Source of the DNA: Zea mays | Taxonomy: Eukaryota > Streptophyta > Magnoliopsida > Poales > Poaceae | DNA: 64,000 nucleotides | Reading direction: 5' to 3' | Assembly (NCBI RefSeq): GCF_902167145.1 | Contig: NC_050104.1 | Location: 95,057,849-95,121,848, forward strand | Part shown: piece after piece, positions 1 to 64,000 of the stretch | How the letters are laid out: every line of letters starts with the position of its first letter | How positions within the stretch are numbered: position 1 is the stretch's first letter | Notes under the pieces: model-generated | The model's input: only the letters and a program-made list of their open reading frames with translations | Databases searched by the model: none | What the model was told of the DNA's origin: nothing | Program-made: the position numbers and the translations under genes

Positions 1-308
1 TATGACCATGTAATGGAACATGTAATTCACCCAATGTGTGTTGAATGGACGGTTAAATGATGCTAGAAAATTTTGTAATGGTATTTAGATGGATATACTT
101 GATATTTGTATAATATAATATTTTGATAGATGTTTAATTTTTGTGGGTACGGGTGACCCGATGGGTGACCCATACCCACGTGGGTATGGGTATGGGTGTA
201 AATCCATACCCACCAGTGTATATGGGTGACCCGGTGGGGTTATTTTTTGTTGTGGGTATGGGTATGGAGTAGTAATACCCAGTGGGTATTTACCCATTGC
301 CATCTCTA
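1..308. mobile_element. Partial hAT-like MITE, right end only
   Basis: The right edge at 308 reads TTGCCATCTCTA, the mirror of the left terminus of the element at 757-1282, and the inside has the same GGGTA/TACCC-rich, partly self-complementary sequence. The left terminus is not in the window, so the target duplication (GTTACATG would be the right copy) cannot be tested. No coding capacity is visible. Confidence 0.5.
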
Positions 309-466
309 GTTACATGTCTAGCATATATAGGGTGAGAGGCGTTTCTGAGAACCATTATAACCCACTTCTCAGCAAACTTGTACCAACCCGCCTCATTTAG
401 TTATTAAACCCATTCACACCCCATCCAAACAAAACTCATATTAATACCCACCTATAAAACCTATTA

Positions 467-1553
467 GAGCATCTCTAAGAGCTCTCTAGAAGTCTCCCCT
501 AAATTAAGTATTTTGGAAAAAAACACAAAAAATTATCTCCAACAGTTCTCTTAAACTAGCCCCAACTTTTCATACCCTTAAGAGTCCCTCATTTATAGCT
601 AGAAACCGGGATTTTTTTGGGCTCCCCAAAACGCGAGTCGGCGCGAAGTCGAGTTGGTTTTGCCTTTTTTTATCGCTTCGCACACACATGGTTGCTGCAG
701 CCCACCCCTTCCACTGTCCCATCATCATCGTAGGAATTGACCAACATGCCTACAAATAGAGATGGCAATAGGTACCAAAACACGAATACCTGACGGGCTT
801 TACTCGATATGTAGACGGGTTTGGAATGATTTCTATACCCATGTGTATGTTAATGGGCAACAACCTCTACTCGTTGGGTAAATGGGTACGGGTGGGTACT
901 ACCCATACCCGCATAACCGTGGGTAAAATATACACGTACCATACCACTATTATTATCTAATAAAATCTATTTTAGTTAAACTAAAATCCTTCTTCGGCTA
1001 TTGTTTATTTAACTATCAAGTTATGTGATCATATGGTTTGTTGTATTTCAAGTTGAACTTATTTTTGTGTATTTATTTGATACTTTGAGTGATCGGAATA
1101 TTATAACTTGAGATCTTAGCGGGTACGGGTTACCCGACGGGTAAAATTACCCATGCGGGTACGGGTATTGGTAAGATTTTATACCTGTGAGCGTATATGG
1201 GTAACCCAACGAGTATATTTTTTGTGAGGGGTACGAGTATGGAATGCTACTATCCGGCGGGTATATACCTGTTGTATCTCTACCTACAAGTGATGAGAGA
1301 TGACAATTGGATAAAAAAAACCACACCTTGATAGCTCGTAGATGAATGAAGCGGCTGGACAGGCTGCAGAAGATGACAATATCGTGTTTGATCAACACGG
1401 GTCCAAGGTTGGTTTGATCTAGTTTAAAATATTTATGTCAACTTTTAGGGGAGCTATAGGAGAATAGGTTAAAATATACTTCTCATAGATTATAGAATGC
1501 TACTTAAAACATGTTTTTAGTAGTTATTTTATAGGGAGCTCTTGGAGATACTC
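467..1553. mobile_element. PIF/Harbinger-like MITE, TTA target duplication
   Basis: The terminal inverted repeats are GAGCATCTCTAAGAGCTC on the left and the complement of GAGTATCTCCAAGAGCTC on the right, about 17 of 20 positions matching. They are flanked by TTA at 464-466 and 1554-1556, the 3-bp target site expected for PIF/Harbinger elements. Without the nested hAT insertion it is about 550 bp and non-coding, so it would depend on a transposase from elsewhere. The superfamily call rests on the TTA duplication alone. Confidence 0.6.
757..1282. mobile_element. hAT-like MITE nested in the PIF-like element
   Basis: The ends are TAGAGATGGCAA (757) and TTGTATCTCTA (1282). They are flanked by CCTACAAA (749-756) and CCTACAAG (1283-1290), an 8-bp target duplication with one mismatch, typical of hAT elements. 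The inside is rich in GGGTA and TACCC tracts and has no transposase ORF. It resembles the partial element at 1-308. Confidence 0.65.
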
Positions 1554-1646
1554 TTACACCCCAAACCATAGCAGACCTAGCGCTTGTTGAATTGCTAGAT
1601 GATAATGTCCTTTTTTCCATGGAAAACCATAGATGCCTAGATGGTA

Positions 1647-1725
1647 CTCCATCCAATTTTTTTATTTGATGTTTGTTAGGGTAAAGTTATACCGTTGAGC
1701 GTCAAATAAAAAGAAATGGAGATAG
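1647..1725. mobile_element. Stowaway-like MITE (79 bp)
   Basis: The ends are CTCCATCCAATTTTTTTATT and, on the other side, the complement of CTATCTCCATTTCTTTTTAT. They share the CTCC...TTTTTATTTGA core and are flanked by TA at 1645-1646 and 1726-1727, as in Tc1/mariner MITEs. It is short and slightly diverged, so this is a moderate call. Confidence 0.5.
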
Positions 1726-1727
1726 TA

Positions 1728-2990
1728 CTAGATTGATTAAAATGTACTGGGTTATTAAGGATTGCACCAGTAGTAGCAGTAGTAGAGGAGGAAGTATGGT
1801 GGCGTTATATTCATAGAAATTTGAGAGGTTACGGGAAGCATTTCCAAAGGTAGGTAGGACCGTAGGAGTATCATATTATCTGGTCAGAAATGGAGGGACA
1901 TTGGTGTCATGTCTGGATGCCATCCATTCAATGCCTATTTTCTTTTTATTTCTTTCTTTTTTTGCTGGTCTACTCTTTGTTGGAAATGTGGGGGGAGAGG
2001 ACATGGTGTGGTGAGCGCTGCAGCTGCTCACTTGCTCATCGGTGACCATCTTTGGACCAGTTGATGCTTTCTTTCAGCTTTTCCTGCCCTTCACCCTTTT
2101 GAACCCTTTCCTTTTTCTTCTGCATCAAGCGTGCTCCTATCCAGTTTATTCCCCAGTTCTCTGTATCCACCAATTTCTCCCTCGTTTATACGTAGAAGAA
2201 AAAATACACGAAAAAGTGGTTCGGCAGAGATACGATCTTGTGCATATTTTCTTTATCCCCACACCCCACGCCCCACTTATCGCTTCATGGTTTATGTATC
2301 TTACGGCTAAATATACGACCAAATTTCTACCTTCTTCGTGCGATTTTTTTTATTTAAGGGCAAGAGCCCCCAACACATTGCTTAACTGTAGGAACACAAA
2401 TACACGATAGGGCTGCAAATTGATCGAATCATATTTGCGGGAGGTTGCTGGTGAGTGGTGACTGGTGGTGACTGGTGAGGTACTCCGCATTGCGTGTCAG
2501 GCGTTTAGTGGGATTGTGGGAATGAGCAACAAAGCTCGTGGATCACGCGCACCATTCGGACGTCCTCCGGAAGCGCGACCAGGCGCTTAATCACCGGCCG
2601 ACCCCACCGCGATCAGCATCCGCGACACGAGTGGTGCTGTAGTAGTGTACAGGTTTCGAGCATTCATTAGCACCGTCACGCCAACACGTCTCAGTCCAAC
2701 TCACAACAAGTTGAACAGCGACCCTGACTTTATTTCCCTATTTTACCCTCTTTTTAAAAAAACACAACTGTTACCCCCATTTAAATTATAGGGGTCAATG
2801 TCATGACATATGGGATATGGCGTTGAGCTTTAACGGGTCGGTGAAATAGGTCGTGGCTGTAACAAAAATGGATTGATAAATATTTAAAATTAGGTTTTGA
2901 TGTTTGACGATTAACATGACTATATGGACTAATATTATTTGCTATTGTTTTTTTATATAGTTCGAATGATGCAAAGTGAATTTAGACTAA
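1728..2990. other. Low-copy-looking intergenic DNA, no gene seen
   Basis: Mixed AT-rich sequence without a persuasive ORF, splice pattern or LTR. A GC-rich patch at about 2500-2660 stands out from its flanks. The open frame on the plus strand at 2042-2410 is low complexity and matches no protein family I know. Confidence 0.4.
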
Positions 2991-3710
2991 GGCAAAGTGG
3001 TGGTCTGGATGACCAACTTGTCGAATGAGACATTATAAGACATATTGAAGAGCTACAAGAACATGCAAAAGTCCAAGGCACAAGAAGAAAGAAGTTTGGA
3101 CGAAGACATGCAGAGAAACAAAGAAGAACATATTGTTTGGCAACACCGAGTGTGCCCAGTGATGCACTGGATACGAGAGCACTATGCCAAAAGACGCCTA
3201 CTGGAACCGAGTACACCGAATATACATGTGTGCACTAGATCTCACTCACGGGAGATGTCGGTGGGACACCAGGGAGTCGCAGTATGACTGGAGAAGGTCA
3301 TAAGGCATTGAACGTGTTCGGTGGTACACCGGATAAAACACCATACGACTAATCTCCAATGTTGGGCAATGGCTAGAACCGATGGCTACCTAATGTATGT
3401 GTTGAAATTGTGTGTCACTTCAACAACTAGTTTTGGATTTGGGGGGTATATATACCATCTCAATCGATCATTTGAGTAGTGTGAAAGCTAAGAAACATAT
3501 CTAATGAGTTGAGACTCATTCATATTAGTTCTAGACACCCAGTGCTTAAAGAATCACTCAATAATTATTGTATGTGCTTTTGCGAATTGCTTCTAGGGTG
3601 GACATTACCTATCTCCTCCAGCTAACCGACGGGTACCAGTTGTTAGAGGCTTTTCCCTAGTGCGCTCACTGACCGGTGGGCCCCAGGGTTCGGGAGTCAT
3701 ATCCCCGACA
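2991..3710. mobile_element. Unclassified LTR-like remnants
   Basis: A TATA-like TATATATA lies near 3450 in a GGGGGTATATATACC context, followed by AT-rich leader-like DNA. At 3703-3710 the sequence CCCCGACA followed by GTAGCCC copies the LTR/internal border of the Gypsy element at 52951-52960, so a piece of a minus-strand Tat-type LTR probably ends at 3710. Neither remnant has both ends. Confidence 0.35.
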
Positions 3711-3900
3711 GTAGCCCTTGTGCCCCCAGGGGGAGTATACCCCCTCGGGGGCTTTCCCCGGGATGGGGTGTTGCCTTGCCTTTTATCTTAGCGCATATTT
3801 CCATAGTTTTGTGCATTTGGTGCCAAATTGTTGCCTCGTTCTATACACGGCGCTTGGCATTCATGCCGTTTCGCTATGCCTCGCACCTTTCTATAAATGG
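3711..3900 (-). mobile_element. Gypsy (Tat-type) 3' internal fragment
   Basis: This stretch follows the LTR-like border at 3710 and has the GC-rich CCCCCTCGGGGGC character seen next to the 3' LTR of element G. It stops where the zeon-like LTR begins (3901). It has no coding sequence. Confidence 0.35.
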
Positions 3901-4519
3901 TGTTGGGGGCCTTCGTCTTCCGAAGGTCCTCAAAAACACGGCTAACCATTTATTTTCAGTTTGTTACTAAGTATTACAGGAGCTTCGTTATCAGAAAAGC
4001 TTCGGCATAGATCAATGGAAGTGCGACGAAGCAAGCTTCGTTACGTTGACGCGGAAGGGCTACGTAGGGAGAAGGTGTTGTTCAAGCTGTTGCTAAGTGC
4101 AAATGACAAAATTGTCCCTGTGACATTGGTAAACCTTGTATGTAATCTTTGAGGGTATGAATGTAATATCGTACGAAGCTGTACGATTGTCTATAAATAG
4201 GTGAACAGTACCCCCGTACTGTTCACGCTGGATTGTAATTGCATTCACGCCTTTACCTTCAAGCAAGCCGAAGGTATCATTGCAATGTGTGTTCTGATAT
4301 TATTTGTACATTCAATACGAAATGAATAAATGGCATGATATTACATTTGTGATTATGTCTTTATATTTTTGAGTGATGAAGACCTGTTCTTTATAACCTT
4401 CGTCTGAGATTCGTTATATCCGAAAGGGGAATAATGCTTCGAGGGACGAAGGTTTTTAACGTTTAACAAATGTGTTGCCTTGTTCTTTATTCACAACAAT
4501 TGAAAACAAGTGACCAACA
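3901..4519 (+). repeat. 5' LTR of zeon-like copy F
   Basis: It begins TGTTGG and ends CCAACA, a perfect 6-bp terminal inverted repeat, 619 bp long. CTTCG/CGAAG words recur through U3. A TATA box lies at 4192-4199. AT-rich DNA around 4320-4350 could hold the polyadenylation region. The five bases before it are AATGG; the partner duplication cannot be found. Confidence 0.75.
4192..4226 (+). promoter_or_regulatory. LTR TATA box with immediate 3' hairpin
   Basis: TATAAATA at 4192-4199 is followed directly by GTGAACAGTAC (4201-4211), loop CCCC, and GTACTGTTCAC (4216-4226), a perfect 11-bp inverted repeat. It would fall at or just before the expected transcript start. Copy E has a different sequence in the same place that also pairs perfectly (51137-51177). 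Confidence 0.65.
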
Positions 4520-4535
4520 TTGGCATCCACCTCCG
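4520..4535 (+). promoter_or_regulatory. Primer binding site of copy F
   Basis: TTGGCATCCACCTCC directly follows the LTR end CCAACA. It sits where Gypsy elements place the tRNA primer site and resembles TGGCGCCC-type sites with a substitution. The tRNA species is not assigned. Confidence 0.5.
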
Positions 4536-6077
4536 GTGAACTCAAACGACCACCTCCGTCAAGCCGCCAAAGAAGATAGCGGCGCCAGGGGCTGCCCTTG
4601 CTCCCCTGGACACCAATCAAGATGGGCTCCTTTTAAGGGAGGCCCGAAGCCAGAAGAGGAAAGCTATTAGCCCAACACCACAGGATGAAGAGTTGGATCA
4701 AGAGATCAGGGATCTAGAAGCTATTCATCAACAAGTGGAGAGAAGAAGGGAGAAGATGCTTCGGCTGGCTGAGCTCCAGAAAAAGATTGATGAAGCAGCC
4801 GAAGAGATGCGACACATCACACAAGACAATGAACAAGGGCATAAGTAACAACAGAGAGAGCTTCGTCAAGAAAGCCCCAGCCATGATGACATATGGTATG
4901 ACGACTTTCATCAAGATAACATTGCTTTTGATGATGCTTTCCCCCTAGCTACATAATTGCAGACTACCCCAGGCCACCTTCATACAAACCACCCCACCTT
5001 CCCATGTATGATGGGCACTCGGACCCAAAGCAGTTTCTCATGAGCTACGAAGCAAGCATATCATCATATGGTGGCAACACCACTGTCATGGAAAAATACT
5101 TCGTCATGGCAGTCAGAAGTGTTGCTCAAACCTGATATTCTTCTATTAGGCCAGGAACAATCACATCATGGCAGAAGTTGAAAGATATGTTAGTCACCAG
5201 CTTTCAGGGGTTTCAGACGAAGCCAGTGACCGCTCAAGCCTTGTTTCAGTGCACATAGGACCATGAGCAGTATCTACAGGCATGCGTCTGAAGGTTTCTG
5301 CGTCTCAGGGCTCAGGCACCAATGATGCCAAATGAGATTGTCATTGAAGCCATGATCGAGGGACTTCGTCCAAGACCAACAACACAATATTTCGCTAGAA
5401 AGCCCCCACAAACCCTAGTGAAGCTTCTCCAAAAGATGGATGAGTACATCAGAGCCAACAACAATTTCCGACAAAGAAGGGAGGAAGCTTACAGATATTC
5501 TGAAATGACCAGGGGCTTTGGAGGAAGGCTCCACCCAAGGCATGTCAGAACAATACACAATCCCAGTCAAAGTGAAGACAGAGGCAATCACAACCAAGGG
5601 CACCAGCACAATTCCCAGTCAACTAGGACGCAGCAAAGCTCCTTCAGACCGCCAGCCCCAAGAAGCAGGGGGACGAAGCTTCGGAGGAAGATTCAACTCA
5701 CAACTAAGAAGGCTATTTTGTGTGTTCTGTGGATAGGATAAGGGGCACACAACTAGAACATTTCAAGTTACAATACAGAAGCAAAAGAAGATAGCTGAGG
5801 TCGAAGCACGGTAGAATCAGCCGAAGCAAGTCCTACATACTGCTTCGTGTTATTGGGCAATCAACAACCATTTTCACAACCTACTGTTTCAGTGGCTTCG
5901 GCAAGTCACTCTCCAGCTGCGTGGGCCTTGTCACAACCACCGGTACTGGCTCCAACTTTGTCCCACAACCAGCAGCCTGAAGGGCAGCACCAAATTTAGT
6001 AGCAACGCGATGCAAAAAAAGAGTCCGAAGCTCCAATAGTTAACAATACTGTTCCAGAGTCTAGGCACATTTACTGA
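4536..6077 (+). pseudogene. Decayed Gypsy gag (zeon-like)
   Basis: A gag-type reading can be followed in pieces. It has a basic N-terminal part, a coiled-coil-like Glu/Lys/Arg-rich stretch (about 4690-4850), a capsid-like region (about 4960-5480) ending in a readable 139-codon block at 5322-5741, and a degenerate knuckle with CVFCG followed by KGHTTRT (about 5715-5760). The Gln/Pro-rich tail ends with TGA near 6077. Many in-frame stops and shifts break it, for example at 4846, 5131 and 5739, so no full Gag can be made. The tail matches 16579-16740 of copy E. No pol follows. Confidence 0.6.
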
Positions 6078-6221
6078 AACTACAGAGGGGCTGGACTAAG
6101 AACTTCATATACACCTATTGTAGTTTTCATTTCTCTCGCTTCACGTTTTTGCCTCAGAAACAATTTAAGAAGGTGCAACCTTCGATATGTTGTAATAAAT
6201 CTGTGGTTACACCATCGAGTG

Positions 6222-6408
6222 TAACAACAAAGGTAAAAAAGCTCCAAAGTCGTTCCTACGGCGATGCAAAGCTAAAATGCCACATAAGTAAAAGGTGAAG
6301 AAGCTCCAAAGTCGTTCCTAAGGGGATGCAGAGGTTAAATGCCACCTAAATAAAAGGTGAAGAGACTCAAAAGTTGTTCCTAAGGGGATGCAGAGTCTTA
6401 CTTTTATG
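6222..6408. repeat. Short tandem array between convergent genes (copy F)
   Basis: Three imperfect units of about 65 bp carry the core AAAGTCGTTCCTAAGGGGAT and a second core, GCCACCTAAATAAAAGGTGA. CATCAT-rich sequence follows (about 6427-6480). The array lies between the end of gag and the 3' end of the antisense gene. An array of the same kind with six cores is at 16890-17204. Confidence 0.7.
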
Positions 6409-6898
6409 AAGTGTTTTCTATTAACATTTCTCGCATCATTCTGCATCATAACATCGCATCATTCATCATTTCGCATCATTCAAAAAGGGGAAAATAAGGG
6501 AAATTGCTCCTTCGTCCGCAAATATGGTTGACCTACGAAGCTAAGTGTGTTTTTTAAGGAACTATGAAAAGATACTGCATCTCTACCGGTTGCTATTAAA
6601 CGATACAATATTCTTTATGCAAGACCTTCGGATCTAATATTGTCACTTCGGTAACAATATTCCTTATGCAAGACTTGCGACAAGACCTTCGAGTCTAATA
6701 CTGTCACTTCGGCAAAAAAGGATCTTCTTTATGAAGCATGGAAAGAAGGGAAGGTATTTTTCGCCTTCGACTAAAAACAGTATGTACGACACTTTCACGC
6801 TACACAAATAAATATATTACATAATGAATCACACAGTTTGCAATTATTTCTTACATAAGGGCAGCATACAAATTTTGCAAATGTTTTTTACACACAGT

Positions 6899-9234
6899 TT
6901 AATCAACCTCCTTCAGGACTCTCTCAGCAGTTTCGTTTAGAAGTTTCTCTACAGCTTCATCTATTGCTCCATTCACTATTTTGATTTCGTCGAAGGTACA
7001 CTTCAGGGCTGGATACGTGTCAGGATCGTATGGCTCCGGAGGAGGAGAAAGTTCAGCTGCATCAAAATATAAGTTTTTGTCAGATACGAAGCTAAAATAT
7101 GACAAACATACCTATATGTTTTTCGCGCTCTTTGGCTTCCTCAGCTCTTCTTGTTTGCTCTCAAGCAAGATGAGATTCTTCTTCGCTTTGCCTGATAGCT
7201 TCGTATGCTATCTCTCGACCGTCATTCATCCACACTTCAGAATAAAATTTCACACCAAGGGCTAGGGTTGAAAACGGACGGAAAAAATCTCGTCCCGACC
7301 CATACCGTTTTCTACATTTGACCCGATTGTTTCCGTATTTACGGAAAAATATGGAAACGGGACGGAAACGGGAGAGGGCTTATTCCGTCCGTTTTTTCGG
7401 GATCCCGTTTTTTTCCGGATTGAACCCGTATTTATTCCGTATTTGACAAATATGGGACGAGCCTAATATGCATTAGTATATAAACTAAATCCTCGTGTAT
7501 TTAAGTGACAAATTATAGCATAATTGGACATTGTAACCACCGGCTCTTTTCAAATGACAAGTGATCTAAAGTTTTAAACAACATCGGATGTAGCTAAATG
7601 GACACATTTAGCAATCAAACAACAATAGAATGTTGCCTCTCTATATCTACTTATTTTATGTTATTGTTCTGCCAATCAATCACTAGTCAAACATCAATAA
7701 CATTTCTATTTGTATTAAATTATTAGTTTCTATTAGTATTTCCGTTTCCGTTCGTTTTCGCAATTCCATTTATCCCGCTTCTGTTTCCGTTCTCGACTAT
7801 TCCGGATCCGATCCCGTTTCCGATGATAAAATGCGGATACGGAAACGGGAGAGGGGTTTTTTCCATCCGTTTCCGTCCGTTTTCATCCCTACCAAGGGCT
7901 GTAGCTTCGGTTGAAGGTTCTTTGATGTCATCTGCTGAAAGTGAGAATTCTGGCTGAATTACAGCCTTCGCGTGTTCACAGCCAGCTTTTTCCAGCAGCA
8001 ACACAACCCCCCCCCCCCCCGAGCACCTACACAGGCACAAAAATCTCCCCTGCGAGTTAGCACTACGTCAAATGCTTCGATTTCACCCTCAATCCTTTGA
8101 TCACGCCGTCAGGATCTCCACGGATAAAATTTCGCTCAGCCGAGAATGCGCCAACACTAGTAAAAACATTCTTTAGCTTATCAGAACATTGCATAGCGAC
8201 GGTATAGCATTCTTCCTTCGCTTAACGAAGCTCTTCAACGTTCTTTTGTACCATGGACCACTCAGTATCGGATATCTCATGCTTTGATTGCTCAACATTG
8301 AAGTTTTTAGTAACTTCGTCAAGTTTCTTCTCCAGTTCTGTCACTTCAGAATTGTGCAATTTTACTTGGATAGATAAAGCATATTCTAGGTCAGTTATAT
8401 GTTTTGTGTCCGCAACTTTTTCCTTCTCAAGTTTTGACATCTTTTGATCCACTTCAGAGAATCTGGCCAAATTAGCTTCCCTCGTCTTTAGTCTTTCGAC
8501 TAAAGAAAGCAGAATCTTATCTTTCTCAAGAGCCTCATTCTGAAGTGTTATAACCTCCGAGCGCAGATTCCCAAAGGCTATTTTAGTGCTCTCATCATCG
8601 CATTCTTTTTGTGCTTCCAAAGCTTTTACTTAAAATAAGATCCTAATAATAAAAGAATTTTTTATTAAATTAAGCAAATAATATACCCAAAATGATTATC
8701 AAAATATTGATGGAAAGAGTAAGCACAAACCTTCACACTATTGTATGCCAAGCAGTCTGCCAGATGGTCCTTGGACATTATGGACAGCCCGAGCTCAAGC
8801 TTCGGGTAACCCATGTTATCAATCATTTCTCGGCAGACATCAATTTCCTTGCCATCAGGTAGGCAATAAAGGAAATCATTTTCTTCATCACCTTCGTACA
8901 CCAGGGATCCTCGAGGATACTTCAGATCCTTAGCGTAGTGCTGAGCTTCGATAATTTGCTTCTGTGTTAGTTGTTTTCCCGAAGCGTGACTGATGATGAA
9001 TTCAAGATCTCCGGTTGACACCGCTTTGGGTCTCGACAGTGATATTTTCTCTAACAAACTCTCGTTTACTTGCTTTGTTGGCCTAATTTCCAAAGGTCCA
9101 GCCTTAGTGCAATCAGGAGCAGCACTTACGTCGATAGCTTTTTCCAATTCTCTAGCTTTGTCTTTGGAAATCATAGTAGGAGCTGGAGTAGCTCTTTTCG
9201 AAGGCCTCAGAACAGCGTCTAGAACGCTGGCCAT
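6899..9234 (-). pseudogene. Antisense coiled-coil gene, decayed copy F
   Basis: Reading leftward, exon 1 (9234-8731) starts MASVLDAVLRPSKR and ends in LAYNSVK. A GT at 8730-8729 and an AG near 8642 border an intron at the same place as in copy E. Exon 2 (about 8640-7112) is a Glu/Lys-rich coiled coil holding RSEVITLQNEALEKDK. Exon 3 (7056-6899) has LSPPPEPYDPDTYP and the stop. It is disabled by a frame change at the exon 2 start, a TAA near 8222, a run of 14 C bases (8007-8020) and a hAT MITE in exon 2. I do not recognise a function; it resembles hypothetical proteins seen with maize retroelements. Conservation with E supports the exon model. Confidence 0.55.
7263..7891. mobile_element. hAT-like MITE with perfect 8-bp target duplication
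   Basis: The termini are TAGGGTTGAAAACGGACGG and, inverted, TAGGGATGAAAACGGACGG, flanked by CCAAGGGC at 7255-7262 and 7892-7899. It is 629 bp, rich in TTTCCG/CGGAAA words, with no transposase. It interrupts exon 2 of the antisense gene of copy F. Confidence 0.85.
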
Positions 9235-9261
9235 CCTTCTGCCTTCTTAGGTATTGCTACT

Positions 9262-10750
9262 TGAAAGTCGCCTAGAGGGGGGTGAATAGGCGAAACCTGA
9301 AAATTATAACTTTAAACCCAGACTTGATCCCTAGATTAGCGATTAGAATAAGATGAACAATTATCGGAGTATAAAACTAAGTCCTTCGCTTGCAAAGAGT
9401 ATTGCTTTCAAAGAATGTGGAATTAACAAAAAGCAACACAACTAAAATATCTATGAAAAATAAAGCAAGTGGGCTTAGATAAGAAGAGGAAAGACACAGG
9501 TTCTTTCTTGCAAGGCGTTGCTTCTAAATATGAGAATTTAACTTGAAGCAACACAAAGTAATATCAACAAAGAATAGTGCAAGAGAACTTAGAGAGGGAG
9601 AACACAAACAAATCACAAGCAATGAACACAAGTGACACGAGTGATTTGTTTTACTGAGGTTCGGTTCACTAAGAACCTAATCCCCGTTGAGGAGTCCACT
9701 AAGGACGGGTCTTTTTCAACCCTTTCCCTCTCTCCAACGGTCACCAAGACCGACGAGTGTTCCTTCTTCTTTGTCAAGAAAAGATCGAAGTCTCCGCAAG
9801 GCCAACCACAAAGATAAGGGGCTCTTGCTAGCTTTACAATGAATGGGAGTCAAAACTCCACGCTCAAATGATCACAAGAGGTAGCACACACTTTCTCTCA
9901 ATGATTCTCACAGGGAACTATCAATAAACGCACACGAGTAGCTCTTTCTTGCTTGATCTTTCTTTTGTGGCACATGTGGGGCTTTGATGTGTATAGAAGT
10001 GTTGCTCTAGTACATAGGAGTGAATACCCAACTCTTGTGTATGATATGGATCAATGAATAGTATGAATGGGCTGGTTGGGGTGGCTTTTATAGCCCTCAA
10101 CCACCCATATAGTCGTTGGGCGCATCTGCCAGAAACTGCACCGGTGGACGGTCCGCGACCCTCCAACGGTCGATTCTGACATCTCCAACGGATACGCCTG
10201 ACAGATCAACGGTTGGATCAATGACTATCTGCCTCGGTGACACCACACGGACGGTCCACCCTTGGTCTCGGACGATCCGCGCCAGCTCTAAAATTCCTTT
10301 TGCTCAACTTGTCACCTTCGGGCTGAACCAGGTCTTCACATGCGGACAGTCCGTGAATTATAGCCGGACGGTCCGCACTGTATAGCCGAACGGTCAGCGG
10401 TCTAGTCGAACCATCCACAATTTACAGTTCCTGGCCGAAGTCAAAACGGTGTCACGGACGGTTCGCCATAAGGGGCCGAACGGTTCGCACTCAGCGATTT
10501 CAGAACTTGAGTTTCTGACTTCTCGTTGATCTTTGCATAATCTTCTCCAAGTTTCTTTGGCTAAACTTGAGAGAGATCCTATGACTTAGACAAACATCTC
10601 AAGTGACTTTCCATCTAGTCTAAGTCATGGATCATGAACATTTTGATTCTTTAACTCATATTTCTTCTTTTGCTCAAACTAGCTCCAAGATAGTGATATG
10701 GTCATCAAGCACCAAAATATAAGTAATGGTTTAAGGCCATTTCCCTTTCA
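9262..10750 (-). repeat. 3' LTR of element D
   Basis: 1,489 bp. On the minus strand it begins TGAAAGGGAAAT and ends CGACTTTCA. A TATAAAA box lies on the minus strand at 10092-10086. Palindrome-like CGGACGGTCCGC words cluster at 10240-10490, the D counterpart of the Sirevirus LTR palindromes. Confidence 0.85.
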
Positions 10751-10766
10751 ATCTCCCCCTTTTTGG
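10751..10766 (-). promoter_or_regulatory. Polypurine tract of element D
   Basis: On the minus strand AAAAAGGGGGAGAT directly precedes the 3' LTR and is itself preceded by the short inverted repeat TTGGCATCAATCACCAA. It is the expected primer for plus-strand DNA synthesis. Confidence 0.85.
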
Positions 10767-13700
10767 TGATTGATGCCAACACAAACCAAAGCTAATATTA
10801 AGTATGAAATTGTAACAAGTTTGCAATTGGTCAAGTGTTCATAAGTTACTGAAATGAAAGCAGTTCTAAGTGAATATGAGTGATATTGACATGATTGTAA
10901 TTTTGGACCACATTTGCACCACATGTGATGGTTTTTGCAAACTTTTGATAGAATCTTTTAAAGTTATCTACGTATGGCCTAAGGTACAAGAATGAAATTT
11001 TAAGAGCATTTCTAAGATTTAAAGATTCTCCTCTTTTTCAAATGCTTTTCCTTTGGCCATTAAAAAATTCCCCCTGAAGAAGTTCTCCCCTTTGTTCTTA
11101 AATAGTGTAAAATGTTTTCCGAAAATGGGGTGGTGGTGCGGTCCTTTTGCTTTGGCCTAATACTTTCTCCACTTTTGGCATTAAGCACCAAAAATGAAGA
11201 AACTTTGAGGCCTTTTCAATAGATATGGAATTGAAGTACATGAGTTTGAGCAGGGGTGTTTGATACTGAACAAATGTGAAGTGGAAGTACTCCCTTTGCT
11301 CGAAACTCCATTTCCCTTTCAATTTGAGACTAAGCACAACATATACTTGAAGAATGGTTAGTCTCAACGATTTAATGTGTAGATAATTGTTCCCCCTATA
11401 CTTGTGCATACAAGTGATGAATACTTGTGGATCAATGCACTTCAAGACATGAGAGGTCCGAGGATGCAAGTTGTACACATTGAACCTTGGTATAAGCAAA
11501 AATATGAATTAAGAGCAGGTACCAACTGAAGAGATATATAAGATCAAAAGATATGTCAATTAAGCTTTATTATAGTTCTATAATATAGATTGCTCCCCCT
11601 AAGTATGTGCCTTGATAGGAATACATATTTTGGCCTTAAATGCCAAATGCACATAATGAGGTCAATGAGAACATATCTATATCATAGAAATTGTGAAGTG
11701 CAATGTGTCATAATATAAATGTGATGCTCATGACAGATTACGCACTTAAGAAAGCATGTTATAAACATTTGATGCATTTACCCTTGAGGATTCAAAGAAA
11801 CTTAAGGAACCTCCACCTTTGGAACAAAGGTAGCTTATCCTCATTACAAGGTTAAGCTTTAAGCTCTTTGACAAGAATCACTTCACCCAGTTTTAACAAA
11901 AATGCATCAAAGCAGGAATGAAATTTTGAGAGGTTAAACTATGTATGAAGCAGGGTTTATGCATAGACATGCCTATAATTCCTCTTGTAACTAAAGATAT
12001 GCAATATATGTATAAGAGGAAAATCTAGGTACATGTGTAAATGATAGGAAGTAGTTTACCCTTTTGTACCTTCACATAGATACGCTCTCTTCATTGTACT
12101 TTGTCCTTAGTCTTGGTTACTTAAGTCCTATGCTCAAGACAATGTATAGAACTATTTTGCACAAGAGAGAATTCTACAACTAGTGATCCTTTTGTTTAAA
12201 CAAAACATTATTATCACATATCAAGTAGATCACAAATTGCATAAATTTATCCTAAACTCTCCTTTTGATTTAGTGCATATATAAGAGAGACATGAATTGA
12301 TAGTACATGAAGCACTAAGTAACATAAGTATCAATTGAAGCTATTCAATGATCAAAAGTATAACAGATGTGATCAAATCATATGCACTAGGTTATCAAAT
12401 AAGCTTATAACAGGAGAATCTAGAGATTATGCTACTTTAATAATGAAGGTTGCTATCCTTGATAAAAGAGATACTTCTTTACCAATTTGGATTGAGTTGT
12501 AGTAGCGTACTTCATGAGAAACTTTATTATCATACTTGAGACTACATAAGATTACTAAGAGAAAGTGTTAGTCTCAACACAATCAAGATATATAAATGGA
12601 TTCCCCCTAAAGATATGCATCAAGTATTTGAATGACTTGGTTAGATGCACTCTTCTTTAAAGACAAATAGGGGAATTCATTGAACATCTTGATCAAGGAA
12701 TATGAAATTTGCAATAATCAACTTATGCCTGGTATTCTCAAAATGAAAAAGGTTTAGAATACTTACAACCACACCATTGATTGATTCGAAGATCTTACTG
12801 TTTAAGTGGTTGTTGTTATTCTTGACGTCTTCTTTTTCATTTGAGTGTCCTCCCTTTATAGTTGTCTCTTTTTCCTTTCAAACTTATTGAAAACACTAAA
12901 AAAGAGATATTAGCAGCACAAGGGAGTATATGATAAATGATGATTTCTTTAGATAAGAGATACAGACAAATCATCATCCATAAGTCACACAGACATGAAG
13001 TAAAATCCTTAATATTAGTGCATAGCGTCAGAGAAGAGGAATATGCACCTTTTAACATTTATAATCAATCATAGGAAATTTACTTCTTTATATTGATGTT
13101 TCTTCACATAGAATTGATTAACATAACTTAGAAGCGTATCAATATGAGAACAGATATAGCAAAGACATGAATTAGATTCTAATGGACTAGTGCACATATG
13201 AAAGCAAGATTATATGCACTTTTAGTCGATTTAAGTCAAATAAGGAATCTAATCTTCACATTGGTAGATTATGATAGTTTAGAAGAAATACCAATTCATG
13301 GGAACTATCATTGATTGGATATTGATAAGGAGATGAGTTCTCATACCTTTGCTTTTACCTTTCTTCCTTTAGGTGAAGAGCAACCTTGAGGCTTGTGTCT
13401 TTTAATAAATTGAACATGCACTCACTCTCTTGTAGATATTCATAAATATGCTCAAGAGAGATGTAACACAAGCACTAGTTTCCTTTTTAGTAATCATTTT
13501 TTAGTAGGAATGACACGTAGAATACTAAAACATGGAAACTTCCTGACGTGAACTAGATTATCCCATAGATGATATTATGCATAGTTTTAACTCATAAAAA
13601 AGCATAGTTAATCTCTCAAGATCATGGGAACAAAATATAATTCATAACATGGTGAGCAATTAATGTAGAAGAATAATATCCAATTAAAGCAAGAAGAAAT

Positions 13701-14415
13701 ACATCACAAATCATTGGATTGATTTTCTTTTTATGTTAGATTACGCATTCCATAGAGAAACTCATTCTCTAGATGTGAGACTACTTAAGTCACTTAGACA
13801 AAAGCATTGGTCTCATGATTCTAGTCATAAAGAGAAATTCCCTTTTATAAGTGTCCTAAGGATTTGAATTCCTTATATGACACCTTATTCTTTTAAGAAC
13901 ATGGGATATTCCTTTCTATGTCTATAACATGGCAACAATAGGATAATTAATGTAAAATATGCCATGAGGTACTTAAAACTTTTTAAAGCATGTAGATTGC
14001 CATAATATAGAAATGATGAATATGCAATCTACCATATGAGAGAAACTTTCTCCAAAGAATGGTGACATAATTAAAAACATTTTTAAGTGCTTCCTCTTTC
14101 TATGTGACTACACAAGACACAAGAGAAATGATAATTGAAGATACTTGCACTTAAAGACATAAGTGTTACCATCCTTTGGCTTTCCTCCATGTTATAGGTT
14201 TTGATTTTCCACACAGGATAATCATTTATTCCCTACAACATCAATATCTTGCTCGAGATGATATGAGTTTTAGATATAATAATTCAAAATAACTTTGGGT
14301 CAATCTTAGAGATATAAAATACTGTAAGATTGATAGCTTGAGTCAATAAGAATTGAATTAACCCGCTCAAGCACCTCCAAAGCTTCATATCATCTCCTTT
14401 CCCCTGCAAAGCTTG
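10767..14415 (-). other. AT-rich non-coding body of element D with repeated hairpin/polypurine modules
   Basis: No pol remnant is visible. Recurrent modules pair TTGAGACTA with TAGTCTCAA about 26-28 nt apart, followed by TCCCCCTA and TATGTGCAT (minus-strand polypurine). Examples are 11324-11410 and 12536-12640, with a weaker one at 13774-13815. A hairpin plus purine tract at 11163-11195 corresponds to 48664-48693 of element C. Confidence 0.6.
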
Positions 14416-16294
14416 TCAAGCATATTTTGGTCCCCATTTCTTGATGGGTCCATCAAGGTTAGTCAACAAAGATTTAGGAACCCAAATGTCATTTGTGCTA
14501 GCGCTTGGTAAACTCATTACCTTTCTAGCACAAGTTGCAATTTTGGGTTGCCTAGTTACAATCAATTGACAAGCTAGGACCGAATAGTTACCAATGGGAC
14601 AATCCTCGCATAGATGTCCCTTCTTTCGGCATATGTAGCAGAGACGATCTTCATGTTTTGAAGATTTCCTCTTTCCTTGTCTCTTGCTTGCTACATGGTT
14701 AGTAAATATTTTCTTTTCTAAAACTATGCCTTTTCGTTTTACATAGGGACATGACTTAACTATATGTCCCTTCTCAGAGCATCTAGAACATTTTTTATCA
14801 TCCTTGTTAATTACCAAGCCATTTTCTTTAATATAGGGACATGACTTAATCAAGTGCCCCTTTTCAAAGCATTCACTACACTTCTTACTTTTCTTAGTGA
14901 AGTGTGGCTTGATCATTATCTTGGATGTTACCTTGCATGGAGGCATGGTTGAGGCTTTTGGCAGAGGTATTGATTTCCTTCTTTTGTTTCTTCCTCTTGA
15001 CATTCCTCAAGTCCTTGACATTTTCCTCGAGGAATTTTGTGCATGCCATGGTTGTTCCCTTATCAAGCTTCTTCACCATATCATCACAGTTATCTTGAGA
15101 AGGTTGAGCAATGCACTTCCCTTTTAGTTGTGTCAAGCTCGTTCTTAGCCTCTCATTTTCTTCCTTGAGCTCTTGATATGTAACATTATTTATTTCTGGG
15201 AATTCAAGCTCAAAGAAGGATTTGCTTGCTGGCGAGCAACAAGCATTAGCACATGGCAACATAGTTTCAATTTGAACACATGTGCATGAGTGAGGTTGTT
15301 GAAATTCTAAGTTTGTTATCACAACCTCATGAGCAATATTTAACATGATATGATCATCCATAAGATTTTCATGAGAACATAGAAGCATATCATGTTTATT
15401 TTGAAAAGCTATATTTTCAATTGTTAGCCTTTCTACTTGGTCCTTAAGCAAGGTATTCCTATTTACTTATTGAGTGACACATAATAAAGAGTTATCTTGC
15501 TCAATTGAAATAGTTTCATACCTTTGGACCAAATCAACATGGGAGCACTCTACCTCCTCATGTTCTTTAGTCAACTCTTCCAAGCTTTGGATTTTTGTGG
15601 TGAGGACTTCTTCTAGCTTGTGAAGAGCTTCGCTTTGCTCTCTCGCTCTTTTTAGAAGTTTGAGCATGACCGCCTTATCTTCTAGGCTTAGAGGAGCGTA
15701 GAGTTGCATGAAGCTTCTTTCATCCTCCTCATCCTCATTTGTGCTTCCGCTATCATTTTCATTTGCCACACAACATATGTGGGAATCCAAATGGCAAGAC
15801 AAACTTTTTGGAGAGGTGGATCCATCGTTTGGTCTCCAATGTTCATTTTCTTCTTCTTCCTTCAAAGGGTTAGTTTCGCAAGAACTAAAGGGAGTAGAAG
15901 CATCATATGAACTAACATGTTTGGACTCATTAAATCTAATTTTAATTCTAGTCCAAATATCATGCGCATCATGAATAGGTTCATCGTATCTAATTATGAA
16001 GGGATGATAATATTCTTTGCTAAGAGAATTGCCTAAGATGTCAAAAGCAAGATGATTTATGTTTAAACATCTTCGATCTTTCTCTGAAGCATTTTTCCTA
16101 TCATAACTAGAAGGAATAATACTCTTGTCTAATATTTGTTCTAATTGTGGGTCTACAGTCCTAAAAGCATTTATCACACTAGTAGACCATGAAGCATAAT
16201 TAGAACAATCGGAAAGCAATATCTCAAGAGTTACCTCATTATTCTCCTTCGGTGGTGTCTTCTTGTTCTTTTGAGATTTTCTTCGAGCCATCAC
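14416..16294 (-). pseudogene. Gag of element D with three CCHC knuckles
   Basis: The 275-codon start (16294-15467) has a basic N-terminus, a UBN2/Copia-gag-like region (NYASWSTSVINAF, DIWTRIKIRF), an acidic Ser-rich stretch and a coiled coil. After an in-frame TAA at 15469-15467 the same frame continues to 14894 as coiled coil with a Cys-rich patch. A frame change near 14950-15000 leads to the last 195 codons. These hold three CCHC knuckles: CSECFEKGHLIKSC, CSRCSEKGHIVKSC and CYICRKKGHLCEDC. Gag would package element RNA and form the virus-like particle. Broken in this copy by at least one stop and one shift. Confidence 0.7.
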
Positions 16295-16327
16295 TTCGAG
16301 TTGTTAGACTCAATGTGAAGTGCCTAG

Positions 16328-16340
16328 CTCCGATACCAAT
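16328..16340 (-). promoter_or_regulatory. Primer binding site of element D
   Basis: On the minus strand TTGGTATCGGAGC follows the LTR, matching the initiator Met-tRNA site TGGTATCAGAGC with one mismatch, as usual for Copia elements. Confidence 0.8.
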
Positions 16341-16578
16341 TGAAAGTCGCCTAGAGGGGGTGAATAGGTGAAACCTGAAAATTATAACTTTAAACCCGGA
16401 CTTGATCCCTCGATTAGCGGTTATAACAAGATGAACAATTATCGGAGTGTAAAACTAAGTCCTTTGCTTGCAAAGAGTATTGCTTTCAAAGAATGCGAAA
16501 TTAACAAAAAGCAACACAGCTAAAATATCTATGAAGAATAAAGCAAGTGGGCTTAGATAAGAAGAGGAAAGACACAAG
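16341..16578 (-). repeat. Truncated 5' LTR of element D
   Basis: About 238 bp match the corresponding end of the LTR at 9262-9499. Near 16578, after GAAAGACACAAG, homology stops and gag sequence of zeon-like copy E begins. The promoter and U3 are missing. The joint lacks a target duplication and looks like a deletion or illegitimate recombination point. Confidence 0.8.
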
Positions 16579-16740
16579 TCCTGGGCTCAATTACCACCAC
16601 CCCCACCAATGGTGCCTGCCCCAAACCATGACCAGCAGCTAGAAGGGCACCTTCGGCCTCCACAACAATGTGATCTTCGGGAGCAGTATGAAGCTCGCAC
16701 AGTTAATAGCACTATGCCTGAATCCAGGCACATCTACTGA
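16579..16740 (+). pseudogene. Gag C-terminal fragment (copy E)
   Basis: A Pro/Gln-rich tail ends in MPESRHIY and TGA at 16738-16740, matching the end of the gag of copy F (about 5920-6077). The rest of gag is missing to the left, where truncated element D abuts. It cannot encode a useful Gag by itself. Confidence 0.6.
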
Positions 16741-16889
16741 AGATGACACATCGTTTTGGCAAAAAAAAGCCCTGATGTGTTCCACTTCTACTATTTCATG
16801 CTTTTATATTTCTGTTGCAAAAAAAACAATATAGGAAGGTTTAACCTTCAACTTGATGTAATAAACTTGTGGTTACACCATCGAGTGTG

Positions 16890-17204
16890 ATAAAACCAAG
16901 TTCCAAAGATCCAAAGTCGTTCCTAAGGGAGCGCAGAGTAAGTTCCGAAGCTCAAAAGTCGTTCCTAAGGGAATGCAGAGCTAAGATGCCACCTAAATCA
17001 AAGGTGAAGAAGCTCCAAAGTCATTCCTAAGGCAATGCAAAGCTTGAATGCCACCTAAGTAAAAGGTGAAGAAGCTCAAAAGTCGTTCCTAAGGGGATGC
17101 AGAGTTTAGCTCCAAAGTCGTTCCTAAGGGGATGCAGAGCTAAAATACCACCTAAGTAAAAGGTGAAGAGACTCCAAAGTCGTTCCTAAGGGGATGCAGA
17201 GTCT
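16890..17204. repeat. Tandem repeat array between convergent genes (copy E)
   Basis: Six copies of a core close to CCAAAGTCGTTCCTAAGGGG, spaced irregularly, are interleaved with CCACCTAAGTAAAAGGTGA. A CATCAT-rich stretch follows (17235-17300). It lies between the gag stop and the 3' end of the antisense gene, as in copy F with three cores. A termination or insulating role is only a guess. Confidence 0.7.
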
Positions 17205-17776
17205 GGGTGTGTATTCGTGTGGGTTTATCTTTGGCATAAACATCATTTTGCATCATACCATCATATCGCATAGCATCGCATCATACATCATTTTGCATCA
17301 ACAAAAGGTTGTGGAGAAGAAGGGAAATTGCTCCTTCAAAAATACTAGTCGAATCACAAAAGAATGTGCTATAGCACAACATGTACCTTCGGTAGACATA
17401 TTGTACTACACAAGGCCAACCTTTGTCAACAGTAGCATAAGGAAAATTCTCTTTGCGAAGCATGAAAAGAAGGGAAGGTGTTTTTTCGCCAAAGGCTCAA
17501 AAACGGTACATACGTAGATTTCATGCATCGCAAAGAAATATATTACATTAATGTACATTCAAGTACTTGATGTTTGTTATGTACATATGGCGGCAGCCAT
17601 ATACAAGCATTACAATTTCCAACACACAAGAATTTAGTCTTCCTTTAGTATCTTCTCAGCAGCTTCATGTAATAGTCTGTCGACGACTTCGTTAGCAATC
17701 TTCATAATATCCAAAGCTTCTTTCATAACCGGATCGTCTTCGGGATTGTACGGCTCCGATGGTGGTGAAAGCCTAG

Positions 17777-17851
17777 CTGCAATAAAAAAATGTGATTGAT
17801 ACTCTTCGAAGCTAGAAACGAACAATGAAGCAAAATTTTAAATAAAAGTAC
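17777..17851 (-). other. Intron 2 of the antisense gene (copy E)
   Basis: The donor is CATAG|GTACTTTTAT and the acceptor TTATTGCAG|CTAGGC, 75 bp, T-rich before the acceptor. The equivalent in copy F (7111-7057) is 55 bp with a GATGCAG acceptor. Confidence 0.6.
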
Positions 17852-18644
17852 CTATGATCATAGCGCGTTCAGCAGCTTCTTCAGCTTGTTTAGCCTCCTC
17901 TCGGGCGTCGTGAGATTTTTTCTCATTCTTTTTAATAGCTCTGTCAGCCATCTCATGACCGCCCTTCATCCAGACATCAGAATAAAACCTCCCGCCTAGT
18001 AAAGAAGCTTCGGCTGACGGGTCCTTCGTGTCGTCAGCTGAGAAAGTATATTCTGGTTGGGCTACAGCCTTAACGTGTTCACAACCGGCCTTTTCTAAAA
18101 TTGCCGCAACCCCTCATGCACCGACGAATGCACAAAAATCCCCGTGATCGCTGAGTAGTTCATCAAAAGCTTCGGCTTCTTTGCCAATCCACTGGATAAC
18201 TCCTTCGGGATCACCGCGGATAAACTTTTGTTCCGAAGAGTATGTTCCCACCTTTGCAAAGCTATCTTCTAGTTTCTTCGCGCATTCTATGGATGTTTCA
18301 AAGCATCTCTCCTTAGAATCCCGAAGCTCTTCAACATTCTTCTGCACCCTAGATCTTTTCATTTCACTTATTTTTTGCTTAGCCTTTGCAACTTCGAAAT
18401 TTTCATTCATTTCTGCAAGTTTTTTCTTCAAATCTTCGACTTCAGCTTTATGGGCTTCGTCTTGAGCACTAAGCTTGGCTTCGCAAGTTTTCAGCTTCTC
18501 CACTAAGGAAAACAGTATCTTATCTTTTTCAAGAGCTTCGTTCCTTAATGTGATGACTTCTGATCGAAGATTTCCAAGAGCCATCTGGCAGCTCTCGTCA
18601 TCTGCTTCCTTTTGAGCTCTTAAAGCTTTACTTAGGATTAATCC

Positions 18645-18730
18645 CTAAAAACAAAAAAATACATGTGAGAACATAACGGTAGCAAGAAAACCTACAAACA
18701 TAGTTTATTTTACAACAAAAGAATAAATAC
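18645..18730 (-). other. Intron 1 of the antisense gene (copy E)
   Basis: The donor is AAG|GTATTTATT and the acceptor TTTTTAG|GGATTAATCC, with an AT-rich 86-bp body. Reading frames join without a stop. The exon border matches the position in copy F (8730-8642). Confidence 0.65.
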
Positions 18731-19140
18731 CTTCAAGCTATTGTAAGCAAGGCTATCTGCAAGATCATCCTTTGACATTGCAGATAGACCGAGCTCAAGC
18801 TTCAGGAACCCCATGTTCTTCATCATCTCCCGGCAAACAGATATCTCCTTATTGTCCAGAAGGCAATATAAAAAGTCATCTTCATTAGTGTCGTTGTATA
18901 CCAAGGATCCTTGTGGATACTTCATATCCCTGGCATATTGTCTAGCTTCGGCAATTTGTTCCTTCGACAATTGCTTCCCTGAAGCATGTTGCACGATAAA
19001 TTCCAGCTCTTCAGTAGATGCCTCAGGAGCAGGAGACTTAAGTTTTTCAGGTACACTTTCTTTTTCCACGGGTTCAGGAGTAGCCCCCGAAGGGCATGCT
19101 TCGGCGGGAGCTGAGGGTCCAGCCTCAGAAGCAGCTTGCT

Positions 19141-21925
19141 GTCACACCTAGATTTAAGGGATAAAGTCGGGTGTGTCTCATATGTGCACCAAGAAAGAAC
19201 AACACATATAATAACAGAGTGCATAGAGATAAATGTCATAAATATCATAAATATACTTATTACATAGAGGAAGTCTTACAAAATAAATGATAAATATAAA
19301 ACGAACTAAATATTATTTCCCTAGCGCCATAAAGCTGACTGGGAGACACCACCTAGATTAAGTCGAACTCCTCGTTGTGCGGCTCCTCTTCGACCACCTG
19401 CTCTTCACCTATGGGGGGGTTATATATCACAAGAGTGAGCTTATAAAAGATCATAGCTCAACAAGTTGTGGGGAATAATGTGCATGAACTCACCAAAGGT
19501 GGGAGTTCATGTGAAGTGTAAGGCTGATCAACAAAATAAAGGTTGAAGCTGAGCATTGCTTTTATAAGTTGGTCGAAATTTTATTAGCAGTTACTAAGTG
19601 TAAGTAAATATCAAACCATAGTAATAGTAAATAAAAGTAATAATAAAGAATCCCAATGCGATGCAAATGACAAATTGAATTTAATTCCATAAATTAATCA
19701 TGTGAGGGTCCGAGCTGCTCATGACCGTGAGCACGACTAGTATACAAGTTTTACACTCTACAGAAGTTGCGCATCTTTACCCACAAGTCGTGTTACCCAT
19801 TTGCCACGGGGTTGTTGGACCCCATACACCTCTACCAAGGAAGCGAGGCAGGGTACCACTACGAGGCCTTTACAAAGTTCCACTAGCTTCAGAAAACCTG
19901 CTACATATTCTAGGAAGCTCCAGTGCAGGGATCACTCGCCTGACCGCCGTCGCAACAAAATCAACCCAAGGACCTCCCTACACGGACTACTCCCCTACTA
20001 CCCTTGCCCCTATCAGGTAAGGTAGTCCTCCACTAGCTTTCCTAGTAGCTTTCCTAGTTAGTCAGCCAAGGGCATCCCATACCACCATTGTGGTAGCACT
20101 ATTTTCCCGAGTGGTTCTCCATGTTCCAATTAACATAATGATCTTATCATGAACAGTAAATAATAAACTGATAATAAAAGTGTGAACATGAATAATGTAT
20201 ATCTCCATACCCAAAACCACATAAAGCAATAACATGTACTACCCAAAAATTCAATGGTAAAACAAGGTATAAAGATAGCCAAACTGGGGTAACCTATTGG
20301 GTCCCATCAAAATTAACCTATGCAGATCATTATGACTAATAAGAACATGACTGGGTAAAAAGGAAGTGATCAAGTGCACAACTTGCCTTCAACAAGCTCC
20401 TGCTCAGCAGTCTCCACCTCCTGAACCCTTGGATCCTCAGTGGCTGGCTTGTCTACTCGCATCAATACAAACAAACATGGTATAGCAAAAATTAACATCA
20501 CACCAAACAATAGAACAGAATGCATGATAATATTCTACGCTGCGTAACGAGATTGTAGGAACAAGAATTACTAAATTTGGAATTATGGTTATTTAGTTAT
20601 GAATTTCTAAAGTTATTTAGCACTTAGAATAGATTAATTTAAGTGAACAATTTTATTCCAAGTTACATGGATAAACAGTGTTACTAGTTGATAGACAATA
20701 TTAAAACAAAATTAATATCACTGGAATGGATCAATTTGTAGTTAAAATGAATTAAATATGAATTATACAAGTTTCTAGAATTATTTTTGTATTAAAAATC
20801 AATTTCTATAATTATTTTTCTATTTTCACTGCTCTCTGGACTGCACGTCAAATTCCAGAAAGGTGCATGGCTAATTCACAAAATCTACACAGACTCAGTA
20901 AACACCAGGACGGACCGCTAGTTGTTTTCCCTAAATCTCAGGGACTTTTTAACAAAACAGACATCACGAAAGGGTATCGTTAACTCCCAGTCGTCCGATC
21001 ACAAGTGTGTGGTTCAGATTAGATTGCAAACCGGTATGAACCCGCGGCCGCTAGATACTGATCCAACGGTCCGCAAGTCCGTTTCCCCCTCACTCGTACA
21101 TCCGCTGATCCCCGGCCGAGATCGACTCGGCTGAATCGGTATGCAGATTCCCATCATGGCCGTTGACCACTAATCTAACGGTGCTCGTGCATCTTCCCTA
21201 ACGTGCCGTCACCAACGGAGGCACCCTTGCCGCCACGGCGGCGCAACTCGCCAGCGCGAGCGAGCCCCCGATTCGAAACACAAATTTACCTGCCACCCGA
21301 TTAAATACGATGTTTAGACTAATGTGAATTGGATGAGGGTAATCATACCGGCTGCGGTGGAGAGTGCGATGCCGCCCATGGTGCTCGGTTGCCCCACGAC
21401 GGAGATCAACCTCTAGTGAGCAATTGCTGACACACCAGTAACCGGATTCGGATGAGGAGGCCCTGGAAACCACCCCAAGACCCCGACGTCGCGGCAAGGG
21501 CCCCCAATCGACACCCGAAGGACGTCCAGACAAGGTTGGCCCTCAGCGGCAATCTCCTCTCTCTCTCTCACCCTCCGCGTTCTCCCACTAGGGTTAACTA
21601 TGACCAAGGTACTTGGGGCAGCTAGGGTTTTGAAGCATCGCCCCCCGCCGACTGCACAATCGTTTTATACGCGGAGCGAGCCACCAGCTACGCGAATTCC
21701 ACGGGTTCCGTTGAGCTCGCCCGTGAATCTTGCGGGGACGACGGTCCTGACCGCTTGGCCCCACGCTTAAGCATCCCGCCCGCGAAGGCGCGCGCCCGCT
21801 AGGTGGGACCCCGCCCCCAGAGACCCCTGCGCAGTTGCGGTACATGGCGATAGAACGGTGGGGCCCGCGTGTCAGCCGGAGCACGCGCGGTATGAGGACT
21901 TGGGCCGCACGAAGTTTGGTTCGGC
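19141..21925 (-). mobile_element. Truncated Gypsy LTR (Tekay-like), minus strand
   Basis: The plus strand starts TGTCACACCTAG at 19141, i.e. a minus-strand LTR end GGTGTGACA abutting exon 1 of the antisense gene (CTTGC before it). On the minus strand a TATAAAA box (21669-21663) is followed by a GC-rich leader and then about 2.4 kb of AT-rich DNA, as in the long LTRs of maize chromoviruses. The U3 start is missing: at about 21926 the sequence turns into the integrase of element C. No internal region or coding sequence is present. The family name is tentative. Confidence 0.5.
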
Positions 21926-22698
21926 TGGACCGACTAGCCCATGTTGGTATGAAGAATCTTCACAAGCTTCTAAAGGGAGAACACATTTTGGGACTAACAA
22001 ATGTTCATTATGAGAAAGACAGGGTTTGTAGCGCATGTCAAGCAGGGAAGCAAGTTGGCACCCACCATCCACACAAGAACATCATGATGACTGACAGGTC
22101 GTTTGAACTACTCCACATGGATTTATTCGGCCCGATTGCTTACATAAGCATCGGCGGGAGTAAGTATTATCTTGTAATTGTGGATGATTATTCTCGCTTC
22201 ACTTGGGTATTCTTTTTATAGGAAAAACCTCAAACCCAAGAGACACTCAAGGAATTCTTGAGACGAGCTCAAAATGAGTTTGGATTAAGAATAAAAAAGA
22301 TAAGAAGCGACAACGGAATGGAGTTCAAGAACTCACAAATTGAAGGCTTCCTTGAGGAGGAGGGCATCAAGCGTGAGTTCTCTTCTCCCTACACACCACA
22401 ACAAAATGGTGTAGTGGAGAGGAAGAATAGAACTCTACTTGACATGGCGAGGACCATGCTTGATGAGTACAAGACACTGGACTGGTTTTGGGCTGAGGCG
22501 ATTAACACCGCCTGCTACTCCATCAACCGGCTCTACCTTCACCGAATCCTCAAGAAGACATCATATGAACTCCTAACCGGTAAAAAGCCCAATGTTTCAT
22601 ATTTTAGAGTCTTTGGTAGAAAATGTTTTATTCTTGTTAAAAGAGGTAGAAAAATCTAAATTTGCTCCTAAGGCTGTAGAAGGCTTTTACTTGGTTAT
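21926..22698 (+). pseudogene. Copia integrase fragment of element C
   Basis: This is the start of surviving element C. It begins inside the integrase zinc-binding region ([18 protein letters not shown]) and runs through the catalytic core: [50 protein letters not shown]. It then reaches FWAEAINTACY and FRVFG. A TAG at 22219 and a frame change near 22640 disable it. Element B is inserted at 22698/22699 with target duplication GTTAT (22694-22698). The 5' LTR, gag, protease and integrase start of C are missing. Confidence 0.85.
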
Positions 22699-24182
22699 TG
22701 AAAGCATCTAGGCCCCTGGTTGGTTTTAGTGATTAATGACAACGTAGTATTATATGTGACTAACGTATGTTTTGCAGAGACAAATGGTAAGTTAGGTCGC
22801 ATGACAGGTAGAAGTACTACAACGGTGAAAACAATCCCGGAGATAAGAACTCGAAGCGACGGCTAAAACGACGAAACAAAAGGCGAAGGTCTACGGAGTC
22901 CGAGTGTCAAGGAGATGTGGACACTCGCGATTTAGTTAGGTCTTTTATTCTCTTTTAGTCGTACTATAAAGAGGGGTTGTCGATGAGTAGTTTGACCAAG
23001 AGAGTTCTAGTGTAGTGTTGGTGCACAATCACACTCACATACAGTCCTAGGTGTCACTCTAGAACTCACTCACAAGTTAGAACGAAAACCGATTTGAAAA
23101 TCAAGAGTTAGGGTTTTCTGGCCCTGGGGCACCGGACTGTCCGGTGTGCACCGGACTGTCCGGTGCACCCTCTGCCAGGTGGGGCCTGGCTGGCCCGGGG
23201 AAGATCCTTCTCCATCCAGAAACCCGAGAGCGCAGGTTTCAGAGATGAATTTTAGTGGCGCACCGGACAGCGCACCGGACATCGCACCGGACTGTCCGGT
23301 GTGCACCCGACAGTGACTGTTCACTGTCCGGTGTGCCATGAGTCCAACGGCTAGCTGTCAGAACTAGCCGTTGGAAACGACCGGTGGCGCACCGGTGGCG
23401 CACCGTTGGCGCACCGGACTGTCCGGTGCGCCAGTGCGCAGAAAGTTGCCTTTAACGGCTAGTTGGTGGGTGAGGGCTATTTATACCCCTTCCACCCACC
23501 ATATTCAAGGTCTTGCACTCCACATTTATTCCAGCACATTGCTAGAGCATTGCAAGCACCAAAAGCCTAGTGAGGAGATTAGAGAATCTTAATCCGCGTT
23601 TGTTCCTCATTAGCGCTAGCGAGAGCCACCTAGAGCACACACCACTTGCATTAGGCTTCTCTTGGTCAAGCGAAAGTCTACGGCTTGTTACTCTTGGTGA
23701 TCGGCATCACCTAGATGGCTTGGTGGCGTTGGGAGCTCGGTGATCACCGTGAAGATCTTGTTGGTGACCGGACTCAAGTTTGTAAGCGGTCTCGAGGGAT
23801 CCACCGCGCCGGAGTGGCAAAGGATCATCTCGTAGTGAGCACTTGGTTCTTGCGAGGACCAAGGGGGAGCGATACCCTTGCGCGGGTGCTCCAACGAGGA
23901 CTAGTGGACAGTGCCGACTCTTCGATACCTCGGGAAAAATTGGAGGAGTCTTCTAAACCTTGCTTTACATTCCGCACTTAATTCAAGCACTTTACATTGT
24001 GTATTTGTTTAGCAAGTATTTGAAGTATTGTCTTAGCATTGTTACATTTCTAGTATTATATTCTTAGTGCTAGTTGTTGGGGTGAAGTTGGGGTCTTGCT
24101 TAGTTCTTGCTTAGGTTTTAATTAGTGTTGACTTTTAGAAAAGCCCAATTCACCCCCCCTCTTGGGCATCGTGATCCTTTCA
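22699..24182 (+). repeat. 5' LTR of element B
   Basis: 1,484 bp, TGAAAG...CTTTCA. CACCGGACTGTCCGGTG-type palindromes cluster at 23125-23440, just upstream of the TATA-like TATTTATA (23479-23486). Such palindromes upstream of the promoter are described for Sirevirus LTRs. Compared with the 3' LTR it has one extra palindrome unit near 23140. Confidence 0.9.
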
Positions 24183-24183
24183 A

Positions 24184-24196
24184 TTGGTATAGAGCC
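24184..24196 (+). promoter_or_regulatory. Primer binding site of element B
   Basis: TTGGTATAGAGCC follows the LTR by one base. It matches the initiator Met-tRNA site TGGTATCAGAGCC with one base missing, which may weaken priming. Confidence 0.8.
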
Positions 24197-24233
24197 TTGT
24201 TGCTCATAGATTAGCTTAACCGCTAGAGTTACG

Positions 24234-25085
24234 ATGTCCGGTGGGGATGGACCTCCTCCCGTTTTTGATGGTGACGATTTTCCTTATTGGAAAATTCGTA
24301 TGGAAGCATACTTAGAGGCTATAGACATTGGTGTCTATAAAGCCGCCACACAAGGATTCCCCGAACCTAGAGATCCCACAAATCTTGTAGGTGATGAGTT
24401 CAATTATGAGAAATGGAATGCTAAGGCCAAAAACACCCTTTTTAGAGGCCTTTGCAAAGATGTGTTCAATAGAGTAAGAAATCATAAAAATGCTCATGAT
24501 TTGTGGATGGACATTTGTGCTCTACACGAAGGAACTAGAAGTGAGCGTGAGGAGATATATCACATAGCCATGCGAAAGTTAAATTCTTTTGAAATGCTTG
24601 CTAATGAAAATGCAAATGCTATGTACTCACGTCTCAATATTCTTGTAGAGGAAGTTAATGGATTGGGGCTTACTCAAATCTCACAACCGGATGTTGTGAG
24701 GAAGATTCTCAGTGTCCTCCCAATAGACAAATATGGACACATTGTCACTGTGCTACATCAAATGGATCTTTCAGTTACCACACCTACACAAATTTTGGGA
24801 AAGATCAATGCCCATGAGATGTACATGCACATCAACGACAAAGAAGAATCATCTTCCAAAAGAAAGGATTTGGCTCTCAAAGCAAATCATGAAAGAAAAG
24901 GAAAAGCAAAAATACAAGTTGAGGAAGAATCCTCAAGTGATGATGACCTTGATGAAACATTGCCTTGATGGTAAGGAAGACCACCAAGATGTTGAAGAAG
25001 CTAAATAGAGAAGGCATCAAATTTGATTCAAGAAAGAAGAAATTCTTTTCCAGCAAAAGAAAGCCCATTTCTGAGATGGACTGCT
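24234..25085 (+). pseudogene. Gag of element B, N-terminal part
   Basis: It begins MSGGDGPPPVFDGDDFPYWK, the start style of Copia gags, and continues through the UBN2-like capsid region (FRGLCKDVFNRVRNHKNAHDLW, VVRKILSVLP). Then comes a basic and acidic linker ending at TGA 24966-24968. A frame change close to 24960 puts the following codons in another frame, which runs up to the first Cys of the zinc knuckle. Element A is inserted there (25086), so Gag is split by 10.9 kb. The continuation is at 35977-37414. Confidence 0.85.
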
Positions 25086-27386
25086 TGAAAGTTGCCTAGA
25101 GGGGGGGTGAATAGGCAAGTTAAAACTTTTTCAACAAAAACTAGAAGCAAACTGGGTAAAACTGAATTGATCTCGAAATTCACCCAGTTAACTTTGGAAA
25201 TGAGATGTTCTAAATGATCCACAGGGTTCAAAGTAGTAGATCTGAGAATGGCACTTCTCAAAATCCACACACCAAAAAGATATAAACAAATCTTCCACGC
25301 AATGGTGAGAGAACGAAGAACACAAACAAACACAATGAGCAAGAACACAAGAGACATAAGATTTATCCCGAGGTTCGGTCACACCACCAAGGTGCCCTAC
25401 TTCCTCGTTGAGGCGCCCACAAAGAGCCGGGTCTCTTTCAACCCTAATCCTCCCTTTGCCGACCACAAAGGTCAAGCTCACACACTAATCTTTGCTCAAA
25501 CGAGCGGGTAATACAAACTTTCTTGTGGTCTTCCACAAGATTTGGAGACTCACAAGAGACACCTAGTCGTCTAGGAGCTAGAAGCTCCAAGAGTAATGAA
25601 TCCACAAAGAACTCGATGTAGTACCAAAGCTCGAATGAAGAAGAGCAAGAGATATTTGGAGATGAAGCTCAAAAACCGCAGCTCTCAAACTCACTCAAAG
25701 ATTTCTCTCCAAAGATTTGAAATGGGAGAGGCAAGAGATGTGTGAGAGAGAGAGGGAGGTGTTTCTTGTGTTAGAAATGGAGTTCAAATCGTGCTCACTA
25801 CTTTTGGGGAGAGAGGTAGGAGGTAGTATATATAGGTGGAGCTCAAAACTAGCCGTTGGGCAGATTTTTCTGCCTGAGACCGGTTGAACCTCCCCCTAGG
25901 GCGGTTGAACCTCCCCTGGCAGGCCTGGCAGCCTGTCTGCCAGTCTGACTGGCAGACTGACGCGCAGACTGACCTGCAGACTGGTCAGGGTTGACCAGAC
26001 CGGTTGAACCTCCCCCTAGGGCGGTTGAACCGCCCCTGACACCTCTGGCGACCTGTTTGCCAGTCTGACTTGCAGACTGTTGGTCAGAGGTCAGAGGGGT
26101 CAGAGACCAGCTGAACTGCCCCTCAGGACCAGTTCAATTGGTCTTGACCAGAGAGTTTAGGAGAGAAAACCCCAGCTCAACTGCCCGGAGGCAAGTTCAG
26201 CTGGTGTATGGTCAAAGAGGTTCACAGCTGAAGTTGAGTTCAGCTGAAGTTGAGAAAGCTCAACTCAGCTGAAGTTCAGCTCAGCTGAAAAGCTCAGCTG
26301 CAGCTGAAGAAGCTCAACTCAGCTGAAGTCAAGTTCAGCTGGAAAGCTCAGCTACAGTTGAAGAAGTTCAGCTGCTTTTCAGCAAGAACACTCTAGGTTT
26401 CTCAACCCTAACCACGGTCAACCATAGAACGTTAAAGAGATTTTTGCTTTTCAAAAATAGCTTTTGAATAGAGAGGTTTGAGCTTTGGCAAACACCAACC
26501 TTCTTTTTGGATCCCCCTTTATAGTACGACGATTCCTATACTCAAGTTAAATAAAATATAATGAAGTAAACTCCTTGAGTCATTGGTGACTCATGTGTGA
26601 TTTCTCCATGGCGTTGCTTCATAAGGATCACAAACATCTTTGTCTCACCTTTTGAAGCAAACATAAATCAAACCCTGTGACTTGTACCATATCACCATGT
26701 ATGAGTTCAAAACATGGCTTCAAGTCACCTTGCTGATGCATCAACATGTTATAACTCTTCATAGCTGATTAGTTCATCGACTTAGTGCAAGTACTCTCTT
26801 CTTCACCTTAGCCATGGTACCTCGGTCTACAAGCCGTCGCTTGGCCTTCACCTTCGCTTAGTTCCTCGAAGCCCTTTCCTTGCTATCTTCACCCTATCAA
26901 GCCATTCTTGAGTCACATCATATTGAGCATCCATTGAGAGAATCATTTCTTCAATATTGTGAACCTTGCTTGAATGTCTTCTAGATATAACCGTTAAGAT
27001 CAATCAAGCTCTAATTTGATTCTCATAGAAGCATATATGGACTGATAGTAATATGGTCAAGCCAATTCACGATTCCTCATATCTTATTCACTTTGGCTTG
27101 ACCTATCCTCTTAATCACTTCATCCTCTATTCTGGTCATATGTATGTAGTGATTTCTCAGGTCTTGTCCATATATTCAAACCAATATAGAGACCATATTA
27201 TATCCATTTGCATTGTCTCACTGGTTATTTGACCTTGTGTTGAACCTTGTTCACTGATCATTATACACTATTCAAGTATGTTCATCATACTGAATTTCCT
27301 GTTCAACACTTAGCAAACTTGTTAGACCTTTAAATGTGTTGTTATCCAAATCACCAAAACTCACAAAAGGGATGAATGCACTTTCA
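25086..27386 (-). repeat. 3' LTR of element A
   Basis: On the minus strand it runs TGAAAGTGCATTC...CAACTTTCA. TATATATA lies at 25834-25827. Upstream of it in element terms are GACCGGTTGAACC pairs (25880-26025) and an array of CAGCTG hexamers (26111-26385). Confidence 0.92.
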
Positions 27387-27402
27387 ATCTCCCCCTTTTT
27401 GG
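27387..27402 (-). promoter_or_regulatory. Polypurine tract of element A
   Basis: On the minus strand AAAAAGGGGGAGAT precedes the 3' LTR, itself preceded by CATCAATCACC, the same arrangement as in B, C and D. Confidence 0.88.
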
Positions 27403-30400
27403 TGATTGATGACAACACATTTAAAGCTTACATAAGATTTGATAAATAAGATTTTGAATCCTATGATATAGTTTCCTCCCCCTAAATATGTGCATTTCAT
27501 AAAATACCAGTTTTGTACTCAAATGCCAAAACCACATATTTGGGTCAAAGAGTGAAGACAACTTATATCATACTATTCATTGGGTGCTTTGTGTCATAAA
27601 TAAATGTGATGCTCATGACATATTATGCACTCATCAATTTCCTTCATCTTATGTTTTACTTATGATTCAACCCCCTTTTGTCAATTATTTCTCCCCCTTT
27701 TCAAAAGTCTTCTTACACTTAGTTACATAAGACTAAAGGTAAGCTTTAATGCACAATTTCTCCCCCTTTGTCATAAATTTCCAAAAAAAAGATATAAAGA
27801 ATTTAAAGGGTAGAAATTATGATTAATCAAGATTTGAACACACTATCATGAAAAGGGTCCTTATATGGCACAAAGGTAATGGAGAAGTGTCATAAGTGAT
27901 GTACCTTTGCGTTTTACCTTTTCAAAGGGGTGTTCCACACTTGTGTTGTATTTAGAGTTCATTTTGCAATCTCTTGTTGGCATAATTGTGACATAGGTCC
28001 AAGATATCAAATGAATATTGTCATACTAATTGAAAGATAAATCTTGATACCTAGAGTCTAGATGTCACCTATCATTTTCTTTGTTCCATGCCATATGGTC
28101 TTCATTATAATCATGAATTTCTATCTTAGCTTTTGATAGGCTTGACATTTCAAAGAGAAACTTATCCTCTTTAAACGATCAAGAGAAACTCATTCTCTTC
28201 AAAGAACTACACAAATTCACTAAAAGAAAATGTTAGTCTTTAAGGACACAAGATATAGAATGAGCTCCCCCTAAATGTATGCATCAAGTACTCGAATTAC
28301 TTGTAACATGCACTTGATTCAATTAAGATTCTTAGAGGAGTTCACCATATATCTTGGTCAAGGCATAATATATTTGAAACAATTGAATTTATGCTAGAGA
28401 ACACATATCATTCCCCAATAGAACTAATCCATGGGTGTCATGTGGTAAATATTTGATCATTTCCTTGGAACCACTCATCCTCATTTGATGTTCTCCAAGG
28501 TGTGAGACTACACAACATGAACTTAAAAGAAATCATTAGTCTCACAAGATATAGGTTAAACTCTCCCTCAATTTGTGCATGCAAGAGTACACAAAGTACA
28601 CTTATGCACATCAAAAATACAAGGTTAAAGGAGATGTTTGCACTATATCTTGGTTTAACATAACATGCTTTACATAGATGATGAAAATTAAGTCAATTGA
28701 AGTTTAAGAACTGAAAGTATATCAATTGAAATCCTAAAGGGCAAAGCATGCTAATATGAACCTCAAACCTCATAATGACGGATATCATATAAATATGTCA
28801 CTACATCTCCATTATTTGGTTGACAAAAAGTGTAACTCCCTTCTTGAATCACTGTGATTTCTTTTCTCTTTATGATTTCATCCAACCAGGCGATCTTGAA
28901 CTAGACCCATTGAAACTCAATGATTGAAACAACCAAGACTCTTATATCCGTAGATTTTGAATCCATCTTGAAAGCACTTGGAAAGACCTTATTGAAACAC
29001 TTAGAAAAGAGAGCATTAGAGACACAAGGGAGGGTTTCACAAATGATAATCCTTATATGTGGATGGAGAATGAATCATCATTCTTGAAGCCCAAAAGGAT
29101 AGATTAAATTCCTTTAAATTAGTGCACACATATAGTTGATGTCAAATTTATATGCACTATTGAACATTTTATATTGCAAGGAAATTAACCTATACTATGG
29201 TACATCCCACTAAGGATAGAATACTAAAACAACTGAAGGAGAGGAAGTTTTCATACCTTGGCCTCTTATCAACTTCATCTTACTTTAGTTGAATAGTATC
29301 CTTTAAGCTTGTGATTTATCCAATTTAAAACAAGCACCATCTCTTAACATAGATTTTCTATGGATAAACTCAACACAAGAGATGACATTAGTAGCACAAG
29401 CACTAGTTTCTTGTTTAGCAACCTTTTATATGTGGAAGACAAGCGTGTTGCTAAAATAAAGAAACATCATAATATGGACTAAATTTCTTTGAACCCTCAT
29501 GCACAATATATTTTGAATGACATGGATAATATGCATGGTTATTCAATGAAGTCTAAAGGGATGACTTAATCCATATTATGGTGAGTGTCTAATATAGAAG
29601 AATCAAATCCAAATTAACTAGATAGAGAATACGTCACATAATTTTGGATTGTTCACCATATGACAATATTCATTCAACTTCCAATTAGACCTTTATTTCA
29701 TAATCAACATCTGATGTATATCCTCAAGTGCTTCTTTTTTCTTAGTGGCTACACAAGTCACAAAAAGATAAGATTTGAAAATAATATGCACTTGAGATTC
29801 AGTTGTTACCATCCTAGCTACTATCTCCAAAGATGATTTATACATTCATTATCGAGCACCCAACTTGATCCATTGAAGCAGTGATTATCATCGTGTTGCC
29901 TTCTTGATGATGAACCTAGCTTGACCTTGGGTGCACCTAGCTTATCAAGGTTAGTCGCACAAACATTCATATCATAAAGACAAGTTATGCATGAAATTTT
30001 CAACTTAGTGATCCAATTGAATGTGAAGCATATGGATACCGATTGAAATAAATTTATAAGATATCAAAATATAGGTTTACAAGATTTAGAGAGTATGGAT
30101 CACTAATTGTACCTTTTACAGTTTAAAAATCATATCCATGTTAGTGCATATGTATGTCATAAATATCAACAAAAAGGATTCTTATGCACTTTTAGATTTA
30201 ATGATAAGGGAATTTTAAACTACCTCAAGAGTAGCTATTTAGAAAACAAAGATTACAATCCATATGAATGAGATACAAATTTACCATTTTAGATTGTCTT
30301 AGTATAACTTACTCAAGGGAAACTTATTTTCTACGACACAAGATATATAATGTTCTCCCACTAGATATGTGCATCAAGTATTTGAATGACTTGCCACATG

Positions 30401-32047
30401 CACTTTCAATTCAGTTAAGAGTCTCATGAGGAGTACATTACATATCATGGTCAAGGCATGAAAAATTTGCAATGAATTGACTTATCCTTAAGAATACTTA
30501 CCACCAAGTAGAGTGTACCATTTGTTGTATCAATTGAAAGATCTTACTATATGAGATGGTGTCATCTAAGTATTCTTCTTTTCTTCATTTGTGGAGACTT
30601 CCCTCTTTAGCTTGTTATCTCTTTTCCTTTTAAAACTAGTCGAAAAGGCACTTTGAAAAAGAGATATTAGTGGTACAAGGAAGTATTTAATAAATGATGG
30701 TATTTATATATGAATGGCAAACAAATCATCATTTATGAGGCATAAAGGCATAAATTAAATTCCTTTGAAGTTAGTGCACATGGATGAGTGAATTAATATT
30801 ATGCACCAATTTACAAATTTAAGCCAAAAAGAATTTAACTTTCATATTGACATTTTTTTCATAAAATAGATTATTACCAATTGAAAGAATGCCACTTGAA
30901 AGGAACAATTATTGGTCACATACCAAATGAAACAGTAAAAGTCTACAAAAATAAAGCTGAAAAGGTACTGCACAGGCTTCTGAAAAGGTGACCTGACGCG
31001 ACAAAAAAAGACTGAAAAAGTGCTGCAAAAGGTGACCTGACGTCTGAAAAAAGGTACTGGCGCAGTCTGAAAAGGCATCTGATAAAGGGGGCTGACGCGG
31101 TCAGTCAAACGGTCAGACTGACGGGCGCCAGCGGCTCAGACTGCACCAGACCGGTTCAACCGGTCCTGGACACCGGTTCAACCGGTTTCAGCCAGGGGGT
31201 TTCCTGGTGAATACCAGCCGAGCTGAAGTTCAACTCAGAAGTTCAGCTGGTCTCCCCAGCTGAACTAGAAAGTTCAACTGGTCAAACCAGTTGAGCTTGG
31301 AATGAATTTTAAAATAATTTTTTTCACAATAAACCTCATTTCAAATTTTAAAATGTACGCATAGATTGAATGGCACACTCCATTTGAGAAACACATTCTC
31401 ATGTTGTGAAACTACATAAATCACTTAGACAAAAACATTAGTCTCACAACTCTAGTCATATAGAGAATTTCCCTTTTGGTAAGTGCTTTAAGAATTTGAA
31501 TTTCTTACTTAGCACTCTATTCATTTTAGAACATGGGATAATACTCTTTATGTCTAGGTTATGGCAATAATATGATGAATAACTTGAAATATGCCACAAG
31601 ATACATACAATCAATTTAGAGCATGTAGATTGTCACAATATAAAAATATGAACTTGCAATCTACCATATAATTAGATCCTTTCCAAAGCAAGGTAAAATC
31701 TTTTAAGTTAATTCTCAAGTGCTTCATTTTTCCTATGTGGATACAAAAGACACAAAGGAATATACCAATTAAAAGCAATGTGCACTTAAGAATTAATTGT
31801 TACCATCCTTTGGATATCACTTGGTTGTAGGCCTTTTGCTTGATTCCCACAAAGGTTAATCCTTATTCCCTACAACACAAGTTCTTGCTAGAGATGAATA
31901 TGAAGTTAGTGATATAACAACTCAATTCATCTTTGGGTCAATCTTAAAGGATAGACAATGTAAGATTTATAGCTTGAGATAAGAATTGAGTTAAACCGCT
32001 CAAGCACCCCAAAGCTTCATATCATCTGTAGGTACCTGCAAAACTTA
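27403..32047 (-). other. Non-coding body of element A with repeated modules and palindromes
   Basis: 4.6 kb without pol remnants. It carries hairpin/polypurine modules (28501-28580 with a perfect 10-bp pair TGTGAGACTA/TAGTCTCACA; 28203-28306; 30300-30394; 31405-31448). A cluster of ACCGGTTCAACCGG palindromes and CAGCTGAAC words at about 31140-31300 resembles the LTR of the same element. Similar in layout to the body of D (10767-14415), and some modules align between the two. Confidence 0.6.
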
Positions 32048-33621
32048 TCAAGTACATTTTGGTACCCATCTTTGGATGGGTCCACCAAGGTTAGCTAACA
32101 AGTACTTAGGCACCCAAATGGCCTTTGTGCTAGTTTTAGGTGAACTAATTACCTTTCTAGCACAAATGTCATTTTTGGGTCTCCTAAGCGAATATGAATG
32201 AATTGACATGGTAGGCTTAGGATACTTACTCATGGGACAATCCTTGCATAGGTGTCCCTTTCTTCGGCAAGTGTAGCAAATCTGATTTTTAATTTTGCAA
32301 GACTCCTTCTTGCCTTGCTTCTTGTTTGCTACATGGTTAGTGAGCCTCTTTCTTTCTAAAGTTAAGCCACTATCTTTTATGTAGGGACATGACTTAATCT
32401 CATGTCCCTTCTCATGACATTGATAACACTTTCTAGTGCATCTTCTCTTATTTGGAAGAGTGGCTTGTTAGTTACCTTGTGTGGAGCATGTGGAGATGTG
32501 GTTGAGGCACTTGTCATGAGCTTTGGATTTCTTATCTTGATGTTTGCTCATGACTTTCTTGGAAAGCTTGGTATTCTTTTGAAGGGGTTTTGTGCATGCT
32601 ACGGTTGTCCCCTTCTCAAGCTTTTTCACCATATTATCACGGTTATCTTGAGAAGGTTGAGCATGACACTTTCCCTTCAAACGAGTTAAGCTCCTTCTTA
32701 GCATTCCAACTTCTTCCTTGAGCTCTTTATTTTCTTGTGTGATAGAAATATCACTAATTCCTGAAATTTCTAGCTCAATGGAAGATTGGCTTGCTTGATA
32801 ACAACAATTGTTAGCACATGGTAATATAGTTTCAATTTCAACACATGTGCACATGTGAGGTTGGTATGATTTCAAATTAGTTAACACAACCTCATGAGCC
32901 ATTTCTAACATGATATGGGAATCCATAAATTTATTATGAGAGCATACAAGCATATCATGTTTTTCTTGTAAAGCTATATTTTCAATGTTTAGCTTTTCTA
33001 CCGTGTTCTTGAGCATAGCATTTTTATTTTCTAATTGAGCAATATATGATGAATGATTAATAGCTTTAATTTGCTCAATTGAAATGTCTTCATACCTTTG
33101 GACCAAATCATCATGAGAGCACTTTAGCTTCTCATGCTCTTTGGTCAACTTCTCCAAGTCTTTGATTTTTTCGATGAGGATATCTTCTTGCTTATGAAGC
33201 ATTTCCTTTTGTTCTTCCGCTCTTTTCATGAGTTTGAGCAAGCTCATCCGGTTCTTCTTACTTAGTTGAGCGAAGAATTTTTAAGATCATCCTCATCTTC
33301 ACTATTACTTTCATGCTCCTCCTCATCCTCACTTTCGCTTTCACTGTCACTCTCATTAGCAACAAAGCACATATGAGAAGTGGATTTGAAAGACGAACCT
33401 TGTGAAGAGGTGGATTCGTCGTTTGGTCTCCATCGATCATTTTCTTCTTCTTCAATAATGTTCTTCGCCTCATCTTCCTTCATTTTGAGGAACATCCTTT
33501 CGGCGATTCTCATGGCAAGGTCTATTGCCCTAGGATCAACATCTGCACCAAAAGATGAAGTCGAGGCAACCTCAACTTTTTCAAGCTTAGAAGCACTTTC
33601 GTTTCTTAGTCCCCCCGACAT
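32048..33621 (-). pseudogene. Gag of element A with two CCHC knuckles
   Basis: It starts MSGGLRNESASKLEKVE (33621), has an acidic Ser/Glu run, then a frame change near 33265 at an A-rich run. Next come a long coiled coil (33247-32468, 259 codons) with the Cys-rich patch TCVEIETILPCANNCC, an in-frame TAA (32470-32468), and two knuckles CYQCHEKGHEIKSC and CYTCRKRGHLCKDC, ending near 32048. It aligns with the D gag over the coiled coil and knuckles but lacks the UBN2-like N-terminal domain and the third knuckle. Not translatable as one protein in this copy unless the shift is used. Confidence 0.7.
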
Positions 33622-33660
33622 GATCTTTCCTCACGCGGTTAAGCGTTAGAACGAGGATTA

Positions 33661-33675
33661 GGCTCTGATACCAAT
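33661..33675 (-). promoter_or_regulatory. Primer binding site of element A
   Basis: On the minus strand TTGGTATCAGAGCC follows the 5' LTR end, a full match to the initiator Met-tRNA site used by Copia elements. Confidence 0.9.
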
Positions 33676-35976
33676 TGAAAGTTGCCTAGAGGGGGGGTGA
33701 ATAGGCAAGTTAAAACTTTTTCAACAAAAACTAGAAGCAAACTGGGTAAAACTGAATTGATCTCGAAATTCACCCAGTTAACTTTGGAAATGAGATGTTC
33801 TAAATGATCCACAGGGTTCAAAGTAGTAGATCTGAGAATGGCACTTCTCAAAATCCACACACCAAAAAGATATAAACAAATCTTCCACGCAATGGTGAGA
33901 GAACGAAGAACACAAACAAACACAATGAGCAAGAACACAAGAGACACAAGATTTATCCCGAGGTTCGGTCACACCACCAAGGTGCCCTACTTCCTCGTTG
34001 AGACGCCCATAAAGAGTCGGGTCTCTTTCAACCCTAATCCTCCCTTTGCCGACCACAAAGGTCAAGCTCACACACTAATCTTTGCTCAAACGAGCGGGTA
34101 ATACAAACTTTCTTGTGGTCTTCCACAAGATTTGGAGACTCACAAGAGACACCTAGTCGTCTAGGAGCTAGAAGCTCCAAGAGTAATGAATCCACAAAGA
34201 ACTCGATGTAGTACCAAAGCTCGAATGAAGAAGAGCAAGAGATATTTGGAGATGAAGCTCAAAAACCGCAGCTCTCAAACTCACTCAAAGATTTCTCTCC
34301 AAAGATTTGAAATGGGAGAGGCAAGAGATGTGTGAGAGAGAGAGGGAGGTGTTTCTTGTGTTAGAAATGGAGTTCAAATCGTGCTCACTACTTTTGGGGA
34401 GAGAGGTAGGAGGTAGTATATATAGGTGGAGCTCAAAACTAGCCGTTGGGCAGATTTTTCTGCCTGAGACCGGTTGAACCTCCCCCTAGGGCGGTTGAAC
34501 CTCCCCTGGCAGGCCTGGCAGCCTGTCTGCCAGTCTGACTGGCAGACTGACGCGCAGACTGACCTGCAGACTGGTCAGGGTTGACCAGACCGGTTGAACC
34601 TCCCCCTAGGGCGGTTGAACCGCCCCTGACACCTCTGGCGACCTGTTTGCCAGTCTGACTTGCAGACTGTTGGTCAGAGGTTAGAGGGGTCAGAGACCAG
34701 CTGAATTGCCCCTCAGGACCAGTTCAACTGGTCTTGACCAGAGAGTTTAGGAGAGAAAACCCCAGCTCAACTGCCCGGAGGCAAGTTCAGCTGGTGTATG
34801 GTCAAAGAGGTTCACAGCTGAAGTTGAGTTCAGCTGAAGTTGAGAAAGCTCAACTCAGCTGAAGTTCAGCTCAGCTGAAAAGCTCAGCTGCAGCTGAAGA
34901 AGCTCAACTCAGCTGAAGTCAAGTTCAGATGGAAAGCTCAGCTGCAGTTGAAGAAGTTCAGCTGCTTTTCAGCAAGAACACTCTAGGTTTCTCAACCCTA
35001 ACCACGGTCAACCATAGAACGTTAAAGAGATTTTTGCTTTTCAAAAATAGCTTTTGAATAGAGAGGTTTGAGCTTTGGCAAACACCAACCTTCTTTTTGG
35101 ATCCCCCTTTATAGTACGACGATTCCTATACTCAAGTTAAATAAAATATAATGAAGTAAACTCCTTGAGTCATTGGTGACTCATGTGTGATTTCTCCATG
35201 GCGTTGCTTCATAAGGATCACAAACATCTTTGTGTCACCTTTTGAAGCAAACATAAATCAAACCCTGTGACTTGTACCATATCACCATGTATGAGTTCAA
35301 AACATGGCTTCAAGTCACCTTGCTGATGCATCAACATGTTATAACTCTTCATAGCTGATTAGTTCATCGACTTAGTGCAAGTACTCTCTTCTTCACCTTA
35401 GCCATGGTACCTCGGTCTACAAGCCGTCGCTTGGCCTTCACCTTCGCTTAGTTCCTCGAAGCCCTTTCCTTGCTATCTTCACCCTATCAAGCCATTCTTG
35501 AGTCACATCATATTGAGCATCCATTGAGAGAATCATTTCTTCAATATTGTGAACCTTGCTTGAATGTCTTCTAGATATAACCGTTAAGATCAATCAAGCT
35601 CTAATTTGATTCTCATAGAAGCATATATGGACTGATAGTAATATGGTCAAGCTAATTCACGATTCCTCATATCTTATTCACTTTGGCTTGACCTATCCTC
35701 TTAATCACTTCATCCTCTATTCTGGTCATATGTATGTAGTGATTTCTCAGGTCTTGTCCATATATTCAAACCAATATAGAGACCATATTATATCCATTTG
35801 CATTGTCTCACTGGTTATTTGACCTTGTGTTGAACCTTGTTCACTGATCATTATACACTATTCAAGTATGTTCATCATACTGAATTTCCTGTTCAACACT
35901 TAGCAAACTTGTTAGACCTTTAAATGTGTTGTTATCCAAATCACCAAAACTCACAAAAGGGATGAATGCACTTTCA
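33676..35976 (-). repeat. 5' LTR of element A
   Basis: 2,301 bp, the same length as the 3' LTR. TATATATA lies at 34424-34417 on the minus strand. Differences from the 3' LTR counted by eye are about 11, mostly transitions. Confidence 0.92.
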
Positions 35977-37414
35977 CTGCTACAACTGTGGTGAACTCGG
36001 TCATCTTGCTCATCAATGTAACAAGCCCAAGAAGAATAAGTTCAAGGGCAAGAAAGAAGATGACAACGATGATGAAAAGAAGGAAAAGAAATTCTTCAAG
36101 AGGAAGGATGGGAAGCAAAAGAGGTTCCACAAGAAGAAGAATGGAAAGGCATATATTGTTGGTGACTGGCTCACCGACATTGAATCATCAAGTGGATCTT
36201 CTTCAAGTGAAGAAGAGAATGATGAAAAAGTTGCCGCCATCGCCGGGGACTTCTCTTCACCACCACCATCGCCATCATCGACTTCTCACCTATGCTTCAT
36301 GGCTAGGGGTGAACGGAAGGTACAAAATGATATTAATATTGTTGATGATAGTGATAGTGATAGTGATGAGGAATTTGCTTCACCTTCATATGATGAGTTA
36401 GCTGACTTGCTTAAAGAATATACTCAAATCATTAGAAAGTCAAAAGCTAAATGTGATAGGTTGAAAAATGAAAATGAATCTTTAAATGCCAAATATGACA
36501 TAGTTATAAAGGCTAGTGATGAAATAAAAGAAGAGAATAAAACTATGTCATCAACTGTAAATGAGCTCACAAACTCCCTAAAAGATGCTAAGGAAAAATG
36601 TGACAAATTAAATGAAGCTAATAGGGAGTTGCAAAATAGACTAGTAAAGATCAAGGAAGACTATACTCAAATTAAATTTGATCATGACAATCTTCTTGTT
36701 GAAAATGAACTTTTATCTTGCAAAACACATGAGGCTATTAACCCTGTTGTTAAGATTGATGTAGCAACCTCATGTGATGATTTGAGTCAAGAAGAGCAAA
36801 CTAGTCTACATGCTAAATTGACTGAAAAAGTTGAAGTCCTGACTTTAGACAACCAAAAATTGAAGAATTACTTGACTGATGCAACTACTAGAGGAAAGGT
36901 TGCTATTGAGAACAATGATTTCAACAATGAGTTGGCAGTGGATAATCAAAGGCTTAAAAATGAGGTCAAGAAACTAAAAAGTGAAAATGAACATCTTGCA
37001 ACAAGTGTGCAAAAGTTTAACAAGGGTCAATACCTCCAAAATGAGCTGCTTATGAACACTGTCATGAAAAACAACAAGAGTGGTATTGGATACAATGCTT
37101 TTGTGCAAAAGAAAGCTACCACTCAATACAAGCCAAAGCAGACTCACAAGCCTATCAAATGCTTTGAGTGTGGAAATGAAGGTCATTTTGCCCACAACTG
37201 CAAAGCCAAACCACCAACTCCCTTGCCTAAGCACTCAAGACCATTTGCTTTCAATGCTCATTATGTTCTAAGAAAGGTTGCAAATGGAAAGGTCAAAGTT
37301 ACATTCCTAGGTCCACCAAACAAGAGTAGACCTAGACAAATCTGGGTGGCAAAGTCCTTAATTGAGAGAGTCACTGGTCCTATGCAATATAGGGCCCTCA
37401 AAACTCAAGCTTGA
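35977..37414 (+). CDS. Gag of element B, C-terminal part
   Basis: It resumes directly after element A inside the first CCHC knuckle (YNCGELGHLAHQC) and runs open to TGA at 37412-37414. It has a Lys-rich stretch, an acidic Ser-rich region, a long coiled coil (about 36380-37020) and a second knuckle CFECGNEGHFAHNC (about 37158-37200). It ends in the IWVAKSLIERVTGP tail, also seen in degenerate form at the ends of the A and D gags. The open frame itself extends upstream to an ATG at 35966 inside the LTR of A, which is not a genuine start. Gag forms particles and binds RNA. Confidence 0.88.
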
Positions 37415-37431
37415 ATTGTCTATGGATGTAG

Positions 37432-40400
37432 GTGAACTACAAGACCGGTGGGAGCCATTGGGTTATTGACAGTGGATGCACACAACATATGACAGGCAAC
37501 CCATGGATGTTCACCTCACTTGATGAGAATGTTGATGGGCAAGATAAAATCACATTTGGAGACAATTCAAAAGGAAAAGTGCAAGGACTTGGCAAGGTGG
37601 CAATCTCAAATGATTTATCAATATCAAATGTTCTCTTAGTTGCACCTTTGAGCTTCAATTTATTATCAGTGGGTCAACTCTGTGATCTTGGACTTCAATG
37701 CTTATTCACTCCAACAGAGGTTATTGTAACAAAGATGGATGATAAATCAATGGTGTTCAAAGGATTTAGGTACAACAACCTCTACTTAGTGGATTTCACT
37801 TCAGAAGATGCAGACTTAAGAACTTGCCTCTTCACCAAAGCTTCACTTGGATGGCTCTGGCATAGGAGGCTTGCACATGTTGGGATGAGCACACTCAAGA
37901 AGGTATTAAAGAAAGATATGGTTAGAGGATTAAAGGATGTGGTGTTTGAAAAAGACAAGCCATGCAGTGCATGTCAAGCTGGAAAGCAAGTTGCTAATAC
38001 ACATCCTACTAAAGCCTTCATGTCAACATCAAGGCCACTGGAACTACTTCATATGGATTTATTTGGACCCACAAATTATGTAAGTGTCGGTGGCAACCTC
38101 TACTGTCTAGTGATTGTTGATGACTTCTCAAGATACACTTGGGTGTTCTTTCTCCATGACAAATCTGAAGTTGCATCTATATTCAAGAAGTTTGCCAAGA
38201 AAGCACAAAATGAATTTGATTGCAAGATCAAGAAGATTAGAAGTGATAATGGCAAAGAATTTGACAACACCAACATTCATGAGTACTGTGATGAAATTGG
38301 GATCAAGCATGAAGTATCTGCCACATACACACCTCAACAAAATGGAGTTGTTGAAAGGAAAAATAGGACCTTGATCACTCTTGCAAGAACAATGATTGAT
38401 GAGTATAACACACCGGAGAGGTTTTGGGCCGAAGCTGTCAACACTGCTTGTTATGCATCAAATAGGTTATTTCCTCACCGGCTACTTGCGAAGACTCCCT
38501 ATGAACTACTAAATGGGAAAAAGCCAGACGTCTCCTTCTTCCGGGTGTTTGGGTGCAAATGCTACATCTACAAGAAACGCCATCATCTAGGGAAGTTTCA
38601 AAGACGTTGTGATATTGGTTTTCTTTTGGGTTATTCATTAAAGTCCAAAGCATATCAAGTATTCAACCATGCCACTGGCGTGGTAGAAGAAACATATGAT
38701 GTGGAATTTGATGAGACTAATGGCTCCCAAGGAGCACTTGAAAATCTTGATGATGTAGGTGATGAGCCACTTAGGGAAGCAATGAAGAACATGTCAATTG
38801 GAGCTATCAAACCAAAAGAAGATGAAGAAGAGGTGCAAATCATTGACAGGCCTTCTTCATCAAATGTACCACAAGATGATGAAAAAGATGAGAGGCATGC
38901 AAATGAAGATACATTTGTCTCTCATGAACAAGCAAGGGTACAAGCCGAAGATGTTGATGCTCCAGGATCTTCTTCCCAAGTGGTTGACAGGAGAAACTCA
39001 TCACTACTTCAAGCTCATCCTCAAAACCAAATCATCGGGAGTCCTTCACAAGGGGTTATTACTCGATCACATAGACATGCTTCTTTTATTGAACATCACT
39101 CCTTTGTTTCTTGTGTTGAGCCTACTTGTATAGATGAGGCGCTACAGGATCCGGACTGGGTGAATGCCATGCATGAAGAACTTAACAACTTCACCCGTAA
39201 TGAAGTTTGGACCCTGAAGAAGCCCCCACAAGATGCAAGAATCATTGGAACAAAGTGGGTGTTCAGAAACAAACAAGATGATCAAGGTGTGATTGTAAGG
39301 AACAAGGCAAGACTTGTCGCAAAGGGATTCTCTCAAGTTGAAGGCTTAGATTTTGGAGAAACCTTTGCACCGGTTGCTCGACTGGAAGCCATCTGTATCC
39401 TACTTGCATATGCATCATGCTATGATATAAAACTTTATCAAATGGATGTAAAAAGTGCATTTTTAAATGGCTTCATAAATGAACTTGTATATGTTGAGCA
39501 ACCGCCTGGATTTGAAGACCCTAGATATCCTAACCATGCTTACAGGTTGTCCAAGGCGCTTTATGGGCTAAAGCAGGCTCCAAGGGCTTGGTATGAGCGT
39601 CTTCGCGACTTCCTAATCGAAAAGGGCTTCAAGATCGGGACCGTCGACACAACTCTCTTCACAAAGAAACATAACGGTGATATTTTCATTTGTCAAGTAT
39701 ATGTTGATGATATAATCTTTGGTTCGACAAATGACTATCATTGCAAGGAATTTGGTGAGTTGATGTCGAAGGAGTTCGAGATGTCAATGATTGGTGAGCT
39801 AACGTACTTCCTCGGCTTTCAAGTCAAGCAAATGAAAGATGGTAACTTTCTCTCACAAGAGAAGTATACCAAAGACTTGTTGAAAAGGTTCAACATGGAG
39901 AAGTGCAAACCAATCAAGACCCCCATGCCTACAAATGGACATCTCGACTTAGATGAGGGAGGTAACCCGGTTAATCAAACTCTCTACCGCTCTATGATTG
40001 GTAGTTTATTGTACCTTACCGCATCTAGGCCCGATATTATGTTTAGTGTCTGCATGTGTGCTAGATTTCAATCTAATCCTAAGAAAGCTCATCTTCGCGC
40101 TGTTAAGAGAATTCTTAGGTATCTCAGGCACACCACAAGCGTTGGTCTGTGGTATCCCAAAGGAGCTACTTTTGATTTAATTGGCTATTCCGATTCGGAT
40201 TATGCCGGTTGCAAAATTGATAGGAAAAGTACTTCTGGGGGATGCCATCTGCTTGGCAGGATCACTAGTATCATGGACATTCAAAAAGCAAAACAGTGTT
40301 GCCTTGTCAACTGCCGAAGCGGAATACATTGTCGCAGGTGCTTGTTGCACACAAATTTTATATATGAAACAAACTCTTCTAGACTATGGCGTAGTACTAG

Positions 40401-40654
40401 AAAAGGTACCTTTGTTGTGTGATAATGAGAGTGCTGTTAAAATTGCTAATAATCCTGTACAACACTCTCGCACCAAGCACATTGATATCCGTCATCACTT
40501 CCTTAGAGATCATGTTGCTAAAGGAGATATCATTTTAGAAGGAGTGAGGTCGGAGGATCAATTAGCGGATATTTTCACTAAGCCACTTGATAAGACCCGC
40601 TTTTGCATGTTGAGGAATGAACTAAATATTCTTGATCTCAGAAATTTTATGTAA
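37432..40654 (+). pseudogene. Pol polyprotein of element B (PR-INT-RT-RH)
   Basis: Copia order. Protease has DSGCTQHM (about residues 13-20). Integrase shows [10 protein letters not shown] and [10 protein letters not shown], then [15 protein letters not shown] and [16 protein letters not shown]. Reverse transcriptase runs from [10 protein letters not shown] through AFLNG to YVDDIIFGS (39700-39711, about residue 757). RNase H starts [21 protein letters not shown] single frame change near 40255 splits RNase H; it resumes as [19 protein letters not shown] and ends at 40654 with DIFTKPLDKTRF. Pol is in a different frame from gag, about 20 nt downstream of the gag stop. Except for the shift it is complete. 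Confidence 0.92.
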
Positions 40655-42313
40655 AATGTCAAATGGTGTTGTCAAGCTTGCATTGCATGATTAAATTACT
40701 TGTATTGCATCTAGGGCTTGTCTAACCTAGTTGAGATAACCGCCAACAAAGCGAGTGAAAAAGCTTAACTCGGGTCAAACTTGACAAGTCTTAGTTTTAA
40801 GCTTTTAGCACTTAAATTCTTACTTATTTGTGCAATTGTTGGTTCTTGAAATATGCATGAGGTACTGCACTTAGGGGAGTATTCAACACTCAAATCACTC
40901 ATGAAAATCCCTAGTGCAAGCCAAAATGCAAATTTCGCCATTTGCCTATTTTCTCCAAAAAATTATCTAGCCTATGGCAAAATATTTTGAAAAGTATATG
41001 AGGGTGCCAATACCTGTCCCAACAAGTGTTATTTTGTGTGATTATAAGTTGGGATTTGGTTTGGTTGGAAATTAGATAGAAAAATTCAAAATTTTCCAAT
41101 CTTCCCTCTGTCTGGGCTCACCGGATAGTCCGGTGTGCACCGGACACTGCACTGTGCAATGTCCGGTGCACCGGCAGCCGTGCGCTAAAACTCCTTTCTC
41201 TGTGCGCTGTCCGGTGGTTCACCGGACAGCTACTGTGCGCTGTCCGGTGTGCACCGGACAGGCACTGTAGACTGTCCGGTGCGCCCATACTCTGTTTTTA
41301 AAAAACTCTTCTCTGCCCGAGCCCGAGCCCAGGCTCATTTCTTCTCCCCTGCCAGCTTCCTCTCTCTGTCTCTGGCGCTTTTCCCCCGTCGCCGGCGACC
41401 TCCCTCCTCTCCGGTGATCCTACGGCGACCTCGTGCTTCTCTCCTTCCCTCTCTAGTGAGCATCCTCTACTCTCTCTTTCCCTCTTTTTCTCTTTGTCTA
41501 TTCCTGCTGTGAGCACCCCTCTCCACCCTTTTTGTGCCCAAATCAAATTCCTGTCAAATCCAGTAAATCCAAATGGTGGAATGTGTTCCAATGTGCCCAT
41601 TGAGTATCCCTGCAGGTTTCTAGCTCCCTTTGGGAGGGTTTCACAACCTAAATTGACTCAATCTCCCAAAACCTAATTCACCGCACGCCAAGTGTTCGGT
41701 GAAATGCCCAAACCACCCAAAAATGCTCCAATTGAACCCAAATTTTTCAGGCACCTTCACAACACTTCCAGTAACATACTTGCCAAATTTCACGCCAATC
41801 CGAGATTCCAGGCTTAAATTTCACCAAATTCCCCGTTTCGAGCGATCGTTTCCGAGCCGAGTGCCCAAATCTTTTTTTCTTCGCCTAAATTCAAACCAAG
41901 CACGCACTTCACTCATATTCACCTATATAAACCTATTCGTGAAGTATCGGCTCAATTCCATGTCGTTTCGTGCCTCAATTCAAATTCCAAACCTCCTATG
42001 GCACTGTTTATCGTTCAAACGTCGTTTTCACGTCGTTTGACCTCTTGATCGTCTCATCTCGTGTTTCCTGTGCCATATTTCTCTGTGTATGTATTTATTC
42101 ACATTTCATATACTTATGACTATGTGACTAATACGTGCTCACCTCTTCTGTCATTTCAGTGACCTTGATTGCCCGTGTGCCGTCTCCTGTCCTGCCTGGA
42201 TCGTCACCTCTCGTGTGAGCTTTCCAGGTAGTCATCTTATCCTTTGCTATTTCTATCGGATACTATCGATCTATGCTTAGTCATTCTCTCTCATTTGCAG
42301 TCATCAGTTCAGG
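40655..42313 (+). other. Spacer of element B with palindromes and splice-acceptor-like sites
   Basis: A CACCGGA...TCCGGTG palindrome cluster lies at 41118-41285, the same motif as in the LTRs. It is followed by a pyrimidine-rich stretch (41340-41510). TTTCAG (near 42160), TTCCAG (near 42228) and CATTTGCAG (42292-42300) look like 3' splice sites; the last is 13 nt before the ORF3 ATG. No coding sequence is seen here. Confidence 0.55.
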
Positions 42314-44440
42314 ATGCCGCGCACGAAGAATGTGTCGACGCCAGGGGGAGGCGATGATGAGGATCCTCGTCGTCCCTTCAGGCAGGTCAAGGGCAAGACA
42401 GACTACTTGGAGCAGCAGGAAGGCCGCAAGAAGCGGTGTACGGACAGAGTAGCCCATGCAGCAGCAGCAGCCGCTACGCAGGCCGAGCTTGGAGATCAGC
42501 CGCAGACTCCGTCAGATCAGATTGCATATCGTGTTCGTCGTCTCGCCTCCCGGCCTCGCTCCTCCACTCACACCACTGCTTCCACTCCACCACCCACTCT
42601 GCCTGCTCCCGTCACCCCTGTTGCGCCATCCACCACCACAGCCATACCCGCTACCTCCACTACACCAGCTTCCACTGCTCCTCCCGCTCCCGCTTCAGCT
42701 CCTCCTGTCCCTCCACCTCATTTCCGGGAGCGCGATGAGACTGAGGTACAACCACTTGCTGCGGATCCTAGACTGTTTGACCTTCAGCGTGCTACAGCGG
42801 CACGGGTACGTAAGTTCAGATACGTACCCGTGGAGTCTTGGTTACCAGCTCAGAGGGTCCCTGCAGCAGTTGACCTATTCAGCACACGTATTCAGGAGTC
42901 TTTTTTCAGAGCTCAGATGTCTGCTCAGATAGCTCTGCGAGTGCACCGGCTCTTGGACCTTCCAGCTTTTCTGCTCGCCGCCGGTGCTGACTCTGAGGCG
43001 CACCTCACATATCTGCCTGGCCTTCTGACCCTTTTGACTACCAGCAGCAGGTATGTTGAGGAGTGGGTACGAGTCTTCTACGCCTCTATATGGATAGACT
43101 CGGATCATCACTGGATGAGGTTTCGTTTTGAGCGAGAGGATGTCACCATTACTGCCAGTCAGATCCGCCAGCTCTTTGGATTTCCCGCGTCGACGACTCG
43201 TCTTCACAGCCTCTGCTATGACACTTCTGACCCTCCTCGTCGCCCTCACGACGATGTGGCTCCGGGTACAGCTCACGTCGCGGCTCTGTTCCGCCCGCCC
43301 TTTTCAGATGGGTCGCGACGTTCACCGGTAGACTTTACTATAGCAGCCAAGTATTTATTTGAGCTTATCAGACGGACTCTTCTGCCGAGGATGGGATACA
43401 GGGAGGCTACCACACATATCCAGCTCTGGCTCCTTGGTGCCCTGGTCTCTCACTCTGAGTTTGACGTCGTGGACTTCCTTATTTGTGAGATCGAGGACAC
43501 CGTTTTGGATGGGATTCGTGCTCGTCGACAGTTGCCATATGCTCACTACTTATGCCACATCTTTGCGCAGCTGATTCAGCCTCCTCGGTTTTAGGGCACA
43601 CTTGAGGCCTCACGCCTCGTTTTTGGATCCTACCGTCCTGCGCCTGAGACTCCTGTGCCAGCTTCTGCTCCTATTTTTGACTCTCAGGCCGAGGATGCAG
43701 CTCTTCATCAATTCGACACTCAGGATACAGCAGTTGATGATGATGATGATGATGATTTTGGGGTTCCTCCTCCGCCTCCTATGCCTCCACGCTCACATGA
43801 TCATGAGGCTGGGAGTTCTAGTGCTGCCCCTGCTGCCCCTCCGGCTATGGACCCTGCTCTTGCTTCGATTCTCTAGTCTATCACTCAGCAGCAGGCTCAC
43901 CTGGCAGCCGAGCAGGCCCGATTATCCGAGAGGATGCTCTCGATGTTTCAGAACATGCAGGACAGGCAGGATGCGCTTCAGCAGCAGCTACTCCAGGATC
44001 GGGCTGAGAGCAGGGCATTCATGGCTCTTATGCTACAGCATTCTGGTGTCTCAGTTCCCCCAGTTCAGTCTGCTCCACCTCCTCCGCTTCAGGCTCCAGT
44101 TGTGCCAGCGATTCAGACCGGACCCCCTATTCCTTCTATTGGTCCCTCTCCGCTCCGGCCGGTCACTTTGGCTTTCACCTCTCCGGTTCTCAGCTCTGTC
44201 TGCCCGCAGCCGCCAGTGCCACCAGCATCTGCTGTTACCACTACTGCTATGGCAGTATCTGTGACCACTTCTGTTCCGGCAGCTCCTGCAGTGCGGCCTC
44301 AGTCCGAGTCAGTACTAGCTCCAGCTTCTACCGCAGATCCTGGATCCGAGACTGACTCTGACCCCCCGCCGGCGTTCGCTCTGCTGCCTCGACCGCGACC
44401 GGATGCGCCCCCGCCGCCTCCTCCCGCTTCAGATGTTTAG
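42314..44440 (+). pseudogene. ORF3 (env-like / plant-transposon-protein type) of element B
   Basis: One frame of 709 codons is interrupted by TAG at 43592-43594 and TAG at 43874-43876. It has a basic N-terminus (MPRTKNVSTPGGG), an Ala/Pro/Thr-rich stretch, and a folded domain of about 270 residues (FRERDETEVQPL to AQLIQPPRF) like the domain annotated as putative plant transposon protein. A seven-Asp run follows, then a short coiled coil (QARLSERMLSMFQNMQDRQD) and a Pro-rich tail. No signal peptide or clear membrane span is seen. Sireviruses often carry an extra ORF in this place, called env-like; the envelope role is not shown by this sequence. Probably expressed from a spliced RNA. Confidence 0.65.
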
Positions 44441-44874
44441 GTTCGGATGCCCTTTTGGTGTTTGACGCCAAAGGGGGAGAGATATGAGTTGTGAGAGCTA
44501 GGGGGAGTTAGAGAGTTAGTAGAGAGTCATTTTGATGTAATATATGTGCTTGCTACTCTCTGTACTAGCTTGATGTTTTTGGCTCACAAACTCGATATAT
44601 ACTCTCGTTGCGTATGATTGACTGTGTGTATTATGTTTTCACCTTATATTTTATCACCAGTCTTCTAAGTTCTTGTTTCATTGATTTAACTTCACTTTTA
44701 TATGAACAAGAATCTTATGATGTGTATGCGCTCACTCTTATTAGTATGATACACGTTCTTTCTATCAAAGATTACTGAGTATAACTAACCATCCTTTCTA
44801 TTGACAGAAACTTCAAAACAAACTACTCTCATAAAACTTGTAGGGTTGTCATCAATCACCAAAAAGGGGGAGAT
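44441..44874 (+). promoter_or_regulatory. 3' untranslated part of B with multiple polypurine tracts
   Basis: AAAGGGGGAGAGA (near 44470) directly follows a hairpin TTTTGGTG...CGCCAAA (44454-44472). AGGGGGAG recurs near 44500, and the LTR-adjacent tract AAAAAGGGGGAGAT ends at 44874 after CATCAATCACC. Multiple polypurine tracts are a described Sirevirus feature. Confidence 0.75.
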
Positions 44875-46335
44875 TGAAAGCATCTAGGCCCCTGGTTGGT
44901 TTTAGTGATTAATGACAACGTAGTATTATATGTGACTAACGTATGTTTTGCAGAGACAAATGGTAAGTTAGGTCGCATGACAGGTAGAAGTACTACAACG
45001 GTGAACAATCCCGGAGATAAGAACTCGAAGCGACGGCTAAAACGACGAAACAAAAGGCGAAGGTCTACGGAGTCCGAGTGTCAAGAGATGTGGACACTCG
45101 CGATTTAGTTAGGTCTTTTATTCTCTTTTAGCCGTACTATAAAGAGGGGTTGTCGATGAGTAGTTTGACCAAGAGAGTTCTAGTGTAGTGTTGGTGCACA
45201 ATCACACTCACATACAGTGCTAGGTGTCACTCTAGAACTCACTCACAAGTTAGAACGAAAACCGATTTGAAAATCAAGAGTTAGGGTTTTCTAGCCATGG
45301 GGCACCGGACTGTCCGGTGCACCCTCTGCCAGGTGGGGCCTGGCTGGCCCGGGGAAGATCCTTCTCCATCCAGAAACCCGAGAGCGCAGGTTTTAGAGAT
45401 GAATTTTAGTGGCGCACCGGACAGCGCACCGGACTGTCCGGTGTGCACCGGACAGTGAATGTTCACTGTCCGGTGTGCCATAAGTCCAACGGCTAGCTGT
45501 CAGAACTAGCCGTTGGAAACGACCGTTGGTGCACCGGTGGCGCACCGTTGGCGCACCAGTGGCGCACCGGACTGTCCGGTGCGCCAGTGCGCAGAAAGTT
45601 GCCTTTAACGACTAGTTGGTGGGTGAGGGCTATTTATACCCCTTCCACCCACCATATTCAAGGTCTTGCACTCCACATTTATTCTAGCACATTGCTAGAG
45701 CATTGCAAGCACCAAAAGCCTAGTGAGGAGATTAGAGAATCTTAATCCGCGTTTGTTCCTCATTAGCGCTAGCGAGAGCCACCTAGAGCACACACCACTT
45801 GCATTAGGCTTCTCTTGGTCAAGCGAAAGTCTACGGCTTGTTACTCTTGGTGATCGGCATCACCTAGACGGCTTGGTGGCGTTGGGAGCTCGGTGATCAC
45901 CGTGAAGATCTTGTTGGTGACCGGACTCAAGTTTGTAAGCGGTCTCGAGGGATCCACCGCGCCGGAGTGGCAAAGGATCATCTCGTAGTGAGCACTTGGT
46001 TCTTGCGAAGACCAAGGGGGAGCGATACCCTTGCGCGGGTGCTCCAACGAGGACTAGTGGAGAGTGCCGACTCTTCGATACATCGGGAAAAATTGGAGGA
46101 GTCTTCTAAACCTTGCTTTACATTCCGCACTTAATTCAAGCACTTTACATTGTGTATTTGTTTAGCAAGTATTTGAAGTATTGTCTTAGCATTGTTACAT
46201 TTCTAGTATTATATTCTTAGTGCTAGTTGTTGGGGTGAAGTTGGGCTCTTGCTTAGTTCTTGCTTAGGTTTTAATTAGTGTTGACTTTTAGAAAAGCCCA
46301 ATTCACCCCCCCTCTTGGGCATCGTGATCCTTTCA
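44875..46335 (+). repeat. 3' LTR of element B
   Basis: 1,461 bp, TGAAAGCATC...GATCCTTTCA. TATTTATA lies at 45631-45638. The palindrome cluster at 45300-45590 has a different unit count from the 5' LTR. GTTAT follows at 46336-46340. Confidence 0.9.
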
Positions 46336-46340
46336 GTTAT

Positions 46341-48397
46341 GACTCAAACACAAGGGCATATAGAGTCTTCAACAAATCCACATGATTAGCCGAGGTTTCT
46401 TGTGACATTATGTTTGATGAGACTAATGGCTCCCAAGTGGAGCAAGTTGATCTTGATGAGCTAGATGATGAAGAGGCTCTGTGCATCGCGCTAAGGAACA
46501 TGTCCATTGGGGATGTGTGTCCTAAGGAATCCAAAGAGCCCACTCAAGCACAAGATCAACCATCATCTTCCAATCAAGCATCTCCACCAACTCAAGATGA
46601 GGATCAGGCTCAAGACAATGAAGATGAAGATCAAGAAGATGAGCCACCTCAAGAGGAGGACAATGATCAAGGGGGAGATGACAATGATCAAGACAAGGAA
46701 GATGATCAAGAAGAACAGGATCAAAGACCACCACACCCAAGAGTCCACCAAGCGATTCAAAGAGATCAGCCCGTGAACTCCATCCTCGGCGATATTCATA
46801 AGGGGGTAACCACTCGATCTCGAGTCGCTCATTTATGTGAACATTACTCTTTTGTTTCCTCTATTGAACCATACAGGGTAGAGGATGCACTAAGAGATTC
46901 GGATTAGGTGTTGGCAATGCAAGAGGAGCTCAACAATTTCATAAGGAATGAGGTATGGCATTTAGTTCCACGTCCTAATCAAAATGTTGTAGGTACCAAA
47001 TGGGTATTCCACAACAAGCAAGACGAGCATGGTGTGGTGACAAGGAACAAAGCCCGACTTGTGGCCAAAGGATATTCACAAGTCGAAGCTTTGGATTTTA
47101 GTGAAACCTATGCACCCGTAGCTAGGCTTGAGTCAATTCGTATATTACTTGCCTATGCTACTTACCATGGCTTTAAGCTTTATCAAATGGACGTGAAAAG
47201 TGTCATCCTCAATGGACCAATCAAGGAAGAGGTCTATGTTGAGCAACCTCCCGGCTTTGAAGATAGTGAGTACCCTAACCATGTCTATAAACTCTCAAAG
47301 GCGCTTTATGGGCTCAAGCAAGTCCCAAGAGCATGGTATGAATGCCTAAGAGATTTCCTTATCACTAATGGCTTCAAAGTCGGAAAAGCCGATCCTACTC
47401 TCTTTACTAAAACTATTGCAAATGATTTGTTTGTATGCCAAATTTATGTTGATGATATCATATTTGGGTCTACTAACAAATATACTTGTGAAGAGTTTAG
47501 TAGGATAATGGTTCAAAAATTCGAGATGTCTATGATGGGGGAGTTGAAGTATTTCTTAGGATTTCAAGTAAAGCAACTCCAAGAGGGCACCTTCATCAGC
47601 CAAACAAAGTACATTCAAGATATACTCAACAAGTTTGGAATGAAGGATACCAAGCCCATCAAGACACCCATGGGAACAAATGGGCATCTCGACCTCGACA
47701 CGGGAGGTAAATCTGTAGATCAAAAGGTATACTGGTCGATGATAGGATCTCTACTCTATTTATGTGCATCTCGACCGGATATTATGCTTTCCGTATGCAT
47801 GTGTGCAAGGTTCCAAGTCGATCCTAAGGAAGTTCACCTTAGGGCCGTGAAAAGAATCATGAGATATTTAGTTTATAGACCTAAGTTTGGTCTCTGGTAC
47901 CCCAAGGGATCCACCTTTGATTTAATAGGTTATTCAGATGCTGATTGGACAGGGTGTAAAATTGATAGGAAGAGCACATCAGGGACTTGTCAGTTTTTGG
48001 GAAGATCTCTGGTGTCTTGGGCTTCAAAGAAACAAAATTCAGTAGCTCTTTTTACCGCCGAAGCCAAGTACATTGTCGCAGGCCATTGTTGCGCGCAATT
48101 GCTTTGGATGAGGCAAACCCTTAGGGACTATGGCTACAAATTGAGCAAACTCCCTCTCCTATGTGATAATGAGAGTGCAATCCGCGTGGCGGATAATCCC
48201 GTTGAACACAACCACACTAAGCACATAGCCATTCGGTATCACTTTTTGAGAGATCACCAACAAAGGGGGGATATCGAGATTGCTTATGTTAGCACCAAAG
48301 AATAACTAGCCGATATCTTTACCAAACCATTAGATGAGAAAACCTTTACCAAACTTAGGAATGAGCTAAACATTCTTGATTCTCAGAACTTTGATTG
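46341..48397 (+). pseudogene. Copia RT/RNase H of element C
   Basis: It continues the pol of C after element B. There is a linker (TRAYRVFNKS, then a TGA), a long Asp/Glu/Gln-rich spacer (46410-46907), a TAG at 46905-46907, then RT from [13 protein letters not shown] through [12 protein letters not shown] to [11 protein letters not shown] (YVDD 47444-47455). RNase H follows ([35 protein letters not shown]) and then TAA at 48303-48305. The last codons (LADIFTKPLDEKTF to NFD) end at 48397. RT and RNase H are otherwise open for 465 codons. The AFLNG equivalent reads VILNG here. Confidence 0.88.
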
Positions 48398-49198
48398 ATA
48401 CTTTGCACACATAGCTCATTTATGTACCTTTGATCATATCTCTTTTATGTCTATGACTAATGTGTTTTCAAGTGTATTCCTATGCTAAGTCGTAGATTGA
48501 AAGGGAAATGGAGTCTTCGACGAAGACAAGGCTTCCACTCCACTCTATCGGTATTATTTACCTCTTCGCCGTCACTCCGCACCGCTCTCCACTTTGGTAT
48601 AATCTTCACTTTTATTACTCATACCATTGAGGAGATAGTAAAAAGGGCTCTCAAAAGACTCTATTTTTGGCGATTAATGCCAAAGGAGGAGAAATATAGC
48701 CCAAAGCAAAAGGACTGCACCACCACCAATTTCAAAGTTTAAAAAGAAGTTTTCAATTGGTATCTCATGATGAAATATTTAAAAGAGGATTTTTCAAATT
48801 GGTATCTAAAATATTTGGTCTTCTTTCAATTGGTAAAACCCTCTTGAACACTAAGAGGAGATTTTCATCCAGGGGGAGTTTTGTTTGAGTCAAAGAAAAA
48901 TCATTTGAAACAGGGGGAGAAAATTTCAAATCTTGAAAATGCTTCTTGAAATCTTATACCTTTGACTATTTGCAAAAGACTTTGAAAAGATTTTCCAAAA
49001 GAATTTGCAAAAACAAAACAAGTGTTGCAAATGTGGTCCAAAATGTTAAAAAAAGAAAGCAATCCATGCATATCTAGTGAAAGTATAAATTGGTTTAATT
49101 CCAAGCAACCTTTGCACTTACCTTATGCAAACTAGTACAATTTTGCACTTATATATTTGCTTTGTTTGTGTTGGCATCAATCACCAAAAAGGGGAGGT
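48398..49198 (+). other. 3' untranslated region of element C with polypurine tracts
   Basis: A hairpin TTTTTGGCG...TGCCAAA (48664-48684) is followed by GGAGGAGAAA. CCAGGGGGAG (near 48870) and CAGGGGGAGAAAA (near 48910) are further tracts. The LTR-adjacent tract AAAAAGGGGAGG at 49186-49198 follows TTGGCATCAATCACCAA. The stretch 48600-48740 matches 11110-11230 of element D in inverted orientation. Confidence 0.7.
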
Positions 49199-50383
49199 TG
49201 AAAGGGAAATAGGGTCAAACCTTTTCCTAAATGATTTTGGTGGTTGAAATGCCCAACACAAATAATTGGACTAACTAGTTTGCTCTAGATTATATGTTCT
49301 ATAGGTGCCAAAGATTTAACACAAACCAATAAAAAGATTAAAGTTAGGGTTCAAAAGAAAGGAGCAAAAGAAACCGAAGAGAACCCTGGTCTGGCGCACC
49401 GGACTGTCCGATGTGCCACCGGACAGTGTCCGGTGCACCAGGGACAATACAGGTTGAACTCTTCACCTTCGGGTTTCTGGAGAGCTGCTTCGCTATAATT
49501 CACCGGACTGTCCGGTGTGCCAGCGGAGCAACGACTAAGAAGCGCAATGGTCGACTCCAACGGTCGCCTGCAAACGTGAACAGTGCGCGGACAGTTCACG
49601 CAGAGTTAGAGCAGCGCCAGAAGGCGCACCGGACAGTGAATAGTGGTTGTCCGGTGCGGCACCGGACTGTCCGGTGCCCCAAGTTGTCAGAGCTCCAACG
49701 GTCAAAACCGTCAGAACCCTAATGGTTGGGTGACGTGGCTGGTGCACCGGACTGTCCGGTGCGCCCATCGACAGCCAGCCTCCCCAACGGTTTGTTTGGT
49801 GGTTGGGGCTATAAATACCCCCCAACCACCACCACTTCAAGCATCCAAGTTTTTCACACATCCCATTCAATACAAGAGCTAGTGCAATCAATACAAGACA
49901 CAATTCAAAAGAATCAAAGTCTCTCCAAGTCCCAAATACACTCCAAACAATTAGTCACTATAGAGTTTAGCTCGTGTTCTTTGAGCTCTTGTTCTTGGAT
50001 CGCTTTCTTCCTTCCTCATTCTTGTTCCCAAGTGTTTTGTAAGCAAGGCAAGAGACACCAATTGTGTGGTGGTCCTTGCGGGGTCTAAGTGACCCGTGAG
50101 AATTAAGGAGATAGCTCACTCGGTCTAAGTGACCGTTTGAGAGAGGGAAAGGGTTGAAAGAGACCCGGTCTTTGTGACCACCTCAACGGGGACTAGGTTC
50201 TTTGGAACCGAACCTCGGTAAAACAAATCACCGTGTCATCTGCTCTATTTCTTTTGTTGATTTGTTTTCCCCTCTCTTTTGGACTCGCTTTTATTTCTAA
50301 CGCTAACCCCGACTTGTAGTTGTGCTTTAAGTTTATAAATTTCAGTTTTCGCCTATTCACCCCCCTCTAGGCGGCGACTTTCA
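49199..50383 (+). repeat. 3' LTR of element C (Opie/Ji-like)
   Basis: 1,185 bp from TGAAAGGGAAATAGGG to GGCGACTTTCA. Palindromes of the CACCGGACTGTCCGGTG type lie at 49400-49765, and TATAAATA at 49810-49817. Directly followed by the exon 1 start region of the antisense gene of copy E (CTTTC at 50384). The 5' LTR is gone. Confidence 0.85.
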
Positions 50384-50562
50384 CTTTCTACATCAAAATC
50401 TCCACTATCACTGGAACCCTCAGATATTCCAGCTAGTGTCTCATGTGCAATCTTCTCCGCATTGGTTCTTTCCATAGCTTCGTAAAACCTGGACAGCGTC
50501 AGGTCGACAATCTTCTTCCCGTCAGCCATCAAACCAAAGGTCGTTGAAATGCCGAAGCTCAA
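50384..50562 (-). pseudogene. Antisense gene of copy E, N-terminal exon part
   Basis: The first ATG after the promoter gives MSFGISTTFGLMADGKKIVD, followed by LSRFYEAMERTNAEKIAHETLAGISEG and an acidic Ser/Asp stretch, until the LTR of element C cuts in after 59 codons plus two bases. The rest of exon 1 resumes at 19140, but the two ends do not join in frame and part of the exon was probably lost with the insertions. The ATG lies about 95 nt downstream of a TATA box. Confidence 0.55.
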
Positions 50563-50656
50563 AATTCAATTAAACTCGGCAATGCAAGAAAATTTGAAAT
50601 GACAAGTAGTGTAAGCAGTTGAAAATGGCACGAGAGATGCTTTCAATACAAGCTCC

Positions 50657-50664
50657 TATTTATA
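50657..50664 (-). promoter_or_regulatory. TATA box of the antisense gene (copy E)
   Basis: On the minus strand TATAAATA within GGCATATAAATAGGAGC, about 95 nt before the ATG at 50562. The region upstream (50665-51086) starts with TGTTGGGGGCCTTC, the same head as the zeon-like LTR at 3901, so the promoter looks LTR-derived. Confidence 0.55.
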
Positions 50665-51126
50665 TGCCCAGCGCCCCGCGGTTTGGTGGGTCCCGCATGT
50701 CAGTGTCATTCGCTATTCTAGCGAAGGGAAGGTGTTTTTTCGGACCTTCGGTTGAAGGCCTTCATTCGCGTCGTCCGGATAAAAGTACATTTATGTCCTT
50801 AATGTTTACACATGATAGTAATACAAATCATAAAGAACTAAGTAGTCTTTTCCTCTTTCGACCATTATCAACATTCTTCCGCTTCATCGCGAGCCGAAGC
50901 TTTCCTGTCTGGTGATAGCTTCGCCATTTGTTCCTATCTTCTTTTGGATCTATCTTCATCCTGTGTGTCCTTCGTCATAGCAAGGAGCCCTATCTCCTGA
51001 AGGCGAAGCTTCCTATAATAGCTTATGCTAAAAACAAATGGTTAATTATGTTTCCGAGGACCTTCGGAAGAAGAAGGCCCCCAACAGCATGACAAATCAG
51101 TACTGCGAGGCCTTCATTCCCGTGCC

Positions 51127-51177
51127 TATAAATAGATGAATACAATCCAGCATTTATGTCATGCTGGATTGTATTCA
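51127..51177 (+). promoter_or_regulatory. LTR TATA box with immediate 3' hairpin (copy E)
   Basis: TATAAATA (51127-51134) is followed by a perfect 17-bp inverted repeat, TGAATACAATCCAGCAT (51137-51153) and ATGCTGGATTGTATTCA (51161-51177), with a 7-nt loop. The downstream GCAAGTCGAAGGTATCA matches 4264-4280 of the LTR of copy F. Confidence 0.65.
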
Positions 51178-51226
51178 CTCTCTCGCATCCTCGCCTTCTA
51201 GCAAGTCGAAGGTATCAATATAATAT

Positions 51227-52954
51227 TGTCGGCGTTTCGAGACCGGGGGGTCCCTAAGCCGACGAGTGAGTGTGCCGCGTGCCCCAGCCCAGATGGGTCG
51301 AGCGCGTGGGCAAGCGCGAAGGGGGGAAAGGAGCGAGGAGGCCGGAGGCCGGTGAGAGAGAGGTGGGAATCCCGCGGCCTTCGTGTTCGTCCCGCGCCCA
51401 GGTCGGGTGCGCTTGCAGTAGGGGGTTACAAGCGTCCACGCGGGTGAGGGAAGCGAGCGGCCCCAAGAGAGCGCCTGTCCCCGTCCTCGTCCCCGCGCGG
51501 CCAACCTTCTCTAAGAAGGCACTGGTCCTTCCTTTTATAGGCGTAAGGAGAGGATCCAGGTGTACAATGGGGGTGTAGCAGAGTGCTACGTGTCTAGAGG
51601 GGGGAGAGCTAGTGCCCTAAGTACATGCCAACGTGGCAGCCGGAGAGATCTTGGCACCCTGCTGGCGTGATGTCGTGGCTGTCGGAGGAGCGACGGAGCC
51701 TGGCGGAGGGACAGCTGTTGGAACGGTTGTGTCCTTGCTGACGTCGCCCTGCTTCCGTAGGAGAGCTGAGAGCCACCGTCGTCACGGGGCTAGCGGGGCG
51801 CCATCATTGCCTATCTGGCGGAACTAGCCAGATGGGACACCGGTCTTGTTCTCTGCGGCCCGAGTCGGCTCGGGGTAGGGTGATGATGGCGCTTCCTGTC
51901 GACGTGGCTGGCCTGTGCCCTAGGTTGGGCGACGTGGAGGCTCCTCCGAAGCCGGGGTCGAGTCTGTCTTCCATGGCCGAGGCCGAGGCCGAGCCCCTGG
52001 GTCGGGCAAGGCGGAGGTCGTCAGCAGAGGCCGAGTCCGAGCCCCTGGGTCGGGCGAGGCAGAGGTCGTCAGCAGAGGCCGAGTCCGAGCCCCTAGGTCG
52101 GGCGAGGCGGAGGTCGTCCGCAGAGGCCGAGTCCGAGCCCCTGGGGTCGGGCGAAGCGGAGTTCGTCGTCTTCTGGGGCCTTAGCCCGATTCCGAGCCCT
52201 GGGTCGGGCGAAGCGGAGTTTGTCGTCTTCCGGGGCTTAGCCTGAGTCCGAGCCCTGGGTCGAGCGGAGCGGAGTTCGTCGTCTTCCGGGGCCTTAGCCC
52301 GAGTCCGAGCCCTGGGTCGGGCGAAGCGGAGTTCGTCGTCTTCCGGGGCTTAGCCCGAGTCCGAGCCCTGGGTCGGGCGGAGCGGAGTTCGCCGTCTTCC
52401 GGGGCTTAGCCCGAGTCCGAGCCCTAGGTCGGGCGGAGCGGAATTCGCCGTCTTCCGGGGCTTAGCCCGAGTCCGAGCCCTAGGTCGGGCGGAGCGGAGT
52501 TCGCCGTCTTCCGGGGCTTAGCCCGAGTCCGAGCCCTGGGTCGGGCGGAGCGGAGTTCGCCGTCTTCCGGGGCTTAGCCCGAGTCCGAGCCCTGGGTCGG
52601 GCGGAGCTTCCTATGGTGCCTTTGGCAGGGCCTGGCTTCCTTTGCGTTAAATGCTCCTGCAACTTGGCCGGTCGGTGCGGCGATTCAGTCAGGGTTGCTT
52701 CTTAGCGAAGGCAAGGCCTCGTGCAAGCCGGAGATGTGTCCGCCGTTGAAGGGGGGCCTCGGGCGAGACGGAAACCCCTTCGGGGTCGGCTGCCCTTGCC
52801 CGAGGCTAGGCTCGGGCGAGGCGTGATCGAGTCGCTCGTATGGACTGATCCCTGACTTAATCGCACCCATCAGGCCTCTGCAGCTTTATGCTGATGGGGG
52901 TTACTAGCTGAGAATTAGGCGTCTTGAGGGTACCCCTAATTATGGTCCCCGACA
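51227..52954 (-). repeat. 3' LTR of element G
   Basis: 1,728 bp. On the minus strand it starts TGTCGGGGACC and ends AACGCCGACA. TATAAAA lies on the minus strand at 51539-51533. GC-rich, with two minisatellites in U3 (51977-52610). Confidence 0.88.
51977..52610. repeat. Two LTR minisatellites of element G
   Basis: Three to four units of about 48 bp (core GCCGAGTCCGAGCCCCTGGG) at 51977-52140 are followed by eight units of about 56 bp (core GGAGTTCGCCGTCTTCCGGG) to about 52600. The same arrays recur in the 5' LTR from 63615 to the window end. Confidence 0.85.
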
Positions 52955-55900
52955 GTAGCCCCCGAGCCTCGAAGGGAGTGTTAGCACTCGCTTGGAGGCT
53001 TTCGTCGCACTTTTTTGCAAGGGGACCAGCCTTTCTCGGTTGCATTTGGTTCCGGTGGGTGCGCGCGAGCGCACCCGCCGGGTGTAGCCCCCGAGGCCTC
53101 GGAGGAGTGGTTTCACTCCTTCGAGGTCTTAATGCTTTGCGTAATGCTTCGGCTGGTCTGGTTGTTCCCTCATGCGAGCTGGCCATAGCCCGGGTGTACG
53201 GTCGGGGCCCAAGTTCTCAGGCTGGTATGTTGACGCTGTCAACGGTTCGGTCGGAGCCGGGTTTGCGAGAGCAGCCCCCGAGCCTCTGCACAGGGCGAGA
53301 GGGCGATCAGGGACAAACTCGGCTTTTTTACATACGCCCCTACGTCGCCTTTCCGCAAGGAGGAGGGGGGGAGAGCGCCGTGTTACCCTCGATGGGCACC
53401 GAACATGGTGTCTCCGGTGAGCTGCAAGCGGGTAATCCAAGTGGACGTCCGTGCCCCGTTCGTTAGGGGTCGGCTAGGGGCCCAGAGGCACGCCCAAAAG
53501 TACCTGCGGGTGATCTGCCGGACCCGGTCCCCTGGCGACGGGGTCCGAGGGCTCGATGCCTCCCTCCGATGGGATTCCGTTACAAGATCGCTCCCGCTGG
53601 TCTCGGAAATGTCCTAGGGTACCTCGAGAGCGCAGCCCGAGCCTCGGTTATGTATCGAACGTACCCCTGGTCATCCCTCGCTCGGCGTCTGAGGCGACTG
53701 TGAACCCTTCGGGGGCCAGCCTTCGAACCCCTGATCAGTAATGGGCACGGAGCCCGAGTAGCCTGAGGCGGCCGTGGGACCCTTCGGGGGGCCGGCCTTC
53801 GAACCTCTGACCAGTAGTGGGTGTAGGGCCCACGCGATCTGAGGCGGCTGTTGAACCCTTCGGGGGGCCAGCCTTCGAACCCCTGATCAGTAAGGAGGCT
53901 CGGAGCCTGGTTCCTTCACGGGGAAGGATCCCTTTCGGGGTATCCCCCTTTCCCGGTCCCTGTTGCAAGAGATAGAGAAAGAGGAAAAAAGGGAAAAAGG
54001 ATACGAAACCGAACGACGCGGCGTACCTTTTTTGGTGCGGTTGTTTCGGCAAAGGCGAAGCATCGCCCGTTGCTCCTGCCAGGAGCGCCACCTGTCCAGC
54101 CGCGGAGTTAATGCGACGGGGCGAGTAGTTGGCGGGGCAGCCGTTGGGCGTGCGCGAGCCGTTCGAGGAACGGATCACGGGCGCGTTGTCTTCACACCGT
54201 GAGAGGGGGCTCTCTCGCTGCCCCCGGATGGGACGTGAGCTTGGCTGTCGACGTGCTCGCTGCTCCCGCGCGTCTGCCACCGTCATTACTGCCGGCCCTC
54301 CTTTGACCGTGTTGGCCGCCGTGTCAGGCTGGCACCGCTGGGTCGCCTCGAGTCACGGTATTGGTTCCGCAATCGAGGAGGCACGGTGGTGGCGCAGGCG
54401 ATGCAGTTGCTTGCATGCAGCATCCGGCACGCCGGTTGCGCGACGCGTGGGCCTGGGCTTCCATGCAGGCGTGTCGGGAGTCGGAGAAGTGCGTCCACTT
54501 GGCGCGGTTGCATGCCGCCTGCATGGCTGCCCGCCTCTCTCGCCCGTTGGTCTGGGCAAAGGTGGAGGATCACTTGTAGCCGCTGGGCGGTTGCGTGCAC
54601 CACGCACGGCGGTTTGGCTTCTTCTGCTCGGAGCCGGTCTGCATGACATGCGGGACCCAGCCCCCGCGCCGCAGGGGAGGGCTTTGAAGCGTGTTGGAGA
54701 AGACTCAGCCCGTGACGGTTGGGAGCGCAAGCAGGGAGAGTTGCCTTTAAAAGGAGGGCGACCCCTTTCGGAAGGCGACCATGTCTTCTTCCTCCCTCAT
54801 GCGCCGCATCTTTCCACCTTCCAAGCCCCCGGGTGGGGGATGCCCGCCGTCTTTTCGCCTCATCGTTGGTGGAGCGCAACTCCATGGGAGTTGGTACCTT
54901 TCAGCCATCGTTCGGCTTCAAGGATTTTCATCACACAGCCCGGTTGCTCCCCTCCGCTGGTGGTTACCCAAGACGGTGACCTCCAGCTCCTGGATAGGGA
55001 GAGGCAATCCGGGCTGTGATCCCGGTCCCGCCCTCAGTGTTGAGGGTGTTCGCCATCCTCGCTGGGGCGGGGGGCGAGGCGAGCCGGGGTTCCACCTTCC
55101 GCGCGGGTCGGCGGACCACCTCTTCTTCCAGCTTCTGGTGGTGGCAATCGCCCTCTAGCCCTACGGCGGAGACGTCCTCCAGCCATGCCGGGGAAGGCGA
55201 ACTGTTGCTGCCCAGCTAGGATGCAACATTCCGCCTCTTTCCTCGCATTCGCGGCGAGAACGGCAGCGAGGATCTGCCGGTATGCTCGGGGGCGACCCGC
55301 GTTTTGCTGGTGATTCGCCCAGAGCCTGTCGCTCCACGGGCTTCCCCGGCGTGGAGGTTGTCCATTCCCGCGGAGACAGAACCGGAGTTCCGTTTGTAAT
55401 GGCACTTCGAATGCTAGGGTTTCTGTTCATCACGGCTTTCGGGGCCTGAACATGTATGTAACGTCGGCACGGAGCCGTGTTTTTTCTTCATCTTTGAGCG
55501 CTAAGACTCGTCTGTTGATTATCTGAACCGCTTCACCAAGCATGAGTCGCCCCGTGTCAAGGTGACGAGTGAGGTATCCGTATCCCGGAGGCGTAGGAGT
55601 CCCTCGGCTCGGTCGGCCTTGCTGTCCGAGGCTCCTCTAGCTCAGTTAAAGGGACCCCTCGGCCGCTCTTCGATGAGCCGAGGCCAGGGGTAGCGATATC
55701 AGTATGAACAGAGGCGGAGTCGGCTCAAGAATGAAACCTGGTTGGCCGGAGCTTAGTCGAGTTGTCCGTCAGCGGGACCGATGCCGGAGTTGATCAGCCG
55801 AGGCCTCAGGTCGGGCTAGCGCCCTCAGGAGATGGTCTTGGCCGAGGCCCCGGGGGTAACCGGCCGAGCCGCCTGCTCGGGCCGGATTCCCGAAGAAGTC

Positions 55901-56725
55901 CTAGGCAGCGATTGCCCGAGCGTGGTGATGACGTCGTCCTTCGGAGCGGAGAACCTCGGACCGCGTCGCCGTCCGAGGCTAGGTCGGGCCTCGCCGGAGG
56001 TGTCGTCGATGCCGAGGGTGTTGCTGCCTCCTTCCAGCGTCAAGACCCGAGCCTGCAGGGTCAAAGTGTCTTGTAGCGTGTGCCTTGTGCGGCCGCCGAG
56101 GCCGGAACACACACCCTCGCTGCGTTGTAAAGCTGCGTCTCTTTTCCTCTTGTTTCAATTATCTGGACTTTTTGTCGGTAACAGGGATGTTTGTGCGAGC
56201 GAAAGTTGCTCCTCACGGAAGGTGATGAGTGAGGTATCCGTATCCCGGAGGCGTGGGAGTCCCTCGGCTCGGTCGGCCTTGCCGCATACGCGTACTTTCA
56301 CCCGTCCGCGAGGCCCTGTCACCGACTCGGTCGAGAAGGCTCGAAGGATCGCTTCGGCAGAAGGGCTTCCGAACGTAAAGACTTGTCCGATCCGCGGAGC
56401 CACTTTATCCGAACGCGAGTTACTTATCGCAGAAGGTGATGAGTGAGTTATCCGTATCCCGGAGGCGTAGGAGTCCCTCGGCTCGGTCAGCCTTGGCTGC
56501 TTACGTGTACTCCGTCGTTTCCAGGACCCACTTTTCAAAGTAGTCAAAAAGCACGGAAGATATTCTGGTGAAAGAGATCTTTTTTCGAGGAAAATTTCGA
56601 CGCAGAGGGGGTTTCCCCCCTTTTAGCCCCCGAGGGAGGGTCGGGCTTTGCCGAGGCGAGGCCGACCCTTCCTTGTTGACTAAACTTTGCATGGGTGCGA
56701 GGTATATGCACAACTTGAAAACATC
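52955..56725 (-). other. 3' non-coding region of element G with internal repeats
   Basis: Three tandem units of about 75 bp lie at 53691-53910 (each with AACCCTTCGGGGG and GCCTTCGAACC). A 60-bp segment containing AGGTATCCGTATCCCGGAGG is repeated at about 55565, 56225 and 56437. No pol sequence. A possible plus-strand ORF is listed separately. The purine-rich CTCGGGGGCTAC beside the LTR may serve as the polypurine tract. Confidence 0.6.
54719..55219 (+). pseudogene. Possible antisense ORF in element G
   Basis: On the strand opposite to gag-pol, a TATA-like CCTTTAAAAGG at 54744-54754 is followed by a GC-rich reading frame. It contains SCAASFHLPSPRVGDARRLF and, in the same frame after a stop near 54979, STFRAGRRTTSSSSFWWW. 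Antisense ORFs are known from Tat-type elements such as Grande, in the same 3' region. Here it is interrupted and could equally be a chance frame in GC-rich DNA. Confidence 0.35.
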
Positions 56726-57907
56726 TTAAGGGTAAAAGCGACGTAGCTGTTGGATGTTCCAAGCGTTGCCGTAGACCTTGCCTTGGCTGTTGGCCAGCTT
56801 GTACGTTCCGGGCTTCAGAACTTTGGCGATGACGAATGGCCCCTCCCAGGGGGGCGTGAGCTTGTGCCTCCCTCGGGCGTCTTGCCGCAGCCGAAGCACC
56901 AGGTCGCCCACCTGGAGGTCTCGGGGTCGGACCCCTCGGGCGTGGTATCGTCGCAGGGATTGCTGATACCGCGCCGAGTGTAGTAAGGCCCTGTCCCGAG
57001 CCTCTTCCAGCTGGTCCAGCGAGTCTTCTCGCCTAGCTTGGTTGTTCTGATCGTCGTAGGCCCTCGTCCTCGGGGAGCCGTATTCCAGGTCAGTGGGCAA
57101 GACGGCCTCGGCCCCGTAGACCAGGAAGAACGGCGTGAAACCCGTGGCCCGGCTCGGCGTTGTCCTCAGGCTCCAGACCACCGAGGGGAGTTCCTTCATC
57201 CATCGCTTGCCGAACTTGTTGAGGTCATTGTAAATCCGAGGCTTGAGCCCCTGTAGAATCATGTCGTTGGCACGCTCTACTTGCCCATTCGACATGGGAT
57301 GAGCTACGGCGGCCCAGTCCACCCGGATGTGGTGATCCTCGCAAAAACCCAAGAATTTTTTGCCGGTGAACTGGGTGCCGTTGTCGGTGATGATGGAGTT
57401 CGGGACCCCGAAGCGATGGATGATGTTGGTGAAGAACGCCACCGCCTGCTCGGACCTGATGCTGTTCAGGGGTCGGACCTCGATCCACTTGGAGAATTTG
57501 TCGACGGCGACCAGCAGGTGCGTGTAGCCCCCGGGCGCCTTCTGCAAGGGACCGACGAGGTCCAGTCCCCACACAGCAAAGGGCCAGGTGATGGGTATCG
57601 TCTGCAGAGCCTGAGCGGGCAGGTGGGTCTGCTTCGCATAGAATTGACACCCTTCGCAGGTGCGGACAATTCTAGTGGCGTCGGCCACCGCCGTTGGCCA
57701 GTAGAAGCCTTGCCGGAAAGCATTCCCGACAAGGGCTCGAGGCGCTGCGTGATGGCCGCATGCCCCCGAGTGTATCTCTTGCAGAAGTTCCTGACCTTCG
57801 GCGATGGAGATGCATCGCTGGAGGATGCCCGAGGGGCTGCGGTGGTAGAGCTCCTTCTCATCGCCCAGCAAGACGAACGACTTCGCGCGTCGCGCTACCC
57901 GCCGAGC
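56726..57907 (-). pseudogene. Integrase of element G
   Basis: After the TAG at 57910-57908 the frame is open for 381 codons from 57871. It has the zinc-binding region (HSGACGHHAAPRAL to CEGCQFYAKQTH), a core with WGLDLVGPLQKAP, IITDNGTQFTGKKF and HPMSNGQVERAND, and a C-terminal chromatin/DNA-binding-type region (VGDLVLRLRQDARGRHKLTPPWEGPF) ending in QLRRFYP and the genuine stop at 56726. D, D and E catalytic positions are all present. Confidence 0.85.
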
Positions 57908-58786
57908 CTAGGCTTCGTCGAGGGGTAGCTCTCCTTGGCGGAGATATTGCAGGTACGGGGTTTGCCAGTCTCTGTCAGGCGTGGCCCCGCTCTGCTCCTC
58001 CTCGATGCGCAGCGCCTCGCCCTCGGGGGCCGAGGGTACCTCGGGCTGAACCGAGGACGCCTCGGGATGGGCCGAGGGTACCTCAGGCTGGGCCGAGGGT
58101 ACCTCGGGCTCGGGCACGTCGTTGATCTTGACGGAGGGTTGGTGCAGATCTCGGGAGAAGACGTCCGGGGGAACCGTCGTTCGCCCCGAGGCTATTTTTG
58201 CCAGCTCATCCGCAGTCTCGTTGTAGCGCCGAGCGATGTGGTTAAGTTCGAGCCCGTAGAACTTGTCTTCCAGGCGCCGAACCTCATCGCAGTAGGCCTC
58301 CATCTTCGGGTCGCGGCAGTAGGAGTTCTTCATGACTTGGTCGATGACGAGCTGCGAGTCGCCGCGAGCGTCGAGGCGTCGGACCCCTAGCTCGATGGCG
58401 ATTCGCAATACGTTGATCAGAGCTTCGTACTCAGCCACATTATTGGACGCCGGGAAATGGAGGCGTAGCACGTAGCATAGGTGTTTCCCGAGGGGTGAGA
58501 TGAAGAGCAGGCCCGCGCCGGCTCCCGTCTTCATCAACGACCCGTCGAAAAACATGGTCCAGAGCTCCGGTTGGATCGGAGCCGTCGGTAGCTGGGTGTC
58601 GACCCATTCGGCTACGAAGTCCGCCAAGACCTGGGACTTGATGGCCTTCCGAGGCGCGAACGAGATGGTCTCGCCCATGATTTCCACCGCCCACTTCGCA
58701 ATCCTGCCCGAGGCCTCTCGGCACTGGATGATCTCCCCCAGGGGGAAGGATGACACCACAGTTACCGGGTGAGACTCGAAGTAGTG
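57908..58786 (-). pseudogene. RNase H tail and second (archaeal-type) RNase H of element G
   Basis: The frame between the TGA at 58789-58787 and the TAG at 57910-57908. It holds the end of the first RNase H and connection region (YFESHPVTVV, KWAVEIMGETISF). A second RNase H follows with FFDGSLMKTGAGAG, NNVAEYEALINVLR, DARGDSQLVIDQV and YNETADELAKIA, giving the D-E-D-D set. The Pro/Glu-rich linker with repeated EVPSAQP-like units (about 58040-58110) precedes integrase. Confidence 0.85.
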
Positions 58787-59995
58787 TCACAACTTCCGCC
58801 TCGTCAGGATCACTGCATACAGTAGCTTCTGAACTTGTGGGTAGCGGATCTTGGTTTCGGACAGTACCTCGCTGACGAAGTAAACTGGCCTCTGAACGGG
58901 CAATGCATGCCCCTCTTCTTGCCTCTCGACCACAATCGCGGCGCTAACCACCAGAGTGGTCGCGGCGACGTAGACCAAGAGGGCTTCTCCATCAGCTGGC
59001 GGTACCAAGATAGGCGCCTTTGTAAGAAGCGCCTTCAGGTTCCCGAGAGCTTCCTCGGCCTCGGGTGTCCTAGTGAAGCACTCGGCCTTCCTTAAGAGGC
59101 GGTACAGAGGCAGGCCTCTTTCGCCGAGGCATGAGATGAACCGGCTCAGGGCCGCGAGACATCCCATGACCCTCTGTACGGCTTTTAAGTCCTTGATGGG
59201 CCCCATGTTAGTGATGGTTGCGATCTTCTCCGGGTTGGCTTCGATGCCCCGCTCGGAGACGATGAACCCCAAGAGCATGCCTCGGGGCACCCCGAAGACA
59301 CACTTCTCGGGATTGAGCTTGACGCCTTTTGCCTTGAGACACCGGAATGTCACTTCAAGGTCGGAGAGGAGGTTGGAAGCCTTCCTCGTCTTGACTACGA
59401 TGTCATCGACGTAGGCCTCAACTGTGCGACCGATGTGTTCTCCGAACACATGGTTCATGCACCGCTGGTACGTCGCGCCCGCATTCCTCAAACCGAACGG
59501 CATGGTGACATAGCAGTACATGCCGAAGGGTGTGATGAAAGAAGTCGCGAGCTGGTCGGACTCTTTCATCCGGATTTGGTGATACCCTGAGTAGGCATCG
59601 AGGAACGACAGGGTTTCGCACCCAGCAGTGGAATCCACGATTTGATCGATGCGAGGCAGAGGGTAGGGAACCTTCGGACATGCTTTGTTGAGACCAGTGT
59701 AGTCTACACACATCCACCATTTCCCCCCTTTCTTTCTCACAAGCACAGGGTTGGCAAGCCATTCAGGATGGAATACCTCTTTGATAAACCCTGCTGCCAT
59801 TAGCTTGTGAATCTCCTCGCCTATCACTCTGCGCTTCTCCTCGTCGAATCGGCGCAGAGGCTGCCTGACGGGTCGGGCCCCGGCCCGAATATCCAGCGAG
59901 TGCTCGGCGACTTCCCTCGGTATGCCGGGCATGTCCGAGGGACTCCACGCAAAAACGTCGGCGTTTGCGCGGAGAAAGTCGACGAGCACTGCTTC
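58787..59995 (-). pseudogene. Reverse transcriptase and first RNase H of element G
   Basis: 400 open codons. RT shows WLANPVLVRKKGGKWWMCVD, YPLPRIDQIVDS, FLDAYSGYHQI, MPFGLRNAGATYQR and YVDDIVV (59413-59402). The first RNase H (LVYVAATTLVVSAAIVVER) lacks the usual catalytic Asp near its start, as common in Tat elements that have a second RNase H. The frame is bounded by TAG at 59998-59996 and TGA at 58789-58787. Confidence 0.87.
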
Positions 59996-60934
59996 CTATT
60001 TGGGGTCGAGCCCGGAACCGATCCAGGTTTGCTTGGAGGTGTCGCCACTGGGGTTGAGAGGGATGGCCTTAACCGTCTCCGCTGGCTCGAAGTTGCCAGC
60101 ATGTCGCTTCACGTCTGGCACCTCTTTGGAGAGGTTCTCCATGTCGGCGATGAGGGCCTCGGACTCGGTGAGGGCCTCGGCGTACTCCACGCACTCCACG
60201 TCGCATTCGAACGCGTGTTTGTACGTGGGGCCGACGGTGATGACCCCATTGGGGCCCGACATCTTGAGCTTCAGGTAGGTGTAGTTGGGGACGGCCATGA
60301 ACTTCGCGTAGCATGGCCTCCCCAATATCGCGTGGTAGGTTCCTCGGAACCCGACCACCTCGAACGTCAGAGTCTCTCTTCGGAAATTAGAGGGCGTTCC
60401 GAAGCAGACGGGAAGGTTGAGCCGTCCGAGGGGCGGGACGCGCTTCCCAGGAATGATCCCGTGGAAAGGCGCAGCGCCTGCTCGGACAGAGGACAGTTCG
60501 ACGCGCAGGAGCCTGAGGGTCTCGGCGTAGATGATGTTGAGGCAGCTGCCCCCATCCATCAGGACCTTGGTGAGCCTGACGTCGCCGATGATGGGGTCGA
60601 CGACGAGCGGGTATTTCCCCGGGCTCGGCACGTGGTCGGGGTGGTCAGCTTGGTCGAAGGTGATGGGCTTGTCGAACCAGTCTAGGTAGACTGGCGCCGC
60701 CACCTTCACCGAGCAGACCTCCCGGCGCTCTTGCTTGCGATGCCGAGCCGAGGCATTCGCCGCATGCCCACCGTAGATCATGAAGCAGTCGCGGACCTCA
60801 GGGAACTCTCCTGCTTGGTGATCTTCCTTTTTGTCGTCGTCGCGGGCCCTGCCACCCTCTACGGGTGGCCCGGCCTTGTGGAAGTGGCGCCGAAGCATGA
60901 CGCACTCCTCGAGGGTGTGCTTGACGGGCCCCTA
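59996..60934 (-). pseudogene. Gag C-terminus and protease of element G
   Basis: Open from the TAG at 60934-60932 to the TAG at 59998-59996. The start has CVMLRRHFHKAGPP-like sequence with His and Cys residues. The protease core is VLMDGGSCLNIIYAETL (about 60590-60540), with DGG in place of the usual DTG/DSG, then GIIPGKRVPPLG and FEVVGFRGTYHAILGRPCY. Same frame as the upstream gag and downstream RT. Confidence 0.8.
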
Positions 60935-62771
60935 ATGATAGGGGCACGGCTCCTTGAGCATCTTGTCGAAGAGGTTGGCACCTCCGGGGGGCTTCCGAGG
61001 GTTCTTGTACTCGGCGGCGGCGACAAGGTCGGCGTCGGCGGCGTCGCGTTTCGCTTGCGACTTCTTCTTGCCTTTCTTCTTGGCGCCGTGCGGAGTAGAC
61101 GTCTCGGGAGCCTCTTCCAACGGGCGGCCCTGGGGCTGCTTGTCCTTTCGGAAGATGGCCTCGACCGCCTCCTGGCCAGAGGCGAACTTGGTGGCGATGT
61201 CCATCAGCTCGCTCGCCCTGGTGGGAGTCTTGCGACCCAACTTGCTCACCAGGTCGCGGCAGGTGGTGCCGGCAAGGAACGCGCCGATGACATCTGAGTC
61301 GGTGATGTTGGGCAGCTCGGTGCGCTGCTTCGAGAATCGCCGGATGTAGTCCCGAAGAGACTCTCCCGGCTGTTGCCGGCAGCTTCGGAGGTCCCAGGAA
61401 TTCCCGGGGCGCACATACGTGCCCTGGAAATTGCCGGCAAAGGCTTGGACCAAATTGTCCCAGTTGGAGATCTGCCCCGGAGGCAGGTGCTCCAACCAGG
61501 CGCGAGCAGTGTCGGAGAGGAACAGGGGGAGGTTGCGGATGATGAGGTTGTCGTCGTCCGTTCCACCCAGTTGGCAGGCCAGGCGGTAGTCCGCAAGCCA
61601 CAGTTCCGGCCTCGTTTCCCCCGAGTACTTTGTGATAGTAGCCGGGGGTCGGAAACAGGTCGGGAACGGTGCCCGCCGGATGGCCCGGCTGAAGGCCTGC
61701 GGACCGGGTGGTTCGGGCGAGGGACTCCGATCCTCCCCGCTGTCGTAGCGTCCCCCATGCCTGGGGTGGTAGCCTCGGCGCACCCTTTCGTCGAGGTGGG
61801 CTCGACGGTCGCGACGATGGTGCTCGTTGCCGAGGTGGCCCGAGGCCGCAGGCGCGGTGTTGCGCGTGCGCCCGGTGTAGACCGAGGCTTCCCGCATGAA
61901 TCGGGAAGTCGCGACATGAGGTTCCGAGGGGTATCCCTGCCTCCGGGAGGCAGAGCTCTCGGTCCGTCGGGCCGCAGCGCCTTCCAGGAGATTTTTGAGC
62001 TCTCCCTGGATTCGCCGACCCTCGGTGGTTGATGGCTCCGGCATCGCGCGGATGAGCATCGCTGCGGCTGCCAGGTTCTGACCGACCCTGCTGGATGCGG
62101 GAGGCGGCCTGACCCTGACGTCGTTGGCGACGCGGTGCTGGAAACCCTGGGGCAGGTGACGTATTTCTCCGGCTGGGGGCTGGCCCGCCCATACCTGCCC
62201 GACGTCCCGGCGGATCGACTCAAGTGCTCCTGCTCCCTCGTCGAGCCTGGCCTGCGCCCCGCGGACTTGCTCGAGCTGTGGGTCGTGACCCCCCGCCGGA
62301 ACGGGGACCACAGCTAGCTCCCGCGGGATGTCGGCGCGAGGCGCCGGCCTAGGGAGATCACCGTCCTCCGGCATGCCGAGGTGGTTGCCTTCGGAGGGAT
62401 CCCCTAGCTCGACGTGGAAACATTCGCGGCTTGGGCCGCAGTCCTTGTCGTCAAGGCTGCGGCTACCGTCGGAACAGTCGGAGAGGCAGTAGTCACATGC
62501 GGTCATAAAGTCCCGCATGGCACTAGGGTTGCCAAATCCAGAGAAATCCCAACAGATGCTGGGATCGTCATCTTCCTCAGACCCAGAGGGCCCGTAGGTC
62601 GAGACGTCCGTCAATCGGTCCCAAGGCGACCGCATACGAAACCCCAGAGGGGTTGCACTCGCCTCAACGAGAGCGTCCGCCAAAGCGAGGTTGCTAGGCG
62701 GGTTGAGGCCGAGTCGAAATAATGTAGGATGGGAATCGGTCGGTACCTTTTGGTCGACGAGGAGCGACATA
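60932..62771 (-). pseudogene. Gag of element G
   Basis: I take the start as the ATG at 62771 (MSLLVDQKVPTDSHPT); the open frame extends to 63160, but that part is LTR sequence. It has an acidic N-terminal half, an Arg-rich middle and the Gypsy gag core (ITKYSGETRPELWLADYRLA, LFLSDTARAWLEHLPPGQIS, RQQPGESLRDYIRRFSKQR). A Lys-rich KKKGKKKSQAKR stretch follows, and the frame is cut by TAG at 60934-60932 just after CPYH. Gag assembles particles; the stop separates it from protease. Confidence 0.82.
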
Positions 62772-62905
62772 GTCACGTCGGGGGCTGATCGCGCCGTCGT
62801 CCTAGGTACGAGGGCGACGTCCTGCAGGCCCTCCACGAGCTCGCTGGCGTCGTCCACTTGCTCGGGATTGGCGTGTCGCGGGGGGACGGCGCTCGCCTTC
62901 GTCTG

Positions 62906-64000
62906 AGTGTGCCGCGTGCCCCAGCCCAGATGGGTCGAGCGCGTGGGCGAGCGCGAAGGGGGGAAAGGAGCGAGGAGGCCGGAGGCCGGCGAGAGAGAGG
63001 TGGGAATCCCGCGGCCTTCGTGTTCGTCCCGCGCCCAGGTCGGGTGCGCTTGCAGTAGGGGGTTACAAGCGTCGACGCGGGTGAGGGAAGCAAGCGGCCC
63101 CAAGAGAGTGCCTGTCCCCGTCCTCGTCCCCGCGCGGCCAACCTTCTCTAAGAAGGCCATGATCCTTCCTTTTATAGGCGTAACGAGAGGATCCAGGTGT
63201 ACAATGGGGGTGTAGCAGAGTGCTACGTGTCTAGCGGGGGGAGAGCTAGTGCCCTAAGTACATGCCAATGTGGCAGCCGGAGAGATCTTGGCACCCTGCT
63301 GGCGTGATGTCGTGGCTGTCGGAGGAGCAACGGAGCCTAGCGGAGGGACAGCTGTTGGAACGGTTGTGTCCTTGCTGACGTCGCCCTGCTTCCGTAAGAG
63401 AGCTGAGAGCCGCCGTCGTCACGGGGCTAGCGGGGCGCCATCATTGCCTATCTGGCGGAGCTAGCCAGATGGGACACCGGTCTTGTTCTCTACGGCCCGA
63501 GTCGGCTCGGGGTAGGGTGATGATGGCGCTTCCTGTCGACGTGGCTAGCCTGTGCCCTAGGTTGGGCGACGTGGAGGCTCCTCCGAAGCCGGGGTCGAGT
63601 CTGTCTTCCATGGCCGAGGCCGAGGCCGAGCCCCTGGGTCAGGCGAGGCAGAGGTCGTCAGCAGAGGCCGAGTCCGAGCCCCTGGGTCGGGCGAGGCGGA
63701 GGTCGTCAGCAGAGGCCGAGTCCGAGCCCCTGGGTCGGGCGAGGCGGAGGTCGTCCGCAGAGGCCGAGTCCGAGCCCCTGGGGTTGGGCGAAGCGGAGTT
63801 CGTCGTCTTCCGGGGCCTTAGCCCGAGTCCGAGCCCTGGGTCGGGCGAAGCGGAGTTCGTCGTCTTCCGGGGCTTAGCCCGAGTCCGAGCCCTGGGTCGG
63901 GCGGAGCGGAGTTCGCCGTCTTCCGGGGCTTAGCCGGAGTCCGAGCCCTGGGTCGGGCGGAGCGGAGTTCGCCGTCTTCCGGGGCTTAGCCCGAGTCCGA
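62906..64000 (-). repeat. 5' LTR of element G, partial
   Basis: Homologous to 51267-52390 of the 3' LTR. TATAAAA lies on the minus strand at 63176-63170. The last 40 or so bases of U5 and the primer binding site are absent: LTR sequence passes directly into the gag reading region at about 62905. The far end lies beyond the window. Confidence 0.85.

Follow-up and report, generated by a model that had tools for sequence, protein, structure and literature searches.

Two LTR retrotransposons in a 64,000-nucleotide stretch of the Zea mays genome (NC_050104.1, positions 95,057,849 to 95,121,848; hereafter the window), which we call E and F, carry the decayed remains of a gene, apparently of three exons, that lies antisense to gag. 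Judged by homology, this gene is the antisense accessory ORF (aORF-3R, Transposase_28) known from Retand/Tat elements, occurring here in relatives that are devoid of pol. We put at roughly 80% the probability that E and F are pol-less, zeon-like Retand/Tat elements of the Ty3-gypsy group with decayed copies of this gene, and that splicing and function of the gene, as well as mobilisation of the elements in trans, were as proposed below. The original prediction had pointed to antisense ORFs of Tat elements such as Grande as a precedent; the gene is not an unknown one but belongs to a kind that has already been described, that of Grande gene23 (PMC7264820). What seems new is the model of a single gene with three exons and two conserved introns; apparently this is a real accessory gene, the spliced structure of which has so far been overlooked.

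LTR retrotransposons, plant-type judging by their genes, are nested within one another in the window. Element F begins with a 5' LTR on the plus strand (3903-4519; TGTTGG..CCAACA), followed by a PBS-like site and by a decayed gag (4540-6077, plus strand) in the opposite orientation to the spliced gene. Five pieces of this gag were scanned; 5136-5255 gave a weak Retrotrans_gag match (19 bits, cut-off 24.1) and the other four gave none. In E, the C-terminal tail of gag is retained (16585-16740, plus strand), cut on its left by an element that we take to be copia-type; its final residues are similar to the end of the gag of F, which in F lies beyond two in-frame stops. Tandem repeats lie between gag and the antisense gene in both elements, with 62-bp units in F (6177-6458, plus strand) and homologous repeats in E (16886-17264, plus strand). 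The gene is antisense to gag and 3' of the sense coding region in both E and F, an orientation established in the window copies, and the distance from the end of gag to the antisense stop is 0.8-0.9 kb in similar layouts, which leaves no room for pol. With gag present and pol absent, E and F have the composition of Zeon, and the common spacing of gag, repeats and antisense gene suggests that the loss of pol is older than the split between the two copies. The name zeon-like is nonetheless presumptive, being given from structure. Segments similar to the F LTR occur near 51028-51217. An inverted LTR end lies at 51028-51090; together with the sequence behind it, it was considered as the antisense promoter and dropped. 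After its first 63 bases this region resembles the F LTR only weakly, an equally high score being reached by 5 of 300 mononucleotide shuffles.

On the minus strand, E (17634-19140) is read after splicing as three exons with 447 codons in one frame, the sole internal stop being a TGA at 18116-18114; the other two frames contain 26 and 48 stops. Exon A (19140-18731), the C-terminal part of a long first exon, is cut at its 5' end by nested insertions and has an open frame up to the GT at 18730; it shares 85% identity over 139 amino acids with the relative P0151. Intron 1 (18730-18645; GT..AG, 86 nt, phase 0) is T-rich and contains in-frame stops, and intron 2 (17851-17777; GT..AG, 75 nt, phase 1) contains an in-frame stop, so that the frame of E depends on splicing. 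Exon B (18644-17852) holds the TGA and encodes the long-helix, predicted coiled-coil region, and exon C (17776-17634) ends in TAA, with a C-terminus resembling that of 16 relatives. The claim that both introns of E are canonical and in-frame, with one stop in the remaining exons, thus holds for all 447 codons.

The introns of F sit at the same two places as those of E, and their boundaries are homologous and likewise GT..AG, as had been predicted for a frame opposite gag in both elements. Exon A of F (9246-8731, minus strand) has lost its upstream part at an LTR that ends near 9260 and is presumably copia-type. It is followed on the same strand by intron 1 (8730-8643; GT..AG, 88 nt, in-frame stops), exon B (8642-7112), which is interrupted by stops, by breaks of the frame and by an insert of 629 bp (7263-7891), intron 2 (7111-7057; GT..AG, 55 nt, in-frame stops) and exon C (7056-6899), which ends in TAA. 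The gene of F is more damaged than that of E; both window copies are dead and non-functional. The four introns have a T content of 0.44-0.55 and a GC content of 0.20-0.29, as against 0.22-0.25 and 0.42-0.46 in the five exon stretches measured. T-richness and GT..AG ends at homologous positions are features of spliceosomal introns.

The antisense-strand frame was formerly selected as a protein. Across 436 aligned codons, E and F differ at 126, 96 and 251 sites in codon positions 1, 2 and 3, respectively, and share 251 identical residues. The comparison is given as pN/pS rather than dN/dS, synonymous sites being saturated (pS 0.78); the ratio is 0.315 (95% bootstrap 0.271-0.366; 431 codons used), and the shifted-frame controls yield 1.107 and 1.300. 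It is this codon-position pattern, together with a pN/pS that is low against the shifted frames, that indicates past selection on the protein. By DNA identity alone the exons would not stand out, the values being 62-66% in exons, 55-58% in introns and 61% in a downstream non-coding stretch. The in-frame constraint bears on an explanation that we consider unlikely, although it is the strongest of the rivals, namely that the gene encoded a useful protein in autonomous ancestors and became a passenger in pol-less elements, in which only its antisense RNA (acting through dsRNA and silencing), or nothing, would matter. Both copies are dead, antisense RNA has been discussed as regulatory (PMC7264820), and selection was measured between two divergent copies only. 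However, E and F, both pol-less in layout, show strong coding constraint in frame, although this point is not decisive, as some of their divergence may predate the loss of pol.

The reading of the gene as one that was spliced draws on its relatives. The spliced frame of E has 2748 relatives at E<=0.001 among 7993 scored candidates; the best 120 of these 2748 C-terminal-part relatives were listed, and none of them carries a precomputed Pfam domain. A search aimed at junction 1 returned 63 matches, 37 of which were new, giving 157 proteins in total. Both sides of junction 1 were matched in 83 of these, the other 74 having one side absent or motifs matched too poorly to be counted; three of the uncounted proteins (P0009, P0112, P0150) have disrupted sequence across the junction site. 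All 83 contain an insert of 23-36 residues, so that none, with the junction-aimed search included, is spliced at junction 1. The first residue of the insert is V (GTN) in 80/83 and the last is Q in 75/83, as the GT and CAG ends of an intron would encode. When the inserts are grouped into 21 clusters (<60% identity), 20 begin with V and 19 end with Q; across the clusters, the 14 other end positions examined have an identity of 0.19-0.76, and the 40 flanking exon positions one of 0.48-1.00, with 31 of the 40 at 0.86 or above. Junction 2 is spanned by 16 proteins, 15 of which have an insert, and 13 of these inserts begin with G, as a retained GGT codon predicts. In the sixteenth protein, P0059, which may come from genomic DNA or from an assembled transcript, intron 2 is exactly absent and the exons are joined directly. 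Conservation of this kind strongly suggests that both introns were spliced. A profile of the relatives found no locus in viral contigs.

It is improbable, in our estimate, that the inserts are instead protein linkers or read-through in most relatives, with the stops in the introns of E and F being a product of decay. Read-through is indeed free of stops in 83/83 proteins at junction 1 and in 15/16 at junction 2, but a gene caller that is blind to introns can list only read-through cases. Furthermore, the insert interiors differ in sequence and in length, the inserts having 23-36 residues, while the ends that encode GT and AG are nearly fixed, the introns of E and F are T-rich, and P0059 lacks precisely intron 2.

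The beginning of the gene in E is preserved at 50384-50562 (minus strand), a piece that comprises the end of the 5'UTR and the first ~49 codons, with the ATG at 50529. The first 157 relatives, which start further downstream, do not match this piece; it has 53 relatives at E<=0.01 among 67 candidates. Transposase_28 (PF04195) is a precomputed domain of 48 of these 53 proteins, and hmmscan returned it in 7/7 N-terminal relatives tested, in 2 of the 7 below cut-off. With four relatives as tblastn queries (E<=0.1), neither the Transposase_28 domain itself nor any trace of the missing middle of E was found elsewhere in the window, and Pfam returned nothing above cut-off for the E and F pieces themselves. 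Summed spacings in relatives place ~450 codons, encoding Transposase_28 and the following regions, between this piece and exon A. The original prediction had composed E of 17634-19140 plus 50384-50562; the N-terminal piece is confirmed by homology, but the copy is not simply split by insertion, for by comparison with its relatives it lacks ~450 codons of the middle of the gene. From their order, strand and homology, we infer that the two pieces were formerly one copy. As to the further claim that the gene has its own promoter, E offers a candidate promoter and 5'UTR (50530-50675, minus strand) with a TATA-like CATATAAATAG, a consensus match 135 nt upstream of the ATG, and in F the upstream region is lost.

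Landmarks were placed on the 210 listed proteins, and overlapping ORFs tie the segments of the gene in order. In the upstream half, 51 ORFs extend from the N-terminus to Transposase_28, 35 from there to the next region and 7, the thinnest link of the chain, from that region to the MASV region. A further 39 connect the MASV region with exon A, 63 run along exon A and 83 pass through intron 1, while 116, 126 and 116 run along successive parts of exon B and 15 lead from intron 2 to the last exon (15 by the chain landmarks, 16 by the junction-counting motifs). None of the 210 proteins covers the whole gene as a single ORF, the chain being made of overlaps between different proteins. This ordered overlap makes it most likely that, in these families, the ORF with Transposase_28 and the long-helix ORF that follows it are exons of one gene. 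Along the parts retained in the window, the protein is homologous to the Retand/Tat antisense accessory gene. That the gene was captured from the host and is carried in antisense by a single family is most improbable: its introns and coiled coil do look cellular, but its C-terminal part has thousands of relatives, PF04195 recurs among its N-terminal relatives, and TRP28 similarity is reported to be absent outside transposable elements (PMC11963269). That the frame is a chance ORF, or simply the gag or pol of some other element (one of the refuting outcomes named by the original prediction), has a negligible probability, in spite of the dense transposon nest and of E and F pieces without a Pfam match above cut-off, given the codon-position pattern, the shifted-frame controls, the conserved intron boundaries and the Transposase_28 of N-terminal relatives. 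The idea of a multi-exon gene unlike Gag or Pol in pol-less elements is borne out by pN/pS, by the intron boundaries and by the short gap behind gag.

The coiled coil that had been predicted from the sequence fits the structural model of a relative, P0002, in which exon B forms a 115-residue helix (269-383) with block-mean pLDDT values of 75-94. This model has a mean pLDDT of 60.9 and a pTM of 0.32 and includes the residues read through intron 1. The predicted long helix is consistent with a coiled coil, although a helix alone is no proof of one. AlphaFold2 gave no reliable fold for the Transposase_28 half (P0165; mean pLDDT 39). Foldseek found no PDB match to the P0002 model at E<=0.001, and PDB sequence profiles had no match at E 0.01, the two that were returned having E values of 0.41 and 0.74. 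In NCBIfam there was one sub-threshold match in three proteins, which we took as chance.

Antisense TRP28 ORFs have been reported in 97% of recent Retand clusters (Vicient 2025, PMC11963269), and Transposase_28 in 23% of Retand elements (PMC6317226); a capacity to bind DNA has been predicted for TRP28 (PMC7264820, PMC11963269). The Retand TRP28 ORFs resemble the gene of E and F in having the domain found in its relatives, in being antisense to gag and in lying between the coding region and the 3' LTR, with tandem repeats nearby, in a region that also holds Smc-like ORFs (PMC11963269). However, PMC11963269 lists TRP28 ORFs of 600 bp or more separately, whereas here they are read as exons of one gene, and its elements were picked by a complete RT domain, whereas E and F are without pol. 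Its main text does not contain the word "intron". The literature searched yielded no statement of introns in antisense Transposase_28 ORFs; an earlier report on gene23 is possible. A review assigns Grande gene23 to the aORF-3R kind and calls for the study of antisense and spliced transcripts (PMC7264820). Like the gene of E and F, Grande gene23 and the aORF-3R of RIRE2/Retand are antisense accessory genes; an own promoter and a nuclear protein are reported for gene23 (PMC7264820), the likeness being one of description. In maize, the Cinful-Zeon pair consists of a gag-coding element and a partner with polyprotein domains (PMC8547701), to the former of which E and F, gag-only by structure, correspond. 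The F LTR measures 617 bp by our reading, as compared with 698 for Zeon in what is presumably the LTR column of a table row (PMC3091746). Plant LTR retrotransposons are described in a 2025 review as generally without introns, with Ogre and EVADE singled out as exceptions (PMC12786077). The introns of Ogre and EVADE (PMC6317226, PMC12786077), and the single introns in most triticale copia GAG-RNAs (PMC7765848), are in sense RNA, whereas those of E and F are antisense and for this reason would stay in the RNA intermediate.

We propose the following mechanism for the spliced accessory gene. A long first exon would encode the N-terminus, Transposase_28, a linker and the exon A domain, and would be followed by a long-helix exon and a short last exon. 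A promoter close to the 3' LTR would drive transcription in the direction of gag, and the host would splice the transcript. As the genomic RNA is the other strand, the introns would appear in it as CT..AC, would not be recognised and would be kept, which is how they could survive retrotransposition. The protein would consequently be made only from integrated DNA. Most likely, in our judgement, it would be a nuclear coiled-coil protein that targets the DNA of the element itself or its transcription, and a pol-bearing partner would mobilise the gag-only element in trans. More tentatively, and at somewhat less than even odds, we suggest that all grass Retand elements, autonomous and gag-only, share one three-exon Transposase_28/coiled-coil gene that is selected even without pol, its antisense orientation allowing it to carry introns, and that its product is a host-spliced regulator made from integrated DNA and never from packaged RNA.

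A three-exon structure would explain why surveys of unbroken frames list the gene in pieces, as their cut-offs, of 250 codons (PMC6317226) and 600 bp (PMC11963269), were set on unspliced frames; extra-ORF proteins have been reported as highly heterogeneous (PMC6317226). If this is one spliced gene, the Transposase_28 ORFs and the coiled-coil ORFs, perhaps including those termed "Smc", would be one protein that can be aligned, dated and tested. The model also offers a checkable rule, according to which introns of retroelements would persist freely in antisense genes, whereas sense introns would need regulated or partial splicing. Finally, the keeping of the antisense gene by a gag-only element would suggest that its protein is needed in cis, or that it limits partner use.

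The long-helix exon of the antisense gene in F (7112-8642, minus strand), one of the two decayed, gag-only, zeon-like LTR retrotransposon copies, is interrupted at 7263-7891 by an insert of 629 bp, which carries the 8-bp duplication GCCCTTGG on both flanks. The insert begins with TAGGGATG and ends with CAACCCTA, and we take it to be hAT-like. F is separated from the second copy, E, by a copia element with bounds at 9260 and 16582, the 5' LTR of which is apparently truncated at 16582; from its primer binding site and LTR end, this element is presumably Sirevirus-like.

Further elements lie elsewhere in the window. The start of an F-type LTR is present in inverted orientation at 51028-51090, arranged head-to-head with a nearby plus-strand LTR stretch (51123-51217). 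An open reading frame on the plus strand (42281-43594), located within another element, matches Transposase_32 (PF20167) below threshold, with 35.2 bits against a cut-off of 45. The minus strand at 56726-63253 holds a GC-rich gypsy element with long frames and a Retrotrans_gag match (60932-63250), and tandem units of 48 and 56 bp flank this element at 51928-52644 and 63565-64000.

Around the antisense gene of E, an exact 20-nt repeat on the plus strand (17469-17488 and 50723-50742) lies outside either end of the gene. Downstream of the antisense stop, E 17450-17553 and F 6726-6826 share 78% identity, and these stretches are candidates for the 3'UTR/poly(A) region of the antisense gene.
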